Shown here: positions 1 through 49,985 of the stretch, piece by piece
How the letters are laid out: each line of letters begins with the position of its first letter
Numbering within the stretch: position 1 is the first letter of the stretch
From: an uncultured Planctomycetaceae bacterium
GTDB lineage: Bacteria > Planctomycetota > Planctomycetia > Planctomycetales > Planctomycetaceae
Assembly: GCA_937916515.1 (NCBI GenBank)
Contig: CALFSX010000267.1
Location: 1 to 49,985 of the forward strand
Reading direction: 5' to 3'
DNA length: 49,985 bases
The notes under the pieces: model-generated
What the model saw: the letters and a program-made list of their open reading frames with translations, nothing else
Told to the model about the DNA's origin: nothing
Database searches by the model: none
Made by a program: the position numbers and the translations under genes

Positions 1-127
1 ATATCTTCCGCAGGCGAAACCGTCACTCTTTTCAACTATTCAGCGGACATCCTCCGGTATCCTGTTGGCAGCGTTTCGCTTCGAATTGGCAATCCGCCGG
101 GTTACGTTTTTTCAAAGGGCGTTGTTG

Positions 128-826
128 ATGGATCTTGATACGGTTATGTCGCAGTTGCAGGCCTTGGGGACGGAACAGAACGTAAATATCTATCAGCGTC
201 ACGGAGCCGGTGAGAACGTCTTCGGCGTCAGCTTTGCGAACCTGAAAAAGCTGAAGGCGAAGATCAAAGTTGATCACGACCTGGCGGTTCAGCTTTGGAA
301 CACGGGCAACAGCGACGCTCGATCTTTGGCGATGATGATCGCAGACGCATCCAAAGTCACGCCAACCATCGCAACGCAGTGGATGAAGGACGTTGACTAC
401 GCTTTGCACGGATCTGAAGTTGCCGAAGTTGTTCCGCGATCAGCGTGTGGTGTTGCCAAGATGCGGCAATGGAGAACTCAGAAGTCTGAGTATGCTAAAG
501 CCACCGGCTATTCGATTTTGAGTTGCCTGTTGAAGGCCGACGCAGATTCTGTGGATGAAACGGAATGTCGCAAAATCGTCAAAGATATTGAAGCAGAGAT
601 TCACCGCTCTCCCAATCGTGCTCGTTACTCTATGCTGATGGCGATCATTGCAATTGGCATTTACAAGACGGAACTCACCGACGAAGTGCTGGAAGCCGCT
701 GAACGCATCGGCGACGTGCAGGTTGATCATGGCGAAACCAACTGCACAACACCCAAAATCGGGCCCTACATCAACAAAGCTCTGAAACGCACCAGTGGCA
801 AGAAGCCCCGAATTCGCACATGCTGA
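128..826 (+). CDS. DNA alkylation repair protein, AlkD-like HEAT-repeat family
   Basis: The 232-residue product resembles the DNA alkylation repair (AlkD-type) family, whose members are all-helical HEAT-like glycosylases that remove N3- and N7-alkylated purines. The visible family feature is the helix segment LWNTGNSDARSLA, matching the usual LW....EaR.lA pattern, followed by further amphipathic helices. The length fits the family. An upstream in-frame start at 65 would add a Phe/Arg-rich leader with no family likeness, so the ATG at 128 is preferred. The gene stands alone and converges with flgL, whose stop is 15 bp downstream. The catalytic Asp/Trp/Arg set of true AlkD could not be aligned by eye, so this may be a non-catalytic DNA-binding relative. 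Confidence 0.75.
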   Translation: MDLDTVMSQLQALGTEQNVNIYQRHGAGENVFGVSFANLKKLKAKIKVDHDLAVQLWNTGNSDARSLAMMIADASKVTPTIATQWMKDVDYALHGSEVAEVVPRSACGVAKMRQWRTQKSEYAKATGYSILSCLLKADADSVDETECRKIVKDIEAEIHRSPNRARYSMLMAIIAIGIYKTELTDEVLEAAERIGDVQVDHGETNCTTPKIGPYINKALKRTSGKKPRIRTC

Positions 827-840
827 ATTGCCTGCGGCAG

Positions 841-2286
841 CTATCTTAGAAAGTCGGCAAGGTTGGAATTGCTGACTCGACCAATTGTGGTCATGGTGAC
901 CTGTTGCAGATTCAGCACTTCCTGCAGTTGCACGGCAGCTCTGGCGAAGTCGACAGCGGTCAGATCCGCCAGAGTAACTTCGTAGGCCAGCTTACGATCT
1001 TCCGTCAGGTTTTTGATCCGTTCAAGACTTTCCAGGTTGACGGACTGCACGCCGACTTCGTCAAGCATATGATCGCTGATTCGGTTGATGTCATCCAATC
1101 GGCGTCCCAACGCTTCGTTGCGTTCAGCGACGCTCAGGCCTCGTGTGTTCAGCAGATCGTCACGCAAAGCCACCAGCGATTGGAACGCATCAAAGGTGCC
1201 CGCGAATTCCAGCTTTGCTCCGTCTGTGTTTCTGGCTTCGGAGGTATCCAGGTAAACAGCTGTACCGTCTCGACTGTCGGTAAACAGCTGGTCTCCGGAA
1301 AAGTCGATCGCCTGTTCTGTCAGCCCGCCGTCGATTGACAAAGCTCCATTGGATGTGATGTCGACTGAGCCGCTGAATCCCGGCGTGATGGACTGCGTGT
1401 TCAGGTAGACCGACTGGCCACTGCCGTCGGTGACCTTCAGGTTGGTGTCAGTGTTTGTGAAGTCAATGGGTGGCCCTCCGTTAAGTGAAATTGTGCCACT
1501 GGTTCCCGTGCCGCTGGTATCGTTGATGAACAGTTTGTGAACGCCGGTCGCTCCAATGATAGTGTCTTCCGCAGCGGAAGATGTTCCTGCGGCAACTCCG
1601 GAACCCGCCGCGTATGTTGTGTTGTCGTGGCGAATTTCGATTTCTCGAAACCCCGCAGCAGACGCCTGTCCCGCCGTCACTTTGATGCCGTTGCTGCCGA
1701 TCAGCACCGTTTCGCCTCGCAGTTCTCCGCTGAAGACATCAAGTCCTGGCTGCAAAGACTGGCGTGCCGGCTGGCCGGTAATGTGCACGTTTAAAGAATC
1801 TGAAGTGCCGCCATATGCTGAATTTGTGTCGGTGCTGACGTTGTCCGGGTATGGTCTTGCGTCGGTGCGAGTTCCTGCAAACAGAAATCCGTTGTGGTCT
1901 GAACTGTTGGCGATGTTGGTAAGTTGCCCCAGCAATCCGTCCAGTTCCTGAGCCAGAACATCGACTTCCGTGTCGTCCGTCGCCTGTTTACCTGAAAGAG
2001 CGATCTCGGATGCTCGCACAAACAAACGCTGAGCGTCCAGCAACTGAGTATGAGCCTGACTAAGGCGCGCCGAACCTTGCTCCAACGATGTAATGTGTTC
2101 GTCAAAGCGTTCGACGCGATCTTTCTGGATGATGCTGCGTCGAATTCCGGCCGGGTCATCAGACGGTTTGTCCATTCGCAAGCCGGTCGACAGCTGTTTT
2201 TGCAACTGCTGCAACTGCGCCGTCTGCCGGTTGATCTGACTGATGGAATATTCAGTCTGCGTTGATGAGGTGATGCGTGTATCCAT
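841..2286 (-). CDS. flgL: Flagellar hook-associated protein 3 (hook-filament junction)
   Basis: FlgL forms the second junction ring between hook and flagellin filament outside the cell. The N-terminus has the flagellin-like D0/D1 helix, with QLQKQLSTGLRMDKPSDDPA at residues 29-48, and the protein ends in VSNSNLADFLR, the FlgL-type C-terminal helix. At 481 residues it is longer than the roughly 300-400 usual in proteobacteria. The extra length lies in a Gly/Ser/Thr/Asp-rich central region (about 150-350) that probably forms surface-exposed domains. It is the last gene of the minus-strand flagellar block, about 340 bp after flgK, so it may also have its own promoter. Domain identity is clear; the central region is not assigned. 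Confidence 0.93.
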   Translation of the reverse strand: MDTRITSSTQTEYSISQINRQTAQLQQLQKQLSTGLRMDKPSDDPAGIRRSIIQKDRVERFDEHITSLEQGSARLSQAHTQLLDAQRLFVRASEIALSGKQATDDTEVDVLAQELDGLLGQLTNIANSSDHNGFLFAGTRTDARPYPDNVSTDTNSAYGGTSDSLNVHITGQPARQSLQPGLDVFSGELRGETVLIGSNGIKVTAGQASAAGFREIEIRHDNTTYAAGSGVAAGTSSAAEDTIIGATGVHKLFINDTSGTGTSGTISLNGGPPIDFTNTDTNLKVTDGSGQSVYLNTQSITPGFSGSVDITSNGALSIDGGLTEQAIDFSGDQLFTDSRDGTAVYLDTSEARNTDGAKLEFAGTFDAFQSLVALRDDLLNTRGLSVAERNEALGRRLDDINRISDHMLDEVGVQSVNLESLERIKNLTEDRKLAYEVTLADLTAVDFARAAVQLQEVLNLQQVTMTTIGRVSNSNLADFLR

Positions 2287-2626
2287 GGTTACAATTCAGG
2301 CAGCTTTGGTTAGGCCTGTCAAACGTTTGTACTTGTAAGTGAATTGTCTAAGAATCGCCCGAACCGGCCTGACGATCTTCCAGCCTCCTCCAGACGTATG
2401 GCGGTTGGCTCAGGCATGTTACCCTCTGCACTTCTGCGTTCTCTGCGATAAAAACGCGATTCAACGTCATCACTGCACCTGTCTTTATCTCGGCGGAAAC
2501 ATAGGAAGCAGAGTTTCACGGAGAGGTCAGCCCACAGTTTGCAGGGTGGGCATTGCCCACCAATATTCCACAGCGATGTCATTACTTTTGTGTATCATGA
2601 TTCTGCGTCACCCAACCTTCAGACGC
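2287..2626. other. Intergenic region between flgK and flgL with a palindrome
   Basis: These 340 bp separate flgK from flgL on the minus strand. No coding signal is convincing. The only clear structure is the hairpin GGTGGGCATTGCCCACC near 2545-2561, of the same type as the hairpins at 31999-32122. Confidence 0.6.
2543..2562. repeat. GTGGGC-type palindrome, single copy
   Basis: The sequence GGTGGGCATTGCCCACC can pair as a perfect GGTGGGC/GCCCACC stem around a short loop. The same stem occurs three times in a row at 31999-32122 in this window. No T-run follows on either strand, so intrinsic termination is not supported. Confidence 0.7.
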
Positions 2627-4600
2627 TTATCTGACTAGTCCCAGTAATTCCACAACGGTTTCGTCAAAGATCGTCACAAACTTGGCAGCCGCCTGAAACG
2701 CTCGTTCGGCGGCCAGCAGTCTTAGCAGTTCTTCATTAGTATCGACGCCGGTCAGTGCGTCGCGTTGAGCTTGAAGCTCGGCTCCAAAACTTTCCAGCTG
2801 ATCAACTTCGTTTTGTAACTGTTGAACGTCAAGGCCGGTGTCTGCGGTCAGATCCGCCAGTATTTCGACGAAGGTGCGTGATCCGAGCGATCCGAAACGG
2901 ATGTCGCGAAGGTCCGCCATCGCAGCGACGTTGGTGGAATCCCCCAGTTCACCGCTACCGGAAATTGCCATCAACAGCGGGTTCGCTTTTATGTCGGCTC
3001 GCACTTCAAACGTTCGAGTTTCCGTACCGCTGAAAAATGAGTTCAGCCCAAGAGCCGACAGGATTCCGGTTTCGTCCGAATCCGCGATTGTTGGAATTTC
3101 AACCGTATCGCCCGACACAACGTCGCCTGCGCCAAACGTTACCGTTAGCCCATTGCCAACGGAAAGCGGCTGGCCCGGAACATAGTCGGAGCCTGCAGAT
3201 ACGGTTCCCAGGTAAGCTCCATTTTCGTCACGCACTTCTGCAATCAGCCCCGAAGTGACTCCTACCTGCCCGGACGAAGTGAACGTCAGCGACAGACGTC
3301 CACTTTGATCTCCCGTATAGTTGCCGCCAAATTCAACCGCTGCTGAACCAGTGAAGGCGGTCCGATCGGGGATGTTGTCCGTTCGCCCGGCAAAGTCGAA
3401 GCTTTCGTTGTTCTGCGATCGAATAACCAACTGGTTGGAACTTTCGATAACGAACGATGTTATGCCGGGAACAGAATCCAGTTTGGCGGCGATGTCTTTC
3501 AGGGAATCGGAGATCGGGTCAATTTCGATTTCGTGCGTCGAGCGAACTCCGGTATCCAGATCAGTGACGGAAATGAACAACGAACCCTGTTCAATCGGAA
3601 ACGGCAATTCCGCCTTGTTCAAAGGTAGGTCGGCAGATCCGGGAACTCGCGTGGCCACCAGCGACTGAAATCCATCGGGCGATGTAAGCCCCGTTGCATG
3701 CAGCTGATCAACTTGCCGCACCAGTTCTCGCAGCATGCTTTCCAGTTCCACCGTTGCGTCGGCGGTTCCTGAATTGTAAACATCCTGAAGTCCGGACAGC
3801 CTGCCCGAAGTTGCGGGAATCACACGTCGGCTAAGAGCGTCGGTGACAGCAAGCTGCCCATCGTCAAGCGTTGTCGATTCCAAAGTGATGGGCAGGTTTC
3901 CAAACGACGCAGCTCCCCCGCCAAGCAGAATCAGGTCCTGCCCGTTATCCAGGGGGGCCACGCTGACATCGATCCATTCTCCCAGCTGACTTAACAAGGC
4001 ATCTCGGTTGGCCAGCAACGTATGCGGTTCTCCGCCCGCGGCGCGTGATTCAGAAATCGATCGATTTACTCTGGCTACCTGATCGATCAGCGTGTTAACC
4101 TGCCCCACGCCCACTCGCAAATCCTGCGCGGCTGTTTGCCGGGCTTCGTCGAAGCTGTTCAGAATGAATCGCGTTTCGTCCAGCAACGATTCCGCTGTTC
4201 GAATCAACTCTCCGCGCGTGGCAACTTCTTCCGGCGCATTCGCCACGGCTTCCAGGTCGTTAAAAAAGTTGGAAAGGTAGGCGTGAACCGACGCATCGCC
4301 GGGCGTGAGCAGTGTTTCCAGGGTTTGAGCAGATCCAAGCTTCGCTTCAGCTGCGGCCGTCAGAGAAGAGTTGCGTCGTAATGCGGTTTCTGCGGCGGCA
4401 TCGCGCAAGCTGCGAATTTGAACAACGTCGACGCCGTTTCCGAGTTGTAGATTGCCGGACTGAAAAGGGCGTCGTTCTGCAAGATCGACCACTTTTCGCG
4501 CATAGCCGGGCGTGTTCGCGTTGGCGATGTTGTGGCCATGCGTCGCAATCACTGTTTGTTGCGCTCGCAAGGCCGACAGGCCGATTTCATAACTTCTCAT
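2627..4600 (-). CDS. flgK: Flagellar hook-associated protein 1 (hook-filament junction)
   Basis: FlgK is the first junction protein added to the completed hook. The 657-residue product starts with the rod/hook-family helix containing ALRAQQTVIATHGHNIANAN and TPGYARK (residues about 11-37), the standard N-terminal flagellar signature. It ends with a helix of the FlgK type (LLRLLAAERAFQAAAKFVTI). The centre (about 330-560) is a beta-rich variable region. The start codon lies 14 bp after the flgN-like stop, so the two are probably co-transcribed, which fits FlgN being the FlgK/FlgL export chaperone. Length is ordinary for the family. Confidence 0.95.
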   Translation of the reverse strand: MRSYEIGLSALRAQQTVIATHGHNIANANTPGYARKVVDLAERRPFQSGNLQLGNGVDVVQIRSLRDAAAETALRRNSSLTAAAEAKLGSAQTLETLLTPGDASVHAYLSNFFNDLEAVANAPEEVATRGELIRTAESLLDETRFILNSFDEARQTAAQDLRVGVGQVNTLIDQVARVNRSISESRAAGGEPHTLLANRDALLSQLGEWIDVSVAPLDNGQDLILLGGGAASFGNLPITLESTTLDDGQLAVTDALSRRVIPATSGRLSGLQDVYNSGTADATVELESMLRELVRQVDQLHATGLTSPDGFQSLVATRVPGSADLPLNKAELPFPIEQGSLFISVTDLDTGVRSTHEIEIDPISDSLKDIAAKLDSVPGITSFVIESSNQLVIRSQNNESFDFAGRTDNIPDRTAFTGSAAVEFGGNYTGDQSGRLSLTFTSSGQVGVTSGLIAEVRDENGAYLGTVSAGSDYVPGQPLSVGNGLTVTFGAGDVVSGDTVEIPTIADSDETGILSALGLNSFFSGTETRTFEVRADIKANPLLMAISGSGELGDSTNVAAMADLRDIRFGSLGSRTFVEILADLTADTGLDVQQLQNEVDQLESFGAELQAQRDALTGVDTNEELLRLLAAERAFQAAAKFVTIFDETVVELLGLVR

Positions 4601-4613
4601 GTTAAGTCATCCA

Positions 4614-5117
4614 TCACGATCGGGCTTCCATGCGGCTGCCATAGCTGAAGTCGACAGACTGAGTTCCTGAAGCGTTGTATCGATCTGAAGAAGACGCACC
4701 AAACAGGCCACCCAGCACCGTGTGATACAGCCGCAGCGATTCGTTAACGATCACGGTGGTTGTCGCCAGCAGCCTTTGAATGCGGCGAGTCAAGATTCGC
4801 AGCCGTTTTTGTGCGGCTCGAAGTTGAGCGGAAATTTCCGGCGGGGCAACGGCAATCAGCATTGTTAACGTGATGTGATCGGATGGCACGTTCATGCTGT
4901 GGCCGAGTTCCAGCAACAGCTTCAGTCGATCGCCTGCAATGGCGACTCCCAGTTTCTCTGCAGCCGCCATGCGACTGCGCATTTTGGGATCGTCAACGCC
5001 TTTTGTGGAAACGTCCGTCAGCAAAGAAGCGACCGCCAGCAGTCGCGATTCTTCCTGTTCCAGATTCACCAGCAGCAGAGCGAACGTTTCAGAAGCCGCC
5101 TGATCGAGATAGTTCAT
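4614..5117 (-). CDS. FlgN-like flagellar export chaperone
   Basis: This 167-residue, mostly helical protein sits between the rod-binding protein and flgK, the position and size of FlgN. FlgN keeps FlgK and FlgL unfolded in the cytoplasm and delivers them to the export gate. The sequence has heptad-like stretches (LLLVNLEQEESRLLAVASLL, residues 14-33) and a second long helix around ISAQLRAAQKRLRILTRRIQ (134 and before), typical of the family. The last about 30 residues are polar and probably disordered. The start overlaps the upstream flgJ-like gene by 29 bp, suggesting translational coupling. Assignment rests on context and helical character more than on a diagnostic motif. Confidence 0.7.
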   Translation of the reverse strand: MNYLDQAASETFALLLVNLEQEESRLLAVASLLTDVSTKGVDDPKMRSRMAAAEKLGVAIAGDRLKLLLELGHSMNVPSDHITLTMLIAVAPPEISAQLRAAQKRLRILTRRIQRLLATTTVIVNESLRLYHTVLGGLFGASSSDRYNASGTQSVDFSYGSRMEARS

Positions 5118-5514
5118 TTTGATACGCCTCCAGGGCTTTTGAATTGAGTTCGTTGCGGAGTGATTCGGAGTCCGGCTTGGAAATGGAAGCCGCTGCAGGA
5201 CCGCGGTTCATCCATTCGCCCAGCGACGACGTGAGACCGAGTCCGCCGGATTCTGCAAGATGGTCGGCCATAAAGGTGTCAAACATGCCGCCCAGCGTGT
5301 CACTTTTGTCGCCAGGAAACAGGCCTTCTTCCGATGCGCTGTTTCTCATCTGCTTTAACAGCATGGCCAACATGACGGATTCGAATTGTTTAAGGACTTT
5401 CTCGTCCTTCGATTCCAACGCCGAAGCTCCAGGCTTCTGCGAGGTTCCTGCCCCCTTGGCTGCATCTGCTTCGGCAGGTAAACCAACGGTTGGGCTTATG
5501 GTGGCAATGGCCAT
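5089..5514 (-). CDS. flgJ: Rod-binding protein, FlgJ N-terminal domain only
   Basis: The 141-residue product matches the N-terminal rod-binding domain of FlgJ, which caps the growing rod in the periplasm. Visible features are KQFESVMLAMLLKQMRNS and the later GGMFDTFMADHLAESGGLG, the two helices of that domain. The C-terminal muramidase domain of enterobacterial FlgJ is absent, as in many other phyla, so peptidoglycan cutting must be done by another protein. The ATG at 5514 is chosen over a TTG at 5556 because an AGGGAAG ribosome-binding site lies just upstream. The 3' end overlaps the flgN-like gene by 29 bp. Confidence 0.85.
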   Translation of the reverse strand: MAIATISPTVGLPAEADAAKGAGTSQKPGASALESKDEKVLKQFESVMLAMLLKQMRNSASEEGLFPGDKSDTLGGMFDTFMADHLAESGGLGLTSSLGEWMNRGPAAASISKPDSESLRNELNSKALEAYQNELSRSGGF

Positions 5515-5657
5515 GGCTAACTTCCCTGTTAGTCGATTCTCTAATTCTGAAATCAAATACTGTGCTGGCCGCGAAGAATTTCATTCCTGCAACTTTTCGG
5601 CGACCTGATGCTGCAGATCGTCAGCTCACAGAAACTGACACGATCGGCCAATTGTCG

Positions 5658-6806
5658 CTATTGAAAAACAAGTTCCGCCTGCAGGTCTCCCGACGCTTTC
5701 AACATTTGAAAAATACTGCTTAGATCTCGCGGAGTAACTCCCAGCGAATTCAAGGTGGCTGCCAGGTCGCTTACGGTAACCGTTGAGCCGATCACGCTAA
5801 GGATTCCCGATTCTTCCGTCACGTCAATTTGCGTGCGAGGCACAACGGTGGTTTCGCCGTCACTAAAGGGAGCTGGTTGAGACACTTCCGGTGTTTCGTT
5901 TGTCGTGACGATCAAATTTCCGTGAGCGATCGCTGCTCGCGACAATTGCACGTGGCCACCAATCACCACCGTGCCCGTGCGTTCGTTAATGACAACTCTG
6001 GCGACCGTATCCGGCTGAATCGTCAGGTTTCCGCAGGCAGCCACAAACTGGTAGGGATTCGCAAAGCTATCCTGATTCAAACGAACTCGCACAGAAGCCG
6101 GATCCGCCACCAGAGCAGAATACGGATACTTGCTGTTGATTGCGTCGGCAATTCGTTTGGCGGTTTCGTACTCGGGATTTCGTAGCAGCAACAGGAACTC
6201 GCCCGCCTGAAACACGGATGCCGGAACTTCGCGTTCGACAACTCCGCCGTTCACAATCCGTCCGGTGGTGGGATGATTTTTGGTCACGTTGCCTGCATCG
6301 CCACCAAAGCTTCCTCCATTTGTGGAAACGGGGCCGCTGGCCAAGGCGTAAACTTCGCCGTCAACGCCCGTTAGAGGTGTGGAAATCAGCACTCCCCCGT
6401 TCAGGCTGGACGCGTCGTCAAATGCGGAAACCGTAACGTCGATTGTTTGGTCAACCTTCGCATGCGGCGGCAGAATGGCGGTGATCATAACCACAGACAG
6501 GTTGTTCGTTTTTTCCTGAGCCTGCTGAATGGCCGCTCGAGTTCTCGGGTCAGCTCGCAGACCCAAAGACTGCAGCATGTTGATGGCCAGCCGCTTTGTG
6601 GATTCACTTTTGCCACCTGTTTTGTTTAACCCGGTAACCAGTCCATAGCCGGTTAGCTGGTTGGGATGTTCGCCGGACAAAGTGGTGATGTCTTTGATCC
6701 GCACGCTCAACTTTGGATTGGCATCCTGCAACTGCTGGGCATGCAGGGGCGAACAGCATGATGCGAGTAGTAGGCACGCGAGTGTGTGAGGCAGGATGTT
6801 TGGCAT
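5658..6806 (-). CDS. flgI: Flagellar P-ring protein precursor
   Basis: FlgI assembles the P ring, the bushing of the rod in the peptidoglycan layer. The 382-residue product has a signal peptide (HTLACLLLASCCSPLHAQ, residues 7-24) and then the family's opening pattern: VRIKDITTLSGEHPNQLTGY followed by GLVTGLNKTG. The C-terminus (SLGVTPRDLSSIFQMLKASG, residues 355-374) is also typical. Length is normal. Its presence together with flgH implies a rod that crosses peptidoglycan and an outer membrane. It lies 100 bp downstream of flgH and about 140 bp upstream of flgJ in the same transcription direction. Confidence 0.96.
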   Translation of the reverse strand: MPNILPHTLACLLLASCCSPLHAQQLQDANPKLSVRIKDITTLSGEHPNQLTGYGLVTGLNKTGGKSESTKRLAINMLQSLGLRADPRTRAAIQQAQEKTNNLSVVMITAILPPHAKVDQTIDVTVSAFDDASSLNGGVLISTPLTGVDGEVYALASGPVSTNGGSFGGDAGNVTKNHPTTGRIVNGGVVEREVPASVFQAGEFLLLLRNPEYETAKRIADAINSKYPYSALVADPASVRVRLNQDSFANPYQFVAACGNLTIQPDTVARVVINERTGTVVIGGHVQLSRAAIAHGNLIVTTNETPEVSQPAPFSDGETTVVPRTQIDVTEESGILSVIGSTVTVSDLAATLNSLGVTPRDLSSIFQMLKASGDLQAELVFQ

Positions 6807-6905
6807 GGTAAGTGATACCGGAGTTCAGGGTTTGGGTTGCGACGTCGTTTTAGCCAGCGACCGAAACGTAAGACCGCCTATGTTTGGTTTCATTCAGGCT
6901 CACGA

Positions 6906-7532
6906 TCAGAACGGCCACACCTTGTTAACTTTTCTTCCAAACCAACCTTGCCGTGTAAAGCTTTGTTCTGCGCCCGTTCCTTCGTACACGGTCATCATGT
7001 CAGAAACATACTGCGAACTGATTGTGTTGTCTGGTCCGATGTCAATTGGTCGCACGGTTCCCGAAATGTGCAGAGTGCGTTGTTCACCAGAGATCATCAT
7101 GGTGCGGTTGCCCTGTAGCGTCAGGTTTCCGTTTTGAGATACTCCAACCACAGTCACGGTAATTCGATCTGTGAATCGCTGACTGTTTTGATAGTTAGCG
7201 CTTCCGTCAAAACTGCGATCGCTGGATTTCGAAAACGTCAGGTTTCCGTCTGCCGCGGAAATTCCCAGCCCGCCACCGGTGGATCCTTCAAAGTTGAACA
7301 GCCCGGAAGCGTCTGACGTTTTCGACAGACCTTTACCTTCGCGATTTGTCACCTGAGTTGATTCGCTGATAATGATCGTTAACAAATCGCCCGGCCGGAC
7401 AGCTCGCGAATCGTCAACCAGGTAGGCTCGATTTGGGCAGCGTTTCGGCCACAAAGAATCGGCTGCGGCATTGGGAATTCCCGACGACAACACAATCGCT
7501 GCACTAAGTGCGGCTGCATGTAGATGTTTCAT
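6906..7532 (-). CDS. flgH: Flagellar L-ring protein, without lipobox
   Basis: FlgH forms the outer-membrane L ring. The 208-residue product carries core family segments such as VRPGDLLTIIISESTQVTN and the conserved end ISSQYVSDMMTVYEG followed by a Trp/Phe-rich tail. The N-terminus is a signal peptide (HLHAAALSAAIVLSSGIPNA) but has no cysteine at the cleavage region; the first Cys is in the mature part (KRCPN). Enterobacterial FlgH is a lipoprotein anchored by an N-terminal acylated Cys, so anchoring here must differ. It lies between flgA and flgI in the minus-strand block. Confidence 0.94.
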   Translation of the reverse strand: MKHLHAAALSAAIVLSSGIPNAAADSLWPKRCPNRAYLVDDSRAVRPGDLLTIIISESTQVTNREGKGLSKTSDASGLFNFEGSTGGGLGISAADGNLTFSKSSDRSFDGSANYQNSQRFTDRITVTVVGVSQNGNLTLQGNRTMMISGEQRTLHISGTVRPIDIGPDNTISSQYVSDMMTVYEGTGAEQSFTRQGWFGRKVNKVWPF

Positions 7533-7647
7533 GGTGAATCTTTCTGTTCCGTTTCGGTGTGTTGACTTCGGTCGATTGAATATTCAGACGGCACTGGCTG
7601 CGGGGTGGGCGATTACGGTATGACGACTTCGCCAACCGTTAAAACTG

Positions 7648-8655
7648 TCAAATCTTGATTTCGATTGATCCCGGTCCCACGATTCTTCCTGATCGAATGC
7701 TGGCAGAATCGACGTTCTTAAATTGAATGATGTCGCCAACGCGTCCCGATTGCAGCGCTTGAGCGGTTCGCAGCTTTACTCGCAAACGTCCCTTTATGGC
7801 GACCACTTCCACCGTGTCTCGCGAATTCACCACAATCGGGCGAGTTATTGCGGCCGTTGTTTTCAGGTCGTTTAGTGAGACAAGTTCGCCGGGACGCATG
7901 TTCTTGTTGGATACTCTTGCAAACAGATCTTCCGGAGTTGGCTCGTCAACAACGGTGTCAACAAAACGCGTTTCCAGGCGAATGTTGTTTTCGCTGATCG
8001 GTTGTTCTTTTCTTAGCGACACCAAAGTGACGGCTACTGTTTGGCGTTTCAGTACGTCAAATCGCGTGGAACGAGTGGCGACAAGTTCGTCGTCTTTCCA
8101 AAGTCGCACCATAGTCGACACCTGCCCCAGGCGTTCACGCAGCGGCATTGCCACTTCAACTCGCAGCCCCGATCTTTGCTTGATGCCGGTTGGTAGCGAG
8201 TTCACAAACGGAGCCGTCAACCGAACTCGCAAATCTTCAGACGGTGTTCCCAATGCCTGCTGAAATGTTTTCATCGCCGCATCTTCGACGTCGCGATCGG
8301 TGAGTAGTTGCGGTTGTACAAGTTCCATTTGGCAGACATCGCCCCCCGTCACGTTAAATTGATTCGAATGCACGCCTGCCAGCCGCAGTCGAATTTCGAT
8401 GAATGACGTAGAGATCGACGCAAAGTGCTCACCGGGCATGATGTCTGCAATATCCACGGATTGGAGTTGCTTTTTCAAGGCAGCGTCGTTGCAGACAATG
8501 TCGGCGATATCTCCCAGAGTCACCTTCATGTTGGTGACTGCCACTTGTTCGGGCACGACAATACGAGCAAACCCGCGATGCGAAATTTGCCCCCACGCAG
8601 ATACGCACAACGGATTAGCCAGTATGCCGAACAGCATTATGTATCGAAACAGCAT
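7648..8655 (-). CDS. flgA: Flagellar P-ring assembly chaperone
   Basis: FlgA is the periplasmic chaperone that helps FlgI polymerise around the rod. From the ATG at 8655 the product is 335 residues with a signal peptide (MLFRYIMLFGILANPLCVSA). The C-terminal part contains an SAF-like domain and the FlgA ending with RVKLRTAQALQSGRVGDIIQ. It is longer than the about 220 residues of enterobacterial FlgA because of an extended N-terminal half. A longer reading frame opens at 8730 inside flgG, but the ATG 4 bp after the flgG stop is preferred because it gives the signal peptide and tight spacing. Confidence 0.88.
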   Translation of the reverse strand: MLFRYIMLFGILANPLCVSAWGQISHRGFARIVVPEQVAVTNMKVTLGDIADIVCNDAALKKQLQSVDIADIMPGEHFASISTSFIEIRLRLAGVHSNQFNVTGGDVCQMELVQPQLLTDRDVEDAAMKTFQQALGTPSEDLRVRLTAPFVNSLPTGIKQRSGLRVEVAMPLRERLGQVSTMVRLWKDDELVATRSTRFDVLKRQTVAVTLVSLRKEQPISENNIRLETRFVDTVVDEPTPEDLFARVSNKNMRPGELVSLNDLKTTAAITRPIVVNSRDTVEVVAIKGRLRVKLRTAQALQSGRVGDIIQFKNVDSASIRSGRIVGPGSIEIKI

Positions 8656-8659
8656 GATT

Positions 8660-9457
8660 TTACCTGACGATGTCAACAGATGTGGACAACATTTCGTCGC
8701 CCGCTCGAATGGCTCGCGAATTGATTTCATAGGCTCGTTGAGCGGAAATCAGACTGATCAGTTCCGTCACAACTTCTACGTTTGAATTTTCCAGAAAGCT
8801 TTGACGAATCTGGCCCACGCCGACGTCGCCTGGATTTCCCTGAACCGGATCTCCCGACGCTGCCGTCTTGGCGAACATGTTTCCGCCTTCGCTGGACAGA
8901 CCGGCCGGGTTACGGAAGGTGATGAGCTGAATTTGTCCCAGTTCCTGAGGCGTGGAATCGCTACCGGACAGGATTCCCTGCACAATTCCCGTTGTGCTTA
9001 TCGTGATTTTGGAAATATCAACGTCCGTGGGAATCGTGATCGCTGGTTCCAGAAGCACGCCGTCTGCGTTGACCAACTGGCCTTGCGAATCGATTCGCAA
9101 ACTTCCAGCTCGAGAATATCGCAGTTCGCCGTTTGCCAGTTTCATCTGGAAAAAGCCGTCACCTTCAATGGCAAGGTCCAGAGGGTTTCCCGTTTGTTCG
9201 GCGGGCCCCTGACTAAAATGCTTTGTCGTACCGACGACTCGCACACCGTTACCGATCTGAAGTCCAGTGGGTGAAACCTGGGTTCCGGAAGCGATTGTGC
9301 CCGGCTGACGCAGGGTGTTGTACATAAGGTCAGCAAAGTCTACGCGACTTCGACGGAAACCGGTGGTGTTGACGTTCGCCAGATTGTTGGCGGTGTTGTC
9401 AATCATCAGTTCCTGTGCCTTCATTCCGGTGGCACTGGTATAGAGAGCTCTTAGCAT
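8660..9457 (-). CDS. flgG: Flagellar distal rod protein
   Basis: FlgG builds the distal rod. The 265-residue product has the rod/hook N-terminal signature (NTANNLANVNTTGFRRSRVD, residues 21-40), the central block GPAEQTGNPLDLAIEGDGFF (residues 89-108), and the C-terminal signature (SNVEVVTELISLISAQRAYE, residues 229-248). Length matches the family almost exactly. It is flanked upstream by the related flgF-like gene and downstream by flgA only 4 bp away, which supports one transcript flgF-flgG-flgA. Confidence 0.97.
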   Translation of the reverse strand: MLRALYTSATGMKAQELMIDNTANNLANVNTTGFRRSRVDFADLMYNTLRQPGTIASGTQVSPTGLQIGNGVRVVGTTKHFSQGPAEQTGNPLDLAIEGDGFFQMKLANGELRYSRAGSLRIDSQGQLVNADGVLLEPAITIPTDVDISKITISTTGIVQGILSGSDSTPQELGQIQLITFRNPAGLSSEGGNMFAKTAASGDPVQGNPGDVGVGQIRQSFLENSNVEVVTELISLISAQRAYEINSRAIRAGDEMLSTSVDIVR

Positions 9458-9497
9458 TAGTAACCGTCCCTGGTTATTGCGATGACTTCAAGATTTT

Positions 9498-10331
9498 TTA
9501 CAGGTCAATGCGATTGCGAATTGCGTTGTCGATTGCTGTTAGCGTTTTCTGAGCTGCTTCGTATTGCCTTGATGCAACCAGCAGGTTCACAAGTTCTGAA
9601 ACAGCCGTCACATTAGCCGCTTCCAGAAAGCCCTGCGTTACTTTTACATCGACGTCTTCGATGCCGGTTGTTCCGTTTGCGGCATAGAGAGTTTCCCCCA
9701 TCGCCGTGAGTTCAAGCGGATTTTGCGCCACCACAACTCTGATTTGCCCGACTGAGGTTGCTCCAGCATAGATCTGCCCGTCATTGGAAATCGTGATCGA
9801 CTCCGTTGAGGCATCTGCTGGTAGAATCAAATTTCCACTGGTTCCCTGCACGGGAAGATTGTCTGTGGTTACGATTCGTCCGGCAGTATCAACGTGGAAG
9901 CCGCCGTTTCTGGTGTACAGCGGGCCTTGCGGTCCTTCGACAACAAAGAAGCCCTCGCCTTCGATGGAAACATCCAGCGGACGGCCCGTTTGTTGAACTG
10001 GCCCGTTCGAAAAATCTGAAACGATGCCAAACATCGAGTTGCTATTGGGATTGTTGTTTGCACTCGCAGCTGCCGTGGAACCTGCAGGCGAACCGCTTCC
10101 GTTTGTGGCGGCATTTGACGCACCGTTTGTGGCAGCCGCCGCAGCCGCCGCTGCGGCGGACTGAGCGGCAGATTGTTGTTTGTCGTTCAGAAAACGACCA
10201 AACTCTGTTTGGTGCAGAATCCGACGCCGAAAGCCCGGCATGTGCGCGTTCGCCAGATTCTCTGACGCCACTGCATGTCGTTTTTCAGCAAAGGTCATGG
10301 CCTGAGCTGCGTTGTAGAGTCCTGAGAGCAT
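9498..10331 (-). CDS. flgF: FlgF-like rod protein with low-complexity insert
   Basis: A second FlgG/FlgF-family rod protein (277 residues). The N-terminal signature is present (ASENLANAHMPGFRRRILHQ), as are VQQTGRPLDVSIEGEGFFVV and the C-terminal helix (AVSELVNLLVASRQYEAAQK). Position just before flgG fits FlgF, the proximal-rod partner. The oddity is an Ala/Asn/Ser/Gly low-complexity stretch at residues 52-99, including about ten consecutive alanines, inserted directly after the N-terminal helix. In FlgG the equivalent short segment influences rod stiffness. This is the first gene of the minus-strand block; no clear ribosome-binding site or sigma promoter was recognised upstream. Confidence 0.88.
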   Translation of the reverse strand: MLSGLYNAAQAMTFAEKRHAVASENLANAHMPGFRRRILHQTEFGRFLNDKQQSAAQSAAAAAAAAATNGASNAATNGSGSPAGSTAAASANNNPNSNSMFGIVSDFSNGPVQQTGRPLDVSIEGEGFFVVEGPQGPLYTRNGGFHVDTAGRIVTTDNLPVQGTSGNLILPADASTESITISNDGQIYAGATSVGQIRVVVAQNPLELTAMGETLYAANGTTGIEDVDVKVTQGFLEAANVTAVSELVNLLVASRQYEAAQKTLTAIDNAIRNRIDL

Positions 10332-10944
10332 TTAATTTTCGGGGTTCAGGTTGCGGGCCTGGGTTCTGAACGGGCTGGCCGTTCAGCAATAACCGGGTCA
10401 GAGTCTTACGTAAAATGATGCGTGCAGGGCGCACATGATTCTTATGGTGACAACGGAGCGGCTCGGTGATTCAAACGTCCCACGTTTTTCCGCATAGCAC
10501 GCCACTGGTGCAAGGGCGAGGCCCTTGTTGGGTTGTGACGATCGCAAAGATTGTGCCAGTGGTGGCGGCAACGCCTGCAGTTTGAAGGCCATCAGTGTAT
10601 TCGCTGCTGAAACGGCAAATGCTGTGGCAACACTCAATTTCACGCATGGTCAATACTAGGCAAAATCCCCCGGAAACCAGTTCCGTCAATGGCGGAAGCA
10701 ATTTCCACGTGGTGGCGATTCGCAGCGATTGAACGCAGCTTGGAGGCGTGAGTGGTTTCACTCACGTGGCGGGATTCCACTCACGTGTGAAGGCGTCGCC
10801 TCACGTCTGCAACGTGCCCATGCCCGCAAACTTTGCCTAACCGTTACAAAGGTTAAGCGAAGAGGCAGCGAATCCGATGCTGATGAAGGACAGATTCTTT
10901 TTGGCGAAGCGTTGCTTCGTCGTGGGCCTCCGGCAAGCTTCATC
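10332..10944. promoter_or_regulatory. Divergent intergenic region between the two flagellar blocks
   Basis: These 613 bp separate the divergent flgF-like and fliL genes and must contain both promoters, though no sigma-28 or sigma-54 site could be recognised by eye. The region holds a full type-A repeat (10399-10527) and a cluster of short hairpins built on CGTGAGTG/CACTCACG (10747-10766), repeated as CCACTCACGTG at 10778-10788, then a GGCG/CGCC stem at 10792-10800. Reading frames through it are repeat-derived and not convincing. Confidence 0.55.
10399..10527 (-). repeat. Type-A dispersed repeat, copy 1
   Basis: A full-length copy (129 bp). It opens with CAGAGTCTTACGTAAAATGA, has the core GTGACAACGGAGCGGCTCGG and ends in the hairpin CAAGGGCGAGGCCCTTG. 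The variable stem is GTGC/GCAC. Orientation is given as minus because the hairpin end lies at the higher coordinate. Confidence 0.85.
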
Positions 10945-11481
10945 ATGGCAGAACCAGAAACACAATCAGAATCAGACGCCGGCGATCAGGCCGCGGCCAA
11001 AAAGGGAAGTATTGTCCCATGGCTGCTGGTGGGTATTGTGGCGGCAGGTCTTGGTGGCGCTGTGCCTATGTTTCTTCCGGAAGAAACCGTTGAAGAAGAT
11101 CCGGCGCCAAAGCCCATGTTTGAGCTTCCGACTCCGGAAAACACAATGTTCATTCCGTTTTCCGATCCGGAAGTGAAGGGCGACCAGCTTGTGGTCAACC
11201 TGAACGAAGGCAACCTCACGCGCTACCTGCGGATTGTTATCGAACTGCAGATACCCAAAGACTTCGAAACGGAGATTAAGGACAAGCTAAAAGAAAATCG
11301 CGTGCTGCTGCGAAGCTGGCTTATCAGCAAAATCTCAGACAAAGACCTGGAAAGCGTCCGCGGAGCTGCCGGTCAAAACCGCCTTCGCAGAGAAATTCAG
11401 GACCAATTCAATTCGGTGCTGTTTCCCGACGGCTACGATCGAATCTATGACGTTCTCTTTTACGAATTCGCCGTGCAATGA
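10945..11481 (+). CDS. fliL: Flagellar basal body-associated protein FliL
   Basis: FliL is a single-span inner-membrane protein that surrounds the stator units and supports torque. From the ATG at 10945 the product is 178 residues: a short acidic cytoplasmic tail, one membrane helix (about 22-44, IVPWLLVGIVAAGLGGAVPM) and a periplasmic domain with NLTRYLRIVIELQIPKD and the C-terminal YDVLFYEFAVQ. The frame is open back to 10729, but that extension runs through hairpin repeats and carries no family likeness. It heads the plus-strand block and overlaps fliM by 4 bp (ATGA). Confidence 0.88.
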   Translation: MAEPETQSESDAGDQAAAKKGSIVPWLLVGIVAAGLGGAVPMFLPEETVEEDPAPKPMFELPTPENTMFIPFSDPEVKGDQLVVNLNEGNLTRYLRIVIELQIPKDFETEIKDKLKENRVLLRSWLISKISDKDLESVRGAAGQNRLRREIQDQFNSVLFPDGYDRIYDVLFYEFAVQ

Positions 11482-12362
11482 CAGACTCAGAGAGTTTGAA
11501 GCCATTCAACTTTGCGTCGCCGGGCCACGTCAGTGGTTCCGTCAATCGCGCTTTGGACACGTGGCATCACCAGGCATGTGCGTTGCTGACAGAAAACTGG
11601 CAGAGCCTGCTGGGTGACGACATTTCTGTGAAGTGCGAAGGCGTGGATGTTGTATCGTGCAAAGTTGCTTACGAATCTGTGGCCGACCCGGGTTACGCGG
11701 CCAGCCTGAAAGTGGGGCCAGCCAATATGCCGGCTTTGGCAACATTTCCCGGACGTTTAGTCTGTACACTTGTGGAAGGGTTGTTGGGAAGCCAGGGCGA
11801 CGACTGGTCTGAATACAAGCCGCTTACCACCGTAGAATCTTCGATGCTGGAACTTCTTTGTGGCGAAGTCAGTCGAGCAATCGCGATGAGCTGGCCGGAA
11901 GTGATACCGCTGAAGTGCGAACTGGAATCGTGCGTGTTTCGCCCCAACCGTTCTCGCATTTTTGCACCCGACGAAAAAATGCTGCGACGACGTTTGGAAG
12001 TCACAACGGCTTTTGGAGCTGAAACAGCATGGTTGTTACTGCCTCAGGCTGGCCTCGCTGAATTAGGAATTTCCGACAGCGTGCTGACCGACGCTGCAGA
12101 AGTGATTCCTGACCCTCGGCTGCGAGAAATCGCCAAACAGTTGCCGGTGGAAATCGTCGTTAGTCTGGGCCACACAAAGGTTACTCTGGCAGAAATGAAT
12201 CAACTGGAAATCGGTGACTTTTTGGTGTTGGATCAAGCTCTTTCGCAGCCGGTGGAAGCCACTTTGGACGGCGAACTGCAGTGGCTGGGAATGCCGTGTC
12301 GCATCGGACGTCGTCAGGGAATTGAAATTATTGCGTCTAACAAGCGGCAGGGGGGAACATGA
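11478..12362 (+). CDS. fliM: Flagellar motor switch protein FliM
   Basis: FliM is the middle C-ring protein that links FliG to FliN. The 294-residue product has the CheC-like middle domain (TLVEGLLGSQGDDW around residues 96-109, then LTTVESSMLELL) and a C-terminal SpoA domain (residues about 215-290, VEIVVSLGHTKVTLAEMNQL). It starts almost directly with FNFASPGHVSGSVNRALDTW, equivalent to the first helix of the middle domain, so the usual N-terminal CheY-P-binding LSQ.EID.LL segment is absent. The start overlaps fliL by 4 bp and the end overlaps fliN by 4 bp, indicating coupled translation. Confidence 0.88.
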   Translation: MTDSESLKPFNFASPGHVSGSVNRALDTWHHQACALLTENWQSLLGDDISVKCEGVDVVSCKVAYESVADPGYAASLKVGPANMPALATFPGRLVCTLVEGLLGSQGDDWSEYKPLTTVESSMLELLCGEVSRAIAMSWPEVIPLKCELESCVFRPNRSRIFAPDEKMLRRRLEVTTAFGAETAWLLLPQAGLAELGISDSVLTDAAEVIPDPRLREIAKQLPVEIVVSLGHTKVTLAEMNQLEIGDFLVLDQALSQPVEATLDGELQWLGMPCRIGRRQGIEIIASNKRQGGT

Positions 12363-12784
12363 GCGATCCATCATCTGCAGCGGCTGATGTTGAAGAAAAA
12401 GCATCTCCGTCATACACACCCGCTGAGAACCTCAGCGCTGGGGCCGATCAAATTGGAGTTCAGGAAGCAAACCCGGTGGAATTTCCAGAAGCTCAAACAC
12501 GTTCATCCAATCAGTCACTATCTTTGGACCGCTTTGCTGATGTTCAGGTGGAACTTTCCGTAGAAATCGGGCGAGTATCCATGCCTATTGGCGAGCTGAT
12601 GAAGCTGGGCCAGGGGGCTGTCGTGAAACTCGATCGCGACATTGTGTCTCCCGTCAACGTGATGGCACAAGGAGTTCTAATCGCCAGTGGTGAAGTGGTG
12701 GTGATTGAAGATCGCTATGCCATTCGCATTACATCGATTCACGGACCAAAGGGGCAGGCCTCCGGCGATGCAAGGGGAATGTAA
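12359..12784 (+). CDS. fliN: Flagellar motor switch protein FliN
   Basis: FliN forms the lower C-ring and binds export cargo complexes. The 141-residue product has a polar, poorly conserved N-terminal half and a SpoA/FliN domain at about 57-130, with VQVELSVEIGRVSMPIGELM and the later ASGEVVVIEDRYAIRITSI. Length and domain order are normal. It overlaps fliM by 4 bp at the 5' end, and its TAA stop shares one base with the fliO ATG (TAATG). Confidence 0.92.
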   Translation: MSDPSSAAADVEEKASPSYTPAENLSAGADQIGVQEANPVEFPEAQTRSSNQSLSLDRFADVQVELSVEIGRVSMPIGELMKLGQGAVVKLDRDIVSPVNVMAQGVLIASGEVVVIEDRYAIRITSIHGPKGQASGDARGM

Positions 12785-13437
12785 TGAAGACGCCGCAGAG
12801 AAACACACGCTGCGCTTCTGCGGTTGCTTTGCTGGTAGCCGTTTTCTGTCTTGCGTGTCATTCAGGCTGCGCAATCGCTCAGGTGCCAGCCACGGCCGTC
12901 ACAAACGGATCTGGGATCATCGCGCAAGGCGGCTTGACCGCTGGTGGAACAATCAAAACCGCTAACAATCAGCGGGCTTTGTTGCTGTCGCTACGGTCGC
13001 AAAGCGAAGCGGCAGATCCCGGCTCGCCTGCAGAGCCCTTCATTGATCTCACGCAGCCAATCACAACACCTCAAGTGGCTACAGAAGATGGCATCAATCA
13101 GGATTCCATTATCAATCTGGCCATCTGGATGGTCGTCATTATGTGCCTTTGCGGTCTGACAGTGCTGGGCCTGCGAAGAATGAGTGTTCGCCAAATAAAG
13201 GTTGGCCAGGTGGCTGGTACTTCGCGAGTAGTAGACACATTGAATCTTGGCAAGCATCGTTTTGTACAGCTAATTGAAATTGGCGGACGCAGCGTCTTAG
13301 TGGCGTCAGACGCCAGCGGAATTCGATCTGTTCTGCCCATGGTTGATCAGTTTTCAGACACGTTATTTGAAGAAGCCGCCGACTCGATTTCCGGCCCCCA
13401 AACTTCGTCTCGCGAATTTTCGCAACTGGATCGGTAG
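12784..13437 (+). CDS. fliO: Flagellar biosynthesis protein FliO-like
   Basis: FliO helps assemble the FliP ring of the export gate. The 217-residue product has a signal-like hydrophobic N-terminus (residues 11-32), a periplasmic linker, one membrane helix at about 109-130 (INLAIWMVVIMCLCGLTVLG) and a cytoplasmic FliO domain with VDTLNLGKHRFVQLIEIGGR followed by SVLVASDASGIRSV. It sits between fliN and fliP, the canonical position, with a 1-bp overlap to fliN and 10 bp to the fliP start. The extra N-terminal segment makes it longer than the enterobacterial protein. Confidence 0.82.
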   Translation: MKTPQRNTRCASAVALLVAVFCLACHSGCAIAQVPATAVTNGSGIIAQGGLTAGGTIKTANNQRALLLSLRSQSEAADPGSPAEPFIDLTQPITTPQVATEDGINQDSIINLAIWMVVIMCLCGLTVLGLRRMSVRQIKVGQVAGTSRVVDTLNLGKHRFVQLIEIGGRSVLVASDASGIRSVLPMVDQFSDTLFEEAADSISGPQTSSREFSQLDR

Positions 13438-13447
13438 AGCAGCGACC

Positions 13448-14128
13448 ATGATGGAAGGTGCCGAAACAATTCAGCGAGTTCTGGAATCCGAAGGGATGCA
13501 GGAACTTTCGCCGCAACTGAAGGTCGCCCTGTTTCTGGGCGGAATGGCCTTCATTTCGTCGGCGCTGGTCACAATGACGGCGTTTACACGGATTGTGATT
13601 GTGCTGTCGTTTGTTCGCCGAGCACTCGCGACTCAGGAAATTCCGCCCACTCAGGTCATCATCGGGCTGTCGATGTTTCTGACGTTTTTTGTGATGGGCC
13701 CCACAATTTCCACGATCGAAAAGGACGCTCTGGCGCCTTACATGGAAGACAGTATCACCGGGGTTGAAGCAGTCGACATTGCCAGTTCGGCACTGCAGGA
13801 CTTCATGCTGAGGCAAACCAGAAAACGCGATATCGCGTTGTTTGCCGGCATGGCGAAGATCACTTCGATTTCAACGCCGCAGGATACCCCCATGCGAGTT
13901 CTGATTCCGGCCTATGTAATCAGCGAATTGAAAACAGCCTTCATCATGGGCTTCTGCATCTATATTCCGTTCATTCTAATCGACCTTGTGGTGTCAATTA
14001 TCTTGATGTCCCTGGGCATGATGATGATGCCGCCAATGGTAATTTCAACTCCCTTCAAGTTGCTGCTGTTTGTGGTCGTGGACGGTTGGGTATTGATTGC
14101 TCAGGCACTTAGTATGAGTTTTCGTTGA
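13448..14128 (+). CDS. fliP: Flagellar export gate protein FliP
   Basis: FliP forms the pentameric core of the type III export gate in the inner membrane. The 226-residue product from ATG 13448 carries FIXED family segments: ALVTMTAFTRIVIVLSFVRR, GLSMFLTFFVMGP, and the C-terminal block from RVLIPAYVISELKTAFIMGF to MMMPPMVISTPFKLLLFVVV. An in-frame start at 13343 lies inside fliO and adds basic residues without family likeness. Many FliP proteins have a cleavable signal peptide, which is not obvious here. fliQ and fliR, usually next, do not follow. Confidence 0.94.
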   Translation: MMEGAETIQRVLESEGMQELSPQLKVALFLGGMAFISSALVTMTAFTRIVIVLSFVRRALATQEIPPTQVIIGLSMFLTFFVMGPTISTIEKDALAPYMEDSITGVEAVDIASSALQDFMLRQTRKRDIALFAGMAKITSISTPQDTPMRVLIPAYVISELKTAFIMGFCIYIPFILIDLVVSIILMSLGMMMMPPMVISTPFKLLLFVVVDGWVLIAQALSMSFR

Positions 14129-14140
14129 CGACTTCATTCC

Positions 14141-14225
14141 CAAGGGCTTCGCCCTTGACCCGGTGGCGTGGCACGCAGCAGCACGTGGGGCGATGGAATC
14201 GCCGAGCCGCGACGTTGTCGCTGCG
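14141..14225 (+). repeat. Type-A dispersed repeat, copy 2 (truncated)
   Basis: The copy begins 13 bp after the fliP stop with the perfect hairpin CAAGGGCTTCGCCCTTG and continues through GGCGTGG and ATCGCCGAGCCGCGACGTTG. It ends about 14225 without the variable hairpin or the AAGACTCTAA end. The hairpin could also act as the 3' boundary of the fliL-fliP transcript, though no T-run follows. Confidence 0.8.
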
Positions 14226-14347
14226 GGCAGCTTGTCGGCAGCTTGCCGTAGAACTAATTACTGAAACATAACTAACCACTGCCCGGCATAAGTTGGCAGA
14301 CCACCTGGCTCTGGGCCACTTCGCCTGGATCTGTGCGATGTGCGGTG

Positions 14348-14377
14348 GCTGCTGCTACTGCTACTGCTACTGCTACT
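14348..14377. repeat. GCTACT hexamer microsatellite
   Basis: Two GCT triplets followed by four GCTACT units lie in the fliP-flhA gap, 31 bp before the flhA start. Being a multiple of three, length changes would not shift a frame, but there is no gene here; any effect would be on spacing upstream of flhA. Confidence 0.85.
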
Positions 14378-14407
14378 AAATCTCGACGCTTGAACCACTG
14401 TTAAATC

Positions 14408-16504
14408 ATGGCCAACCCTTCCAAAACAATTGCTCCCGAACGCGGCCTGCTGCAAAACAGCGAGAGTTTGCTGTCGTTTGGAATGTTGGGGGGCCTGATT
14501 GTGATGCTGGTACCGCTGCCACCGGCACTGCTGGACGCATTGCTGGCGATGAATCTGGGGCTCACGTTTCTGTTGCTGCTGATAACGCTAAGCACAAAGC
14601 GAGCGTTGGAGCTTTCCGTTTTTCCTTCGCTGCTGCTGCTGTTGACGCTGTTTCGCCTGTCACTGAATGTTGCCACCACGCGACTGATTCTGCTGGACGG
14701 CGATGCAGGCTTGATTGTGACGGCATTCGGAAATTACGTTGTCGGCGGGCAGTTGGTTGTCGGTTTGGTCATCTTTCTGATTCTGATAACGATTCAGTTT
14801 ATGGTGATCACAAAAGGTGCTGGCCGAATTTCTGAAGTGGCCGCCCGGTTTACTCTGGACGCTATGCCCGGCAAGCAAATGGCCATCGACGCAGAACTCA
14901 GCGCCGGTGCTATCGACGAAGTTGTCGCGCGTAAACGCCGCACCGAACTGTCTCGGGAAACCGAGTTCTACGGTGCGATGGACGGTGCCAGTAAATTCGT
15001 GCGAGGCGATTCTATTGCGGGCTTGATTATCACCGCAGTCAACCTGCTGGGTGGAGTCGTGATTGGGCTGATGCACGGTCTGTCTTTCGGCGATTCCGTT
15101 ACAACGTATTCGATCCTGACGGTTGGCGACGGGCTGGTTTCGCAGATTCCCGCGTTGGTGATCGCCACCACAGCCGGTATTCTGGTGACGAAGACAACAT
15201 CAGAACACAGCCTCGGCGACGAAATTCAAGGGCAGCTGCTTCGCCGCAACCAGCCAATCTATATTGGTGCCGGCGTTTTGGCCACGATGGGATTGATTCC
15301 CGGTTTGCCGAAGCTGCCGTTTTTCGGCATCGCGGCAGCGTTGTTGTTATTGCTGAACAGAGAAGATCCAACCGCCGAAATCGAAGTTGAAGAAGCCGCA
15401 GCAGCGGAAGGCGCGGCTCCCGCAGAATCGGAGTCCGATCAGATTGACGAATTTCTGTTGGCGGATCGAGCTGTTTTGGAAGTGGGTGCTCAGCTGGTTC
15501 CGTCAATCGCATCTGGTGCATCGAAGGGCCTGGCTGATCGAATCACCACACTTCGCAAGGAACTTTCGCGAGCCAACGGCGTTTGGATTCCGCCTGTTCG
15601 CGTCAACAGCAATCTGTTGCTGCAGCCCGACGAATATCGAATTATCGTCGCTGGTCGAACTGTAGCGACGTCCGAAGTGCTGAAGGATCACCTATTGGCA
15701 ATTTTGCCGGATCATCACAACGTGTCAGTTCCAGGCATCAACACTCACGAGCCATCGTTTGGCCTGGCAGCTCGCTGGGTGGCGGAAGCGGATCGACGTA
15801 TTGCCGAAGTTCAGGGCTGCACGGTTGTTGACCCTTTAAGTGTGCTGATTACGCATCTTGGCGAAGTGCTGAAAAAACATTCTCACGAACTGCTGACGCT
15901 GGAATCACTGAAACAAATGCTGAAGCGAGTTGAAAAATTCGCCCCCACGGTGGTGGAAGAAATTCGTCCGGAAACGCTCCGCATGGGAACTCTGCATCAG
16001 GTATTGGTGCAGTTGGCTGAAGACAGAATTCCGCTGAATGACCTGGCCCTGATTCTGGAATCAATCGTGAATCATGCTGCCACCGTTCAGGAAGTGAACG
16101 CGTTAACGGATAAAGTTCGATCAGATCTTGGCCGCCTTGTGTGCGAACGTTTCCGCAATCAGGAGGGCATGTTGCGAGTCATCACGCTGGCTCCTCAACT
16201 GGACAGCCAGCTAAGACAATCCATGCATGAAGGCCAGCTGGCAATTGGACCAGTACCGCTGGGCAATCTTATCCAACAGGTGGCAGCTGCCTGGCAGGAT
16301 AGTCACCGAAAACAACAGGATGCCGCCTTGCTTGTGGACAAAGCGTTGCGTCGCCCTTTGAAACAAGTGCTGGCGAGATCTGTCGCTGAACTTGGAATAA
16401 TCGGCTATCAGGAGGTGCCCTTCGACATGATTATCGATTCCGTATCCATGATTCCTCACGAAGCCATCTTCCCAGCTCGCCCCAAAGAACAAGCCGCCGC
16501 GTAA
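14408..16504 (+). CDS. flhA: Flagellar export gate protein FlhA
   Basis: FlhA is the large inner-membrane export-gate component whose cytoplasmic ring receives chaperone-cargo complexes. The 698-residue product has about eight membrane helices in residues 20-315 and a cytoplasmic domain to the end. The FHIPEP signature is intact: RFTLDAMPGKQMAIDAELSA at residues 147-166. Length is normal. It starts 280 bp after fliP, separated by a truncated type-A repeat and a hexamer microsatellite, so it is probably transcribed from its own promoter. Confidence 0.97.
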   Translation: MANPSKTIAPERGLLQNSESLLSFGMLGGLIVMLVPLPPALLDALLAMNLGLTFLLLLITLSTKRALELSVFPSLLLLLTLFRLSLNVATTRLILLDGDAGLIVTAFGNYVVGGQLVVGLVIFLILITIQFMVITKGAGRISEVAARFTLDAMPGKQMAIDAELSAGAIDEVVARKRRTELSRETEFYGAMDGASKFVRGDSIAGLIITAVNLLGGVVIGLMHGLSFGDSVTTYSILTVGDGLVSQIPALVIATTAGILVTKTTSEHSLGDEIQGQLLRRNQPIYIGAGVLATMGLIPGLPKLPFFGIAAALLLLLNREDPTAEIEVEEAAAAEGAAPAESESDQIDEFLLADRAVLEVGAQLVPSIASGASKGLADRITTLRKELSRANGVWIPPVRVNSNLLLQPDEYRIIVAGRTVATSEVLKDHLLAILPDHHNVSVPGINTHEPSFGLAARWVAEADRRIAEVQGCTVVDPLSVLITHLGEVLKKHSHELLTLESLKQMLKRVEKFAPTVVEEIRPETLRMGTLHQVLVQLAEDRIPLNDLALILESIVNHAATVQEVNALTDKVRSDLGRLVCERFRNQEGMLRVITLAPQLDSQLRQSMHEGQLAIGPVPLGNLIQQVAAAWQDSHRKQQDAALLVDKALRRPLKQVLARSVAELGIIGYQEVPFDMIIDSVSMIPHEAIFPARPKEQAAA

Positions 16505-16535
16505 AGCTGAAGACTAACATCTCGGAAAGTCCCAT

Positions 16536-16745
16536 TTGTCCACTGAGTCACGAAAACTAAACGAACGCACCATCGTTAACGGCATCGGCCTGGTAATGAC
16601 ATCCGCCATTTTTTTGGTGTGTGCTTATCGGCAGGTGGGTCTTTCCACAGCCGTTATTCGAGCAGTCGTGTGCGGATTGTTATGTGCCACAGCGGTGCGG
16701 GTTTTGTCGAGAGTTATCGCAGCCGCGTCCGACGACGACGAATAA
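16536..16745 (+). CDS. Small two-helix membrane protein, unknown
   Basis: A 69-residue protein with two likely membrane helices (GIGLVMTSAIFLVCAYR around 17-33 and AVIRAVVCGLLCATAVRVL around 39-57) and an acidic DDDE tail. The start is a TTG 31 bp after the flhA stop; the only internal ATG would remove most of the first helix. I do not recognise a family. Its place directly behind flhA suggests co-transcription, and a link with the flagellar system is inferred only from that. Confidence 0.55.
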   Translation: MSTESRKLNERTIVNGIGLVMTSAIFLVCAYRQVGLSTAVIRAVVCGLLCATAVRVLSRVIAAASDDDE

Positions 16746-16820
16746 GAAAAGTGCGGCATGCTTCTGTGAGTTAGCTCGCCAGCATGCCCGAAGAGACAGA
16801 TATCCGAAAGGCGATTTATC

Positions 16821-17054
16821 ATGCCAGTTCTAAAGCGATCAGCAGCAACAATTCAGACGGGAACATCCGTGCGAGTTCCTGAATACGGAGCGACTTCGGC
16901 CAGTTCTTCGCAGAAATTCACCGCGTCCAGTGCGCCGAGTCATCAACACGGATCACCGTCGGTTGACGTTGTTCGCAACAACGCGGGCGACGTCATTCAG
17001 ATTATGGTGCGTTGTGCCTGTGGAGAAGTCACTAATATCAATTGTGACTACTAA
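16821..17054 (+). CDS. Small Cys-motif protein, unknown
   Basis: A 77-residue protein: a Ser/Thr-rich, probably disordered first half, then a compact C-terminus with VRNNAGDVIQIMVRCACGEV and a final NCDY. The pattern C.CG...I.C.Y resembles half of a metal-binding knuckle, so metal-dependent dimerisation is possible but not shown. An AAAGG ribosome-binding site precedes the ATG. It follows flhA and the small membrane protein in the same direction. Confidence 0.6.
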   Translation: MPVLKRSAATIQTGTSVRVPEYGATSASSSQKFTASSAPSHQHGSPSVDVVRNNAGDVIQIMVRCACGEVTNINCDY

Positions 17055-17171
17055 CCCTGAATGATCGACGTGTCGGATGGCACCGTTACGAAGTCCCTTG
17101 AAAGCCGCCGATCTGCTTTTCCGGATCCGGCCGCAATTACGCAGCACCACCCGTACTAACGGCTTGCAATC

Positions 17172-17729
17172 ATGAAACTATCACACCTCACCACAATCGG
17201 ACTTTGCGTATTCCTGCTGTCAATGTCTACGGGCTGTTCCCTGCTGCCACAGAAGACACAGCCATGTTGTTCTCAATGCCAGAATAGATGCTGTTCAAAA
17301 TCCAAAACAGCCAGGCAACCGGTTGTGAAGCAGCAGTTTATCTGCAACGACTGTCTGGCGTCATCTGGTCAAGCAGAATTGCAAGGGCTGCAACAGGCGT
17401 CATCGTATGATGACTCGTTTCCACCGGTGGCAAACGGATGGGCAGAAACGAAGTCGGATCCACGCCTGGGTATGTTGATGATGCAGGTTAGTCAGCTGGA
17501 AGAACAACGCCAGGCTGACGATCAGTCTCTACGCACACTTTCAAAGTCAATTGACTCCATGAACAAGGAACTTGGCGGGCTGTCTGCCGAAGTTAAGTTC
17601 TGGAAAAACGAAGTCAAACGAGTGGAAGAGGAAACAATTGCCCAACAAAGAGCAGACCTTGCCTCGTTCAACACTCTGGGAGAACTTGTGCAACAACTTC
17701 CTCGTGCCAGCAACAGCGACAGTCGGTAA
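17172..17729 (+). CDS. Cys-rich coiled-coil lipoprotein, unknown
   Basis: A 185-residue predicted lipoprotein. The signal peptide ends in the lipobox MSTGC, with acylated Cys22. The next about 40 residues are Cys-rich (CCSQCQNRCC and later ICNDC), suggesting metal binding or disulfides. Residues about 105-170 form a predicted coiled coil (QLEEQRQADDQSLRTLSKSI). No enzyme domain is seen. It is the last plus-strand gene of the flagellar neighbourhood, about 120 bp behind the small Cys-motif protein; a role at the cell envelope is inferred only. Confidence 0.75.
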   Translation: MKLSHLTTIGLCVFLLSMSTGCSLLPQKTQPCCSQCQNRCCSKSKTARQPVVKQQFICNDCLASSGQAELQGLQQASSYDDSFPPVANGWAETKSDPRLGMLMMQVSQLEEQRQADDQSLRTLSKSIDSMNKELGGLSAEVKFWKNEVKRVEEETIAQQRADLASFNTLGELVQQLPRASNSDSR

Positions 17730-18088
17730 GTGCTGGCGATGGCTCGGCTGCCGCGGCAAAAGCTGCAAAAAAGACAGCCCCGAACCAATTGCATCGGCGC
17801 GGGGTCGGGAGTTCCTGTTTGTTTAAACTTCGTTTCGGACGCGACGTCGGTCTTCAGCCTACCTACGTCGAGTATCGTGCGGAGTATTTTCCGAAACGGT
17901 TCACAAGCTAACTCCCAACCCACGTCAGCGAATCCTGTCGTGAAAGGATTCGCTCTCAAATACGCTTTACAGATCTGTTTTCCCGCTGCAATGCGTTCTG
18001 CTGCATCAGTCGTTTTTCCAGTGCCAGGGTGCTGACGCAGATCATTGCCAGCGGCCCACTGGACGACACTGTTGGCGTAAAGTGGTGA
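17730..18088. other. Intergenic, nothing recognised
   Basis: These 359 bp between the lipoprotein gene and the convergent hypothetical gene hold short open frames on both strands without family likeness, signal peptides or ribosome-binding sites. No repeat or terminator was recognised. Confidence 0.5.
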
Positions 18089-18514
18089 CTAAATCACATC
18101 GTGCGGCAGGCGAGTTCTAGCGAACCGCTTTCCAACCGCGTCATAGAACAAAACTTCGTTTCCTTTGCGATCCCAGACGGCGCTTAACTTTACGCTTCTG
18201 GGGCCATGCAGTGTAAACTGGTATCCGCAGCAATCGCCGCCTCGAGTCAGTTCCAGTTCCGTCATCGGGAAGTGGTTCTCAAGTAGGTTTTCTTTCTGAC
18301 ACAAAGCAAGGTTGATAAAGTTTCGAAGACCATCCAGTGAACGAACGTCCGCAGGTGCGGAGGACATCATGCCGCAGGGTGCTGCTTGATTCATAGATAA
18401 AAACCAAACCTTTCGATTTAGGTAATACTGATGACTGGTACCGTAAAACCACGTTAAATGTCGCTTCAAATCTCGAAGCGACAATGGCTTTGACAAAGCC
18501 CTGCTGGCAGCCAT
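18089..18514 (-). CDS. Hypothetical protein
   Basis: A 141-residue reading frame with coding-like composition in its C-terminal half (TRGGDCCGYQFTLHGPRSVK, then VWDRKGNEVLFYDAVGKRFA), suggesting a small beta-rich domain. I do not recognise a family. No signal peptide or membrane helix is visible. A second frame on the same strand (18279-18551) overlaps it but looks less protein-like. The gene stands alone, facing the lipoprotein gene. Confidence 0.45.
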   Translation of the reverse strand: MAASRALSKPLSLRDLKRHLTWFYGTSHQYYLNRKVWFLSMNQAAPCGMMSSAPADVRSLDGLRNFINLALCQKENLLENHFPMTELELTRGGDCCGYQFTLHGPRSVKLSAVWDRKGNEVLFYDAVGKRFARTRLPHDVI

Positions 18515-19323
18515 TCGAACTTCCGTCTTGAAACGTGAATGCGTTGTTCAAAACGTTTGGGCTAACCGGCTATGCTGGACTGGTGAAGTTTGACGGCCAT
18601 TCGGGTTGGTAAAGATTGGTAAGTTGTGTGTGACTTACCGGGTCTGGAAGAGTTTATCGTCGGTCCTGTTAGGGAAAGTTACGGATTATGGATGCGAGCT
18701 AACATTCCATACTGTCAAGCCGAACGTCACGAAATGCCTAACCGTTACTGACGAAGCACTCGGATTTGACAGCACCATTGGTTGATGCTGCTGACGCACA
18801 GAATCATTCGCAAACACCAATTTTAGTCTGTGTTTTTGCTGGTCTTAGAAGCATCACGACTGCTTTGCATTGGCCGACGAAAACACAGGCATGCCGACAA
18901 CGGAAAACCCGCACCCGGCACTGCTGCGTCATCGACGACGCGTTGAAAGGATTCGCACGATATTCACATTTCGGGCGCTTCAAACAACGGTCTCAATCGA
19001 GGCACGACCGCAGCGACCGCCTGAGTGGAACGACCGGAAAATTCTGACACAAGTTTTGGCAAGAAATTCGATTCAACATGTGAAGCGATCAAGATGTTTG
19101 GGTTGATGGCAACATTCAATTGCCGTGCGTATGGCAGTGATCTATGCCCTAAGTTGTGGCCTGCGAACGCACAGCCGAGAATCTGCTCGCTTTGCTTGAT
19201 TCTGTTGGCGGCAAAATGTTTTCTCACGGTGGCGACAATACGCATTGCTTGCGATGCCGTGTCAGCCGCTGCTAAAGTAACATCATTGCTGAATCGAAAC
19301 CTATCATGCCGAGTTGAAGTTTC
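18515..19323. other. 809-bp intergenic region, nothing recognised
   Basis: Short frames on both strands cross this region, but none has a credible start, family likeness or coding character. No strong palindrome was found. It is the longest unexplained stretch apart from 46012-47010 and may hold a decayed gene. Confidence 0.4.
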
Positions 19324-20331
19324 ATGAAACGTATTGTTGCCCCGGTTCTACTGCTGTTTATTGTGAATGCTGCGGCACTTGTCAAAGCTGACGAGTCATT
19401 GCCTGAATTGACCACGGTGAAAATTACCAGTTCACTGGATGGTACTGAACAGCCAATACGCTATTGGGCGCCCGCAGAAGCGTTTGCGTCGACGCAACAA
19501 TCGGACTCAGCGGCGCAGCGGGCAGTTCCGTTATTTGTGTTTCTGCATTCGTGGAGTTCCGATTATCGTCAGGATAACGGCAAGTGGCAGAAGGAAGCTG
19601 TTAAACGCGGCTGGATCTATCTGCACCCGGACTTTCGAGGTATGAATAACACGCCAAAGGCTTGTGGTTCTCCACTTGCCAGGCAGGACATTCTGGATGC
19701 CATTGATTTTGCATCAATAACCTTCAACGTGGACTCGTCCCGGATCTACCTGGCTGGCGTTTCTGGTGGAGGTCACATGGCGATGTTGATGGCCGGTCAT
19801 CATCCTAAGCGATTTTCCGCCGTTTCAGCGTGGGTGGGTATCAGTGATGTTGGTGAATGGTATAAGTTCCACCTGAAGGATGGTAAGCCGCAAAAGTATG
19901 CTCAAATGATTCTGAAGTGTTTCGGCGAACCACCGGGCACGTCTAAGCAAATTGATGCCGACTATCAGGATCGATCGCCCGTCTTTCATCTGCACAACGT
20001 TCGAGATCTGCCGGTTGATATCTACGCGGGAGTCAATGATGGTCACACAGGTTCGGTGCCGGTGAATCAGTCGCTGGATGCCTATAACATGATCGCGGAA
20101 GGAAACCGGTGCCCTGTGATTTCACCGAATGAAATTGAGGAACTCTGGAACGACCGTAAACTTAGCGACCCGGACCGCTCCGACAAAGAGGTCGATGCCC
20201 TGCTGGGGCGACAGATCTATCTAAGACGGACTGCACGGACTTCGCGGGTTACCATATTTGAAGGCGGACACGAAAGTATTCCCGAAGCCGCCTGCGAGTG
20301 GCTGTCTGTGCACGAGCGCCTGACAAAGTGA
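19324..20331 (+). CDS. Secreted alpha/beta hydrolase (esterase/peptidase type)
   Basis: A 335-residue protein with a signal peptide (KRIVAPVLLLFIVNAAALVKA) and an alpha/beta-hydrolase fold. The nucleophile elbow is GVSGGGH with Ser147; likely triad partners are Asp239 in AGVNDGHTG and His316 in GGHESI. An oxyanion-type strand LFVFLHSWSS precedes at about 70-79. This arrangement is seen in prolyl-oligopeptidase-like and feruloyl/polyhydroxybutyrate-esterase-like secreted hydrolases; substrate cannot be told. The gene is single, on the plus strand, and converges with the methyltransferase gene across an inverted repeat and a type-A repeat. Confidence 0.85.
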   Translation: MKRIVAPVLLLFIVNAAALVKADESLPELTTVKITSSLDGTEQPIRYWAPAEAFASTQQSDSAAQRAVPLFVFLHSWSSDYRQDNGKWQKEAVKRGWIYLHPDFRGMNNTPKACGSPLARQDILDAIDFASITFNVDSSRIYLAGVSGGGHMAMLMAGHHPKRFSAVSAWVGISDVGEWYKFHLKDGKPQKYAQMILKCFGEPPGTSKQIDADYQDRSPVFHLHNVRDLPVDIYAGVNDGHTGSVPVNQSLDAYNMIAEGNRCPVISPNEIEELWNDRKLSDPDRSDKEVDALLGRQIYLRRTARTSRVTIFEGGHESIPEAACEWLSVHERLTK

Positions 20332-20433
20332 ACGTCTGGCAAAGTGACAATCATCAATAGCCGCCCACCTGGTGTTGAACCTGCCAGCGAATGTGGCGAC
20401 GATGAATTATTAGCTGTACAGCGCCAAGTCTGT

Positions 20434-20505
20434 ATCAGCCGCAAGGCGTTAGCCTCGGTTTTTCCACTGATTCGCAGCAACCGAGTCTAACGCCCTGCGG
20501 CTGAT
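20434..20505. repeat. Long inverted repeat (27-bp arms)
   Basis: The left arm (20434-20460, ATCAGCCGCAAGGCGTTAGC and on) pairs with the right arm (20479-20505) with two mismatches in 27 bp around an 18-nt loop. It lies between the convergent hydrolase and methyltransferase genes and could form a bidirectional transcript end, although T-runs are lacking. A partial relative (CAGCCTGCGGGCTAACGC) lies near 21512. Confidence 0.85.
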
Positions 20506-20550
20506 GTGGATCACAGAAAACTGACGTTTCATCAAACCTGGCGCTGTCCA

Positions 20551-20673
20551 GTTAGAGTCTTACTCAAAATGATGCGCGGACCATTGCTCGTAGCGACAAC
20601 GGAGCGGCTCGGCGATTGCAACGTCCCACGTTGTCTTGCGATCCACGCCACTGAGTCAAGGGCGAAGCCCTTG
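20551..20673 (-). repeat. Type-A dispersed repeat, copy 3
   Basis: A full copy: GTTAGAGTCTTACTCAAAAT at the left end, core AGCGACAACGGAGCGGCTCG, and the terminal hairpin CAAGGGCGAAGCCCTTG ending at 20673. The methyltransferase stop codon (20674-20676) is the very next base. In this copy the variable arm pairs poorly. Confidence 0.88.
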
Positions 20674-21477
20674 TTATGGGGTCCAGATTGCGGAGGACGT
20701 GGCTGGCTTCTGTTCAGAAGATCTTGGCAGCCGTCTCGCCTTCATACGTACATATGGAGGAATGAAGCGTCCTCGATAGCCATAACGCGTGACGTTTGCT
20801 TTGTAGTCTGCTCTTAATGGTTCTCGCAGATCTTCCAGCACCATGTTTGATCGACACAGTCCGCCGATCAGATCTTCCAGTCGATGAAGATATTCCGTGG
20901 TACCGGCTTCTCGATAAGACGTATCGATTTGTTGAGGCAATGGCCCCTTGTGATAATATTCCACACCGATAACGAACTGATGCCGTTCGTTGCGATGACT
21001 TATCTGCAAGCTGACTGGCTGTTTGTGCTGGCTGATGTACGTTCCGTTGTCTCGCAGCACTCTAGCAATTTCTGCATACATCGGACACAAGTCGGGAATA
21101 TAACAGCTGCTCACCGGCTGATGAACGATGTCGAACGAAGCGTCGGACAGCATTCTGAGATCGTCCATCGAACCCTGAATGGCTTTCACCTTCACGCCTC
21201 GACGTTGGGCCTCCTGCAGATCCAGGTGCAGCATTGAATCGCTGATATCAATGACGGTTACGTTTGCTCCGGCAACCGCGTACAGAATCGATTGCCATCC
21301 GCCGCCGGACGCAAGACATAGTACGTCAAGGTCTTTCACTGAATCAGGCAACCAACCGCGACCATCCAGAACTTTCAACGGAGTTCGGCAGTCTTCGTCA
21401 CTGGCTGTGCGAGCAAACAAACTGCCTGCATCTGCCATGCGATTCCAGGTGTTGCGATTAACTTTTTGATAGTCCAC
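20674..21477 (-). CDS. Class I SAM-dependent methyltransferase
   Basis: A 267-residue cytoplasmic protein with a Rossmann-type methyltransferase core: motif I LCLASGGGWQSILYA (about 53-67), the acidic second-strand end VTVIDIS, and the post-motif SFDIVHQPVSSCYI. The C-terminal part contains EVYYHK-like and Arg-rich segments typical of small-molecule methyltransferases; the substrate is unknown. The start is a GTG. The stop codon abuts the end of a type-A repeat, so the last residues (SSEQKPATSSAIWTP) may have been altered by repeat insertion. It converges with the secreted hydrolase gene. Confidence 0.83.
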   Translation of the reverse strand: MDYQKVNRNTWNRMADAGSLFARTASDEDCRTPLKVLDGRGWLPDSVKDLDVLCLASGGGWQSILYAVAGANVTVIDISDSMLHLDLQEAQRRGVKVKAIQGSMDDLRMLSDASFDIVHQPVSSCYIPDLCPMYAEIARVLRDNGTYISQHKQPVSLQISHRNERHQFVIGVEYYHKGPLPQQIDTSYREAGTTEYLHRLEDLIGGLCRSNMVLEDLREPLRADYKANVTRYGYRGRFIPPYVRMKARRLPRSSEQKPATSSAIWTP

Positions 21478-21641
21478 AAATCAGCTCTCACGTTTTGCCT
21501 GCGAACAACCTGACAGCAGCCTGCGGGCTAACGCACGTTACCTTTTGTCGTCGATGAATTCGGTCGCCTTTTGCTGTGCGAAAGGGCATCGATGCGTTCT
21601 CTGGCTAAGCGAAAGATTGCCATCGCTTATGGTGAACGGCT

Positions 21642-21893
21642 TTAAGCTGTCTTGATGATCTTGGAACAGCCAGTTTCAGTTTCCAGCGAAACCGACTCAC
21701 GAGTTGCAGGTGTATCCCAGAGTCTTGCCAGAAAAGAATTGCCGCAGTAGCGACAACGCATGCGCTGCGAAAATATGAGTCTGAGGTACCATCGATCCCG
21801 AGATTTGCTGGGACGAAGGTATTGGGAATTGTTGCATTTGTTACAAATTATGGCCCGGCCCGCCCGACGTGTGAGAATGAAATTGCTGAGCAT
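21642..21893 (-). CDS. Small zinc-ribbon-like protein, unknown
   Basis: An 83-residue basic protein with two Cys pairs, ICNKC at residues 16-20 and RCRYC at about 46-50, separated by about 27 residues, the layout of a zinc ribbon. The intervening segment is rich in Arg and aromatic residues (DRWYLRLIFSQRMR). No further domain is seen. Such proteins usually bind nucleic acid or act as adaptors, but nothing here fixes a role. The gene is isolated, about 165 bp upstream of the methyltransferase start on the same strand. Confidence 0.6.
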   Translation of the reverse strand: MLSNFILTRRAGRAIICNKCNNSQYLRPSKSRDRWYLRLIFSQRMRCRYCGNSFLARLWDTPATRESVSLETETGCSKIIKTA

Positions 21894-22457
21894 TGATGGC
21901 TGACATATTACTGCCTCTCTCTACAGTGTTTCGACAAACCGGCACAATCTGCTGAAGTTGCGTCCTGCTTACAGCTGGTTTCAGAGCGAACCTGAACTGC
22001 GTCCGGCTCTTTAATCGACAGGAGTGGCACAAATAAGCGCCCGGAAAATCGTTAAACTCGGCATCAGCCCGATAATCGATACGGGAAATTGCCCACGAGG
22101 CCAACCCTTAGTGATGCTTAGGCGAATCGTCGCGGATGGAACAGTGGCACAGGACTCCGTATTTTCAGATTGCTCCCCAACACCAGATATTCATTCAAGC
22201 GGAAGACGCCATTTGCCGCAGCGGGGCCCAGAACACGATCGTTGTTAGGTTGCTATGAGCGGAAAGTGGGATGAGCTGAAATTATGGATGCCACAGCAAA
22301 CGAACCATCGTCCGTTGCGTCCGTCAGTTCCGGAAGTCTTCGCAAACGCGTTGCATTCACCCGCATGTGATCTGGTGTTGTTTAAGCAAATCAGTGAAAA
22401 CGCAGCACCGACCCGCAACTGATATCTTACCAAACTTCCGGCTTGTGAAAAATGCCT
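21894..22457. other. Intergenic, nothing recognised
   Basis: These 564 bp separate the zinc-ribbon gene from the large anti-sigma-like gene. Short frames exist on both strands but none is convincing, and no strong repeat was found. Confidence 0.45.
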
Positions 22458-24674
22458 TTAGTTGGATGGCACTTTTAGTCGTCCGTCGTTGCGTTCCAGA
22501 AGTTTTGTCCAGCGGCGAATGGCAGAATCGCGGCGACTGGCGTCATCGTCAGCGAAAAAGTTGAAACGTTCACCAGTGAGTCGTTCCAGGTTGAAAATCG
22601 CCAGTTCACGAACGGCGGGGCGATTGTTGCTTAGCATTCCCACCAACCAGGCGCTTGTGGAAACGTCTTCTGCAGAGGCGGGAGCGATCCCTTCCAGCAG
22701 GCGAATCACGTTATCCACTTCCGCCTCAGGAAGCCGCGTTTGCAGTGATTCGACTACGCTTTTCCGGCCGCCAACGTTTTGTACGACAATCGCCGTCAGC
22801 CCCATGATTGCTTCGTTGCGAACTTTAGTGACGTCCGATTCCAATAGCGTTGCGGTCAGGTCGTCAACGTTTCGCAGTAACATTGGCAACTGAACTCCGT
22901 ACGCCGCAATTTGCGGATTCAGATTTTCAATCACTTCAGTACCTGCGTCGGCAACGGTCAACGATTTGCGAAACTCAGCCGCCGTTTCTGCAATCAGCGC
23001 AGATGCCGTTTCGGGCTTAGGCTCAGCGGCCTCGAATACCCATGCGGGGACAGGCGGCATGTTGTTGACCACAGGAGCATCACCGGCATCGGGCCTCCAA
23101 CGGAAATGGCTTCCTCTGGGCACGACAATCTTTTCGTCCGACGTTCCAACACTTACGGCCACGCCGACTTCAGGTGCGTAAACCGTCACCGTGCCTCGTT
23201 CTGGATCAGGCAACAACTCAAAATCGTCGCTCTCCGATCTCTGAACGGGAGAAGTGACATATTGCACGGCAGCATAACCCCCATCATCCGGCAGGTGTAC
23301 TACGATGGATTGTTCTCCAAAGTGCATCCGAACGCCTACGTTTGGCATCGGCCGTCCGACGTGTTTCACCAGCACTTGTCCCTGCAACAGTGCGAGTCCC
23401 GGGTTAGCACTGTGAACCGTTGCGAACAGAGATGACCCCAGCACCTTTGCCGACCAACCAAGTTCGTGAACGGAAACCTGAGCTTCAAACGGGACGGCAA
23501 TTCCCGCAACAGTGTCTTTCAGGCGTTGATTCCAGGTATGAACGGCCGGTGTGTCCGCAGAAATCGCCCACGACCATGTTTCCTTTTCAAGATCGCCCAG
23601 CACAACCATGTTGTTTGGGTCTTCCACATGAAAAGTGAGCGGCTGAATGGCGGCTGCTGGAGTGTTGGAATTGACGGCATCGTTATCTACGGACGCAGCA
23701 GCCGGGGATTCCGTGGTTGTTGCATCTGTGGCTGCCATGGCCACATTGCCGGACGATGAATCTGATGAAGCAACCGTTGGCGAAGTATTTGCGACTGCAG
23801 CAGGCGAAGCCGTGGCCGACTTTCCGTTGAGGGCGTTGGCAGCGTTTTCGACCGTCGGTGAAGTGTTTAAGTTCTGGGCAGCGGCTGGCGGTGTGTCATT
23901 GGTCCCGGCTGGATTCGTCCCGGCTGGATTGGCCGCCGGCTGATTGGCCGCAATCAGCTCAGTATTCGTAGCGGCATTGTTCGCCGAAGAATCGGCTGCA
24001 GCTGCGTCGGTTAAGGCATTGGGTGATGTAATGGCTGGCTTGTTTCCAGCACCATCAGCAGCGTCAAGCGGTGCCATAGCGACGTCAACCTCGGATGGAT
24101 CATCTGTGTCAGCGGTTGGCCCGTGGAACAGATGCGAGTCTGTCGCCAGCAGGCCCAGCCAGCCCAGCACCATCACTCCCAGCAACAACATCGGCGAACG
24201 TTTTTGCGTGCCTGTTTGAGCCGCCAGGGGCTTCCATTCTGATTCTGTGCCAGCCGCTGTGGCAACGGCCGCAGCTGCCTGGCCGGGTTCCGAAGATTGA
24301 CCGGGCGCCAGCTTGTAAAGGCGGTCTTTCAGGCTTTGGCGCAATTCAACGGGATCACTTAGCAGCCCCAGAATCTGATGAGTTGCCGCGACTTCTGCCA
24401 AAGACGAATCGGACGTCAGGATTTCTTTTTCGATCAGGGCCACCAATTCAGGCGTCAGCTGATCGTCGAGGTATTCGGCAATCAGATTGGCATCAATCGT
24501 CTTTTGTTCGCCATTTTCTTTGGCCAGTCGACGACGGCGAAGAACGCTCTTAATTCGCTCTTCCAATTCCGTTGCGAACGGGCTTTTTGCAATCTTCTGG
24601 CCGATTTCTTTGGCATTGGCGGGAGACAGGCGATCGTCAAGATAGGCCAGTAGTGTCCGAAGAGTAAGTCTCAT
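22458..24674 (-). CDS. Anti-sigma-like membrane protein with duplicated YLDD domain
   Basis: A 738-residue protein. Residues 8-32 and 64-88 are two copies of a short helical unit (LLAYLDDRLSPANAKEIGQ and IAEYLDDQLTPELVALIEK), the type found at the N-terminus of planctomycete anti-sigma and related regulators. One membrane helix follows (161-177). Residues about 190-345 are an Ala/Asn/Thr/Pro-rich linker. The periplasmic part (about 350-590) is beta-rich and resembles a FecR-like or concanavalin-like sensor region; the last about 130 residues look HEAT-like (EAIMGLTAIVVQNVGG, AVRELAIFNLERLTG). No sigma factor is adjacent. A trans-envelope sensor role is inferred, not shown. Confidence 0.7.
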   Translation of the reverse strand: MRLTLRTLLAYLDDRLSPANAKEIGQKIAKSPFATELEERIKSVLRRRRLAKENGEQKTIDANLIAEYLDDQLTPELVALIEKEILTSDSSLAEVAATHQILGLLSDPVELRQSLKDRLYKLAPGQSSEPGQAAAAVATAAGTESEWKPLAAQTGTQKRSPMLLLGVMVLGWLGLLATDSHLFHGPTADTDDPSEVDVAMAPLDAADGAGNKPAITSPNALTDAAAADSSANNAATNTELIAANQPAANPAGTNPAGTNDTPPAAAQNLNTSPTVENAANALNGKSATASPAAVANTSPTVASSDSSSGNVAMAATDATTTESPAAASVDNDAVNSNTPAAAIQPLTFHVEDPNNMVVLGDLEKETWSWAISADTPAVHTWNQRLKDTVAGIAVPFEAQVSVHELGWSAKVLGSSLFATVHSANPGLALLQGQVLVKHVGRPMPNVGVRMHFGEQSIVVHLPDDGGYAAVQYVTSPVQRSESDDFELLPDPERGTVTVYAPEVGVAVSVGTSDEKIVVPRGSHFRWRPDAGDAPVVNNMPPVPAWVFEAAEPKPETASALIAETAAEFRKSLTVADAGTEVIENLNPQIAAYGVQLPMLLRNVDDLTATLLESDVTKVRNEAIMGLTAIVVQNVGGRKSVVESLQTRLPEAEVDNVIRLLEGIAPASAEDVSTSAWLVGMLSNNRPAVRELAIFNLERLTGERFNFFADDDASRRDSAIRRWTKLLERNDGRLKVPSN

Positions 24675-25029
24675 AATCTGTCACCCGTTCACGCGTTACG
24701 TCGATGTTTTCCGTACAAATCACGGCAAATTCCGTTCGAATCTGCGTTCGCTGCATCTCAGCGAATGCGTACATCCAATTAGTGACATCTCAAAACGTGT
24801 TTCGTACAGATTTTTTCCCTCACCGCGAAGTTTCGCAAAAAAAACGGATTCGTGCTTCCCATTCAGGGCAAAATGTACGGCCGGTTTCTGCCTGGCCATG
24901 GCGAACATTCGGCCGGTGGGAACCGGTCCTACTTACAGTTGTTCGGGCTGACGTGAGGCGTAGGGCCGGTTCCTACCGGCCGCATTAAACCCCCAACCGC
25001 TCGAGGCCGGTGGGGCGCGTAATGCCCAA
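24675..25029. other. Intergenic region with long palindrome
   Basis: These 355 bp between the sulfatase stop and the start of the anti-sigma-like gene on the minus strand contain the inverted repeat at 24911-24981 and a further partial copy of its arm near 25003 (GAGGCCGGTGGGG). Otherwise nothing was recognised. Confidence 0.6.
24911..24981. repeat. Inverted repeat, 21-bp arms (GGCCGGT type)
   Basis: The left arm (24911-24931, GGCCGGTGGGAACCGGTCCT and on) and the right arm (24961-24981) pair with two mismatches around a 29-nt loop. The arms contain their own shorter palindromes (GGCCGG, ACCGGT). It lies 50 bp beyond the sulfatase stop codon and may mark the transcript end. Confidence 0.85.
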
Positions 25030-26487
25030 CTACTTAATCGCGCCTTTGAATTCCGGACGCTTCTTCCATTCTTTCAGGTACGGCTTGTATTGCTCCACAT
25101 CGACCCAGGATTGCGGGCCGGGGTCTTTGGGAATGACAGCCTTTTCCGGGTAATCCAATCCGGCCACGCTGTCATCGACGCTGGCGTTCCATACCGCCAG
25201 AGCCGTTTTCATGCGAGCTGCGATATCCGGATTCCTCGCCAGCAGGTTGTTCGTTTCAGCGGAATCTTCTGCCAGATTGTATAGTTCGAATGCATCGCTG
25301 TTGGCGTTTGGCTTCACCAGCTTAAAGTCGTTGTCAATCCATGCGGTGCGGTCGGTATGACGAAATCCGATCGGCTTTTCGCGTCGCTGAACGTCCTTCG
25401 TAAACAGTGGCACCAGGCTGATGCCATCTGCAGGTCGATTGCCGGCGACATTCTTTGCCGATGTGATTTCAATCAGTGTGGGCATAATGTCCATGGTGCA
25501 GGCCGGGTGGCTGGTGATGCGGGATTCAGCAATTCCTGCGGGCCATTCGATAATCGCGGGAACTCGCAGACCACCTTCGTACAAAGTATTCTTGAAGCCT
25601 CTTAACCCACCTACGGTTTCCGGTGTGATTTTCGGCAAGCCGCCGTTGTCGCTGCAAAACCAAACCAGCGTGTTGTCTGCAATCTGCAGGTCTCGCAGTC
25701 CCTTTCGCAGCGTTCCGATGCTGCGATCCATGGCGGCCAGTTCGCCGTAATGGTTGGCCGAATCTCTGTTCAGGTTGGCAAACGCTGCTTTGTCTGCTTC
25801 ATCGGCAACAAACGGACTGTGCGGCGTGCCGTACCAGATGACGGTAAAGAACGGCTGCTGCGACTTTGCTTTGTCTGTGATGAATTTCAATGCCTGATCG
25901 ACAACAACTTCTGAAGAATCGCCTTTGAAGTCTTCGAATTCCCCCATGCGACTAAGCAATGGATTGCGATCGTAGAAGTTGGTCACAGACAGCCAGGTTT
26001 CAAACCCAAAGGCGCCCGGACCGCGGATGTCGTCCCCCAAAATGGGAGCACCCGGTCCACGAAGTCCGTTCAGGTGCCATTTTCCGAAGTGAGCTGTCTT
26101 GTAGCCAGCATTGCTTAGTACCTGAGCGATCGTGATTTCCTGAGGCCGCATGGGATAGCCGTGAGTGACGACTCCCGTGCGTTCATTGGTGCGACCGGTC
26201 ATCACGGTTGCTCGCGTTGGCGAACAATTGGATGCTCCCGCATAAAACCGATCGAATCTCAGACCATTCGCCGCCATCGCATCCAGATTTGGTGTCTTCA
26301 GTACAGGATGGTTGTAGTACCCCGTCTGGCCCCAGCCCATATCGTCCGCCATCACCAGAATGATGTTGGGGCGTTCTGCGGCGGATAATCCTGTGGCAGA
26401 AACGGCCATTAACACCAATACTCCAAGAATAAAGCGGCTGGCCCTATATGTGGCAACGCAAGTGAAAGAAGGGCTTGAGGTAAACAT
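25030..26487 (-). CDS. Secreted sulfatase (formylglycine type)
   Basis: A 485-residue type I sulfatase with a signal peptide (FILGVLVLMAVSATGLSAAE, residues 19-38). The metal-binding start is PNIILVMADDMGWG (Asp48, Asp49). The formylglycine signature is C88-S-P-T-R92, followed by ATVMTGR. Later motifs include GKWHLNG and the substrate-pocket segment WYGTPHSP. Sulfatases hydrolyse sulfate esters, in planctomycetes mostly of algal or animal polysaccharides, in the periplasm. It is the last gene of the minus-strand catabolic block, 58 bp after the giant haem protein; the need for a formylglycine-generating enzyme encoded elsewhere follows from the family. Confidence 0.95.
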   Translation of the reverse strand: MFTSSPSFTCVATYRASRFILGVLVLMAVSATGLSAAERPNIILVMADDMGWGQTGYYNHPVLKTPNLDAMAANGLRFDRFYAGASNCSPTRATVMTGRTNERTGVVTHGYPMRPQEITIAQVLSNAGYKTAHFGKWHLNGLRGPGAPILGDDIRGPGAFGFETWLSVTNFYDRNPLLSRMGEFEDFKGDSSEVVVDQALKFITDKAKSQQPFFTVIWYGTPHSPFVADEADKAAFANLNRDSANHYGELAAMDRSIGTLRKGLRDLQIADNTLVWFCSDNGGLPKITPETVGGLRGFKNTLYEGGLRVPAIIEWPAGIAESRITSHPACTMDIMPTLIEITSAKNVAGNRPADGISLVPLFTKDVQRREKPIGFRHTDRTAWIDNDFKLVKPNANSDAFELYNLAEDSAETNNLLARNPDIAARMKTALAVWNASVDDSVAGLDYPEKAVIPKDPGPQSWVDVEQYKPYLKEWKKRPEFKGAIK

Positions 26488-26545
26488 GGCACGTCGCTTT
26501 CGAAGGTAGCTGAATTTTAGACCGGCTGAAGCAAATTGGAGGCGG

Positions 26546-29500
26546 TTAGTTTTTGGTGACAGGCAGTTCCGTTTGTTTCTGCCCCTGCAGATAAGACAGC
26601 AGATCGAGCACTTCAGAATCCGTCAGCGTGGTCAGAATGCCTTCCGGCATCATCGAAATGGGAGCGATCTCTCGCGATTCAATTTGCGACTTGGCGATTG
26701 TCACGGGTTCTGTGCGGTTGGCAATTCTTAGCTTCAAACTGCGATCGTTTTCTTCTGCCGGAATGCCCGAGTAAACGCGTCCGTCGTCTGTCAGCACGAT
26801 GTGCATTTTGTACGCATCCTGAATGATGGCGCTGGGGGTGAGAATATTTCCCAGCAGGTATTCCAGGTTGCCTCGATTGGCACCGGTGATATCCGGACCG
26901 ATCACTCCACCGTGCCCGTACATTTTATGACACGCTCCACAAGTGCGGTTAAAGAGTGCTCGACCATTGGCCGGATCTGCCGCAGCGATCGCGTTTTCTG
27001 TTAGCAGGCTGCGGTAACGAACAAACATCGCTTCCTTATCCGCAGAAAGCTCGTCGATCGCTCCCCAGACTTCGACAAAACCATTACCGACAACTCGCCG
27101 CAAAAGACGAGCCACATATGCCGGAACGTCTCGCTTAGCAACGGTGCCATCCTTGATGGCCTGAGTCAGCTTCCAGCCGGAACCGCTGCGAGCCGCCAGG
27201 GTATGCACCACTTCCAGCTTGTCTGCTTCGCTAAGTTGCGGATAGCGTTTCAGCAGTGCGTCAGCCAGAGTTGCGTCGTCAAAGGCGGCAACTGCTCGAA
27301 TAGCGTCGCTGCGAAGAGCGTCGTCGTTGAACAATTCCAACAGCGTCTGCTTCAGTTCGGGGCGTTTGCGTCCGACCAATCCCTGCAGTGCCTGTTTGCG
27401 ATCGTTTACGTTGGCTGAAGCGTCTTTCAGCGTTGCCAACATGGTGCCAGCCGCTACGGTGTCGCCAAACTGCTGAGACAGCTGCAACGCGATCTTTGCC
27501 TGATCGCCGCCCGCCTTTCGCAGTTGGGAATAGACGGTCGCCCAATTGGCAGGAGCCTTCACGTCGTAACGACCTTCCAGACTGTCTCGCAGGCCCAACA
27601 ACATATCCAACTGATTGCGGCTGGTGCTGCCGATTTTTGCAATCAGAGTTTCAAACTGTTCTGCATCGCCCAGGCGTCTGGCGGTGTGTCGCGTCACTAA
27701 AGGGATATTGGAAGATTCGGCCAATGCCAGAGCTCGCTCAGCGTTGCCGGCAACCAGTGGTTCCAGGGCAAACCAGATCATTTTTGGCAGATTGTGATCG
27801 GCCACATCTTCGCCGTGCAGTGCCAGTTGTTCCAGTACGGCCCATTGCTGATTGGATGCCAGGCGTTGCACGGCGGCGGCCAGATACAAACGCACAACGG
27901 CCGAACTGTCGTCCCTGGCCATCGCGGCAAATGTTCTCGCAACAGCGTCCGATGGTGCGGCATCTTCACACAACAGTTGGATGGCCCATGCTCGCACATG
28001 TTCGTCTTTATCGTTCAGCGATCGTTCCAGAACTTCCGCACTTAGTTGCTTCGTGACGTGCAAAGCCCACATGGCTGTCAGCCGTTGGTCTGCTGATTTG
28101 CTGTCAGCAAACTGCGATTGAAGCGAAGCGATCGCCGCGGCATCGATTGTTCCGGTGTTGGAACGATGTTGTAAAATTGTGCGAGCCTGTCGTGCATGCC
28201 ACGCACTTTCCACGGTTTGCAGTTCGGCCAGTTGCAGGTCGCTAAGCGTGGTCAAATCTTTGTAGCGATTCGGGAAATCAACGGCAGACGATGCTTCCGC
28301 AGCAATACGAAAGATGCGTCCCGTTTCTTTGTTCAACACTTCTTTGCCGCAGATGTCGGCGTCGTGCCAGTCCAGCACATAGATAGCTCCATCCGGCCCG
28401 ATTTCCATGCTGAAGCCAATCCATTGAGCGTTGTTGGCCAGCATGAAGTCGTCGCCGTGGCGTCCGACAAAGCCGCTTCCCTGAGGTTCCAGAATATCGG
28501 TTAAGACCGCGTGTTCGTGAATGTTGGCCATAAAGATGCGGCCTTTGTACTGATCCGGAAACGCATCGGACTGATACACGCGAGCTCCCCCGTGAGCCGA
28601 CCGGTGACGGTGATTGGCAATTGTCTTGATGTCGTCGTAGACATACTTGCTGAAATGGCTGCCGCCCTGACGATGATAGATTCCACCGGGAACAACGTGC
28701 CACAAATGCGGAATGACACACGCCGTAATAAAGATCTGGCCTTTGGCATCGTAGTCAATTCCCCAGGGATTGCTGAATCCGTGAGCCACCACTTCAAAGC
28801 GGTCTTTGGTTGGGTGGTACCGCCAGACTCCACCGTTGATATCAACAGGTTTTCCGTCAAACTTGATGTCTTCCGGAAACGCTTCTTTGTGGCTGAACAG
28901 CTTGCCTTTGCCTGCGGGCTTGCCAACTTTGGAAGGCGTGGCATAGCCCTGACAGCCGTACAGCCAGCCGTCTGGTCCCCAGTGAAAACTGTTTAATGTT
29001 TCGTGGCGATCTCGAATGCCCCAGCCGGTCAAACGTACTTCGGTCTTGTCCGCGTCAGCTTTGTCATCGCCGTCAGCGTCAGGCAGAAACAGCAGATTCG
29101 GTGGTGCTCCCAGCCACAGCCCACCCATGCCGACGGCCATGCCCGCAGGAAACGGAATGCCTTCTGCAAACACTTTGCGAGTGTCGGCAACTCCATCGTG
29201 ATTGGTGTCTTCCAGAATCAGAATGCGGCTGTCGCCGGAATTGGAAAATCCGGTTCCGCGAGTTTCGTAGTCGCGATTTTCTGCGATCCAGATGCGGCCT
29301 TTGGCGTCCCAGCAGAACGCCATTGGTTGAGTCATCATGGGTTCAGACGCCCAGACGTTGGCTTTAAAGCCGGGTTGCAGTGTCATGTTATCGACAGCTT
29401 TTTGCGGCGTTAGAAATTCCGCCTGACGGCCTTCCTGTTGAGCCTGGTTCCACTGCGCATAGGCCATGTTCTGGCCTGAAAACTGCGACCACTTGTCTGT

Positions 29501-30379
29501 GACTTCCACATCGTTAAGCGGTCCATTAAAGAAGAACAGCTGATGCTTAATCGTTTCTTTCGCGCCTTTGGCAATCTTCCAGTCTCCCAGGCGAGCTCGC
29601 ACCGGACCGACTCCCAGCTGCCCGTCAACTCGCCACGGTTGAGGAAACCCTTTGTTGGACGGGTGATCAAAAATTGCCACGTGAGCCATGTCTTCACGGC
29701 CTTCGACCTGCAGCCCAACATCCAGCCACACGCTGCGTTGTCCTTCGGCTCGCATGCCTCGCTGTCGAGCTCCATTGACCACTTCGCCTTCCATGCCAGG
29801 CTTCCATGGCATTCGCAGAAACAGCCCGCCGTAGTCGTATTTGCTTACGGTGACGTCCGTTTGTGCGTCGCCCGTCCACTGCAGATCAAGGGTGTAAGTT
29901 CCTTTGGTGGCAGTCATCGACCAGATTTGTGATTCCTGCAGCACCACAGAACCGTCTTCCGCCAGAAGGTCGTAAACGGTCTGCCATTGGACTGAATCAT
30001 TGGACGTCGCGGCTTCTGCCGTCAGAATTCGTACCGCTGACCGACGCCAGTAAGTGCCATCCGGGTGGTGGAAATAGTCGCGACCGTTCACTCGCGTAAA
30101 ACCCCAGAAGAAACCTGTTTGGTGTTTGTGATGTTCCGGGCTGAGTTCCGTCAACACGCCCTTGCCATCGGGAGCGACAATCGGGTGCAGATACGGTCGG
30201 AAATCTGGCCTGGCCACGTGAGTGACAATAGGCTGCGAGCTATCGGCTCGAAAAATTTCCACCTGATCGCCAGCATCGTTGAGTGCGGCTTTCAAGTGTG
30301 GAGCCGTTTGAGCAAACGACTGGCTGCAACTGATCGCCAAAACAATGAATACGCTGAACGTGGTTGAATGTAGCTTCAT
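26546..30379 (-). CDS. PVC-type CxxCH haem protein with DUF6807, propeller and HEAT domains
   Basis: A 1277-residue secreted protein (signal peptide SVFIVLAISCSQSFA). The N-terminal about 300 residues resemble DUF6807/PmoA-like domains (LTELSPEHHKHQTGFFWGFT). Next is a membrane-bound-dehydrogenase-type beta-propeller (about 345-700; CWDAKGRIWIAENRDYETRG and DTNHDGVADTRKVF), then HEAT repeats (about 720-1100), and a C-terminal cytochrome c module with C1147-G-A-C-H1151 and Met1243/1244 in ISMMPEG as possible axial ligand. Such proteins are abundant in planctomycetes and are thought to oxidise sugars or alcohols outside the cytoplasm. Its position between two sulfatases suggests a glycan substrate. 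Confidence 0.9.
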   Translation of the reverse strand: MKLHSTTFSVFIVLAISCSQSFAQTAPHLKAALNDAGDQVEIFRADSSQPIVTHVARPDFRPYLHPIVAPDGKGVLTELSPEHHKHQTGFFWGFTRVNGRDYFHHPDGTYWRRSAVRILTAEAATSNDSVQWQTVYDLLAEDGSVVLQESQIWSMTATKGTYTLDLQWTGDAQTDVTVSKYDYGGLFLRMPWKPGMEGEVVNGARQRGMRAEGQRSVWLDVGLQVEGREDMAHVAIFDHPSNKGFPQPWRVDGQLGVGPVRARLGDWKIAKGAKETIKHQLFFFNGPLNDVEVTDKWSQFSGQNMAYAQWNQAQQEGRQAEFLTPQKAVDNMTLQPGFKANVWASEPMMTQPMAFCWDAKGRIWIAENRDYETRGTGFSNSGDSRILILEDTNHDGVADTRKVFAEGIPFPAGMAVGMGGLWLGAPPNLLFLPDADGDDKADADKTEVRLTGWGIRDRHETLNSFHWGPDGWLYGCQGYATPSKVGKPAGKGKLFSHKEAFPEDIKFDGKPVDINGGVWRYHPTKDRFEVVAHGFSNPWGIDYDAKGQIFITACVIPHLWHVVPGGIYHRQGGSHFSKYVYDDIKTIANHRHRSAHGGARVYQSDAFPDQYKGRIFMANIHEHAVLTDILEPQGSGFVGRHGDDFMLANNAQWIGFSMEIGPDGAIYVLDWHDADICGKEVLNKETGRIFRIAAEASSAVDFPNRYKDLTTLSDLQLAELQTVESAWHARQARTILQHRSNTGTIDAAAIASLQSQFADSKSADQRLTAMWALHVTKQLSAEVLERSLNDKDEHVRAWAIQLLCEDAAPSDAVARTFAAMARDDSSAVVRLYLAAAVQRLASNQQWAVLEQLALHGEDVADHNLPKMIWFALEPLVAGNAERALALAESSNIPLVTRHTARRLGDAEQFETLIAKIGSTSRNQLDMLLGLRDSLEGRYDVKAPANWATVYSQLRKAGGDQAKIALQLSQQFGDTVAAGTMLATLKDASANVNDRKQALQGLVGRKRPELKQTLLELFNDDALRSDAIRAVAAFDDATLADALLKRYPQLSEADKLEVVHTLAARSGSGWKLTQAIKDGTVAKRDVPAYVARLLRRVVGNGFVEVWGAIDELSADKEAMFVRYRSLLTENAIAAADPANGRALFNRTCGACHKMYGHGGVIGPDITGANRGNLEYLLGNILTPSAIIQDAYKMHIVLTDDGRVYSGIPAEENDRSLKLRIANRTEPVTIAKSQIESREIAPISMMPEGILTTLTDSEVLDLLSYLQGQKQTELPVTKN

Positions 30380-30450
30380 TAAGCGGAATTTCTGTTTCGT
30401 AAGTTTGTGCGAACGCAGCAGTGGTGGTGGGCTGTTGGGCAGATAGAGAA

Positions 30451-30485
30451 ACTGAAAACTGAAAACTGAAAACTGAAAACTGAAA
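30451..30485. repeat. ACTGAAA heptamer tandem repeat
   Basis: Five exact ACTGAAA units run from 30451 to 30485, ending 7 bp before the stop codon of the upstream sulfatase gene. On the minus strand, the transcribed direction, it reads as TTTCAGT repeated, between the sulfatase stop and the haem-protein start. Confidence 0.9.
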
Positions 30486-30492
30486 ACGGTGG

Positions 30493-31950
30493 CTACTTCC
30501 GAACGGGGGATGTGCCACGCACCTGCCAGTTGGGATGTTCTGTGTAAGCTTCCTTCATCATGGCTTCCAGCTTCTTCACGGTGTCTGGGTGCTGAGACGC
30601 AAGGTCTGTTTGTTCGCCAATGTCTTTGCTCAGGTCAAACAGCTGTGTTTTTCCGGTCATCCAGGGCATGCGAATGGCTTTCCAGTTGCCGCAGCGAACA
30701 GCCTGCTTGCCGCCCTGTTCATAGAATTCCCAGTACAGATATTTGTGCTGCTTTTGTTCAGCCGGACGACCTGTGATGGTGGGGGCGAAGCTAATGGAAT
30801 CACAGTTTTCGGGAGGTTGCACGCTTGCCAGTTCGGCGACGGTGGCCATCAAATCGCCGAAGTAGCCCACGTGATCTGACGTGGTTCCTGCAGCTGTCGT
30901 GCCCGGCCAGCGAACGATCAGGGGAACTCGCACACCGCCTTCATACAGATCTCGCTTCATGCCCTGCAACGGTCCGGCGGGATTGAACAGTTCCGGGTGG
31001 TGGCCGCCTTCGTTGTGAGGACCGTTGTCGCTGGAAAACATCACGACGGTGTTGTCGGCGATTCTCAGTTCGTCCAGCAAATCCAGGATGCGTCCGATAT
31101 CGGCGTCCATGCGAGAAATCATGGCTGCCTGACCTTTGTCGGGGTTGCTCCAGTCTTTGTCGGCGTATTGCCCATAATCCGGGACTTCCTGACCGTCGCC
31201 GGTTCCTTTGGTGGCTTCGTTGTTGGCGTGAGGAATAGTCATGGACAGATACAAAAAGAATGGCTTCCCAGCGGCCGCCGCTGGCGCCGACTGTCGAAGA
31301 AAATTGATTGCTTCGCCTGCAATTAGGTCGTGGCTATAGTCGACTCGCTTAGTCGCCCAGCCGCCGTTGAAGCCGCCGTACGATCGGTCCAGTTTTTGAA
31401 CGACGTTGTTCAGCATCTGTCGGCTGTTATTGCGCCACAGAAATTCGGGATAGTAATTGTGAGCGTGAACCTGATTCAAATAGCCGAACGCAGAATCGAA
31501 TCCCTGTCGCAGCGGAAGTCCGGATTCTCCACCGGGAGCTTTGTCGCCCAGCCCCCACTTGCCGCTAAGAGCCGTTGAATAGCCCGCTGACTTAAGCAAT
31601 TCAGCCACCGTTACATCTTCTTCTCGCAAAGTCTGACTCGACATGTCAGGGCCACCCGCGTTGCCTCGCACGTGAGTATGCCCGGAATGCTGACCGGTCA
31701 TCAGCACGCTGCGTGAAGGAGCGCACACGGTATTGCCCGCATAGAAATCCGTAAATCGCATGCCTTCAGCCGCCATCTGGTCAAGGCGAGGCGTCTTGAT
31801 CAGCTTCTGGCCGTAACAACCAAGATCTCCATAACCCAGATCATCCGCCAGCATAAAGATAATGTTCGGCTGTGCCGACTGCTGAGCCAGGCAGACGTTG
31901 CCACTGAAGTATGCAAGAACAAAAACGACAATCAACTGCGTCAACTTCAT
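30493..31950 (-). CDS. Secreted sulfatase (formylglycine type), second copy
   Basis: A 485-residue type I sulfatase, a different subfamily from the one at 25030. It has a signal peptide ([20 protein letters not shown]), the metal-binding segment [17 protein letters not shown] (Asp36, Asp37), the formylglycine signature C76-A-P-S-R80 and the downstream GKWGLG. The ATG at 31950 is chosen because a GGAAGAG ribosome-binding site lies just upstream; the open frame to 32022 runs into a palindromic repeat. A Ser in place of Thr in the CxPSR core is common and functional. It is 233 bp after the Gfo/Idh gene and 113 bp before the haem-protein gene. Confidence 0.95.
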
Positions 31951-31998
31951 GGTCTCTTCCGAGTGTAATCCCAAAACCAAACGAAGGCCGCCCGCAGT

Positions 31999-32122
31999 GT
32001 TTTGGTGGACATCGCCCACCAAAACACACGGCCAGCCAGAGCACTTGCCGCAAAGTTAAGTTAAGTAGGGTGGGCACCGCCCACCAAAATATACGGCCAA
32101 CCAATGGTGGGCAGTGCCCACC
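31999..32122. repeat. Three tandem GTGGGC-type hairpins
   Basis: Three related palindromes: GTTTTGGTGG/CCACCAAAAC (31999-32025), GGGTGGGCACCGCCCACC (32068-32084) and GGTGGGCAGTGCCCACC (32106-32122). The spacers share an ACGGCCA(A/G)CCA motif. They lie in the 5' region of the sulfatase transcript, between the Gfo/Idh stop and the sulfatase start. Confidence 0.85.
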
Positions 32123-32183
32123 CGACGCTATCGCGTACGGCTGCCGGCGAACAACAATCGCCGGCAGCCACCCGTAACGTCAA

Positions 32184-33695
32184 CTAAACCTTGTCGGCCG
32201 TTGGGCAGACGTATGGTTCGCGGTATTCTCGCGTCAGGTAAGCGTTGGCTGCGTCGTTGTTGGTGAACAGTTCTTTTTCAGGATCGAACTGCAACAATGG
32301 GCCGACAGACATCGGGTACTTTTCAAGGTCCACACCGTTCTGCTGTAGATGCTTCACGGTTCGGTCCAGCGTTGCCTGATTATCGTCGAGGCTCTTCACG
32401 CTGGTCAGCTGGTGGCTGAGTTCATCAACTGTCATCTTGTTGTTTTCTCCCATGTAATAGGAGATATTTCCCAGGTGGCTGATGCCCGCCGACAAGTGGC
32501 CTTCTCGAACATCAGCGTTCAAATCGGACACATTGCGGCTGACGCAGGCGTCCAGGAAGTTGCCAAAGTGGTTATCGCCGCCTTTGAATTCCTTCAGGAT
32601 ATTCATGTCTTTGTCGTAGGCGATTGAATGATTGTAGGTTAACTGAACCAGGTAGCCTTCGGAGCCGTAAAACACGACTCCAATTTTGTTGCCCTTGGTG
32701 CTGTTGAACAGCTTGTTCAGTTCTTCGTCGGCAGAATTGCCCACATCCAGTCCTCGAGTTTCGAACACGATACATTTGTCGCCGTAATCGTAAATCGAAA
32801 CTTCTGTGTTGCCGGTATCGCCCGCATCAACATAGTTTGGGTCTTTGCGTTCAGCCTGATAACCAAGCCGTCCGCCGTAGGTGATAATCTGGCTTGGGTG
32901 AGTGTCGATTCCCAGGCCCCAGCGAGCGACGTCTGTTTGGTGCGGTCCCTGGTTGCCGAGGTCACCGTTGCCGTACATTCGCTGCCAGTGCCAGTCATAG
33001 TGAAAGCGCGATCGCGTCAGCTTCGGATCCGTAAACTGAGCCGGGCCGCTCCACATATCGAAGTTCACGCTGTCAGGAATCGCATAGTCGCCAAGTGCGC
33101 CAATGGAAGCTCGACGCTTGTAACACAGGCCTCGAGCAAATTTCACTTCACCAATACCGCCGCTGTGCAGGAACGCTACGGCCTCAATACACGCTTTGCT
33201 GGATCGGCACTGAGTTCCCACCTGGCACATGCGGTCGTACTTGCGAGCCGCTGCGATTAGCGCTGTGCCTTCGTGGACATTGTGACAAACGGGTTTTTCC
33301 ACGTACGCATCCTTGCCGCGCTGCATGGCCCAGATGCCCGCCAAAGCATGCCAGTGGTTGGGGGTTGCGGTGCTAATAAAGTCGATTGCGTCGTCGTCGA
33401 ACGCTTTCCGCATGTCGGTGTATAGTGTTGGGCGAAGGCCCTGCTTCTTTTCAATTTCGTCGCAACGCTTGTTGCCAACAACTTCGTCCACGTCCACGAT
33501 CGAACGAATTTCGCTGCGAGGATCTCCCAACCAGCCACCGATGTGACTGCCCCCCCGTCCGTTGACTCCCACAACGCAGCCACCCAGTTTTTCGTTGGCC
33601 GAAATACCAGCTCGACCAATTGCCGGTGCGGCCATAAATGCGGCTCCAGCAACTGCCGACGCCTTAACGAACGTTCTTCGAGTGGACTTGGACAT
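32184..33695 (-). CDS. Tat-exported Gfo/Idh/MocA-family oxidoreductase
   Basis: A 503-residue NAD(P)-dependent sugar oxidoreductase-like protein. The N-terminus is a Tat signal (RRTFVKASAVAGAAFMAAPA, Arg6-Arg7). The Rossmann segment is CVVGVNGRGGSHIGGW, and the family's EKP motif is seen in DAYVEKPVCHNVHEG; the C-terminal domain contains HYDWHWQRMYGNGDLGNQGP. Planctomycetes have many Tat-exported members that carry their cofactor into the periplasm. The frame stays open to 33983 but the ATG at 33695 gives the Tat signal. It is the first gene of the minus-strand block with two sulfatases and the haem protein. Confidence 0.93.
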   Translation of the reverse strand: MSKSTRRTFVKASAVAGAAFMAAPAIGRAGISANEKLGGCVVGVNGRGGSHIGGWLGDPRSEIRSIVDVDEVVGNKRCDEIEKKQGLRPTLYTDMRKAFDDDAIDFISTATPNHWHALAGIWAMQRGKDAYVEKPVCHNVHEGTALIAAARKYDRMCQVGTQCRSSKACIEAVAFLHSGGIGEVKFARGLCYKRRASIGALGDYAIPDSVNFDMWSGPAQFTDPKLTRSRFHYDWHWQRMYGNGDLGNQGPHQTDVARWGLGIDTHPSQIITYGGRLGYQAERKDPNYVDAGDTGNTEVSIYDYGDKCIVFETRGLDVGNSADEELNKLFNSTKGNKIGVVFYGSEGYLVQLTYNHSIAYDKDMNILKEFKGGDNHFGNFLDACVSRNVSDLNADVREGHLSAGISHLGNISYYMGENNKMTVDELSHQLTSVKSLDDNQATLDRTVKHLQQNGVDLEKYPMSVGPLLQFDPEKELFTNNDAANAYLTREYREPYVCPTADKV

Positions 33696-34223
33696 CCTGC
33701 GACTTCCTGTATATGAATGAGGTGGGAAATTTTCTGAGGCAGACTGAGATCGCTGCGCCAGCAATTCGGCGCATCTTTCGATACCTGTCAATTTGCACAT
33801 GGGAATGAAAATCCCGCTCCAAATCAAGCGAGTCCGCTGAACGGGCGTGGCTATGGGACTGCTGAGGGCTTTTGCCATGGCCGATGATGCCTCACGCCCG
33901 CAGGCGTACCGGGCTCGCCCGATGTTTGTACGAGGTGTCGCAAAGTGGGTCGCGTTGCTGGTGCAAAGTCGCTGTGAACCCACGGGACAGGCCCGTGGGC
34001 GTCGTGTGATCGTTCTGGACGACGTGTTGTAATTGTGGGCGACGTTTTATAGCTTTTTGGCTGGCGGGAACACGGTGAATCTGGTTTTTGCCCGCTGACT
34101 GGACGAGCTGGTTACAAAACATTTCGCTGCCTTGCTGTCTCGCGGTCGCGGACAAGGCGAACCATCCAATGCTGGCGGTTGTCACAAGCTAAAACCGCCC
34201 ACAACAAAAGGTAAATTAGTCCA
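33696..34223. other. Divergent intergenic region with short hairpins
   Basis: These 528 bp between the divergent Gfo/Idh and DinB-like genes hold several small palindromes: CGCCCGCAGGCG near 33895, GGGCTCGCCC near 33909, and an 8-bp stem CCCACGGG/CCCGTGGG at 33979-33999. No gene was recognised; promoters for both genes must lie here. Confidence 0.55.
33979..33999. repeat. CCCACGGG hairpin
   Basis: A perfect 8-bp stem (CCCACGGG/CCCGTGGG) with a 5-nt loop. The same CCACGGG/CCCGTGG core occurs inside both arms of the long palindrome at 46205-46400. Confidence 0.75.
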
Positions 34224-34751
34224 GTGCATACAGCTCCGCCTCCGTTTCCCGTTGGATCGTTCGTTCCGGTTCATGACGTGACTGCTGATAGTCGGCGTGT
34301 CTGGATTCAAGACATATCCAGCCTTCCGTTGCAGCTGCGTGATGCCGTCGATGGGTTGTCTGATCTGCAGCTTGACACAAAGTACCGCAACTGGACGATC
34401 CGGCAAATTGTACATCACATCGCTGATAGTCACGTTAATAGCTACGTACGCTTCAAATGGACGCTTACCGAAGACACGCCAACAATCAAGGCATATGACG
34501 AATCGCTTTGGTCTGATCTTGATGAATCTAAAACGGGTTGCATTATTCCGTCATTGCAGCTGCTTGATGGACTTCATGCACGTTGTTGTCAGTTACTTCA
34601 GAAAATTACGTCATCGCAGTACGAGAGTACCTTCATTCATCCGGAGACCGACGAAAGGATATCGCTTAATCCTGCAGTGGGATGCTATGCATGGCATGGC
34701 GAACACCATACCGGACAAATACAACGGCTGCGTGATCACTTGATGAGCTAA
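34224..34751 (+). CDS. DinB/YfiT-family putative metal-dependent thiol transferase
   Basis: A 175-residue four-helix protein of the DinB superfamily, closest by eye to YfiT (BstA-type) proteins. The metal-site pattern is visible: IVHHIADSHVNSYVRFKW at about 62-79 (His65) and CYAWHGEHHTGQIQRL at 154-169 (His158 and His162, spaced by four). YfiT homologues are nickel- or zinc-binding and in Firmicutes act as bacillithiol transferases; planctomycete thiol use is uncertain. The start codon is GTG, with AAAGG 14 bp upstream. Single gene on the plus strand. Confidence 0.85.
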   Translation: MHTAPPPFPVGSFVPVHDVTADSRRVWIQDISSLPLQLRDAVDGLSDLQLDTKYRNWTIRQIVHHIADSHVNSYVRFKWTLTEDTPTIKAYDESLWSDLDESKTGCIIPSLQLLDGLHARCCQLLQKITSSQYESTFIHPETDERISLNPAVGCYAWHGEHHTGQIQRLRDHLMS

Positions 34752-34923
34752 CTAAACATCGCCACCCAATGCACCGGAGCGGCTACGGCAGGGGGAGTTG
34801 TAAAATTGCGAGTCACGGGCAGAGGATTAAGCACGCTTTCAGGTTGAAACGCCGTTGGCTGTGTCGCTTATGTGCGACGTTCCATTCTATTTAGCCTTCT
34901 TTATTTCACGAAAATCGTTCCCA

Positions 34924-35023
34924 TTGAGTCAATGTTTTCTGAGCGACAGCGGAGCGGTTCGGCGATTCGAGCGTTCCATGTTTTTTTGCGATCCACGCCA
35001 CTGGGTCAACGGCGAGGCCTTTG
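34924..35023 (-). repeat. Type-A dispersed repeat, copy 4 (truncated, diverged)
   Basis: The copy contains GAGCGACAGCGGAGCGGTTC, TCCACGCCACTGGGTCAA and a decayed terminal hairpin (CAACGGCGAGGCCTTTG). The AGAGTCTTAC end and the variable hairpin are missing, replaced by GAGTCAATGTTTTCT, which is also found beside copy 6 (43138). It ends 12 bp before the start of the membrane-protein gene. Confidence 0.75.
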
Positions 35024-35035
35024 TTCGGTAAAGGT

Positions 35036-35494
35036 ATGGTTGAATCTTCCGGTACACGTTGGTTTGGTGTGCGAGCAGCCCGATCGTTCCGTCCAGTGTT
35101 CTTTGTCTTTCTGTTCGCTGGCGTTTTCTTCGTGGTGCCTTACCTGCTGCTGATCTCGACTCAGGTCTGCTTTCGAGCCGCATGGCAAAAGCGTCCCGGC
35201 TATTTTTGGCGTGGTGCCGTGTTCCTGTCGATCGCTGTCGCAGTTATGGTGACATGTCCGGCATCCCCGTTTTTTGTGGGATTGGAAGGCCCGATTCCTC
35301 TTGATTGGTTTTCATCCGCACTGGAATCTGGCTTGAGCGTTTGGTCAATTCTGATGTCGCAGATTTTCTTTATCAATGCAGCTCTGATTGCCGTTATTGT
35401 GTGTTTTCCAATGTCGGCACTTTCGACGTTTGTTACCATACGGGAAAGGCGGCGGCTGGCTGATATTGCTCGAAGTCGTGAAGGCGGCGGTTAG
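35036..35494 (+). CDS. Multi-pass membrane protein, unknown
   Basis: A 152-residue protein with three to four hydrophobic helices: FFVFLFAGVFFVVPYLLLIS (about 22-41), GAVFLSIAVAVMVTC (about 60-74) and IFFINAALIAVIVCFPMSA (about 110-128), ending in a basic cytoplasmic tail. No family was recognised. The ATG at 35036 with GGTAAAGG upstream is preferred over a TTG at 35021 that lies inside the end of a type-A repeat. Repeat and gene are nearly adjacent, so the repeat forms part of its 5' leader or promoter. Confidence 0.6.
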   Translation: MVESSGTRWFGVRAARSFRPVFFVFLFAGVFFVVPYLLLISTQVCFRAAWQKRPGYFWRGAVFLSIAVAVMVTCPASPFFVGLEGPIPLDWFSSALESGLSVWSILMSQIFFINAALIAVIVCFPMSALSTFVTIRERRRLADIARSREGGG

Positions 35495-35658
35495 CGTGTA
35501 GTCAGCAGCAATGGGTTCGCTTGCGTGTGGTATAACTGCATTGGTTCGTCCGTTTGCCACAGAGCAGGGCCAGCCGGCATGTGTGCTGATGTTACTTGCA
35601 GCTGCTACCGACAACCTGCCGTCGGTGCAGACCGGCGTCGACGCTGGTACGATTCTGA

Positions 35659-36144
35659 TCAGTCAACTTTCAAGAATGCATTTTCGGTTCGCTTCAGCAG
35701 TTCTGCGTTAGACGTGCCCAGTTGAGCGTCAATATCAACAAGCTTGCCGTCTGCGATCCAGGCCCATTCTCCGTTGCCGCCAAAGGGGTGACGTCCGGCT
35801 GACTGTTCCCATTCCGAATATCCCGGCAGCGATGTGATTGGGGCATAGTCGCCACATGCTTCAGTGAAGTCGATGCGATGAAATGAAACCGGGTATTCTG
35901 GGTGTGCGCTGTGCCAGACGCTGACGAATTCCTGAAACTGTGTGCTGTGCGGATGAAGGATCGACCAGTGGACGTGAATAAAGATGATCGCTCGCGGTGC
36001 CTCACTGGCGTGGGCAACCGCAGCGCGAACATCAGCGACACTGTCCAGAGGAATGGCAACATGGACCGTTGACTGGACAGGCGGCGTTTGTTGTAAACAG
36101 CCAATTGCCGCAGGAAGTAGGATGATTAATGCAAACTGACGCAT
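35659..36144 (-). CDS. Thioredoxin-fold lipoprotein without CxxC
   Basis: A 161-residue predicted lipoprotein: signal FALIILLPAAIGC with the acylated Cys at about residue 16. The rest looks like a thioredoxin fold (RAIIFIHVHWSILHPHSTQF, then VSFHRIDFTEACGDYAPITS, and WAWIADGKLVDIDAQ), but the CxxC redox site is replaced by a WSILHPH-type segment, so it is unlikely to be an oxidoreductase. The ATG at 36144 gives the lipoprotein signal; the frame is open to 36198. It is 78 bp downstream of the hypothetical gene at 36223 and in the same direction, so they may share a transcript. Confidence 0.65.
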   Translation of the reverse strand: MRQFALIILLPAAIGCLQQTPPVQSTVHVAIPLDSVADVRAAVAHASEAPRAIIFIHVHWSILHPHSTQFQEFVSVWHSAHPEYPVSFHRIDFTEACGDYAPITSLPGYSEWEQSAGRHPFGGNGEWAWIADGKLVDIDAQLGTSNAELLKRTENAFLKVD

Positions 36145-36222
36145 GATGATTTGTATCCCGCTTCGCGGGATTAATCGTTCAGGTAGATTCATGACCATGA
36201 ACCGATCAGCAAGGCGTTGTAA

Positions 36223-36888
36223 TTAACCGGCGACAGGCATTTGCGGGACCGTTTCCACGTGAGTCACTTTTTCGGATTTTAGGATCAACTCACATTCTCC
36301 ACGTCGGTCAAACATCGCTCGAACGTATTGCTTCTTAATCTGCCCTGACGACAGATAGCCGTTGTACGGCAAAGTTGCCCACGCCCGCGCAATGTTTTCG
36401 TCAAGATACCAACAGCTTCCAGCCAGCAATTCCTGTCGATGACCACGAAATACGGTCACCGTCTGAGGTAATTGCTTCCAGCCTTCATGCTCGTGGGTAG
36501 TCATCACAGCAGAAATGTCATGGTCTGCCGGGTGGCCCGAGAGCACTTCAAAGAAGGAAGACGTTTGAGCGATCACATCCGGCGAGTTCCAGCATTGCCC
36601 AAGAAATTGAAGCGACTCAGGTGTCGCAAGCGTGTCTATGTCTGGACTGTTCTCGAAACTTTGCTGGATGTACAGGTCAATACGATCCTGGACAGCAAGA
36701 TTGGGATAGAAGCAGTTCCATTGATTCGAATAATCAATGGAACCAGCCACAGCAGCCAGCTGAAATTCATAGCATCGATTGATACGTGCATAGAACGCTG
36801 GGTAAGCAAGTGGCCATTCAACCAGTGGGTGATTCAGCGAGTGTCCGAGAAGATGCGGGCGTAAATCTTCGTGAAGTTCAGCAAACAT
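36223..36888 (-). CDS. Hypothetical protein with ADP-ribosyltransferase-like motifs
   Basis: A 221-residue protein with no signal peptide. Residues 145-170 contain VFRGHRQELLAGSCWYLDEN and then IARAWA, which resembles the R..(S)(W)..D..vA..(W/F)A core of R-S-E type mono-ADP-ribosyltransferases: Arg148, Ser158, and a possible catalytic ExE (Glu198, Glu200) in RRGECELIL. The first 140 residues are unassigned. The likeness is by eye only; many bacterial hypothetical proteins share this FRG...SW pattern. It is followed by the thioredoxin-fold lipoprotein gene. Confidence 0.55.
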   Translation of the reverse strand: MFAELHEDLRPHLLGHSLNHPLVEWPLAYPAFYARINRCYEFQLAAVAGSIDYSNQWNCFYPNLAVQDRIDLYIQQSFENSPDIDTLATPESLQFLGQCWNSPDVIAQTSSFFEVLSGHPADHDISAVMTTHEHEGWKQLPQTVTVFRGHRQELLAGSCWYLDENIARAWATLPYNGYLSSGQIKKQYVRAMFDRRGECELILKSEKVTHVETVPQMPVAG

Positions 36889-37159
36889 CTTCAGCTCAAA
36901 CCCGGCCCGGTATTCTCACGGTCTTTCCGACGATTCAACTGCTCTTTTCGTGTTTCAGCGACAGCCGATCATCGATTGAAACGGATAAGAAGCTATCAGG
37001 TCAAGCGAGTCGTCACTACAAGCCTGCAAAGAGGTTCCTGCGACAGCGCGGTGATTGCGTCTCGGTTGTGGCCACCGCTGTCGTAATTCATGAACCGCCT
37101 GAAACGGTGTTCTGAAACGGCCTTCTGGAATGTTGAACAACGGTCGCATTCGTCAACGT

Positions 37160-37786
37160 TCAGCAACAGATTTGCTTCGGCCTGTTGGCGCGTAATCGCG
37201 ACGCGCAAGCCAGAGTCAGCAGTAGCATGCATGACGCAATCGTTTTCGGCTCCGGCACGGCGGCAGCGCCAGATACGCTAACCGAAACGGCACCGAAGGC
37301 AGCTGAGTCACCGGAGGTTGACGTGTAGCTTCCCACGTTGATGTCGGACGGATTTAAGCCTTGAACAACTAACTTACTTCCCATAGGGTCAAGCAGTTCC
37401 AAAGCGTTGTACAGCTTCCCGCTGATTAAAGGTTGCCCAAAATCAGAGCCGCCATCGTCGGAAAAAATTCGAAAGCTGTTGGCGCTGGTTATTTACAGCT
37501 TGTTCAGGAACGATGGAAGGCTGAACGGGTCCGCACCATCAACACTCATTGCCAGCGTGTTGCTCAAATCGAACACGCCGGTTGTGTTAAAAATCGAACC
37601 AGAAAAAGCGTCGAATTCCAGAGTTGTATCCGTTGTGGCAGCGGACGTTCCGGTACCTGCCCAGGAAAGTTCGACTCCACCACCCGTCTGTTTAAACTGA
37701 ATCATCAGGTCGGCGCGGCAGGTGTCATTTGCGAAAACAAACAGCGTTATGGCAAGAAAGGCGCGTATAGAAACGAAAGAATTCAT
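37160..37786 (-). pseudogene. PEP-CTERM protein gene interrupted by one in-frame stop
   Basis: The reading frame starts at ATG 37786 with a signal peptide (SIRAFLAITLFVFANDTCRA) and runs through a beta-rich exoprotein domain to a TAA at 37493-37495. In the same frame it continues without another stop as ITSANSFRIFSDDGGSDFGQ to a PEP-CTERM tail (VPEPKTIASCMLLLTLACAS) with a basic end. Full length would be 208 residues. PEP-CTERM proteins are sorted to the surface by exosortase. Because the frame is unchanged and both halves are protein-like, this is a nonsense mutation, a base-call error, or recoding. Upstream, no strong ribosome-binding site is seen. Confidence 0.8.
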
Positions 37787-38111
37787 GAGCTGCAGAATCA
37801 AGAGGTGTAAAATGGACGAAGTCGCCGGATGTTGACTGACTGCAATTCAAACTGCAACCCTTCCCACCGTTTTTCAAAAACGGCCAATTCGCTTGGAGAA
37901 TATGCCATTTCGCCGTAGACTGGGACCGCACACTGTACGACATACCTGCACTTACTCGTCATGTTTGGTAGCTTTCGGGCGTTCGCCGTTGCTGGGCCTG
38001 CGACTCGGACGTTTCAAACACCAAGGCACGCATGTGCTTGTCGTTCCACACCGAAGTTCTGTTTTCGATAACAACGCGAAGTAAAATTTAGATTTAAAAG
38101 GCGAATCACTT
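37787..38111. other. Divergent intergenic region, nothing recognised
   Basis: These 325 bp separate the PEP-CTERM gene from the divergent TIM-barrel gene. Nothing beyond short shadow frames was seen; promoters for both genes should lie here. Confidence 0.45.
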
Positions 38112-39062
38112 ATGGTTTCTTCCAGCTCTCGACGTTCTTTTCTGGCCGCATCGGCCGGCCTGATGGCCGCAGGACTTTCCGGGCAGGTTTCAGCCGCTTT
38201 TACGGCGGCTGCTGTCGCGCCGAAGTTTCGGATTTCTTTGGCAGAATGGTCGCTGCATAAGATGCTGAAAGGCGGCAAGCTGGACAACCTGGATTTTGCG
38301 GCCACTGCAAAGAACGAATTCGGCATTGAAGGGATTGAGTACGTCAATCAGTTCTTCAAAGACAAAGCCAACGACAAAGCGTATCTGGCCGAACTTAACA
38401 AGCGAGCCGCCGACAATGGGGTCACCCAATTGTTGATCATGATCGACGGCGAAGGACAGCTGGGAGCTGCAAGCCTGACCGAAAGAGCGAAGGCCGTTGA
38501 AAATCATTACAAGTGGGTTGAAGCCGCCAAGGAGCTGGGCTGCCACTCCATCCGAGTCAACGCGGGCAGCAGCGGCAGCTACGATGATCAGATTCATCGT
38601 GCGGCAGATGGCCTGCGAGCTCTTAGCGAATTTGGTGGCAAGCACGGAATTAACGTGATTGTGGAAAATCACGGTGGTCTTTCGTCCAACGGAGCATGGT
38701 TGTCCAGCGTCATTAAAAAGGTCGACCATCCTCGCTGCGGCACCTTGCCAGACTTCGGCAACTTCGCCATCAACCGCAAAAACAACGAATGGTACGATCG
38801 CTACCAGGGCACCAAAGAATTGATGCCGTTTGCGAAAGCGGTAAGTGCCAAGACTCACGACTTCGACGACGCCAAGCCATATTGCACCATCGACACTGGA
38901 TCTGGCAAAGAAACGGACTATGTCCAGATGCTGAAGATTGTTGCTGACGCTGGCTATGAAGGCTGGATTGGCATCGAATACGAAGGCGGCAAGCTGGACG
39001 AATTTGCGGGTATCAAGGCCAGCAAAGCGTTGCTGGAACGAGCCATCGCGAAGTTGGCTTAG
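38112..39062 (+). CDS. Tat-exported sugar phosphate isomerase/epimerase-like TIM barrel
   Basis: A 316-residue protein with a Tat signal ([20 protein letters not shown], Arg7-Arg8) and a xylose-isomerase-like TIM barrel. Typical segments are [12 protein letters not shown] at strand 1, [33 protein letters not shown] with the metal-ligand Glu, [10 protein letters not shown], and [13 protein letters not shown] with the second Glu. This family includes hydroxypyruvate isomerase and inosose dehydratase relatives; exported members are frequent in planctomycetes, with unknown substrates. An intrinsic terminator follows at 39126. Confidence 0.92.
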
Positions 39063-39125
39063 ATCGCAAAGAGGGCCATCCATTGCTGTGCTGTTCAGGC
39101 AGTGGCGCTACGCGAAAAATTGAGT

Positions 39126-39160
39126 GCCCGGCTTGTTGCAAGCCGGGCCTCTTTTATTTT
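39126..39160 (+). terminator. Intrinsic terminator after the TIM-barrel gene
   Basis: A perfect 9-bp stem GCCCGGCTT/AAGCCGGGC with a 5-nt loop is followed by CTCTTTTATTTT. It lies 63 bp after the stop codon and 69 bp before the cysteine desulfurase start, so the two genes are probably separate units. Confidence 0.9.
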
Positions 39161-39228
39161 AAGACGTTTGTTCGTCTGAATGCAGAGCACTCGTTGCTCA
39201 CCAAAAACGTTTGTTCACTGGGATCGAC

Positions 39229-40365
39229 ATGAAGTCTCGAATCTATTTTGACAACAACGCGACGACGAAAATTCTGCCGGAAGTGGCGGATGTGATGACG
39301 TCCGCATGGCAGACGGCGTTTGCGAATCCCGGCAGCCAACACAGCTTCGGCCGTGACGCTCGACCACTGCTGGAAGACAGCCGCGAAGCGATTGCGCGCG
39401 TGTTGGATGCCGATGCGTCGGAAGTAATCTTCACCAGCGGTGGCACGGAGTCCATCAATTCGGCGATCTACGGATTGACGCTTGGCCGCAAAGGCTACAT
39501 TGCTTTAACCGCTGGCGAACATCCCGCGACAACTGCCGCCTGCGAAAGAGCTCGCCAGACGGGACTCAAGTTGTTGAATCTTGGCGTTGATGCCAGCGGC
39601 TTGCTGAAGTCGGAACAGTACAACGATTTGCCGTGGAACGAACTGAAACTGGTTTGCGTGATTGTCGCTCACAACGAAACGGGCGTTATTCAGAACCTTT
39701 CGGAATTGTCCGAATTGTGCCAACAGCACCGGGTTCCTTTATTGATTGATGCCGTGCAGGCGGTGGGCAAAATTTCTGTTAGCTTTCGAAAGCTGAAGGC
39801 GACAGCCCTGGCATTTGGTGCTCATAAGTTTCACGGGCCACGCGGAATCGGCGGTCTGCTGTTGAAGCGAGGCGTTCAGTTGCCTGCTTTTCTGGAAGGT
39901 GGTCATCAGGAATCCGGTCGCCGAGCCGGCACCGAACCTGTGCCGCTAATTGCAGGAATGGCCAAAGCTCTGGAAGTGTTCGATCGCGACCAATCTTTCA
40001 GAATGGAACAGGTTGGCAAGCTGCGAGACCGTCTGCAACAACTGCTGAAAGAAACGTGTAATCCCGTGATTGTGCACGGCGAACATGCTCCGCGATTGCC
40101 AAACACGCTTAGCGTTGCGTTTCCGGGAGCCGACGGAGAAGCGATGCTGGTGAACTTTGACCTGGAAGGCATCGCCTGTTCGTTGGGCAGCACGTGTGCC
40201 AGCGGATCTGCTGAACCAGCTCCTTCGCTGTTGGCAATGGGGTGTGCCGCTGAGGTGTGCAAAAGCTCTGTGCGGTTTTCACTCAGCGCTCAAAACACTA
40301 TGGAAGAAGTCGAATCTGCTGCACAGCGAATTGCATCTGTGGTAGCTCGCCTTCGAGCTGGCTAA
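39229..40365 (+). CDS. Cysteine desulfurase, NifS/IscS-like
   Basis: A 378-residue PLP enzyme that removes sulfur from cysteine for Fe-S clusters, thiolation or cofactors. Family features: N-terminal IYFDNNATTKILPEV, FTSGGTESINSAIYG, His98 in GEHPA, AHNETGVIQNL, Asp174 in LLIDAVQAVGK, PLP lysine Lys200 in AFGAHKFHGPRGIGG, and the active-site Cys324 in the loop GSTCASGS. The ATG at 39229 gives the family N-terminus; a TTG at 39211 is less likely. No iscU, iscA or tRNA-thiolation gene is beside it, so the sulfur acceptor is unknown. A type-A repeat begins 17 bp after the stop. Confidence 0.95.
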   Translation: MKSRIYFDNNATTKILPEVADVMTSAWQTAFANPGSQHSFGRDARPLLEDSREAIARVLDADASEVIFTSGGTESINSAIYGLTLGRKGYIALTAGEHPATTAACERARQTGLKLLNLGVDASGLLKSEQYNDLPWNELKLVCVIVAHNETGVIQNLSELSELCQQHRVPLLIDAVQAVGKISVSFRKLKATALAFGAHKFHGPRGIGGLLLKRGVQLPAFLEGGHQESGRRAGTEPVPLIAGMAKALEVFDRDQSFRMEQVGKLRDRLQQLLKETCNPVIVHGEHAPRLPNTLSVAFPGADGEAMLVNFDLEGIACSLGSTCASGSAEPAPSLLAMGCAAEVCKSSVRFSLSAQNTMEEVESAAQRIASVVARLRAG

Positions 40366-40381
40366 ACTTACCGGCTAACTA

Positions 40382-40514
40382 CAAGGGCTTCGCCCTTGAC
40401 CCAGTGGCGTGGATGGCGGGATGATGTGGGACGTTCGAATCGCCGAGCCGCTCCGTTGTCGCTACGACAAACACGCGAGCACCGTCCGCGCATCATTTTG
40501 AGTAAGACTCTAAC
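40382..40514 (+). repeat. Type-A dispersed repeat, copy 5
   Basis: A full copy in the opposite orientation to copies 1 and 3: hairpin CAAGGGCTTCGCCCTTG, GGACGTTCGAATCGCCGAGC, GCTCCGTTGTCGCTACGAC, a variable hairpin around GCGAGCACCGTCCGCGC, and the end ATTTTGAGTAAGACTCTAAC. Directly behind it (40519-40540) is a second shared motif also present at 43181-43203. Confidence 0.9.
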
Positions 40515-40518
40515 TAGT

Positions 40519-40540
40519 CCGTGCCTCAGACCATTCGAGC
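40519..40540. repeat. Short shared motif beside repeat copy 5
   Basis: CCGTGCCTCAGACCATTCGA and two following bases match, with one difference, the reverse complement of 43181-43203 beside copy 6. Both lie at type-A repeats, so they may be one larger unit. Confidence 0.7.
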
Positions 40541-40657
40541 TATCGCCAGGAAACGCGACTACGTCGCTCAGTAAACCTGACTCAATGTGAACATGTTCGC
40601 TGCACTATGTCGTGTAGATATCTCTGATTTCGTACTCCAAACATCTGGAACCATTCA

Positions 40658-41407
40658 ATGTCAGCATCGATTCGTTTCTTTTTATGCAGCATGGCACTTG
40701 CAACGTTCTCCGTTTGTGTTGCCCAGGATACGGCCGTGGTCGAACCACCTGCGGCAGTTGCAAATGCACCAGCCAACCAGGACACCGCCAGGCCCGGTTT
40801 GAACGATCGCTTTCTTGATCCGGAACTGGATGTCAGCGAATGGCTGGGACGCTTCGAAATCGAAAGCCGCGAAGTTTATTCAGCCAGAGAACGAGTGTTG
40901 GATGCGTGCGGCATTAAGCCCGGCATGTCGGTGGCAGACATTGGAGCGGGGACTGGTTTCTATACTCGGCTATTTGCCGAAACGGTTGGCAAGCAGGGCT
41001 GGGTGTACGCTGTTGATATTTCGCCGCGTTTTCTGGAAGACATCAACAATAAGGCAGACGAACAGAAGGTGTCTAACCTGACATGCGTTTTGTGCTCAGA
41101 ACGTTCTGCACACCTGCCACCGAATTCCGTGGATGTCGTGTTTATCTGCGACACCTACCACCACTTCGCACACCACGAATCGACTCTGGCTTCAATTCAC
41201 AAAGCTCTAAAACCAGGTGGTACTTTGGTTCTTGTGGAATTTCACCGGATTCCCGGACAGTCGACAGACTTCATCATGGGACACGTACGTGCCGGACAGG
41301 AAGTCTTCAAGAGCGAGATTGTAAGTGCCGGCTTTGAATTTGATGCCGAAGTGAACATTCCGACGTTCAAGGAAAATTACCTGCTTAAGTTTCGGAAGCC
41401 GCAATAG
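40658..41407 (+). CDS. Methyltransferase-like protein with signal peptide
   Basis: A 249-residue class I methyltransferase with an N-terminal signal-like segment (IRFFLCSMALATFSVCVAQ, residues 5-23) and an Ala/Pro linker. Motif I is VADIGAGTGFYTRL (Asp94 to Gly100); later motifs are VYAVDISPRFLED, CDTYHHFAHHEST and LKPGGTLVLVEFHR. If the signal is used, the enzyme would act outside the cytoplasm, where SAM supply is unknown; a membrane-anchored cytoplasmic form is also possible. It converges with the methyltransferase gene at 41385, overlapping by 23 bp. Confidence 0.85.
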   Translation: MSASIRFFLCSMALATFSVCVAQDTAVVEPPAAVANAPANQDTARPGLNDRFLDPELDVSEWLGRFEIESREVYSARERVLDACGIKPGMSVADIGAGTGFYTRLFAETVGKQGWVYAVDISPRFLEDINNKADEQKVSNLTCVLCSERSAHLPPNSVDVVFICDTYHHFAHHESTLASIHKALKPGGTLVLVEFHRIPGQSTDFIMGHVRAGQEVFKSEIVSAGFEFDAEVNIPTFKENYLLKFRKPQ

Positions 41408-42110
41408 GCTTGCGAAGTATGATAAGGCGGATGGAGTTTGCCGGACCGGAAGCTTCATCCACCTGACATTCTGCGTCTTCTGGGCCCATATCTTCCCAGC
41501 GTCGGTTAATATCGGTGCCAAAAGGGCGAGTTAGAAAATTCAATATTCGGCGGCCAACTGAAGGTCGATGACCGCCGTGCAGGAACTTGTCCAGCACAAC
41601 AAGACGTCCGCCGGGTTGCAGAACTCGCATGGCTTCTGCGACGCATGTTCGCGGATTTGGAACCACAGAAACGATCAGCGTCAACACCACCAGGTCAAAC
41701 GCCTGATTTGCCAGCGGCAGCCGCTGAGCGTCACCGCACACCGAGACAAACGGCAGGCTTAACGACGTGGCTTTACGATTGGAGCGTGACAGCATTGTTG
41801 TGCTCAGGTCGATGCCAACCAGCACGTCGAGTTCAGTTTGCATCGTCGCCAAAATTGGCAGGTCGGCCCCTGTCCCCACACCGACTAACAGCACACGCCG
41901 TGCATTTGCCGATGCGGCGATAGAAAGTGCTTTCCGGCGAACAGCGGTGACCGGGTGGTACTTTAAAAGGGCGTCATAAACTGGAGCCCACAGCGAAAAC
42001 ACGACCGCGTTCCAGCGGTTGGAGAATGTCAAAAGTCTGACTTCTTTCGCAACAGATTGTTCGACAAAGTTACAGGGAAAACCATCGATTCGCTGCGGTA
42101 GAAATTTCAT
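41385..42110 (-). CDS. Class I SAM-dependent methyltransferase (UbiE/PmtA-like)
   Basis: A 241-residue methyltransferase. After WNAVVFSLWAPVYDALLKYH comes motif I (RVLLVGVGTGADLPIL), the acidic second strand VLVGIDLS, FDLVVLTLIVSVVPN and a typical LQPGGRLVVLDKFLH, closest to the UbiE and phosphatidylethanolamine N-methyltransferase group; lipid or quinone methylation is a guess. The ATG at 42110 is chosen over a TTG at 42152. Its 3' end overlaps the convergent signal-peptide methyltransferase by 23 bp. The 5' end is divergent from the 74-residue gene at 42195. Confidence 0.85.
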   Translation of the reverse strand: MKFLPQRIDGFPCNFVEQSVAKEVRLLTFSNRWNAVVFSLWAPVYDALLKYHPVTAVRRKALSIAASANARRVLLVGVGTGADLPILATMQTELDVLVGIDLSTTMLSRSNRKATSLSLPFVSVCGDAQRLPLANQAFDLVVLTLIVSVVPNPRTCVAEAMRVLQPGGRLVVLDKFLHGGHRPSVGRRILNFLTRPFGTDINRRWEDMGPEDAECQVDEASGPANSIRLIILRKPIAASET

Positions 42111-42194
42111 CGGCACAGTACGTGCAACAAGAACAGGTGTCTGTTCTGTCAACGACCAGCTTCTGTCCGTTACGTACTGATTGAAAGCCCGATC

Positions 42195-42419
42195 ATGTCT
42201 TTTGTTCGAATCGAAACCAGCGACAATGATACTCGCTGGATCAATCTTTTGCAGGTGAGTCGCGTTACGTTTGGCCGCGACGAATCTGGTGTCGACGTGT
42301 TGGTCGCAGTGTTTGCGGATGGCAACGTGGGCGACTGTTTAAAGATTCGTGGCACCGACGAAGTGAATCGAGCGGCGATTCTGGAATTTCAGCGTGCCCT
42401 GAATCATCACTGCGAATAG
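42195..42419 (+). CDS. Small hypothetical protein
   Basis: A 74-residue acidic protein with alternating strands (FVRIETSDNDTRWINLLQVS, VDVLVAVFADGNVGDCLKIR) and a C-terminal helix. The composition looks coding and the start is a clear ATG. I recognise no family; the WINL..V..V pattern is reminiscent of small beta-barrel proteins. It is divergent from the methyltransferase gene. Confidence 0.55.
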   Translation: MSFVRIETSDNDTRWINLLQVSRVTFGRDESGVDVLVAVFADGNVGDCLKIRGTDEVNRAAILEFQRALNHHCE

Positions 42420-42618
42420 AGCCTCACGCTTAGCAGAATACTTTCCGAATTCGGCACAACACAATGACAGCGAATCCAGCTGTTGGCCGCGCAGAACCCG
42501 AATTGCATTATGAGGGCTGGTTCCCGCCAGCCAGAACCGTCCACAACAACAGGTCAACGGCTCTGGTTTTCCGACGGACGTTTTCGATGGAACAACGTAG
42601 AGTAGCCCTGTGTGGCCG

Positions 42619-43077
42619 TTATGGATGCACAAATTCGTGTTCTGGATGACGAACCGTCAGCACGGGACACGGTGCTTTGCGGACAACTTTTTCCGCGACG
42701 CTGCCCATCAACATGTGCGTGAATGCGCCTCTTCCGTGCGTGCCCATAACAATCATGTCTGCGTTGCTGGCTTTGGCGTGCTTAATGATTTCCACAAACG
42801 GAAACCCGTCAACAATAATCCTATTGACCGGAAAAGCGTAGTCGGCCCATTCCGAGTGTAGTTCTTCCATTTGCTGTTCTGCGTCAGAACGCATGCTTTG
42901 CTTCAGAACTTCCATCGGTTGATAGCTAAGCAGCGCGTTGGCTGGCACGGGTTCAACCACATGCAACAGGTCAACCGCAGCGGCGAATTGATCAGCAAAG
43001 GCGATGGCGTACATTAATGCCGTTTTGCCTGGTTCGCTGAAGTCTATGGGCATCAGAATTCTTTTGATATTCAACAT
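42619..43077 (-). CDS. Universal stress protein, ATP-binding type
   Basis: A 152-residue UspA-family protein. It starts with IKRILMPIDFSEPGKTAL and carries the ATP-binding pattern VMGTHGRGAFTHMLMGSVAE (residues 110-129), ending in CPVLTVRHPEHEF. Usp proteins bind ATP/AMP and modulate stress survival. A second Usp gene lies 193 bp upstream on the same strand, with a different sequence but the same PEH(E/K)F ending, which points to an old tandem duplication. Confidence 0.93.
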   Translation of the reverse strand: MLNIKRILMPIDFSEPGKTALMYAIAFADQFAAAVDLLHVVEPVPANALLSYQPMEVLKQSMRSDAEQQMEELHSEWADYAFPVNRIIVDGFPFVEIIKHAKASNADMIVMGTHGRGAFTHMLMGSVAEKVVRKAPCPVLTVRHPEHEFVHP

Positions 43078-43137
43078 GACCGATAGCCTTTCGTGAGAGG
43101 TAGGTTGGAATTCTTAAAGCAGCAAACTTGTTCACGT

Positions 43138-43170
43138 TGAGTCAAGTTTTCTGAACGACAACGGAGCGTT
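43138..43170 (-). repeat. Type-A dispersed repeat, copy 6 (fragment)
   Basis: Only TTTTCTGAACGACAACGGAG and a few flanking bases remain. The preceding GAGTCAAGTTTTCT matches the left side of copy 4, indicating a shared truncated subtype. The motif at 43181-43203 follows. Confidence 0.6.
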
Positions 43171-43270
43171 TCTGAGCGGCAGCTCAAATGGTCTGAGGCA
43201 CGGCCTCGTTGGAATTCGTACAGTGCTGTTCAATCAGCATCCGTCAAACACTGAAACAATGCTTTGCGTT

Positions 43271-43744
43271 TTAAAGTGAGACGAACTTGTGCTCAGGATC
43301 GCGAACCGTTAACACGGGGCATGTAGAACTGCGGACCAACAGGTCGGCCACGCTTCCCATCAATACGTGAGCCAGCCCGGAACGACCGTGGGTTCCCGTC
43401 ACCAGCAGGTCGGCATTGGTCGTTTTCACAAACGACAGAATTTCCGGAACCGCAAATCCCATGCGAATGGCGCGTTTTACTTTCGTGGCGTCAGTAATTG
43501 GCGCAGTCGGCATGTGTCCCAGAGCGGTCAGGGCCACTTCGTTCATCTGCCGTTCGCAGTCGGCAATGTTGATTCCGTAATCAACCTGACATTGTTCAAC
43601 GAACTGTGCGATGGGATACACAACAACGTGCAGAATAGTCAGTTCGGCGTCGAACTTCGCAGCAAGTTCACACGCCGCCGCAACGGCGCATTCACTTAGT
43701 GGACTCAGATCTGTGGTGACGACGATTCGATTAAGAGAAATCAT
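43271..43744 (-). CDS. Universal stress protein, ATP-binding type, second copy
   Basis: A 157-residue UspA-family protein starting LNRIVVTTDLSPLSECAVAA, with the ATP-binding pattern VTGTHGRSGLAHVLMGSVAD and the ending CPVLTVRDPEHKF. The ATG at 43744 has GAGG upstream (TTGAGGCAGCTT) and is preferred over the in-frame TTG at 43756. It lies upstream of the other Usp gene in the same direction, separated by a repeat fragment, and downstream of the cytochrome gene by 91 bp. Confidence 0.92.
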   Translation of the reverse strand: MISLNRIVVTTDLSPLSECAVAAACELAAKFDAELTILHVVVYPIAQFVEQCQVDYGINIADCERQMNEVALTALGHMPTAPITDATKVKRAIRMGFAVPEILSFVKTTNADLLVTGTHGRSGLAHVLMGSVADLLVRSSTCPVLTVRDPEHKFVSL

Positions 43745-43835
43745 AAGCTGCCTCAATTGGCCGCAATGTTGCGGTAAGTTTGTCTGCCAGGTTGCCCTGA
43801 CTTTGGGTGAGTCAGACTGACGTCGCAGCGAAGTG

Positions 43836-44381
43836 CTACTTCGCCAGTTTTAGTTGTGCCAGTTCAGCCGCAGGGTTGTTTGGCCCCAGATCGGCAATCG
43901 CCATGTCTCGCACCCATTGATGGCACTGAATGCAGCTCATGGTCACATCCATCCATGCCAGAGCGGCGCCGTCGATGGATTGCTTTTCTGCCTTGGATTT
44001 GAGTTGTTCAACGCTGCGCCGAAATTCCTGGCTGTGCTGCATGTACATCATGTTTGTGGAAGCACGCCATTTTTCATGGTTGCTCATTGTCAGCAACTGG
44101 TCAGCTCCCTTGGTTACCAGAGTCAATTCGTCTGTCACCAATCCTCGAAGAATCAAATTGGACGAAGCCAGCTTCTTCAGCATGAAATCTTTTAACAAAA
44201 CGGTGACGGGTTCTTCGTCGTCCGCTGATGCTGCAGGCTTGGTCTGAGGAGTTTCGTCACTTGCGACTTTCTGCTGCATGGCGGCAACCGGCTGAGCTGC
44301 AACGTTGTGCGTCTGGCTTAGAATCGCAAAGCCGATCGAAAGAACCCCCAGAAACGTAAAGGCGGCTGTAAACTTCGTCAT
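43836..44381 (-). CDS. Small c-type cytochrome (single CxxCH)
   Basis: A 181-residue exported protein: signal peptide FTAAFTFLGVLSIGFAILSQ, an acidic linker, then a helical domain with one haem site C150-I-Q-C-H154 near the C-terminus. The late position of CxxCH and the helical bundle character (LKKLASSNLILRGLVTDELT) resemble cytochrome c-prime-like or planctomycete cytochrome proteins. The ATG at 44381 is supported by a GGAGAA site upstream. It heads a same-strand run with two Usp genes; a redox or stress link is inferred from context only. Confidence 0.8.
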   Translation of the reverse strand: MTKFTAAFTFLGVLSIGFAILSQTHNVAAQPVAAMQQKVASDETPQTKPAASADDEEPVTVLLKDFMLKKLASSNLILRGLVTDELTLVTKGADQLLTMSNHEKWRASTNMMYMQHSQEFRRSVEQLKSKAEKQSIDGAALAWMDVTMSCIQCHQWVRDMAIADLGPNNPAAELAQLKLAK

Positions 44382-45009
44382 GAAAGTTCTCCGGAAATGA
44401 GGGTGTGGCTGATGACTGTCAGCATTCGATTGGCGAATAACTATCTGTTCAACAGTCTTACGCAAACGTTGTTCCACACGGCGGTCTGTAAGTGGTTCCA
44501 GCGTTAACGTTGCTCGTTCTTCCGGCATGGTGGCGTTTATAGCCGACATATCGCGTTACGATCTTCAGAAAGCCGTGCTGGCGTGTGATGCCGAATCTGC
44601 CACGCAGGCTGGTTCCACAGACGCGGCGGCTCAGAAACGTGCGGATTGGCTCAATCACGACAAAAAGCGCGCGGATTGTCTCAGGTTGAGTAATGGTTTG
44701 TGACAGCTAAAAAAGCGGTCTGGTTGTAGTGGACGACGTTACGAGTCCCTTTTCGTTGCCGTCTCATCTGGACTCGTGACCTCGTCCACGACCCAGCAAA
44801 TTAAGTGGACCAGACCACTAGTGGCAGGTGTGAAGCCGTACCGGCGTGTTCTGGTTACTGAGTCTGGTCCACGGATGAAACACCGATTTGCACAGATGTT
44901 CTTATGCTGCACAATGCGGTCAACACATCGAGATCTGTGAACATCTGTGTTTCGTCCGTGGCCAATGTGACCTGCGGCTAATTCCTTCGATCGCTAACAC
45001 ACAGCGACG
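44382..45009. other. Intergenic region with long stem-loop
   Basis: These 628 bp lie between the ion-channel and cytochrome genes, both on the minus strand. The stretch 44382-44549 is open in the cytochrome frame but outside its likely start. The main structure is the stem-loop at 44717-44816. The rest shows no gene. Confidence 0.55.
44717..44816. repeat. Nested stem-loop, near-perfect 20-bp inner stem
   Basis: The inner stem is GTGGACGACGTTACGAGTCC (44729-44748) against GGACTCGTGACCTCGTCCAC (44770-44789), with one mismatch and one G-T pair, around a 21-nt loop. An outer GGTCTGG (44717-44723) can pair with CCAGACC (44810-44816). Confidence 0.85.
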
Positions 45010-46011
45010 TTACACGGGAGTTTTGCTGGATTCCAGCAGTTTGGTCAGCTGTGCCAGGTTTACTGAGTTTCCAAACGCAAACAGGCTGTCGTGGGGCATG
45101 ATGACCAGGTCGCCCGGTGGCGGGAAAATTTTGTCGCCGTTTTCTCGACGTACACCCAGCAGCATAATTCCGTCTTCTCGCAGTGACGTATCTTTCAGAC
45201 GCTTGTTAACAAGGTGAGAACCTTCGGGCACCTGGACGTCCGCGATTTCCCAGTCGACGCCTTCGCTTTCGGCCACCTCAACAAAGTTTTCAATACTTGG
45301 CGACAACATGAAACGAGCCATGCGGATGGCGCCGGAAGATAGCGGATTGATGACTCGGGTTGCACCGGCCTGCTGCATCTTGCGGACAGCTGTGTCGTTG
45401 CTGGCTCTGGCTACAATCTGCAGCCTGTTGTTTAACAGCCGAGCTGACAAGACCACGTACAAATTGTCTGCGTCGGTGGGAAGCACTGTTGTGAGTGCTC
45501 TGGCGTTGGCAATTCCGGCTCGTTCCAGAACTTCGTCCTGAGTCGCATCGCCGCATAAAAACAGCCAGCCATCCTGACGCATTTCAGGCGTCAGCAGATC
45601 TTCTTCTTCGTCGATGACCACGAAGCGTTGATTTCTTTGATAAAGATAGTCGCACAATTCGTGGCCCATGCGACCGAACCCACAGATAATGAAGTGGCCG
45701 CTTAGCTTATTGATTTCCTTTTCCATCGCGCGTTGCTCCCAAACTGATCGAATGTCTGAGTTGACCAGAATCTGGCCGAACTGAAAAGCGCTGTAGGCGA
45801 AGACACCAAGGCCCAGAGCCAGATAGACAATAATAAAACCCATCGTCGCATCGGTCATCTGCGGCGGTTCCTGTGAACCAACGGTCGCCAGCAGGATGAA
45901 TGCCTGATAGAAGCAAATCAGAAATCGTTGCCCCGTTAGTATCTGAAGGCTGATTGCTCCGAAAAGCAGCATCGCCAAAATCAGCAGAGGGATTTGCAGA
46001 AGTTTTCGCAT
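45010..46011 (-). CDS. Two-helix ion channel with RCK (TrkA-N/TrkA-C) domain
   Basis: A 333-residue protein: two membrane helices (about 4-25 and 58-80) flanking a pore loop, then a cytoplasmic RCK domain with NAD-type Rossmann motif HFIICGFGRMGHELCDYL (Gly111-Gly113-Gly116) and a TrkA-C domain at the end. The layout matches MthK-like potassium channels. The pore segment is ATVGSQEPPQ (Thr43-Val44-Gly45-Ser46), not the usual TVGYGD or TVGFGD, so ion selectivity may differ. Single gene on the minus strand. Confidence 0.85.
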   Translation of the reverse strand: MRKLLQIPLLILAMLLFGAISLQILTGQRFLICFYQAFILLATVGSQEPPQMTDATMGFIIVYLALGLGVFAYSAFQFGQILVNSDIRSVWEQRAMEKEINKLSGHFIICGFGRMGHELCDYLYQRNQRFVVIDEEEDLLTPEMRQDGWLFLCGDATQDEVLERAGIANARALTTVLPTDADNLYVVLSARLLNNRLQIVARASNDTAVRKMQQAGATRVINPLSSGAIRMARFMLSPSIENFVEVAESEGVDWEIADVQVPEGSHLVNKRLKDTSLREDGIMLLGVRRENGDKIFPPPGDLVIMPHDSLFAFGNSVNLAQLTKLLESSKTPV

Positions 46012-46204
46012 CGGAATGCGGTCAGTGTTTCAGCAGATGAGGTTCGTTAGCAGGAACGCAGACAGTGTAGCAGATTGCGACCAGTTTAATCGATCGTGAA
46101 AGCCGCTCATTCCTAACAAGGGAATCGCCCAACGCCGTGAAGGATTCTGAAAAGCAAAAATGCAGTTTAAACTGGAGAAGAGGCTGTCATGCAGGATGTG
46201 TTTT

Positions 46205-46400
46205 AGTCACGAAGTGACGTTAGGTAGTAGCCACGGTCGGGAGCCCGTGGTTTGTAGAAAGTCAGACGGAAAGTCCCGAAGGGACGATAGGCATATCATT
46301 TCGCGTTGTTGCCTGTCGTCCTTTCAGGACTGAAAACGACTGTCGAATGCTGTTCCACGGGCTCGCGCCCGTGGCTATCACCTGGCGTCACTTCGTGACT
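46205..46400. repeat. 196-bp long palindrome made of smaller hairpins
   Basis: The outer arms 46205-46250 and 46355-46400 match as inverted repeats at about 40 of 46 positions. Inner arms (GTCCCGAAGGGACGATAGGC against a GCCTGTCGTCCTTTCAGGAC partner) also pair. Each arm contains small hairpins (GTCAC/GTGAC, CCACGG/CCGTGG, GTCCC/GGGAC). Confidence 0.88.
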
Positions 46401-46473
46401 TCAAAGCTTCCCAACGCCAGACTGCGGTCTTTCTCTGTAACTCACGGTTTCCCGCTGAAAAATCCCTCACGGC

Positions 46474-46605
46474 GTTGGGCTTCGCCCTTGCCCCAGTGGC
46501 GTGGTTGGCTGGAAGACGTAGGCCGTTCAAACCGCCGAGACGCTCCGTTGTCGCTACGACCAACTTGCGACCACCGTGATCGCATTATTTTAAGAGAGAC
46601 TTTAA
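46474..46605 (+). repeat. Type-A dispersed repeat, copy 7
   Basis: A full copy: GTTGGGCTTCGCCCTTG at one end, CGCTCCGTTGTCGCTACGAC in the core, a variable hairpin GCGACCACCGTGATCGC, and TTTTAAGAGAGACTTTAAG at the other end. The hairpin end has two changes that shorten its stem. Confidence 0.88.
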
Positions 46606-46806
46606 GGAATACCATGCGAATGCGCGAAACGGATCTGACGGGGATGCCGGAATATTAGATGGCGGCCCGGCAGCGCTGTTGCAAACTGCCTTTACGGGAA
46701 ACTCAGGCACCCTGCAGTACCGGCATCGATACGCCGACCGTGCAACCAAACATCTTGTTTATGTGTGCAAAACAAGGCCATGGGTTGGAAATTGTCAGTG
46801 CGGAAC

Positions 46807-46938
46807 CTTAGAGTCTTCCTTGAAAATGATGCGCACACGGTGCGCATCGTTCTGGTCGCGACAACGGAGCAACTCGGCGTTTTAAACGTCCCGCGTCCTG
46901 CCCCATGCCACGCCACTAGGGCAAGGGCGAAGCTCTTG
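46807..46938 (-). repeat. Type-A dispersed repeat, copy 8
   Basis: A full copy: CTTAGAGTCTTCCTTGAAAA, a perfect variable hairpin GCGCACACGGTGCGC, core GTCGCGACAACGGAGCAACT, and the terminal GCAAGGGCGAAGCTCTTG. It is oriented opposite to copy 7, so the CAAGGGC ends of the pair point outward. Confidence 0.88.
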
Positions 46939-47010
46939 TCGGTCTGGTGGTTGACGTATTTTTTAATTTTGGTTAACCAATTCCATCGATTTCAACGGGA
47001 GCAGCTTTTA

Positions 47011-47679
47011 ATGGCCGATCAAACTGGTGAGTCCGCGTCGTCTGGCGCAAAACAGCGTTCTCCCGTAGAAAAGTGCCTTGTCTGGGGAGGCATCGCTTTG
47101 CTGCTTGTGGTTGTGTTGATTGAATACCGAGCGAAAAGCGGATTCGATTCGGCTGTCGCGTGGCTGGACGAACACGAAAACAAAAAGCCAACAGTTGACG
47201 AAATTGATGCAGCACTTGCCGGTGCTTCACAAACAGCAGCAACCGACGACGCTGTAACTTATGCCTTTTTCAGCCTGTTCAAGGCCAAAGACTACGAAAT
47301 CGTCTGTGACCTTGGCAAACAAGGCGATGCGCTTGTGATGGAAAGTTATTACACAACCGCCGGTATGGAAGCCACAAGAGCGGAAGTGGAACAGCAGGCG
47401 AAAGAGCGAATGGAAGCCATTCCTGTATCTGAAGAATCGCCGGGCATGCCTGACGGTGTGGAAGGCGGCGGCGGAGGAGGACCAGGCGGAATGGGTGGAC
47501 CTGGCATGGGCGGTGGAGACAGTCATGCTCCAAGCGGACATGGAGCTCCACCACAAGGCGATGGTGCCGATGAAGGCCGACAGCGACCAGCCATGGATGA
47601 TGCTGAAGACGATGCTCCCGCTGCCGACGAAAAACCAGCCGATGAGAAGCCCGCTGAAGAAACCTCAGCCGACGAATAA
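47011..47679 (+). CDS. Gly/Ala-rich single-span membrane protein, unknown
   Basis: A 222-residue protein: a short cytoplasmic N-terminus, one membrane helix (about 22-38, CLVWGGIALLLVVVLIE), a folded segment with IDAALAGASQTAATDDAVTY and FFSLFKAKDYEIVCDLGKQG (about 66-115), then a Gly-rich stretch (GGGGGGPGGMGGPGMGGG) and an Ala/Glu/Lys/Pro tail with repeated ADEKPA. No family was recognised. The ATG at 47011 has GGGAGC upstream; the frame is open to 46765 but that part is repeat sequence. Confidence 0.7.
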   Translation: MADQTGESASSGAKQRSPVEKCLVWGGIALLLVVVLIEYRAKSGFDSAVAWLDEHENKKPTVDEIDAALAGASQTAATDDAVTYAFFSLFKAKDYEIVCDLGKQGDALVMESYYTTAGMEATRAEVEQQAKERMEAIPVSEESPGMPDGVEGGGGGGPGGMGGPGMGGGDSHAPSGHGAPPQGDGADEGRQRPAMDDAEDDAPAADEKPADEKPAEETSADE

Positions 47680-47771
47680 GCGGAGTGCTCGGTAATCGTT
47701 TCCCAGCCAGCCGATCTGCTCGCTGATTTGCTGGGAGCGGTTATCTAATTCTTCACTGCTGATTGGAATAA

Positions 47772-47802
47772 CATCGACTGCAGCACAACGCTGCAGTCGA
47801 TG
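47772..47802. repeat. Perfect 13-bp stem hairpin
   Basis: CATCGACTGCAGC and GCTGCAGTCGATG pair perfectly around ACAAC. It lies 93 bp downstream of the Gly-rich protein stop. No T-run follows, so a rho-independent terminator is not supported. Confidence 0.85.
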
Positions 47803-47880
47803 CATCCAACTTTGTTGTGTCTTAAGTGGGGGATGTTCGCTGCCAGGCTGCCACACGGCCCCACCATTCAGAATTTCTGG

Positions 47881-47912
47881 CATGCGGCCGTCGTGGCATG
47901 CGGCCGTCGTGC
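47881..47912. repeat. Two 16-bp direct repeats
   Basis: GCATGCGGCCGTCGTG occurs twice in immediate succession (about 47881-47896 and 47897-47912). Two copies only; no array. Confidence 0.65.
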
Positions 47913-48199
47913 CATGAGGGCAGCTGGTCTGAGTTGTTGCTGCATCGTGTCAGGTTCACCTGGAACGACACAAAGCACTGCCTAATAAGCCTGCCAGCAC
48001 GTTAAACTGCAGCAAAGGAAATCTGCGCCCGGCATTTTTTTGCTGTCATTTTACATTGCTCCTTTTTCCATGCAGGTTTTTGGCAACCGGTTTTCCAGCA
48101 CGCTCTGCTTCACCAGTGATTCACACCATCTGATCCAACACAATATGTCTGCCATCGCGTCGCTTCTTGATTGGCAGCCACCGCAGTTCGCCGCTTGCC

Positions 48200-49985
48200 A
48201 TGCACCAGATCGCCCGACTTTCTGCTGACTTTCGAAAGCTGGGATGGTGCGTCGTTGCCGCTTTGTCGATTCCGCCGATTCTTGGATTTACCGGCGTTCG
48301 ATTTGCTGCTCCGGTTGTTGAAGACTGGATCCCTCAGAAAGACGTGGAATCGCTGGTTGAAGTTGAGCACGCTTTTTCGCTGAATTCACCAGTGGTGCTT
48401 GTTCTGGAATGTGACGATTTCTTTCAAGTCGACCGCATTCAGGCTATGCAAAAAGCCGTCACCACGCTTCGAGCCATGGACGAAGTGAAGCACCTGACGT
48501 GGATGGGAGACATCCCCGAGGTGACTCTTCGCGGAAAAATCACCCATCTTTTGCCAAACCTGTCAACGGCGGCCGAATTACCGGCGACTGAACCGACTGA
48601 ACGAACTACGGCAAATGACGTTCGGGATGAACTGCAACAGGCAAAAATGAAACTGCTTCAGCATCCATTAGCGAAGGACAGTCTGGTTTCAGCGGGTGGC
48701 ACCACGGTGCTGTTGCTGATCGATGCGGATTTAAAATCGCAGATCGCCGCTATTCGCGCGGCCGCAATTCAGGTGCTGCAGCCCTTGGGGATTCGGACGC
48801 GAGTGACGGGAAGTCTGGCACTGTTTGAACTACACGATCGCACTCTTGATGAAGATCACCTTCGCATTCAGATGCTGTCGTACACGGTTGTGTCTTTGCT
48901 TTCGGTGGTGATCTTTCGCCGGCCAGTTGCCATTTTTCTGGCGGGAATCGGACCGATTATCGGTGTCGTCTGGACTCTGGGTTGGTTGCAGTTAATCGGG
49001 CAATCCAACAACGAACTGGCAAAGATCATCCTTCCCGTGCTGATCATGATGGTCGGTTTTACGGACGGTATGCATATGGTGATTCGCATTCGGCAACTTA
49101 GAGCCGAAGGGCGATCGCCACGCGATGCCGTGTACAACGCAGTTTGCCTTGTTGGCCCCGCCTGCTTTCTAACGTCGCTCACCACGGCCATCGGATTCGG
49201 GTCGCTGATGTTTTCCAACTCAGAAATGATTGCTGGCTTTGGCCGAGTGTCAGCGATTGGCGTTGTGCTGACGTTTTTGTCTGTGGTGTTGATTACTCCC
49301 TTGTTGGCAAATTCGTGGCTGGGCCGAAAAATGCATGTCAGCACAACCAAAGATCCACTGGCTCTGCTGATGCAGCGTGCCAGATGGATTGTGGTGTTCT
49401 CGTCCCGTTACGCTCGCAGCGTGACAATTGCTGGCGTTGCTATCACGTTGCTCTGCTTTTCGATGGCCATGAATCTGGTGCCGGACGATCGCATCAGCGA
49501 CCGAGTGCCGCACAATTCGGAAGAATGGCAGGCTCTAAGGCACTGTGATTCCGTCGTTGGCGGCGTTCGCTTTCTGCGAATCGTCGTTGAGTGGGACGAA
49601 TCGATCAGCCGTTCACAATTGTGGACGGTGATCAAAGAAAGCCAGAAACTGCTGGCGACCGAAGAATTGGTTGGCCCTTCAATTTCGATCCGAACGTGCC
49701 TGTCGGTGTTTAAAGCCCCGACGGCGCAGGATCAGTCAATTCTGGCAGCCAGGCTTCCCGAGGAATTATCTTCTCAGTTTTATCGCCCCGATTTACGGCT
49801 GGCACAAATTGTTTGTCGCCTGCAGGATCGCGGCATTGCCAAATACGAACCCATGCTGCGGCGACTCGAAGAAAACGTGCAGGCAATCGCTGCCGCGCAC
49901 AATGGTGTTCGGTTGAGCGTTATCAGCGACCTTGCGGTAGAAGGTCGAGTTGTCCGGCAGATGATTGAAGAGCTGATGAAGAGCT
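48200..49985 (+). CDS. MMPL/RND-family exporter, 3' end beyond window
   Basis: The frame is open from ATG 48200 to the window end, at least 595 residues. The N-terminus has one membrane helix (about 17-35), then a periplasmic domain (VVEDWIPQKDVESLVEVEHA and GGTTVLLLIDADLKSQI), then a bundle of helices with the MMPL/RND core: LPVLIMMVGFTDGMHMVIRI and FLTSLTTAIGFGSLMFSNSE, followed by a second periplasmic domain (ISDRVPHNSEEWQALRHCDS). The layout matches half-symmetrical RND exporters of the hopanoid/lipid (HpnN-like) group; substrate unknown. The second helix bundle and the stop lie outside. The start lacks an obvious ribosome-binding site, so it could be further upstream. Confidence 0.88.
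   Translation, partial: MHQIARLSADFRKLGWCVVAALSIPPILGFTGVRFAAPVVEDWIPQKDVESLVEVEHAFSLNSPVVLVLECDDFFQVDRIQAMQKAVTTLRAMDEVKHLTWMGDIPEVTLRGKITHLLPNLSTAAELPATEPTERTTANDVRDELQQAKMKLLQHPLAKDSLVSAGGTTVLLLIDADLKSQIAAIRAAAIQVLQPLGIRTRVTGSLALFELHDRTLDEDHLRIQMLSYTVVSLLSVVIFRRPVAIFLAGIGPIIGVVWTLGWLQLIGQSNNELAKIILPVLIMMVGFTDGMHMVIRIRQLRAEGRSPRDAVYNAVCLVGPACFLTSLTTAIGFGSLMFSNSEMIAGFGRVSAIGVVLTFLSVVLITPLLANSWLGRKMHVSTTKDPLALLMQRARWIVVFSSRYARSVTIAGVAITLLCFSMAMNLVPDDRISDRVPHNSEEWQALRHCDSVVGGVRFLRIVVEWDESISRSQLWTVIKESQKLLATEELVGPSISIRTCLSVFKAPTAQDQSILAARLPEELSSQFYRPDLRLAQIVCRLQDRGIAKYEPMLRRLEENVQAIAAAHNGVRLSVISDLAVEGRVVRQMIEELMKS

Follow-up and report, generated by a model that had tools for sequence, protein, structure and literature searches.

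REP, BIME and REPIN repeats, which go with RAYT (TnpA_REP) proteins, occur in high copy number between genes, carry a hairpin with a tetranucleotide foot and form tandem clusters. A REP is a single palindrome of 20–40 nt with the foot GTAG (GT[AG]G) or CGTC, and the Y1 gene is flanked by copies of the repeat. REP termini have been reported to supply stop codons to flanking genes, and CGTC-tagged REPs to be an abundant tagged repeat without a dedicated transposase (PMC3733652). Class 3 TnpA_Y1 proteins with high-copy secondary structures are reported from Planctomycetes and Acidobacteria; these structures are described as atypical hairpins with the four-letter foot CnGA, present in hundreds of copies (PMC6006769). 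Non-autonomous elements of the IS200/IS605 type have no inverted ends, carry an end hairpin and are inserted in one orientation 3' of a tetramer.

The window analysed here is a stretch of 49,985 nt from an uncultured Planctomycetaceae bacterium, and it contains copies of a repeat of about 134 nt (family A). A resembles the REP system in its copy number, intergenic position, footed hairpin and tandem clusters, but it has several parts with a long non-palindromic body, its foot is CTAA, and no Y1 gene was found beside it. A and the CGTC-tagged REPs are both abundant and tagged, whereas tag, size and body differ. In common with the Class 3 structures, A occurs in this phylum in hundreds of copies and has atypical hairpins on a four-letter foot; the sequence of the foot differs. 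A also has the three features of IS200/IS605-type elements given above, but no related TnpA sharing its ends was found, and it shows no clear strand bias. No published description of A was found at the level of titles and abstract openings. The copies in the window and the features adjoining them are as follows.

10399–10530, + strand: full A copy (nhmmer, 117.9 bits), with the tetramers TCAG at the left and TTGG at the right
14141–14240, − strand: A copy without the left 30 nt (profile match)
20403–20558, no strand assigned: D-long repeat beside the A copy at 20552, with inverted ends CTGGACAGCGCCA and TTAG at its end
20552–20676, + strand: full A copy (profile match)
20674–21477, − strand: gene adjoining the A copy at 20552; its conserved last residues IWTP and stop abut A
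34917–35026, + strand: chimera with a B-like left half (34891–34962 matches B) and an A right half (profile match)
40381–40513, − strand: full A copy, head-to-tail with a B copy (profile match)
40510–40616, − strand: B copy on the upstream side of the 40381 A copy, TTAG being common to both (profile match)
43103–43210, + strand: B copy (profile match)
46477–46605, − strand: A copy, right end lost by fusion to another repeat (CGCCCAACGCCGTGA...) (profile match)
46808–46940, + strand: full A copy (profile match)

The first-pass annotation had listed eight A copies in the window. Seven of these places match one A profile, and the remaining one, 43138–43170, lies in the B copy 43103–43210, a member of a sister family. 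The genome-wide search that the annotation had proposed gave hundreds more: 220 copies were found in a sample of 2.29 Mb (27% of the genome), and extrapolation from this sample gives roughly 700–800 for the whole genome. The window is somewhat richer, with seven copies in 50 kb against one per 10.4 kb in the sample. As had been described for the window, both orientations occur (121 + and 99 −) and the copies lie between genes; only 3 of the 220 overlap a gene called by our home-made gene caller by more than half. A strict pattern, a 21-nt block with at most two mismatches, gave 410 matches genome-wide and none for the reversed control, which excludes a chance origin of the family. Amplification of A is patchy across related genomes. 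A 62-nt exact block had no match in a scan of named genomes, which may omit the window's own genome, and a shorter block matched 13 stretches, all in MAG HKST-UBA52. Overall, A does not favour either strand with respect to the genes beside it. Convergent genes flank 40 of 205 copies and 156 of 1045 spacers, a difference that is not significant (p 0.11); in the first sample only, the values were 23 of 97 and 78 of 548.

The ends of A are sharp and fixed, TTAGAGTCTTACTC and CTAACAAGGGC, and unlike each other. In the sense of the preceding genes, the element reads 5'-(C)CTAA / CAAGGGC-NNN-GCCCTTG ... core ... GAGTAAGACT / CTAA-3'. The earlier description of A as palindromic applies to the conserved right-end hairpin CAAGGGC-NNN-GCCCTTG, not to terminal inverted repeats, of which comparison of the ends gave none. 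Of three copies folded, one forms a left-end hairpin, and such a hairpin is visible by eye in copies of genome G012. An 11-nt unit is gained and lost in this G+C-rich left part (length classes of 92 long and 30 short copies); the left 'hairpin' is therefore partly a product of slippage.

Both ends carry, in one orientation, the tetramer TTAG, which reads CTAA on the opposite strand. At left ends, the top strand has TTAG in 67 of 122 cases and CTAA in none. At 203 right ends, the bottom strand has CTAA in 94 and TTAG in 5, the other tetramers including CCAA (20), CTGA (9), TTAA (7) and CGAA (7). The base before CTAA at the right end is C in 51 of 94 on the bottom strand, and among 49 sites not sorted as ends of other repeats the corresponding top-strand base is G in 37. 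The two tetramers are identical in 36 of 90 copies, 32 of them with TTAG and 4 with another sequence, so that a 4-bp target duplication is indistinguishable from tetramers borne by the element; deviating tetramers seldom agree between the two ends. Tandem joints with one common tetramer were found at C142 and C162 (TTAG), C179 (TTAA) and C115 (TTGA). Only a single clean uninserted paralogous site was identified: the A copy L019 on C255 is located at the one TTAG present in a D-long repeat, and this repeat is uninterrupted, with that TTAG, at C172, C9 and C277. In the window, the left TTAG of the A copy 20552–20676 is the end of the D-long repeat 20403–20558. The spacer orthologous to that of the A copy 14141–14240 is about 160–210 nt shorter in five congeners, and A is absent there.

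The right end of A is frequently located at a stop codon. Converging gene stops within 60 nt of A right ends number 69 across 199 testable copies, and in 45 of these copies the stop is at offset 0, i.e. the right-end tetramer contains the exact stop codon of the neighbouring gene. The corresponding number at left ends is 5 of 130 (right versus left, Fisher p 1e-6). In the window, the right tetramer of the copy 20552–20676 holds the TAA stop of the gene 20674–21477 (−). Without the gene caller, ORFs of at least 150 codons enter 179 A right ends with the tetramer in frame 39 times, and in the other frames 3 and 2 times; 36 of the 39 terminate at the tetramer. A occupies CTAA at 26 of 163 gene stops versus 67 of 1692 other intergenic sites (odds ratio 4.6, p 2e-8). 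In all three genes checked, the stop position is kept within one residue in congeners without A at the locus, and in these three genes the stop codons are native. B right ends without a following A never coincide with the stop of a long ORF (0 of 18).

A cognate RAYT, which had been proposed as a partner of A, was sought and none was found beside A. The Y1 loci examined were 6 in this genome and 19 in G004, G005 and G012, with flanks up to 1.5 kb, several shorter at contig ends. None of these 25 genes in four genomes has A within 1.3 kb, and an autonomous relative in which A ends enclose a TnpA gene was not found at any of the loci. A degraded A copy (model 27–132, 57.9 bits) and a fragment lie about 1.4 kb from the C131 Y1 gene, separated from it by an ORF; a partial A lies about 1.8 kb from the C184 Y1 gene, and a fragment of 18.6 bits is present at the G005 locus L169; such pieces are expected by chance because the density of A is one per 10 kb. 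Where the genome's own Y1 genes have side hairpins, these are not A. Those of L032, L034 and L036 (TGGTGGGCG-type, GTAGGGCCGG-type and D repeat) are recurrent in a 1.25-Mb sample, those of L031 and L033 are repeated in their own flanks and were not found elsewhere in this sample, and at L035, at a contig edge, no side hairpins were seen. Single-ended matches, sought as traces of an autonomous copy with A ends, comprised 7 with the left end only and 7 with the right end only in 1.5 Mb, one of which is truncated by the end of its contig; they were judged by eye on 90–115 bases each, so that an autonomous copy may still be among them. A replication-strand bias, as single-strand transposition would predict, was 54/81 in the first sample (p 0.004) and weakened to 96/167 in a larger sample with GC skew as proxy (p 0.06; contig-flip p 0.0495, one-sided).

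The ends of A bear on two other origins. If A were a MITE of a DDE transposon whose insertion duplicates a 4-bp TTAG target, TTAG at both ends would be accounted for; YTAR-type target duplications belong to the IS5 family, and inverted ends and TTAG flanks are indeed present in the neighbouring D-long repeat. This origin is nearly refuted by the single orientation of the target, CTAA being found at 0 of 122 left ends, and A is without terminal inverted repeats; we consider it very improbable. An integron attC-like site, in which CCTAACAA would resemble an R'' box overlapping the stop codon, is scarcely credible. Such a site would agree with the CCTAACAA end and with the stop codons that this end overlaps, but attC requires an inverted partner box at the opposite end (R''/R'), and the end tetramers of A are direct, which largely refutes this reading. 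Moreover, the base two before CTAA at A right ends (G 26, A 22, T 25, C 21) has no purine preference, and A copies are scattered in both orientations.

Two further readings concern the enzyme and the RNA. Mobilization by a site-specific recombinase (IS110/IS1111-type DEDD, tyrosine or serine) through a circular intermediate with a TTAG core, not by Y1, seems rather unlikely to us. The core on both sides, the fixed orientation and the tandem joints fit any circle-and-core mechanism, and the lack of a Y1 partner found for A speaks for a recombinase against Y1. The sole IS110-type (PF01548) match in the genome, however, has an internal stop codon and no A within 1.5 kb. The first-pass statement that no transposase is near any copy holds for the types tested, the Y1 genes and this one IS110-type gene. 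It is quite improbable that A is a conserved 3'-UTR or small-RNA element under selection for an RNA function, mobility being merely its origin. In favour of this reading, the hairpin begins directly behind many stop codons, and its stem is strongly conserved in sequence. Against it, covariation is almost nil (two-sided change in 1 of 20 consensus pairs among 37 sequences, covariation term −0.01), A has no Rfam match at the gathering threshold, there is no overall strand preference relative to neighbouring genes, and A is absent behind the congener orthologs of three genes. The suggestion of a structured RNA is therefore not supported. Of the two results that the first-pass annotation named as refuting its view, alignment to a known family did not occur in Rfam, and the genome search gave hundreds of further copies, although less densely than in the window.

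The non-autonomous mobile element, the other possibility raised earlier, draws support from the fixed ends and oriented tetramer, the uninserted site with a single TTAG, the tandem joints sharing a tetramer and the absence at orthologous loci in congeners. Our best explanation, for which we see about an even chance, is that A is a REP-like element of this kind, which a trans-acting, strand-specific enzyme places 3' of (C)CTAA. The enzyme would recognize the end hairpin or hairpins of A and the tetramer on one strand, A would be excised or copied via a single-stranded or circular form, and it would then be joined 3' of a CTAA, resulting in CTAA on both sides. As TAA is part of CTAA, a gene would be spared by insertion at its own stop, and such insertion, with selection, would leave many A copies there. 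The most likely enzyme, and the weakest step, may be an IS200/IS605-like HUH (Y1) transposase that is lost, diverged or located elsewhere. More tentatively, and with less confidence than in the element itself, A may belong to an undescribed CTAA-tagged mobile family of planctomycetes, of which it would be the most abundant member found here and whose putative enzyme homes on (C)CTAA and thus on native stops, a gene-sparing 'safe harbour' that would permit hundreds of copies.

If the explanation is right, A adds to the REP-like elements one that has a long body, the new tag CTAA and no visible transposase, and that has spread to perhaps 700–800 copies while sparing genes partly via their stop codons. 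Its insertions would be a large natural data set on target choice by such elements, and many genes may have gained a new 3' hairpin from A. Identification of the enzyme would yield an integrator that is specific for one strand and for a target of four letters including a stop codon. In the same window, Acido-Lenti-1 (RF01687), which is a structured intergenic motif like A, gives the sole Rfam match, at 46355–46400, outside A.

Family A, the dispersed repeat reported in the first-pass annotation, is real. Seven of the eight listed window places match one profile, and the place at 43138 is instead part of a copy of the sister family B (43103-43210). The A consensus (top strand) is TTAG-AGTCTTACTCAAAATGATGCGCGCACGGTGCGCGCATGTTGGTCGTAGCGACAACGGAGCGGCTCGGCGATTCGAGCGTTCCACGTCTTCC-N-GC-NN-ACCACGCCACTGGGTCAAGGGCGAAGCCCTTG-TTAG, about 134 nt in length. 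The genome search called for at that stage was performed on the own genome (8.33 Mb in 343 contigs), in which the window makes up the entire contig C267. With a 21-nt A block and at most two mismatches, 206 + 204 matches were obtained, and the reversed control gave 0. A profile made from 45 copies was then searched against 2.286 Mb (46 whole or partial contigs, 27% of the genome), resulting in 220 A copies, 122 of them full; 105 copies are located in the first 1.25 Mb of this sample. Extrapolation gives about 800 copies for the whole genome, which may be too high because many sampled contigs were picked for length or earlier matches. Only three of the 220 copies overlap a called gene (home-made hexamer gene caller) by more than half, though called genes cover 81% of the sample. 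The pairwise identity among 90 full copies has a median of 81% and a maximum of 96%, so that most copies must be old. C63:1-100000 is 100 kb without any A copy, and the last 37 kb of this contig contain five.

A is best read as a REP-like non-autonomous element with a new tag, CTAA; it is abundant and without a visible transposase. The copies start and stop sharply, with TTAG-AGTC... at the left and ...CCCTTG-TTAG at the right, and comparison of the two ends revealed no terminal inverted repeats. The left end is TTAG in 67 of 122 copies and CTAA in none. Of 203 right ends, 94 read CTAA on the bottom strand and 5 read TTAG. The base just beyond the right end (top strand) is G in 37 of the 49 sites not sorted as another repeat's end; the base beyond the left end has no clear preference. 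A thus targets bottom-strand (C)CTAA, in a single orientation. One A copy (L019, contig C255) is located within a long repeat, which is also present in the window:

20403-20558, D-long repeat, with inverted ends CTGGACAGCGCCA and TTAG at the ends in several copies (others at C172:17179, C9:35058 and C277:1475).

In C172, C9 and C277, D-long is uninterrupted and has just one TTAG where A is inserted in the C255 copy. D-long contains a D-type REP pair, and D hairpins flank the Y1 (RAYT/IS200-type transposase) gene of locus L036. Head-to-tail A copies have one common tetramer: TTAG at C142 and C162 (where the second copy runs past the contig end), TTAA at C179 and TTGA at C115. A longer array was also found:

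L210 (contig C318) 3879-4625, tandem A-type array of eight units: seven are right halves (about 88 nt each) and the remaining one is almost complete.

B has the core AGCGACAACGGAGCG in common with A and likewise ends in hairpin-TTAG. A directly follows 33 of 51 right-complete B copies, with the tetramer in common, and B is located upstream in 26 of 90 full A copies. Chimeras of both kinds, B-left/A-right (34917 in the window) and A-left/B-right, were observed. Full A copies fall into 92 long and 30 short ones; the short class, roughly a quarter, lacks an 11-nt unit in its left part.

A is frequently located directly 3' of stop codons. Within 60 nt of 199 right ends there are 69 converging gene stops, and 45 of these stops fall exactly on the last three bases of the tetramer (CTAA 26, CTGA 5, CTAG 4, TTAA 3, ATAA 3, ATAG 2, TTAG 1, GTAG 1). 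No other offset has more than four cases, and left ends show offset 0 in 5 of 130. In a caller-free test on 179 right ends, which overlap the gene-caller set, ORFs of at least 150 codons enter with the tetramer in frame 39 times (36 end there), and 3 and 2 times in the other frames. A occupies 26 of 163 CTAA at gene stops versus 67 of 1692 elsewhere between genes (odds ratio 4.6, p = 2e-8). The relative G012, from the same family, is identical over 300 bases at each of two loci to the MAG 'Planctomycetaceae bacterium HKST-UBA52', and the host is called a planctomycete on this basis. In G012/HKST-UBA52, 4 of 17 A-like right ends are the stop of an ORF of at least 100 codons, and two such ORFs enter in another frame. 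B right ends without a following A coincide with an ORF stop in 0 of 18 cases.

For three of the 45 genes, the native stop was checked. Proteins corresponding to the window gene 20674-21477 end in IWTP, one in IWTPE (seven congeners and one paralog of the own genome). Among six congeners of the C152 gene, four end in RERKLT and two are one residue shorter, and seven congeners of the C115 gene end in RRWIS or near; one C115 ortholog keeps tccTAAc with A absent. The A profile search of the 21 orthologous or paralogous loci found no A; the sole weak match (10.6 bits, core only) is B-like sequence 3' of the stop in the ortholog of the C152 gene in the relative G005. As the stop position is kept in congeners without A, A settled directly 3' of a pre-existing stop codon in these three genes. 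Other B-resembling hairpin sequences (CGAGCTGACGCTCGGAA) are located directly 3' of orthologous stops at L298 (G005) and L302 (relative G001), as if other members of A's kind used the same site.

A mobile origin of A is well supported. In five congeners, the two genes that flank A at window locus 14141 are separated by a spacer which, by coordinates, is shorter by about 160-210 nt. These spacers have no A, and the single 9.8-bit match, in G003, falls within the neighbouring gene. One search detected A matches in 11 of 58 genomes, and another, within the family, in 26 of 170 (overlapping genome sets, own genome included; stricter filters). Many copies are present in the own genome and G012 (55 of 57 candidates scored). 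G005 has 11, G065 has 5 with a strong best match, and other congeners have 0-4, mostly weak.

For the mechanism, the target site, the orientation and the tandem joints are observed, and the enzyme and an intermediate are inferred. Only the geometry points to an enzyme class for A: insertion takes place in one orientation 3' of a four-letter site, this tetramer is present at either end, and the element has an end hairpin. The cognate RAYT-type partner sought was not found among the six Y1 genes of the own genome: no A is located within 1.3 kb of any. Further out, the C131 gene has a degraded copy and a fragment at about 1.4 kb, and the C184 gene a partial copy at about 1.8 kb, as expected by chance at one A copy per 10 kb. 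Among 19 Y1 loci of G004, G005 and G012, one has an A fragment (18.6 bits), near the locus edge. Several of the Y1 loci searched end at contig ends. The single IS110-type match in the genome has an internal stop codon and no A nearby. A replication-strand bias of A (96 of 167, p = 0.06) is not established. Three of the six Y1 genes have side hairpins that recur in the sample, and two have local ones; the hairpins differ among L031 (C216), L032 (C131), L033 (C107), L034 (C171) and L036 (C184). By eye, the L031 gene appears to be followed by a shortened duplicate of its 5' part.

REP termini are reported to supply flanking genes with stop codons (PMC3733652); A is a CTAA/TAA analogue of this in a far longer element. 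Planctomycete class 3 TnpA_Y1 genes are reported with high-copy structures whose foot is CnGA (PMC6006769), unlike that of A.

The other early reading, a structured RNA, is unsupported on present evidence. A has no Rfam match at the gathering threshold, and the consensus fold of 37 copies shows two-sided change in 1 of 20 pairs. Against shuffles, three copies folded as RNA (both strands) gave z of +0.2 to -2.8, and two folded as DNA gave -0.9 to -3.6; it is the copy whose left palindrome is best that accounts for the stronger values. Two other window features were noted:

46355-46400, match to Rfam Acido-Lenti-1 at 46.1 bits, lying in an arm of an inverted pair whose other arm is 46194-46250.
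32004-32038 and 32069-32103, GGTGGGC...GCCCACC hairpin, present twice and similar to the repeat next to the C131 Y1 gene (L032).

Between the genes of the 1.25-Mb sample, 12-mers of the Acido-Lenti-1 match occur again 7-10 times; thus, what Rfam lists as an 'sRNA' may in the own genome be a mobile repeat.
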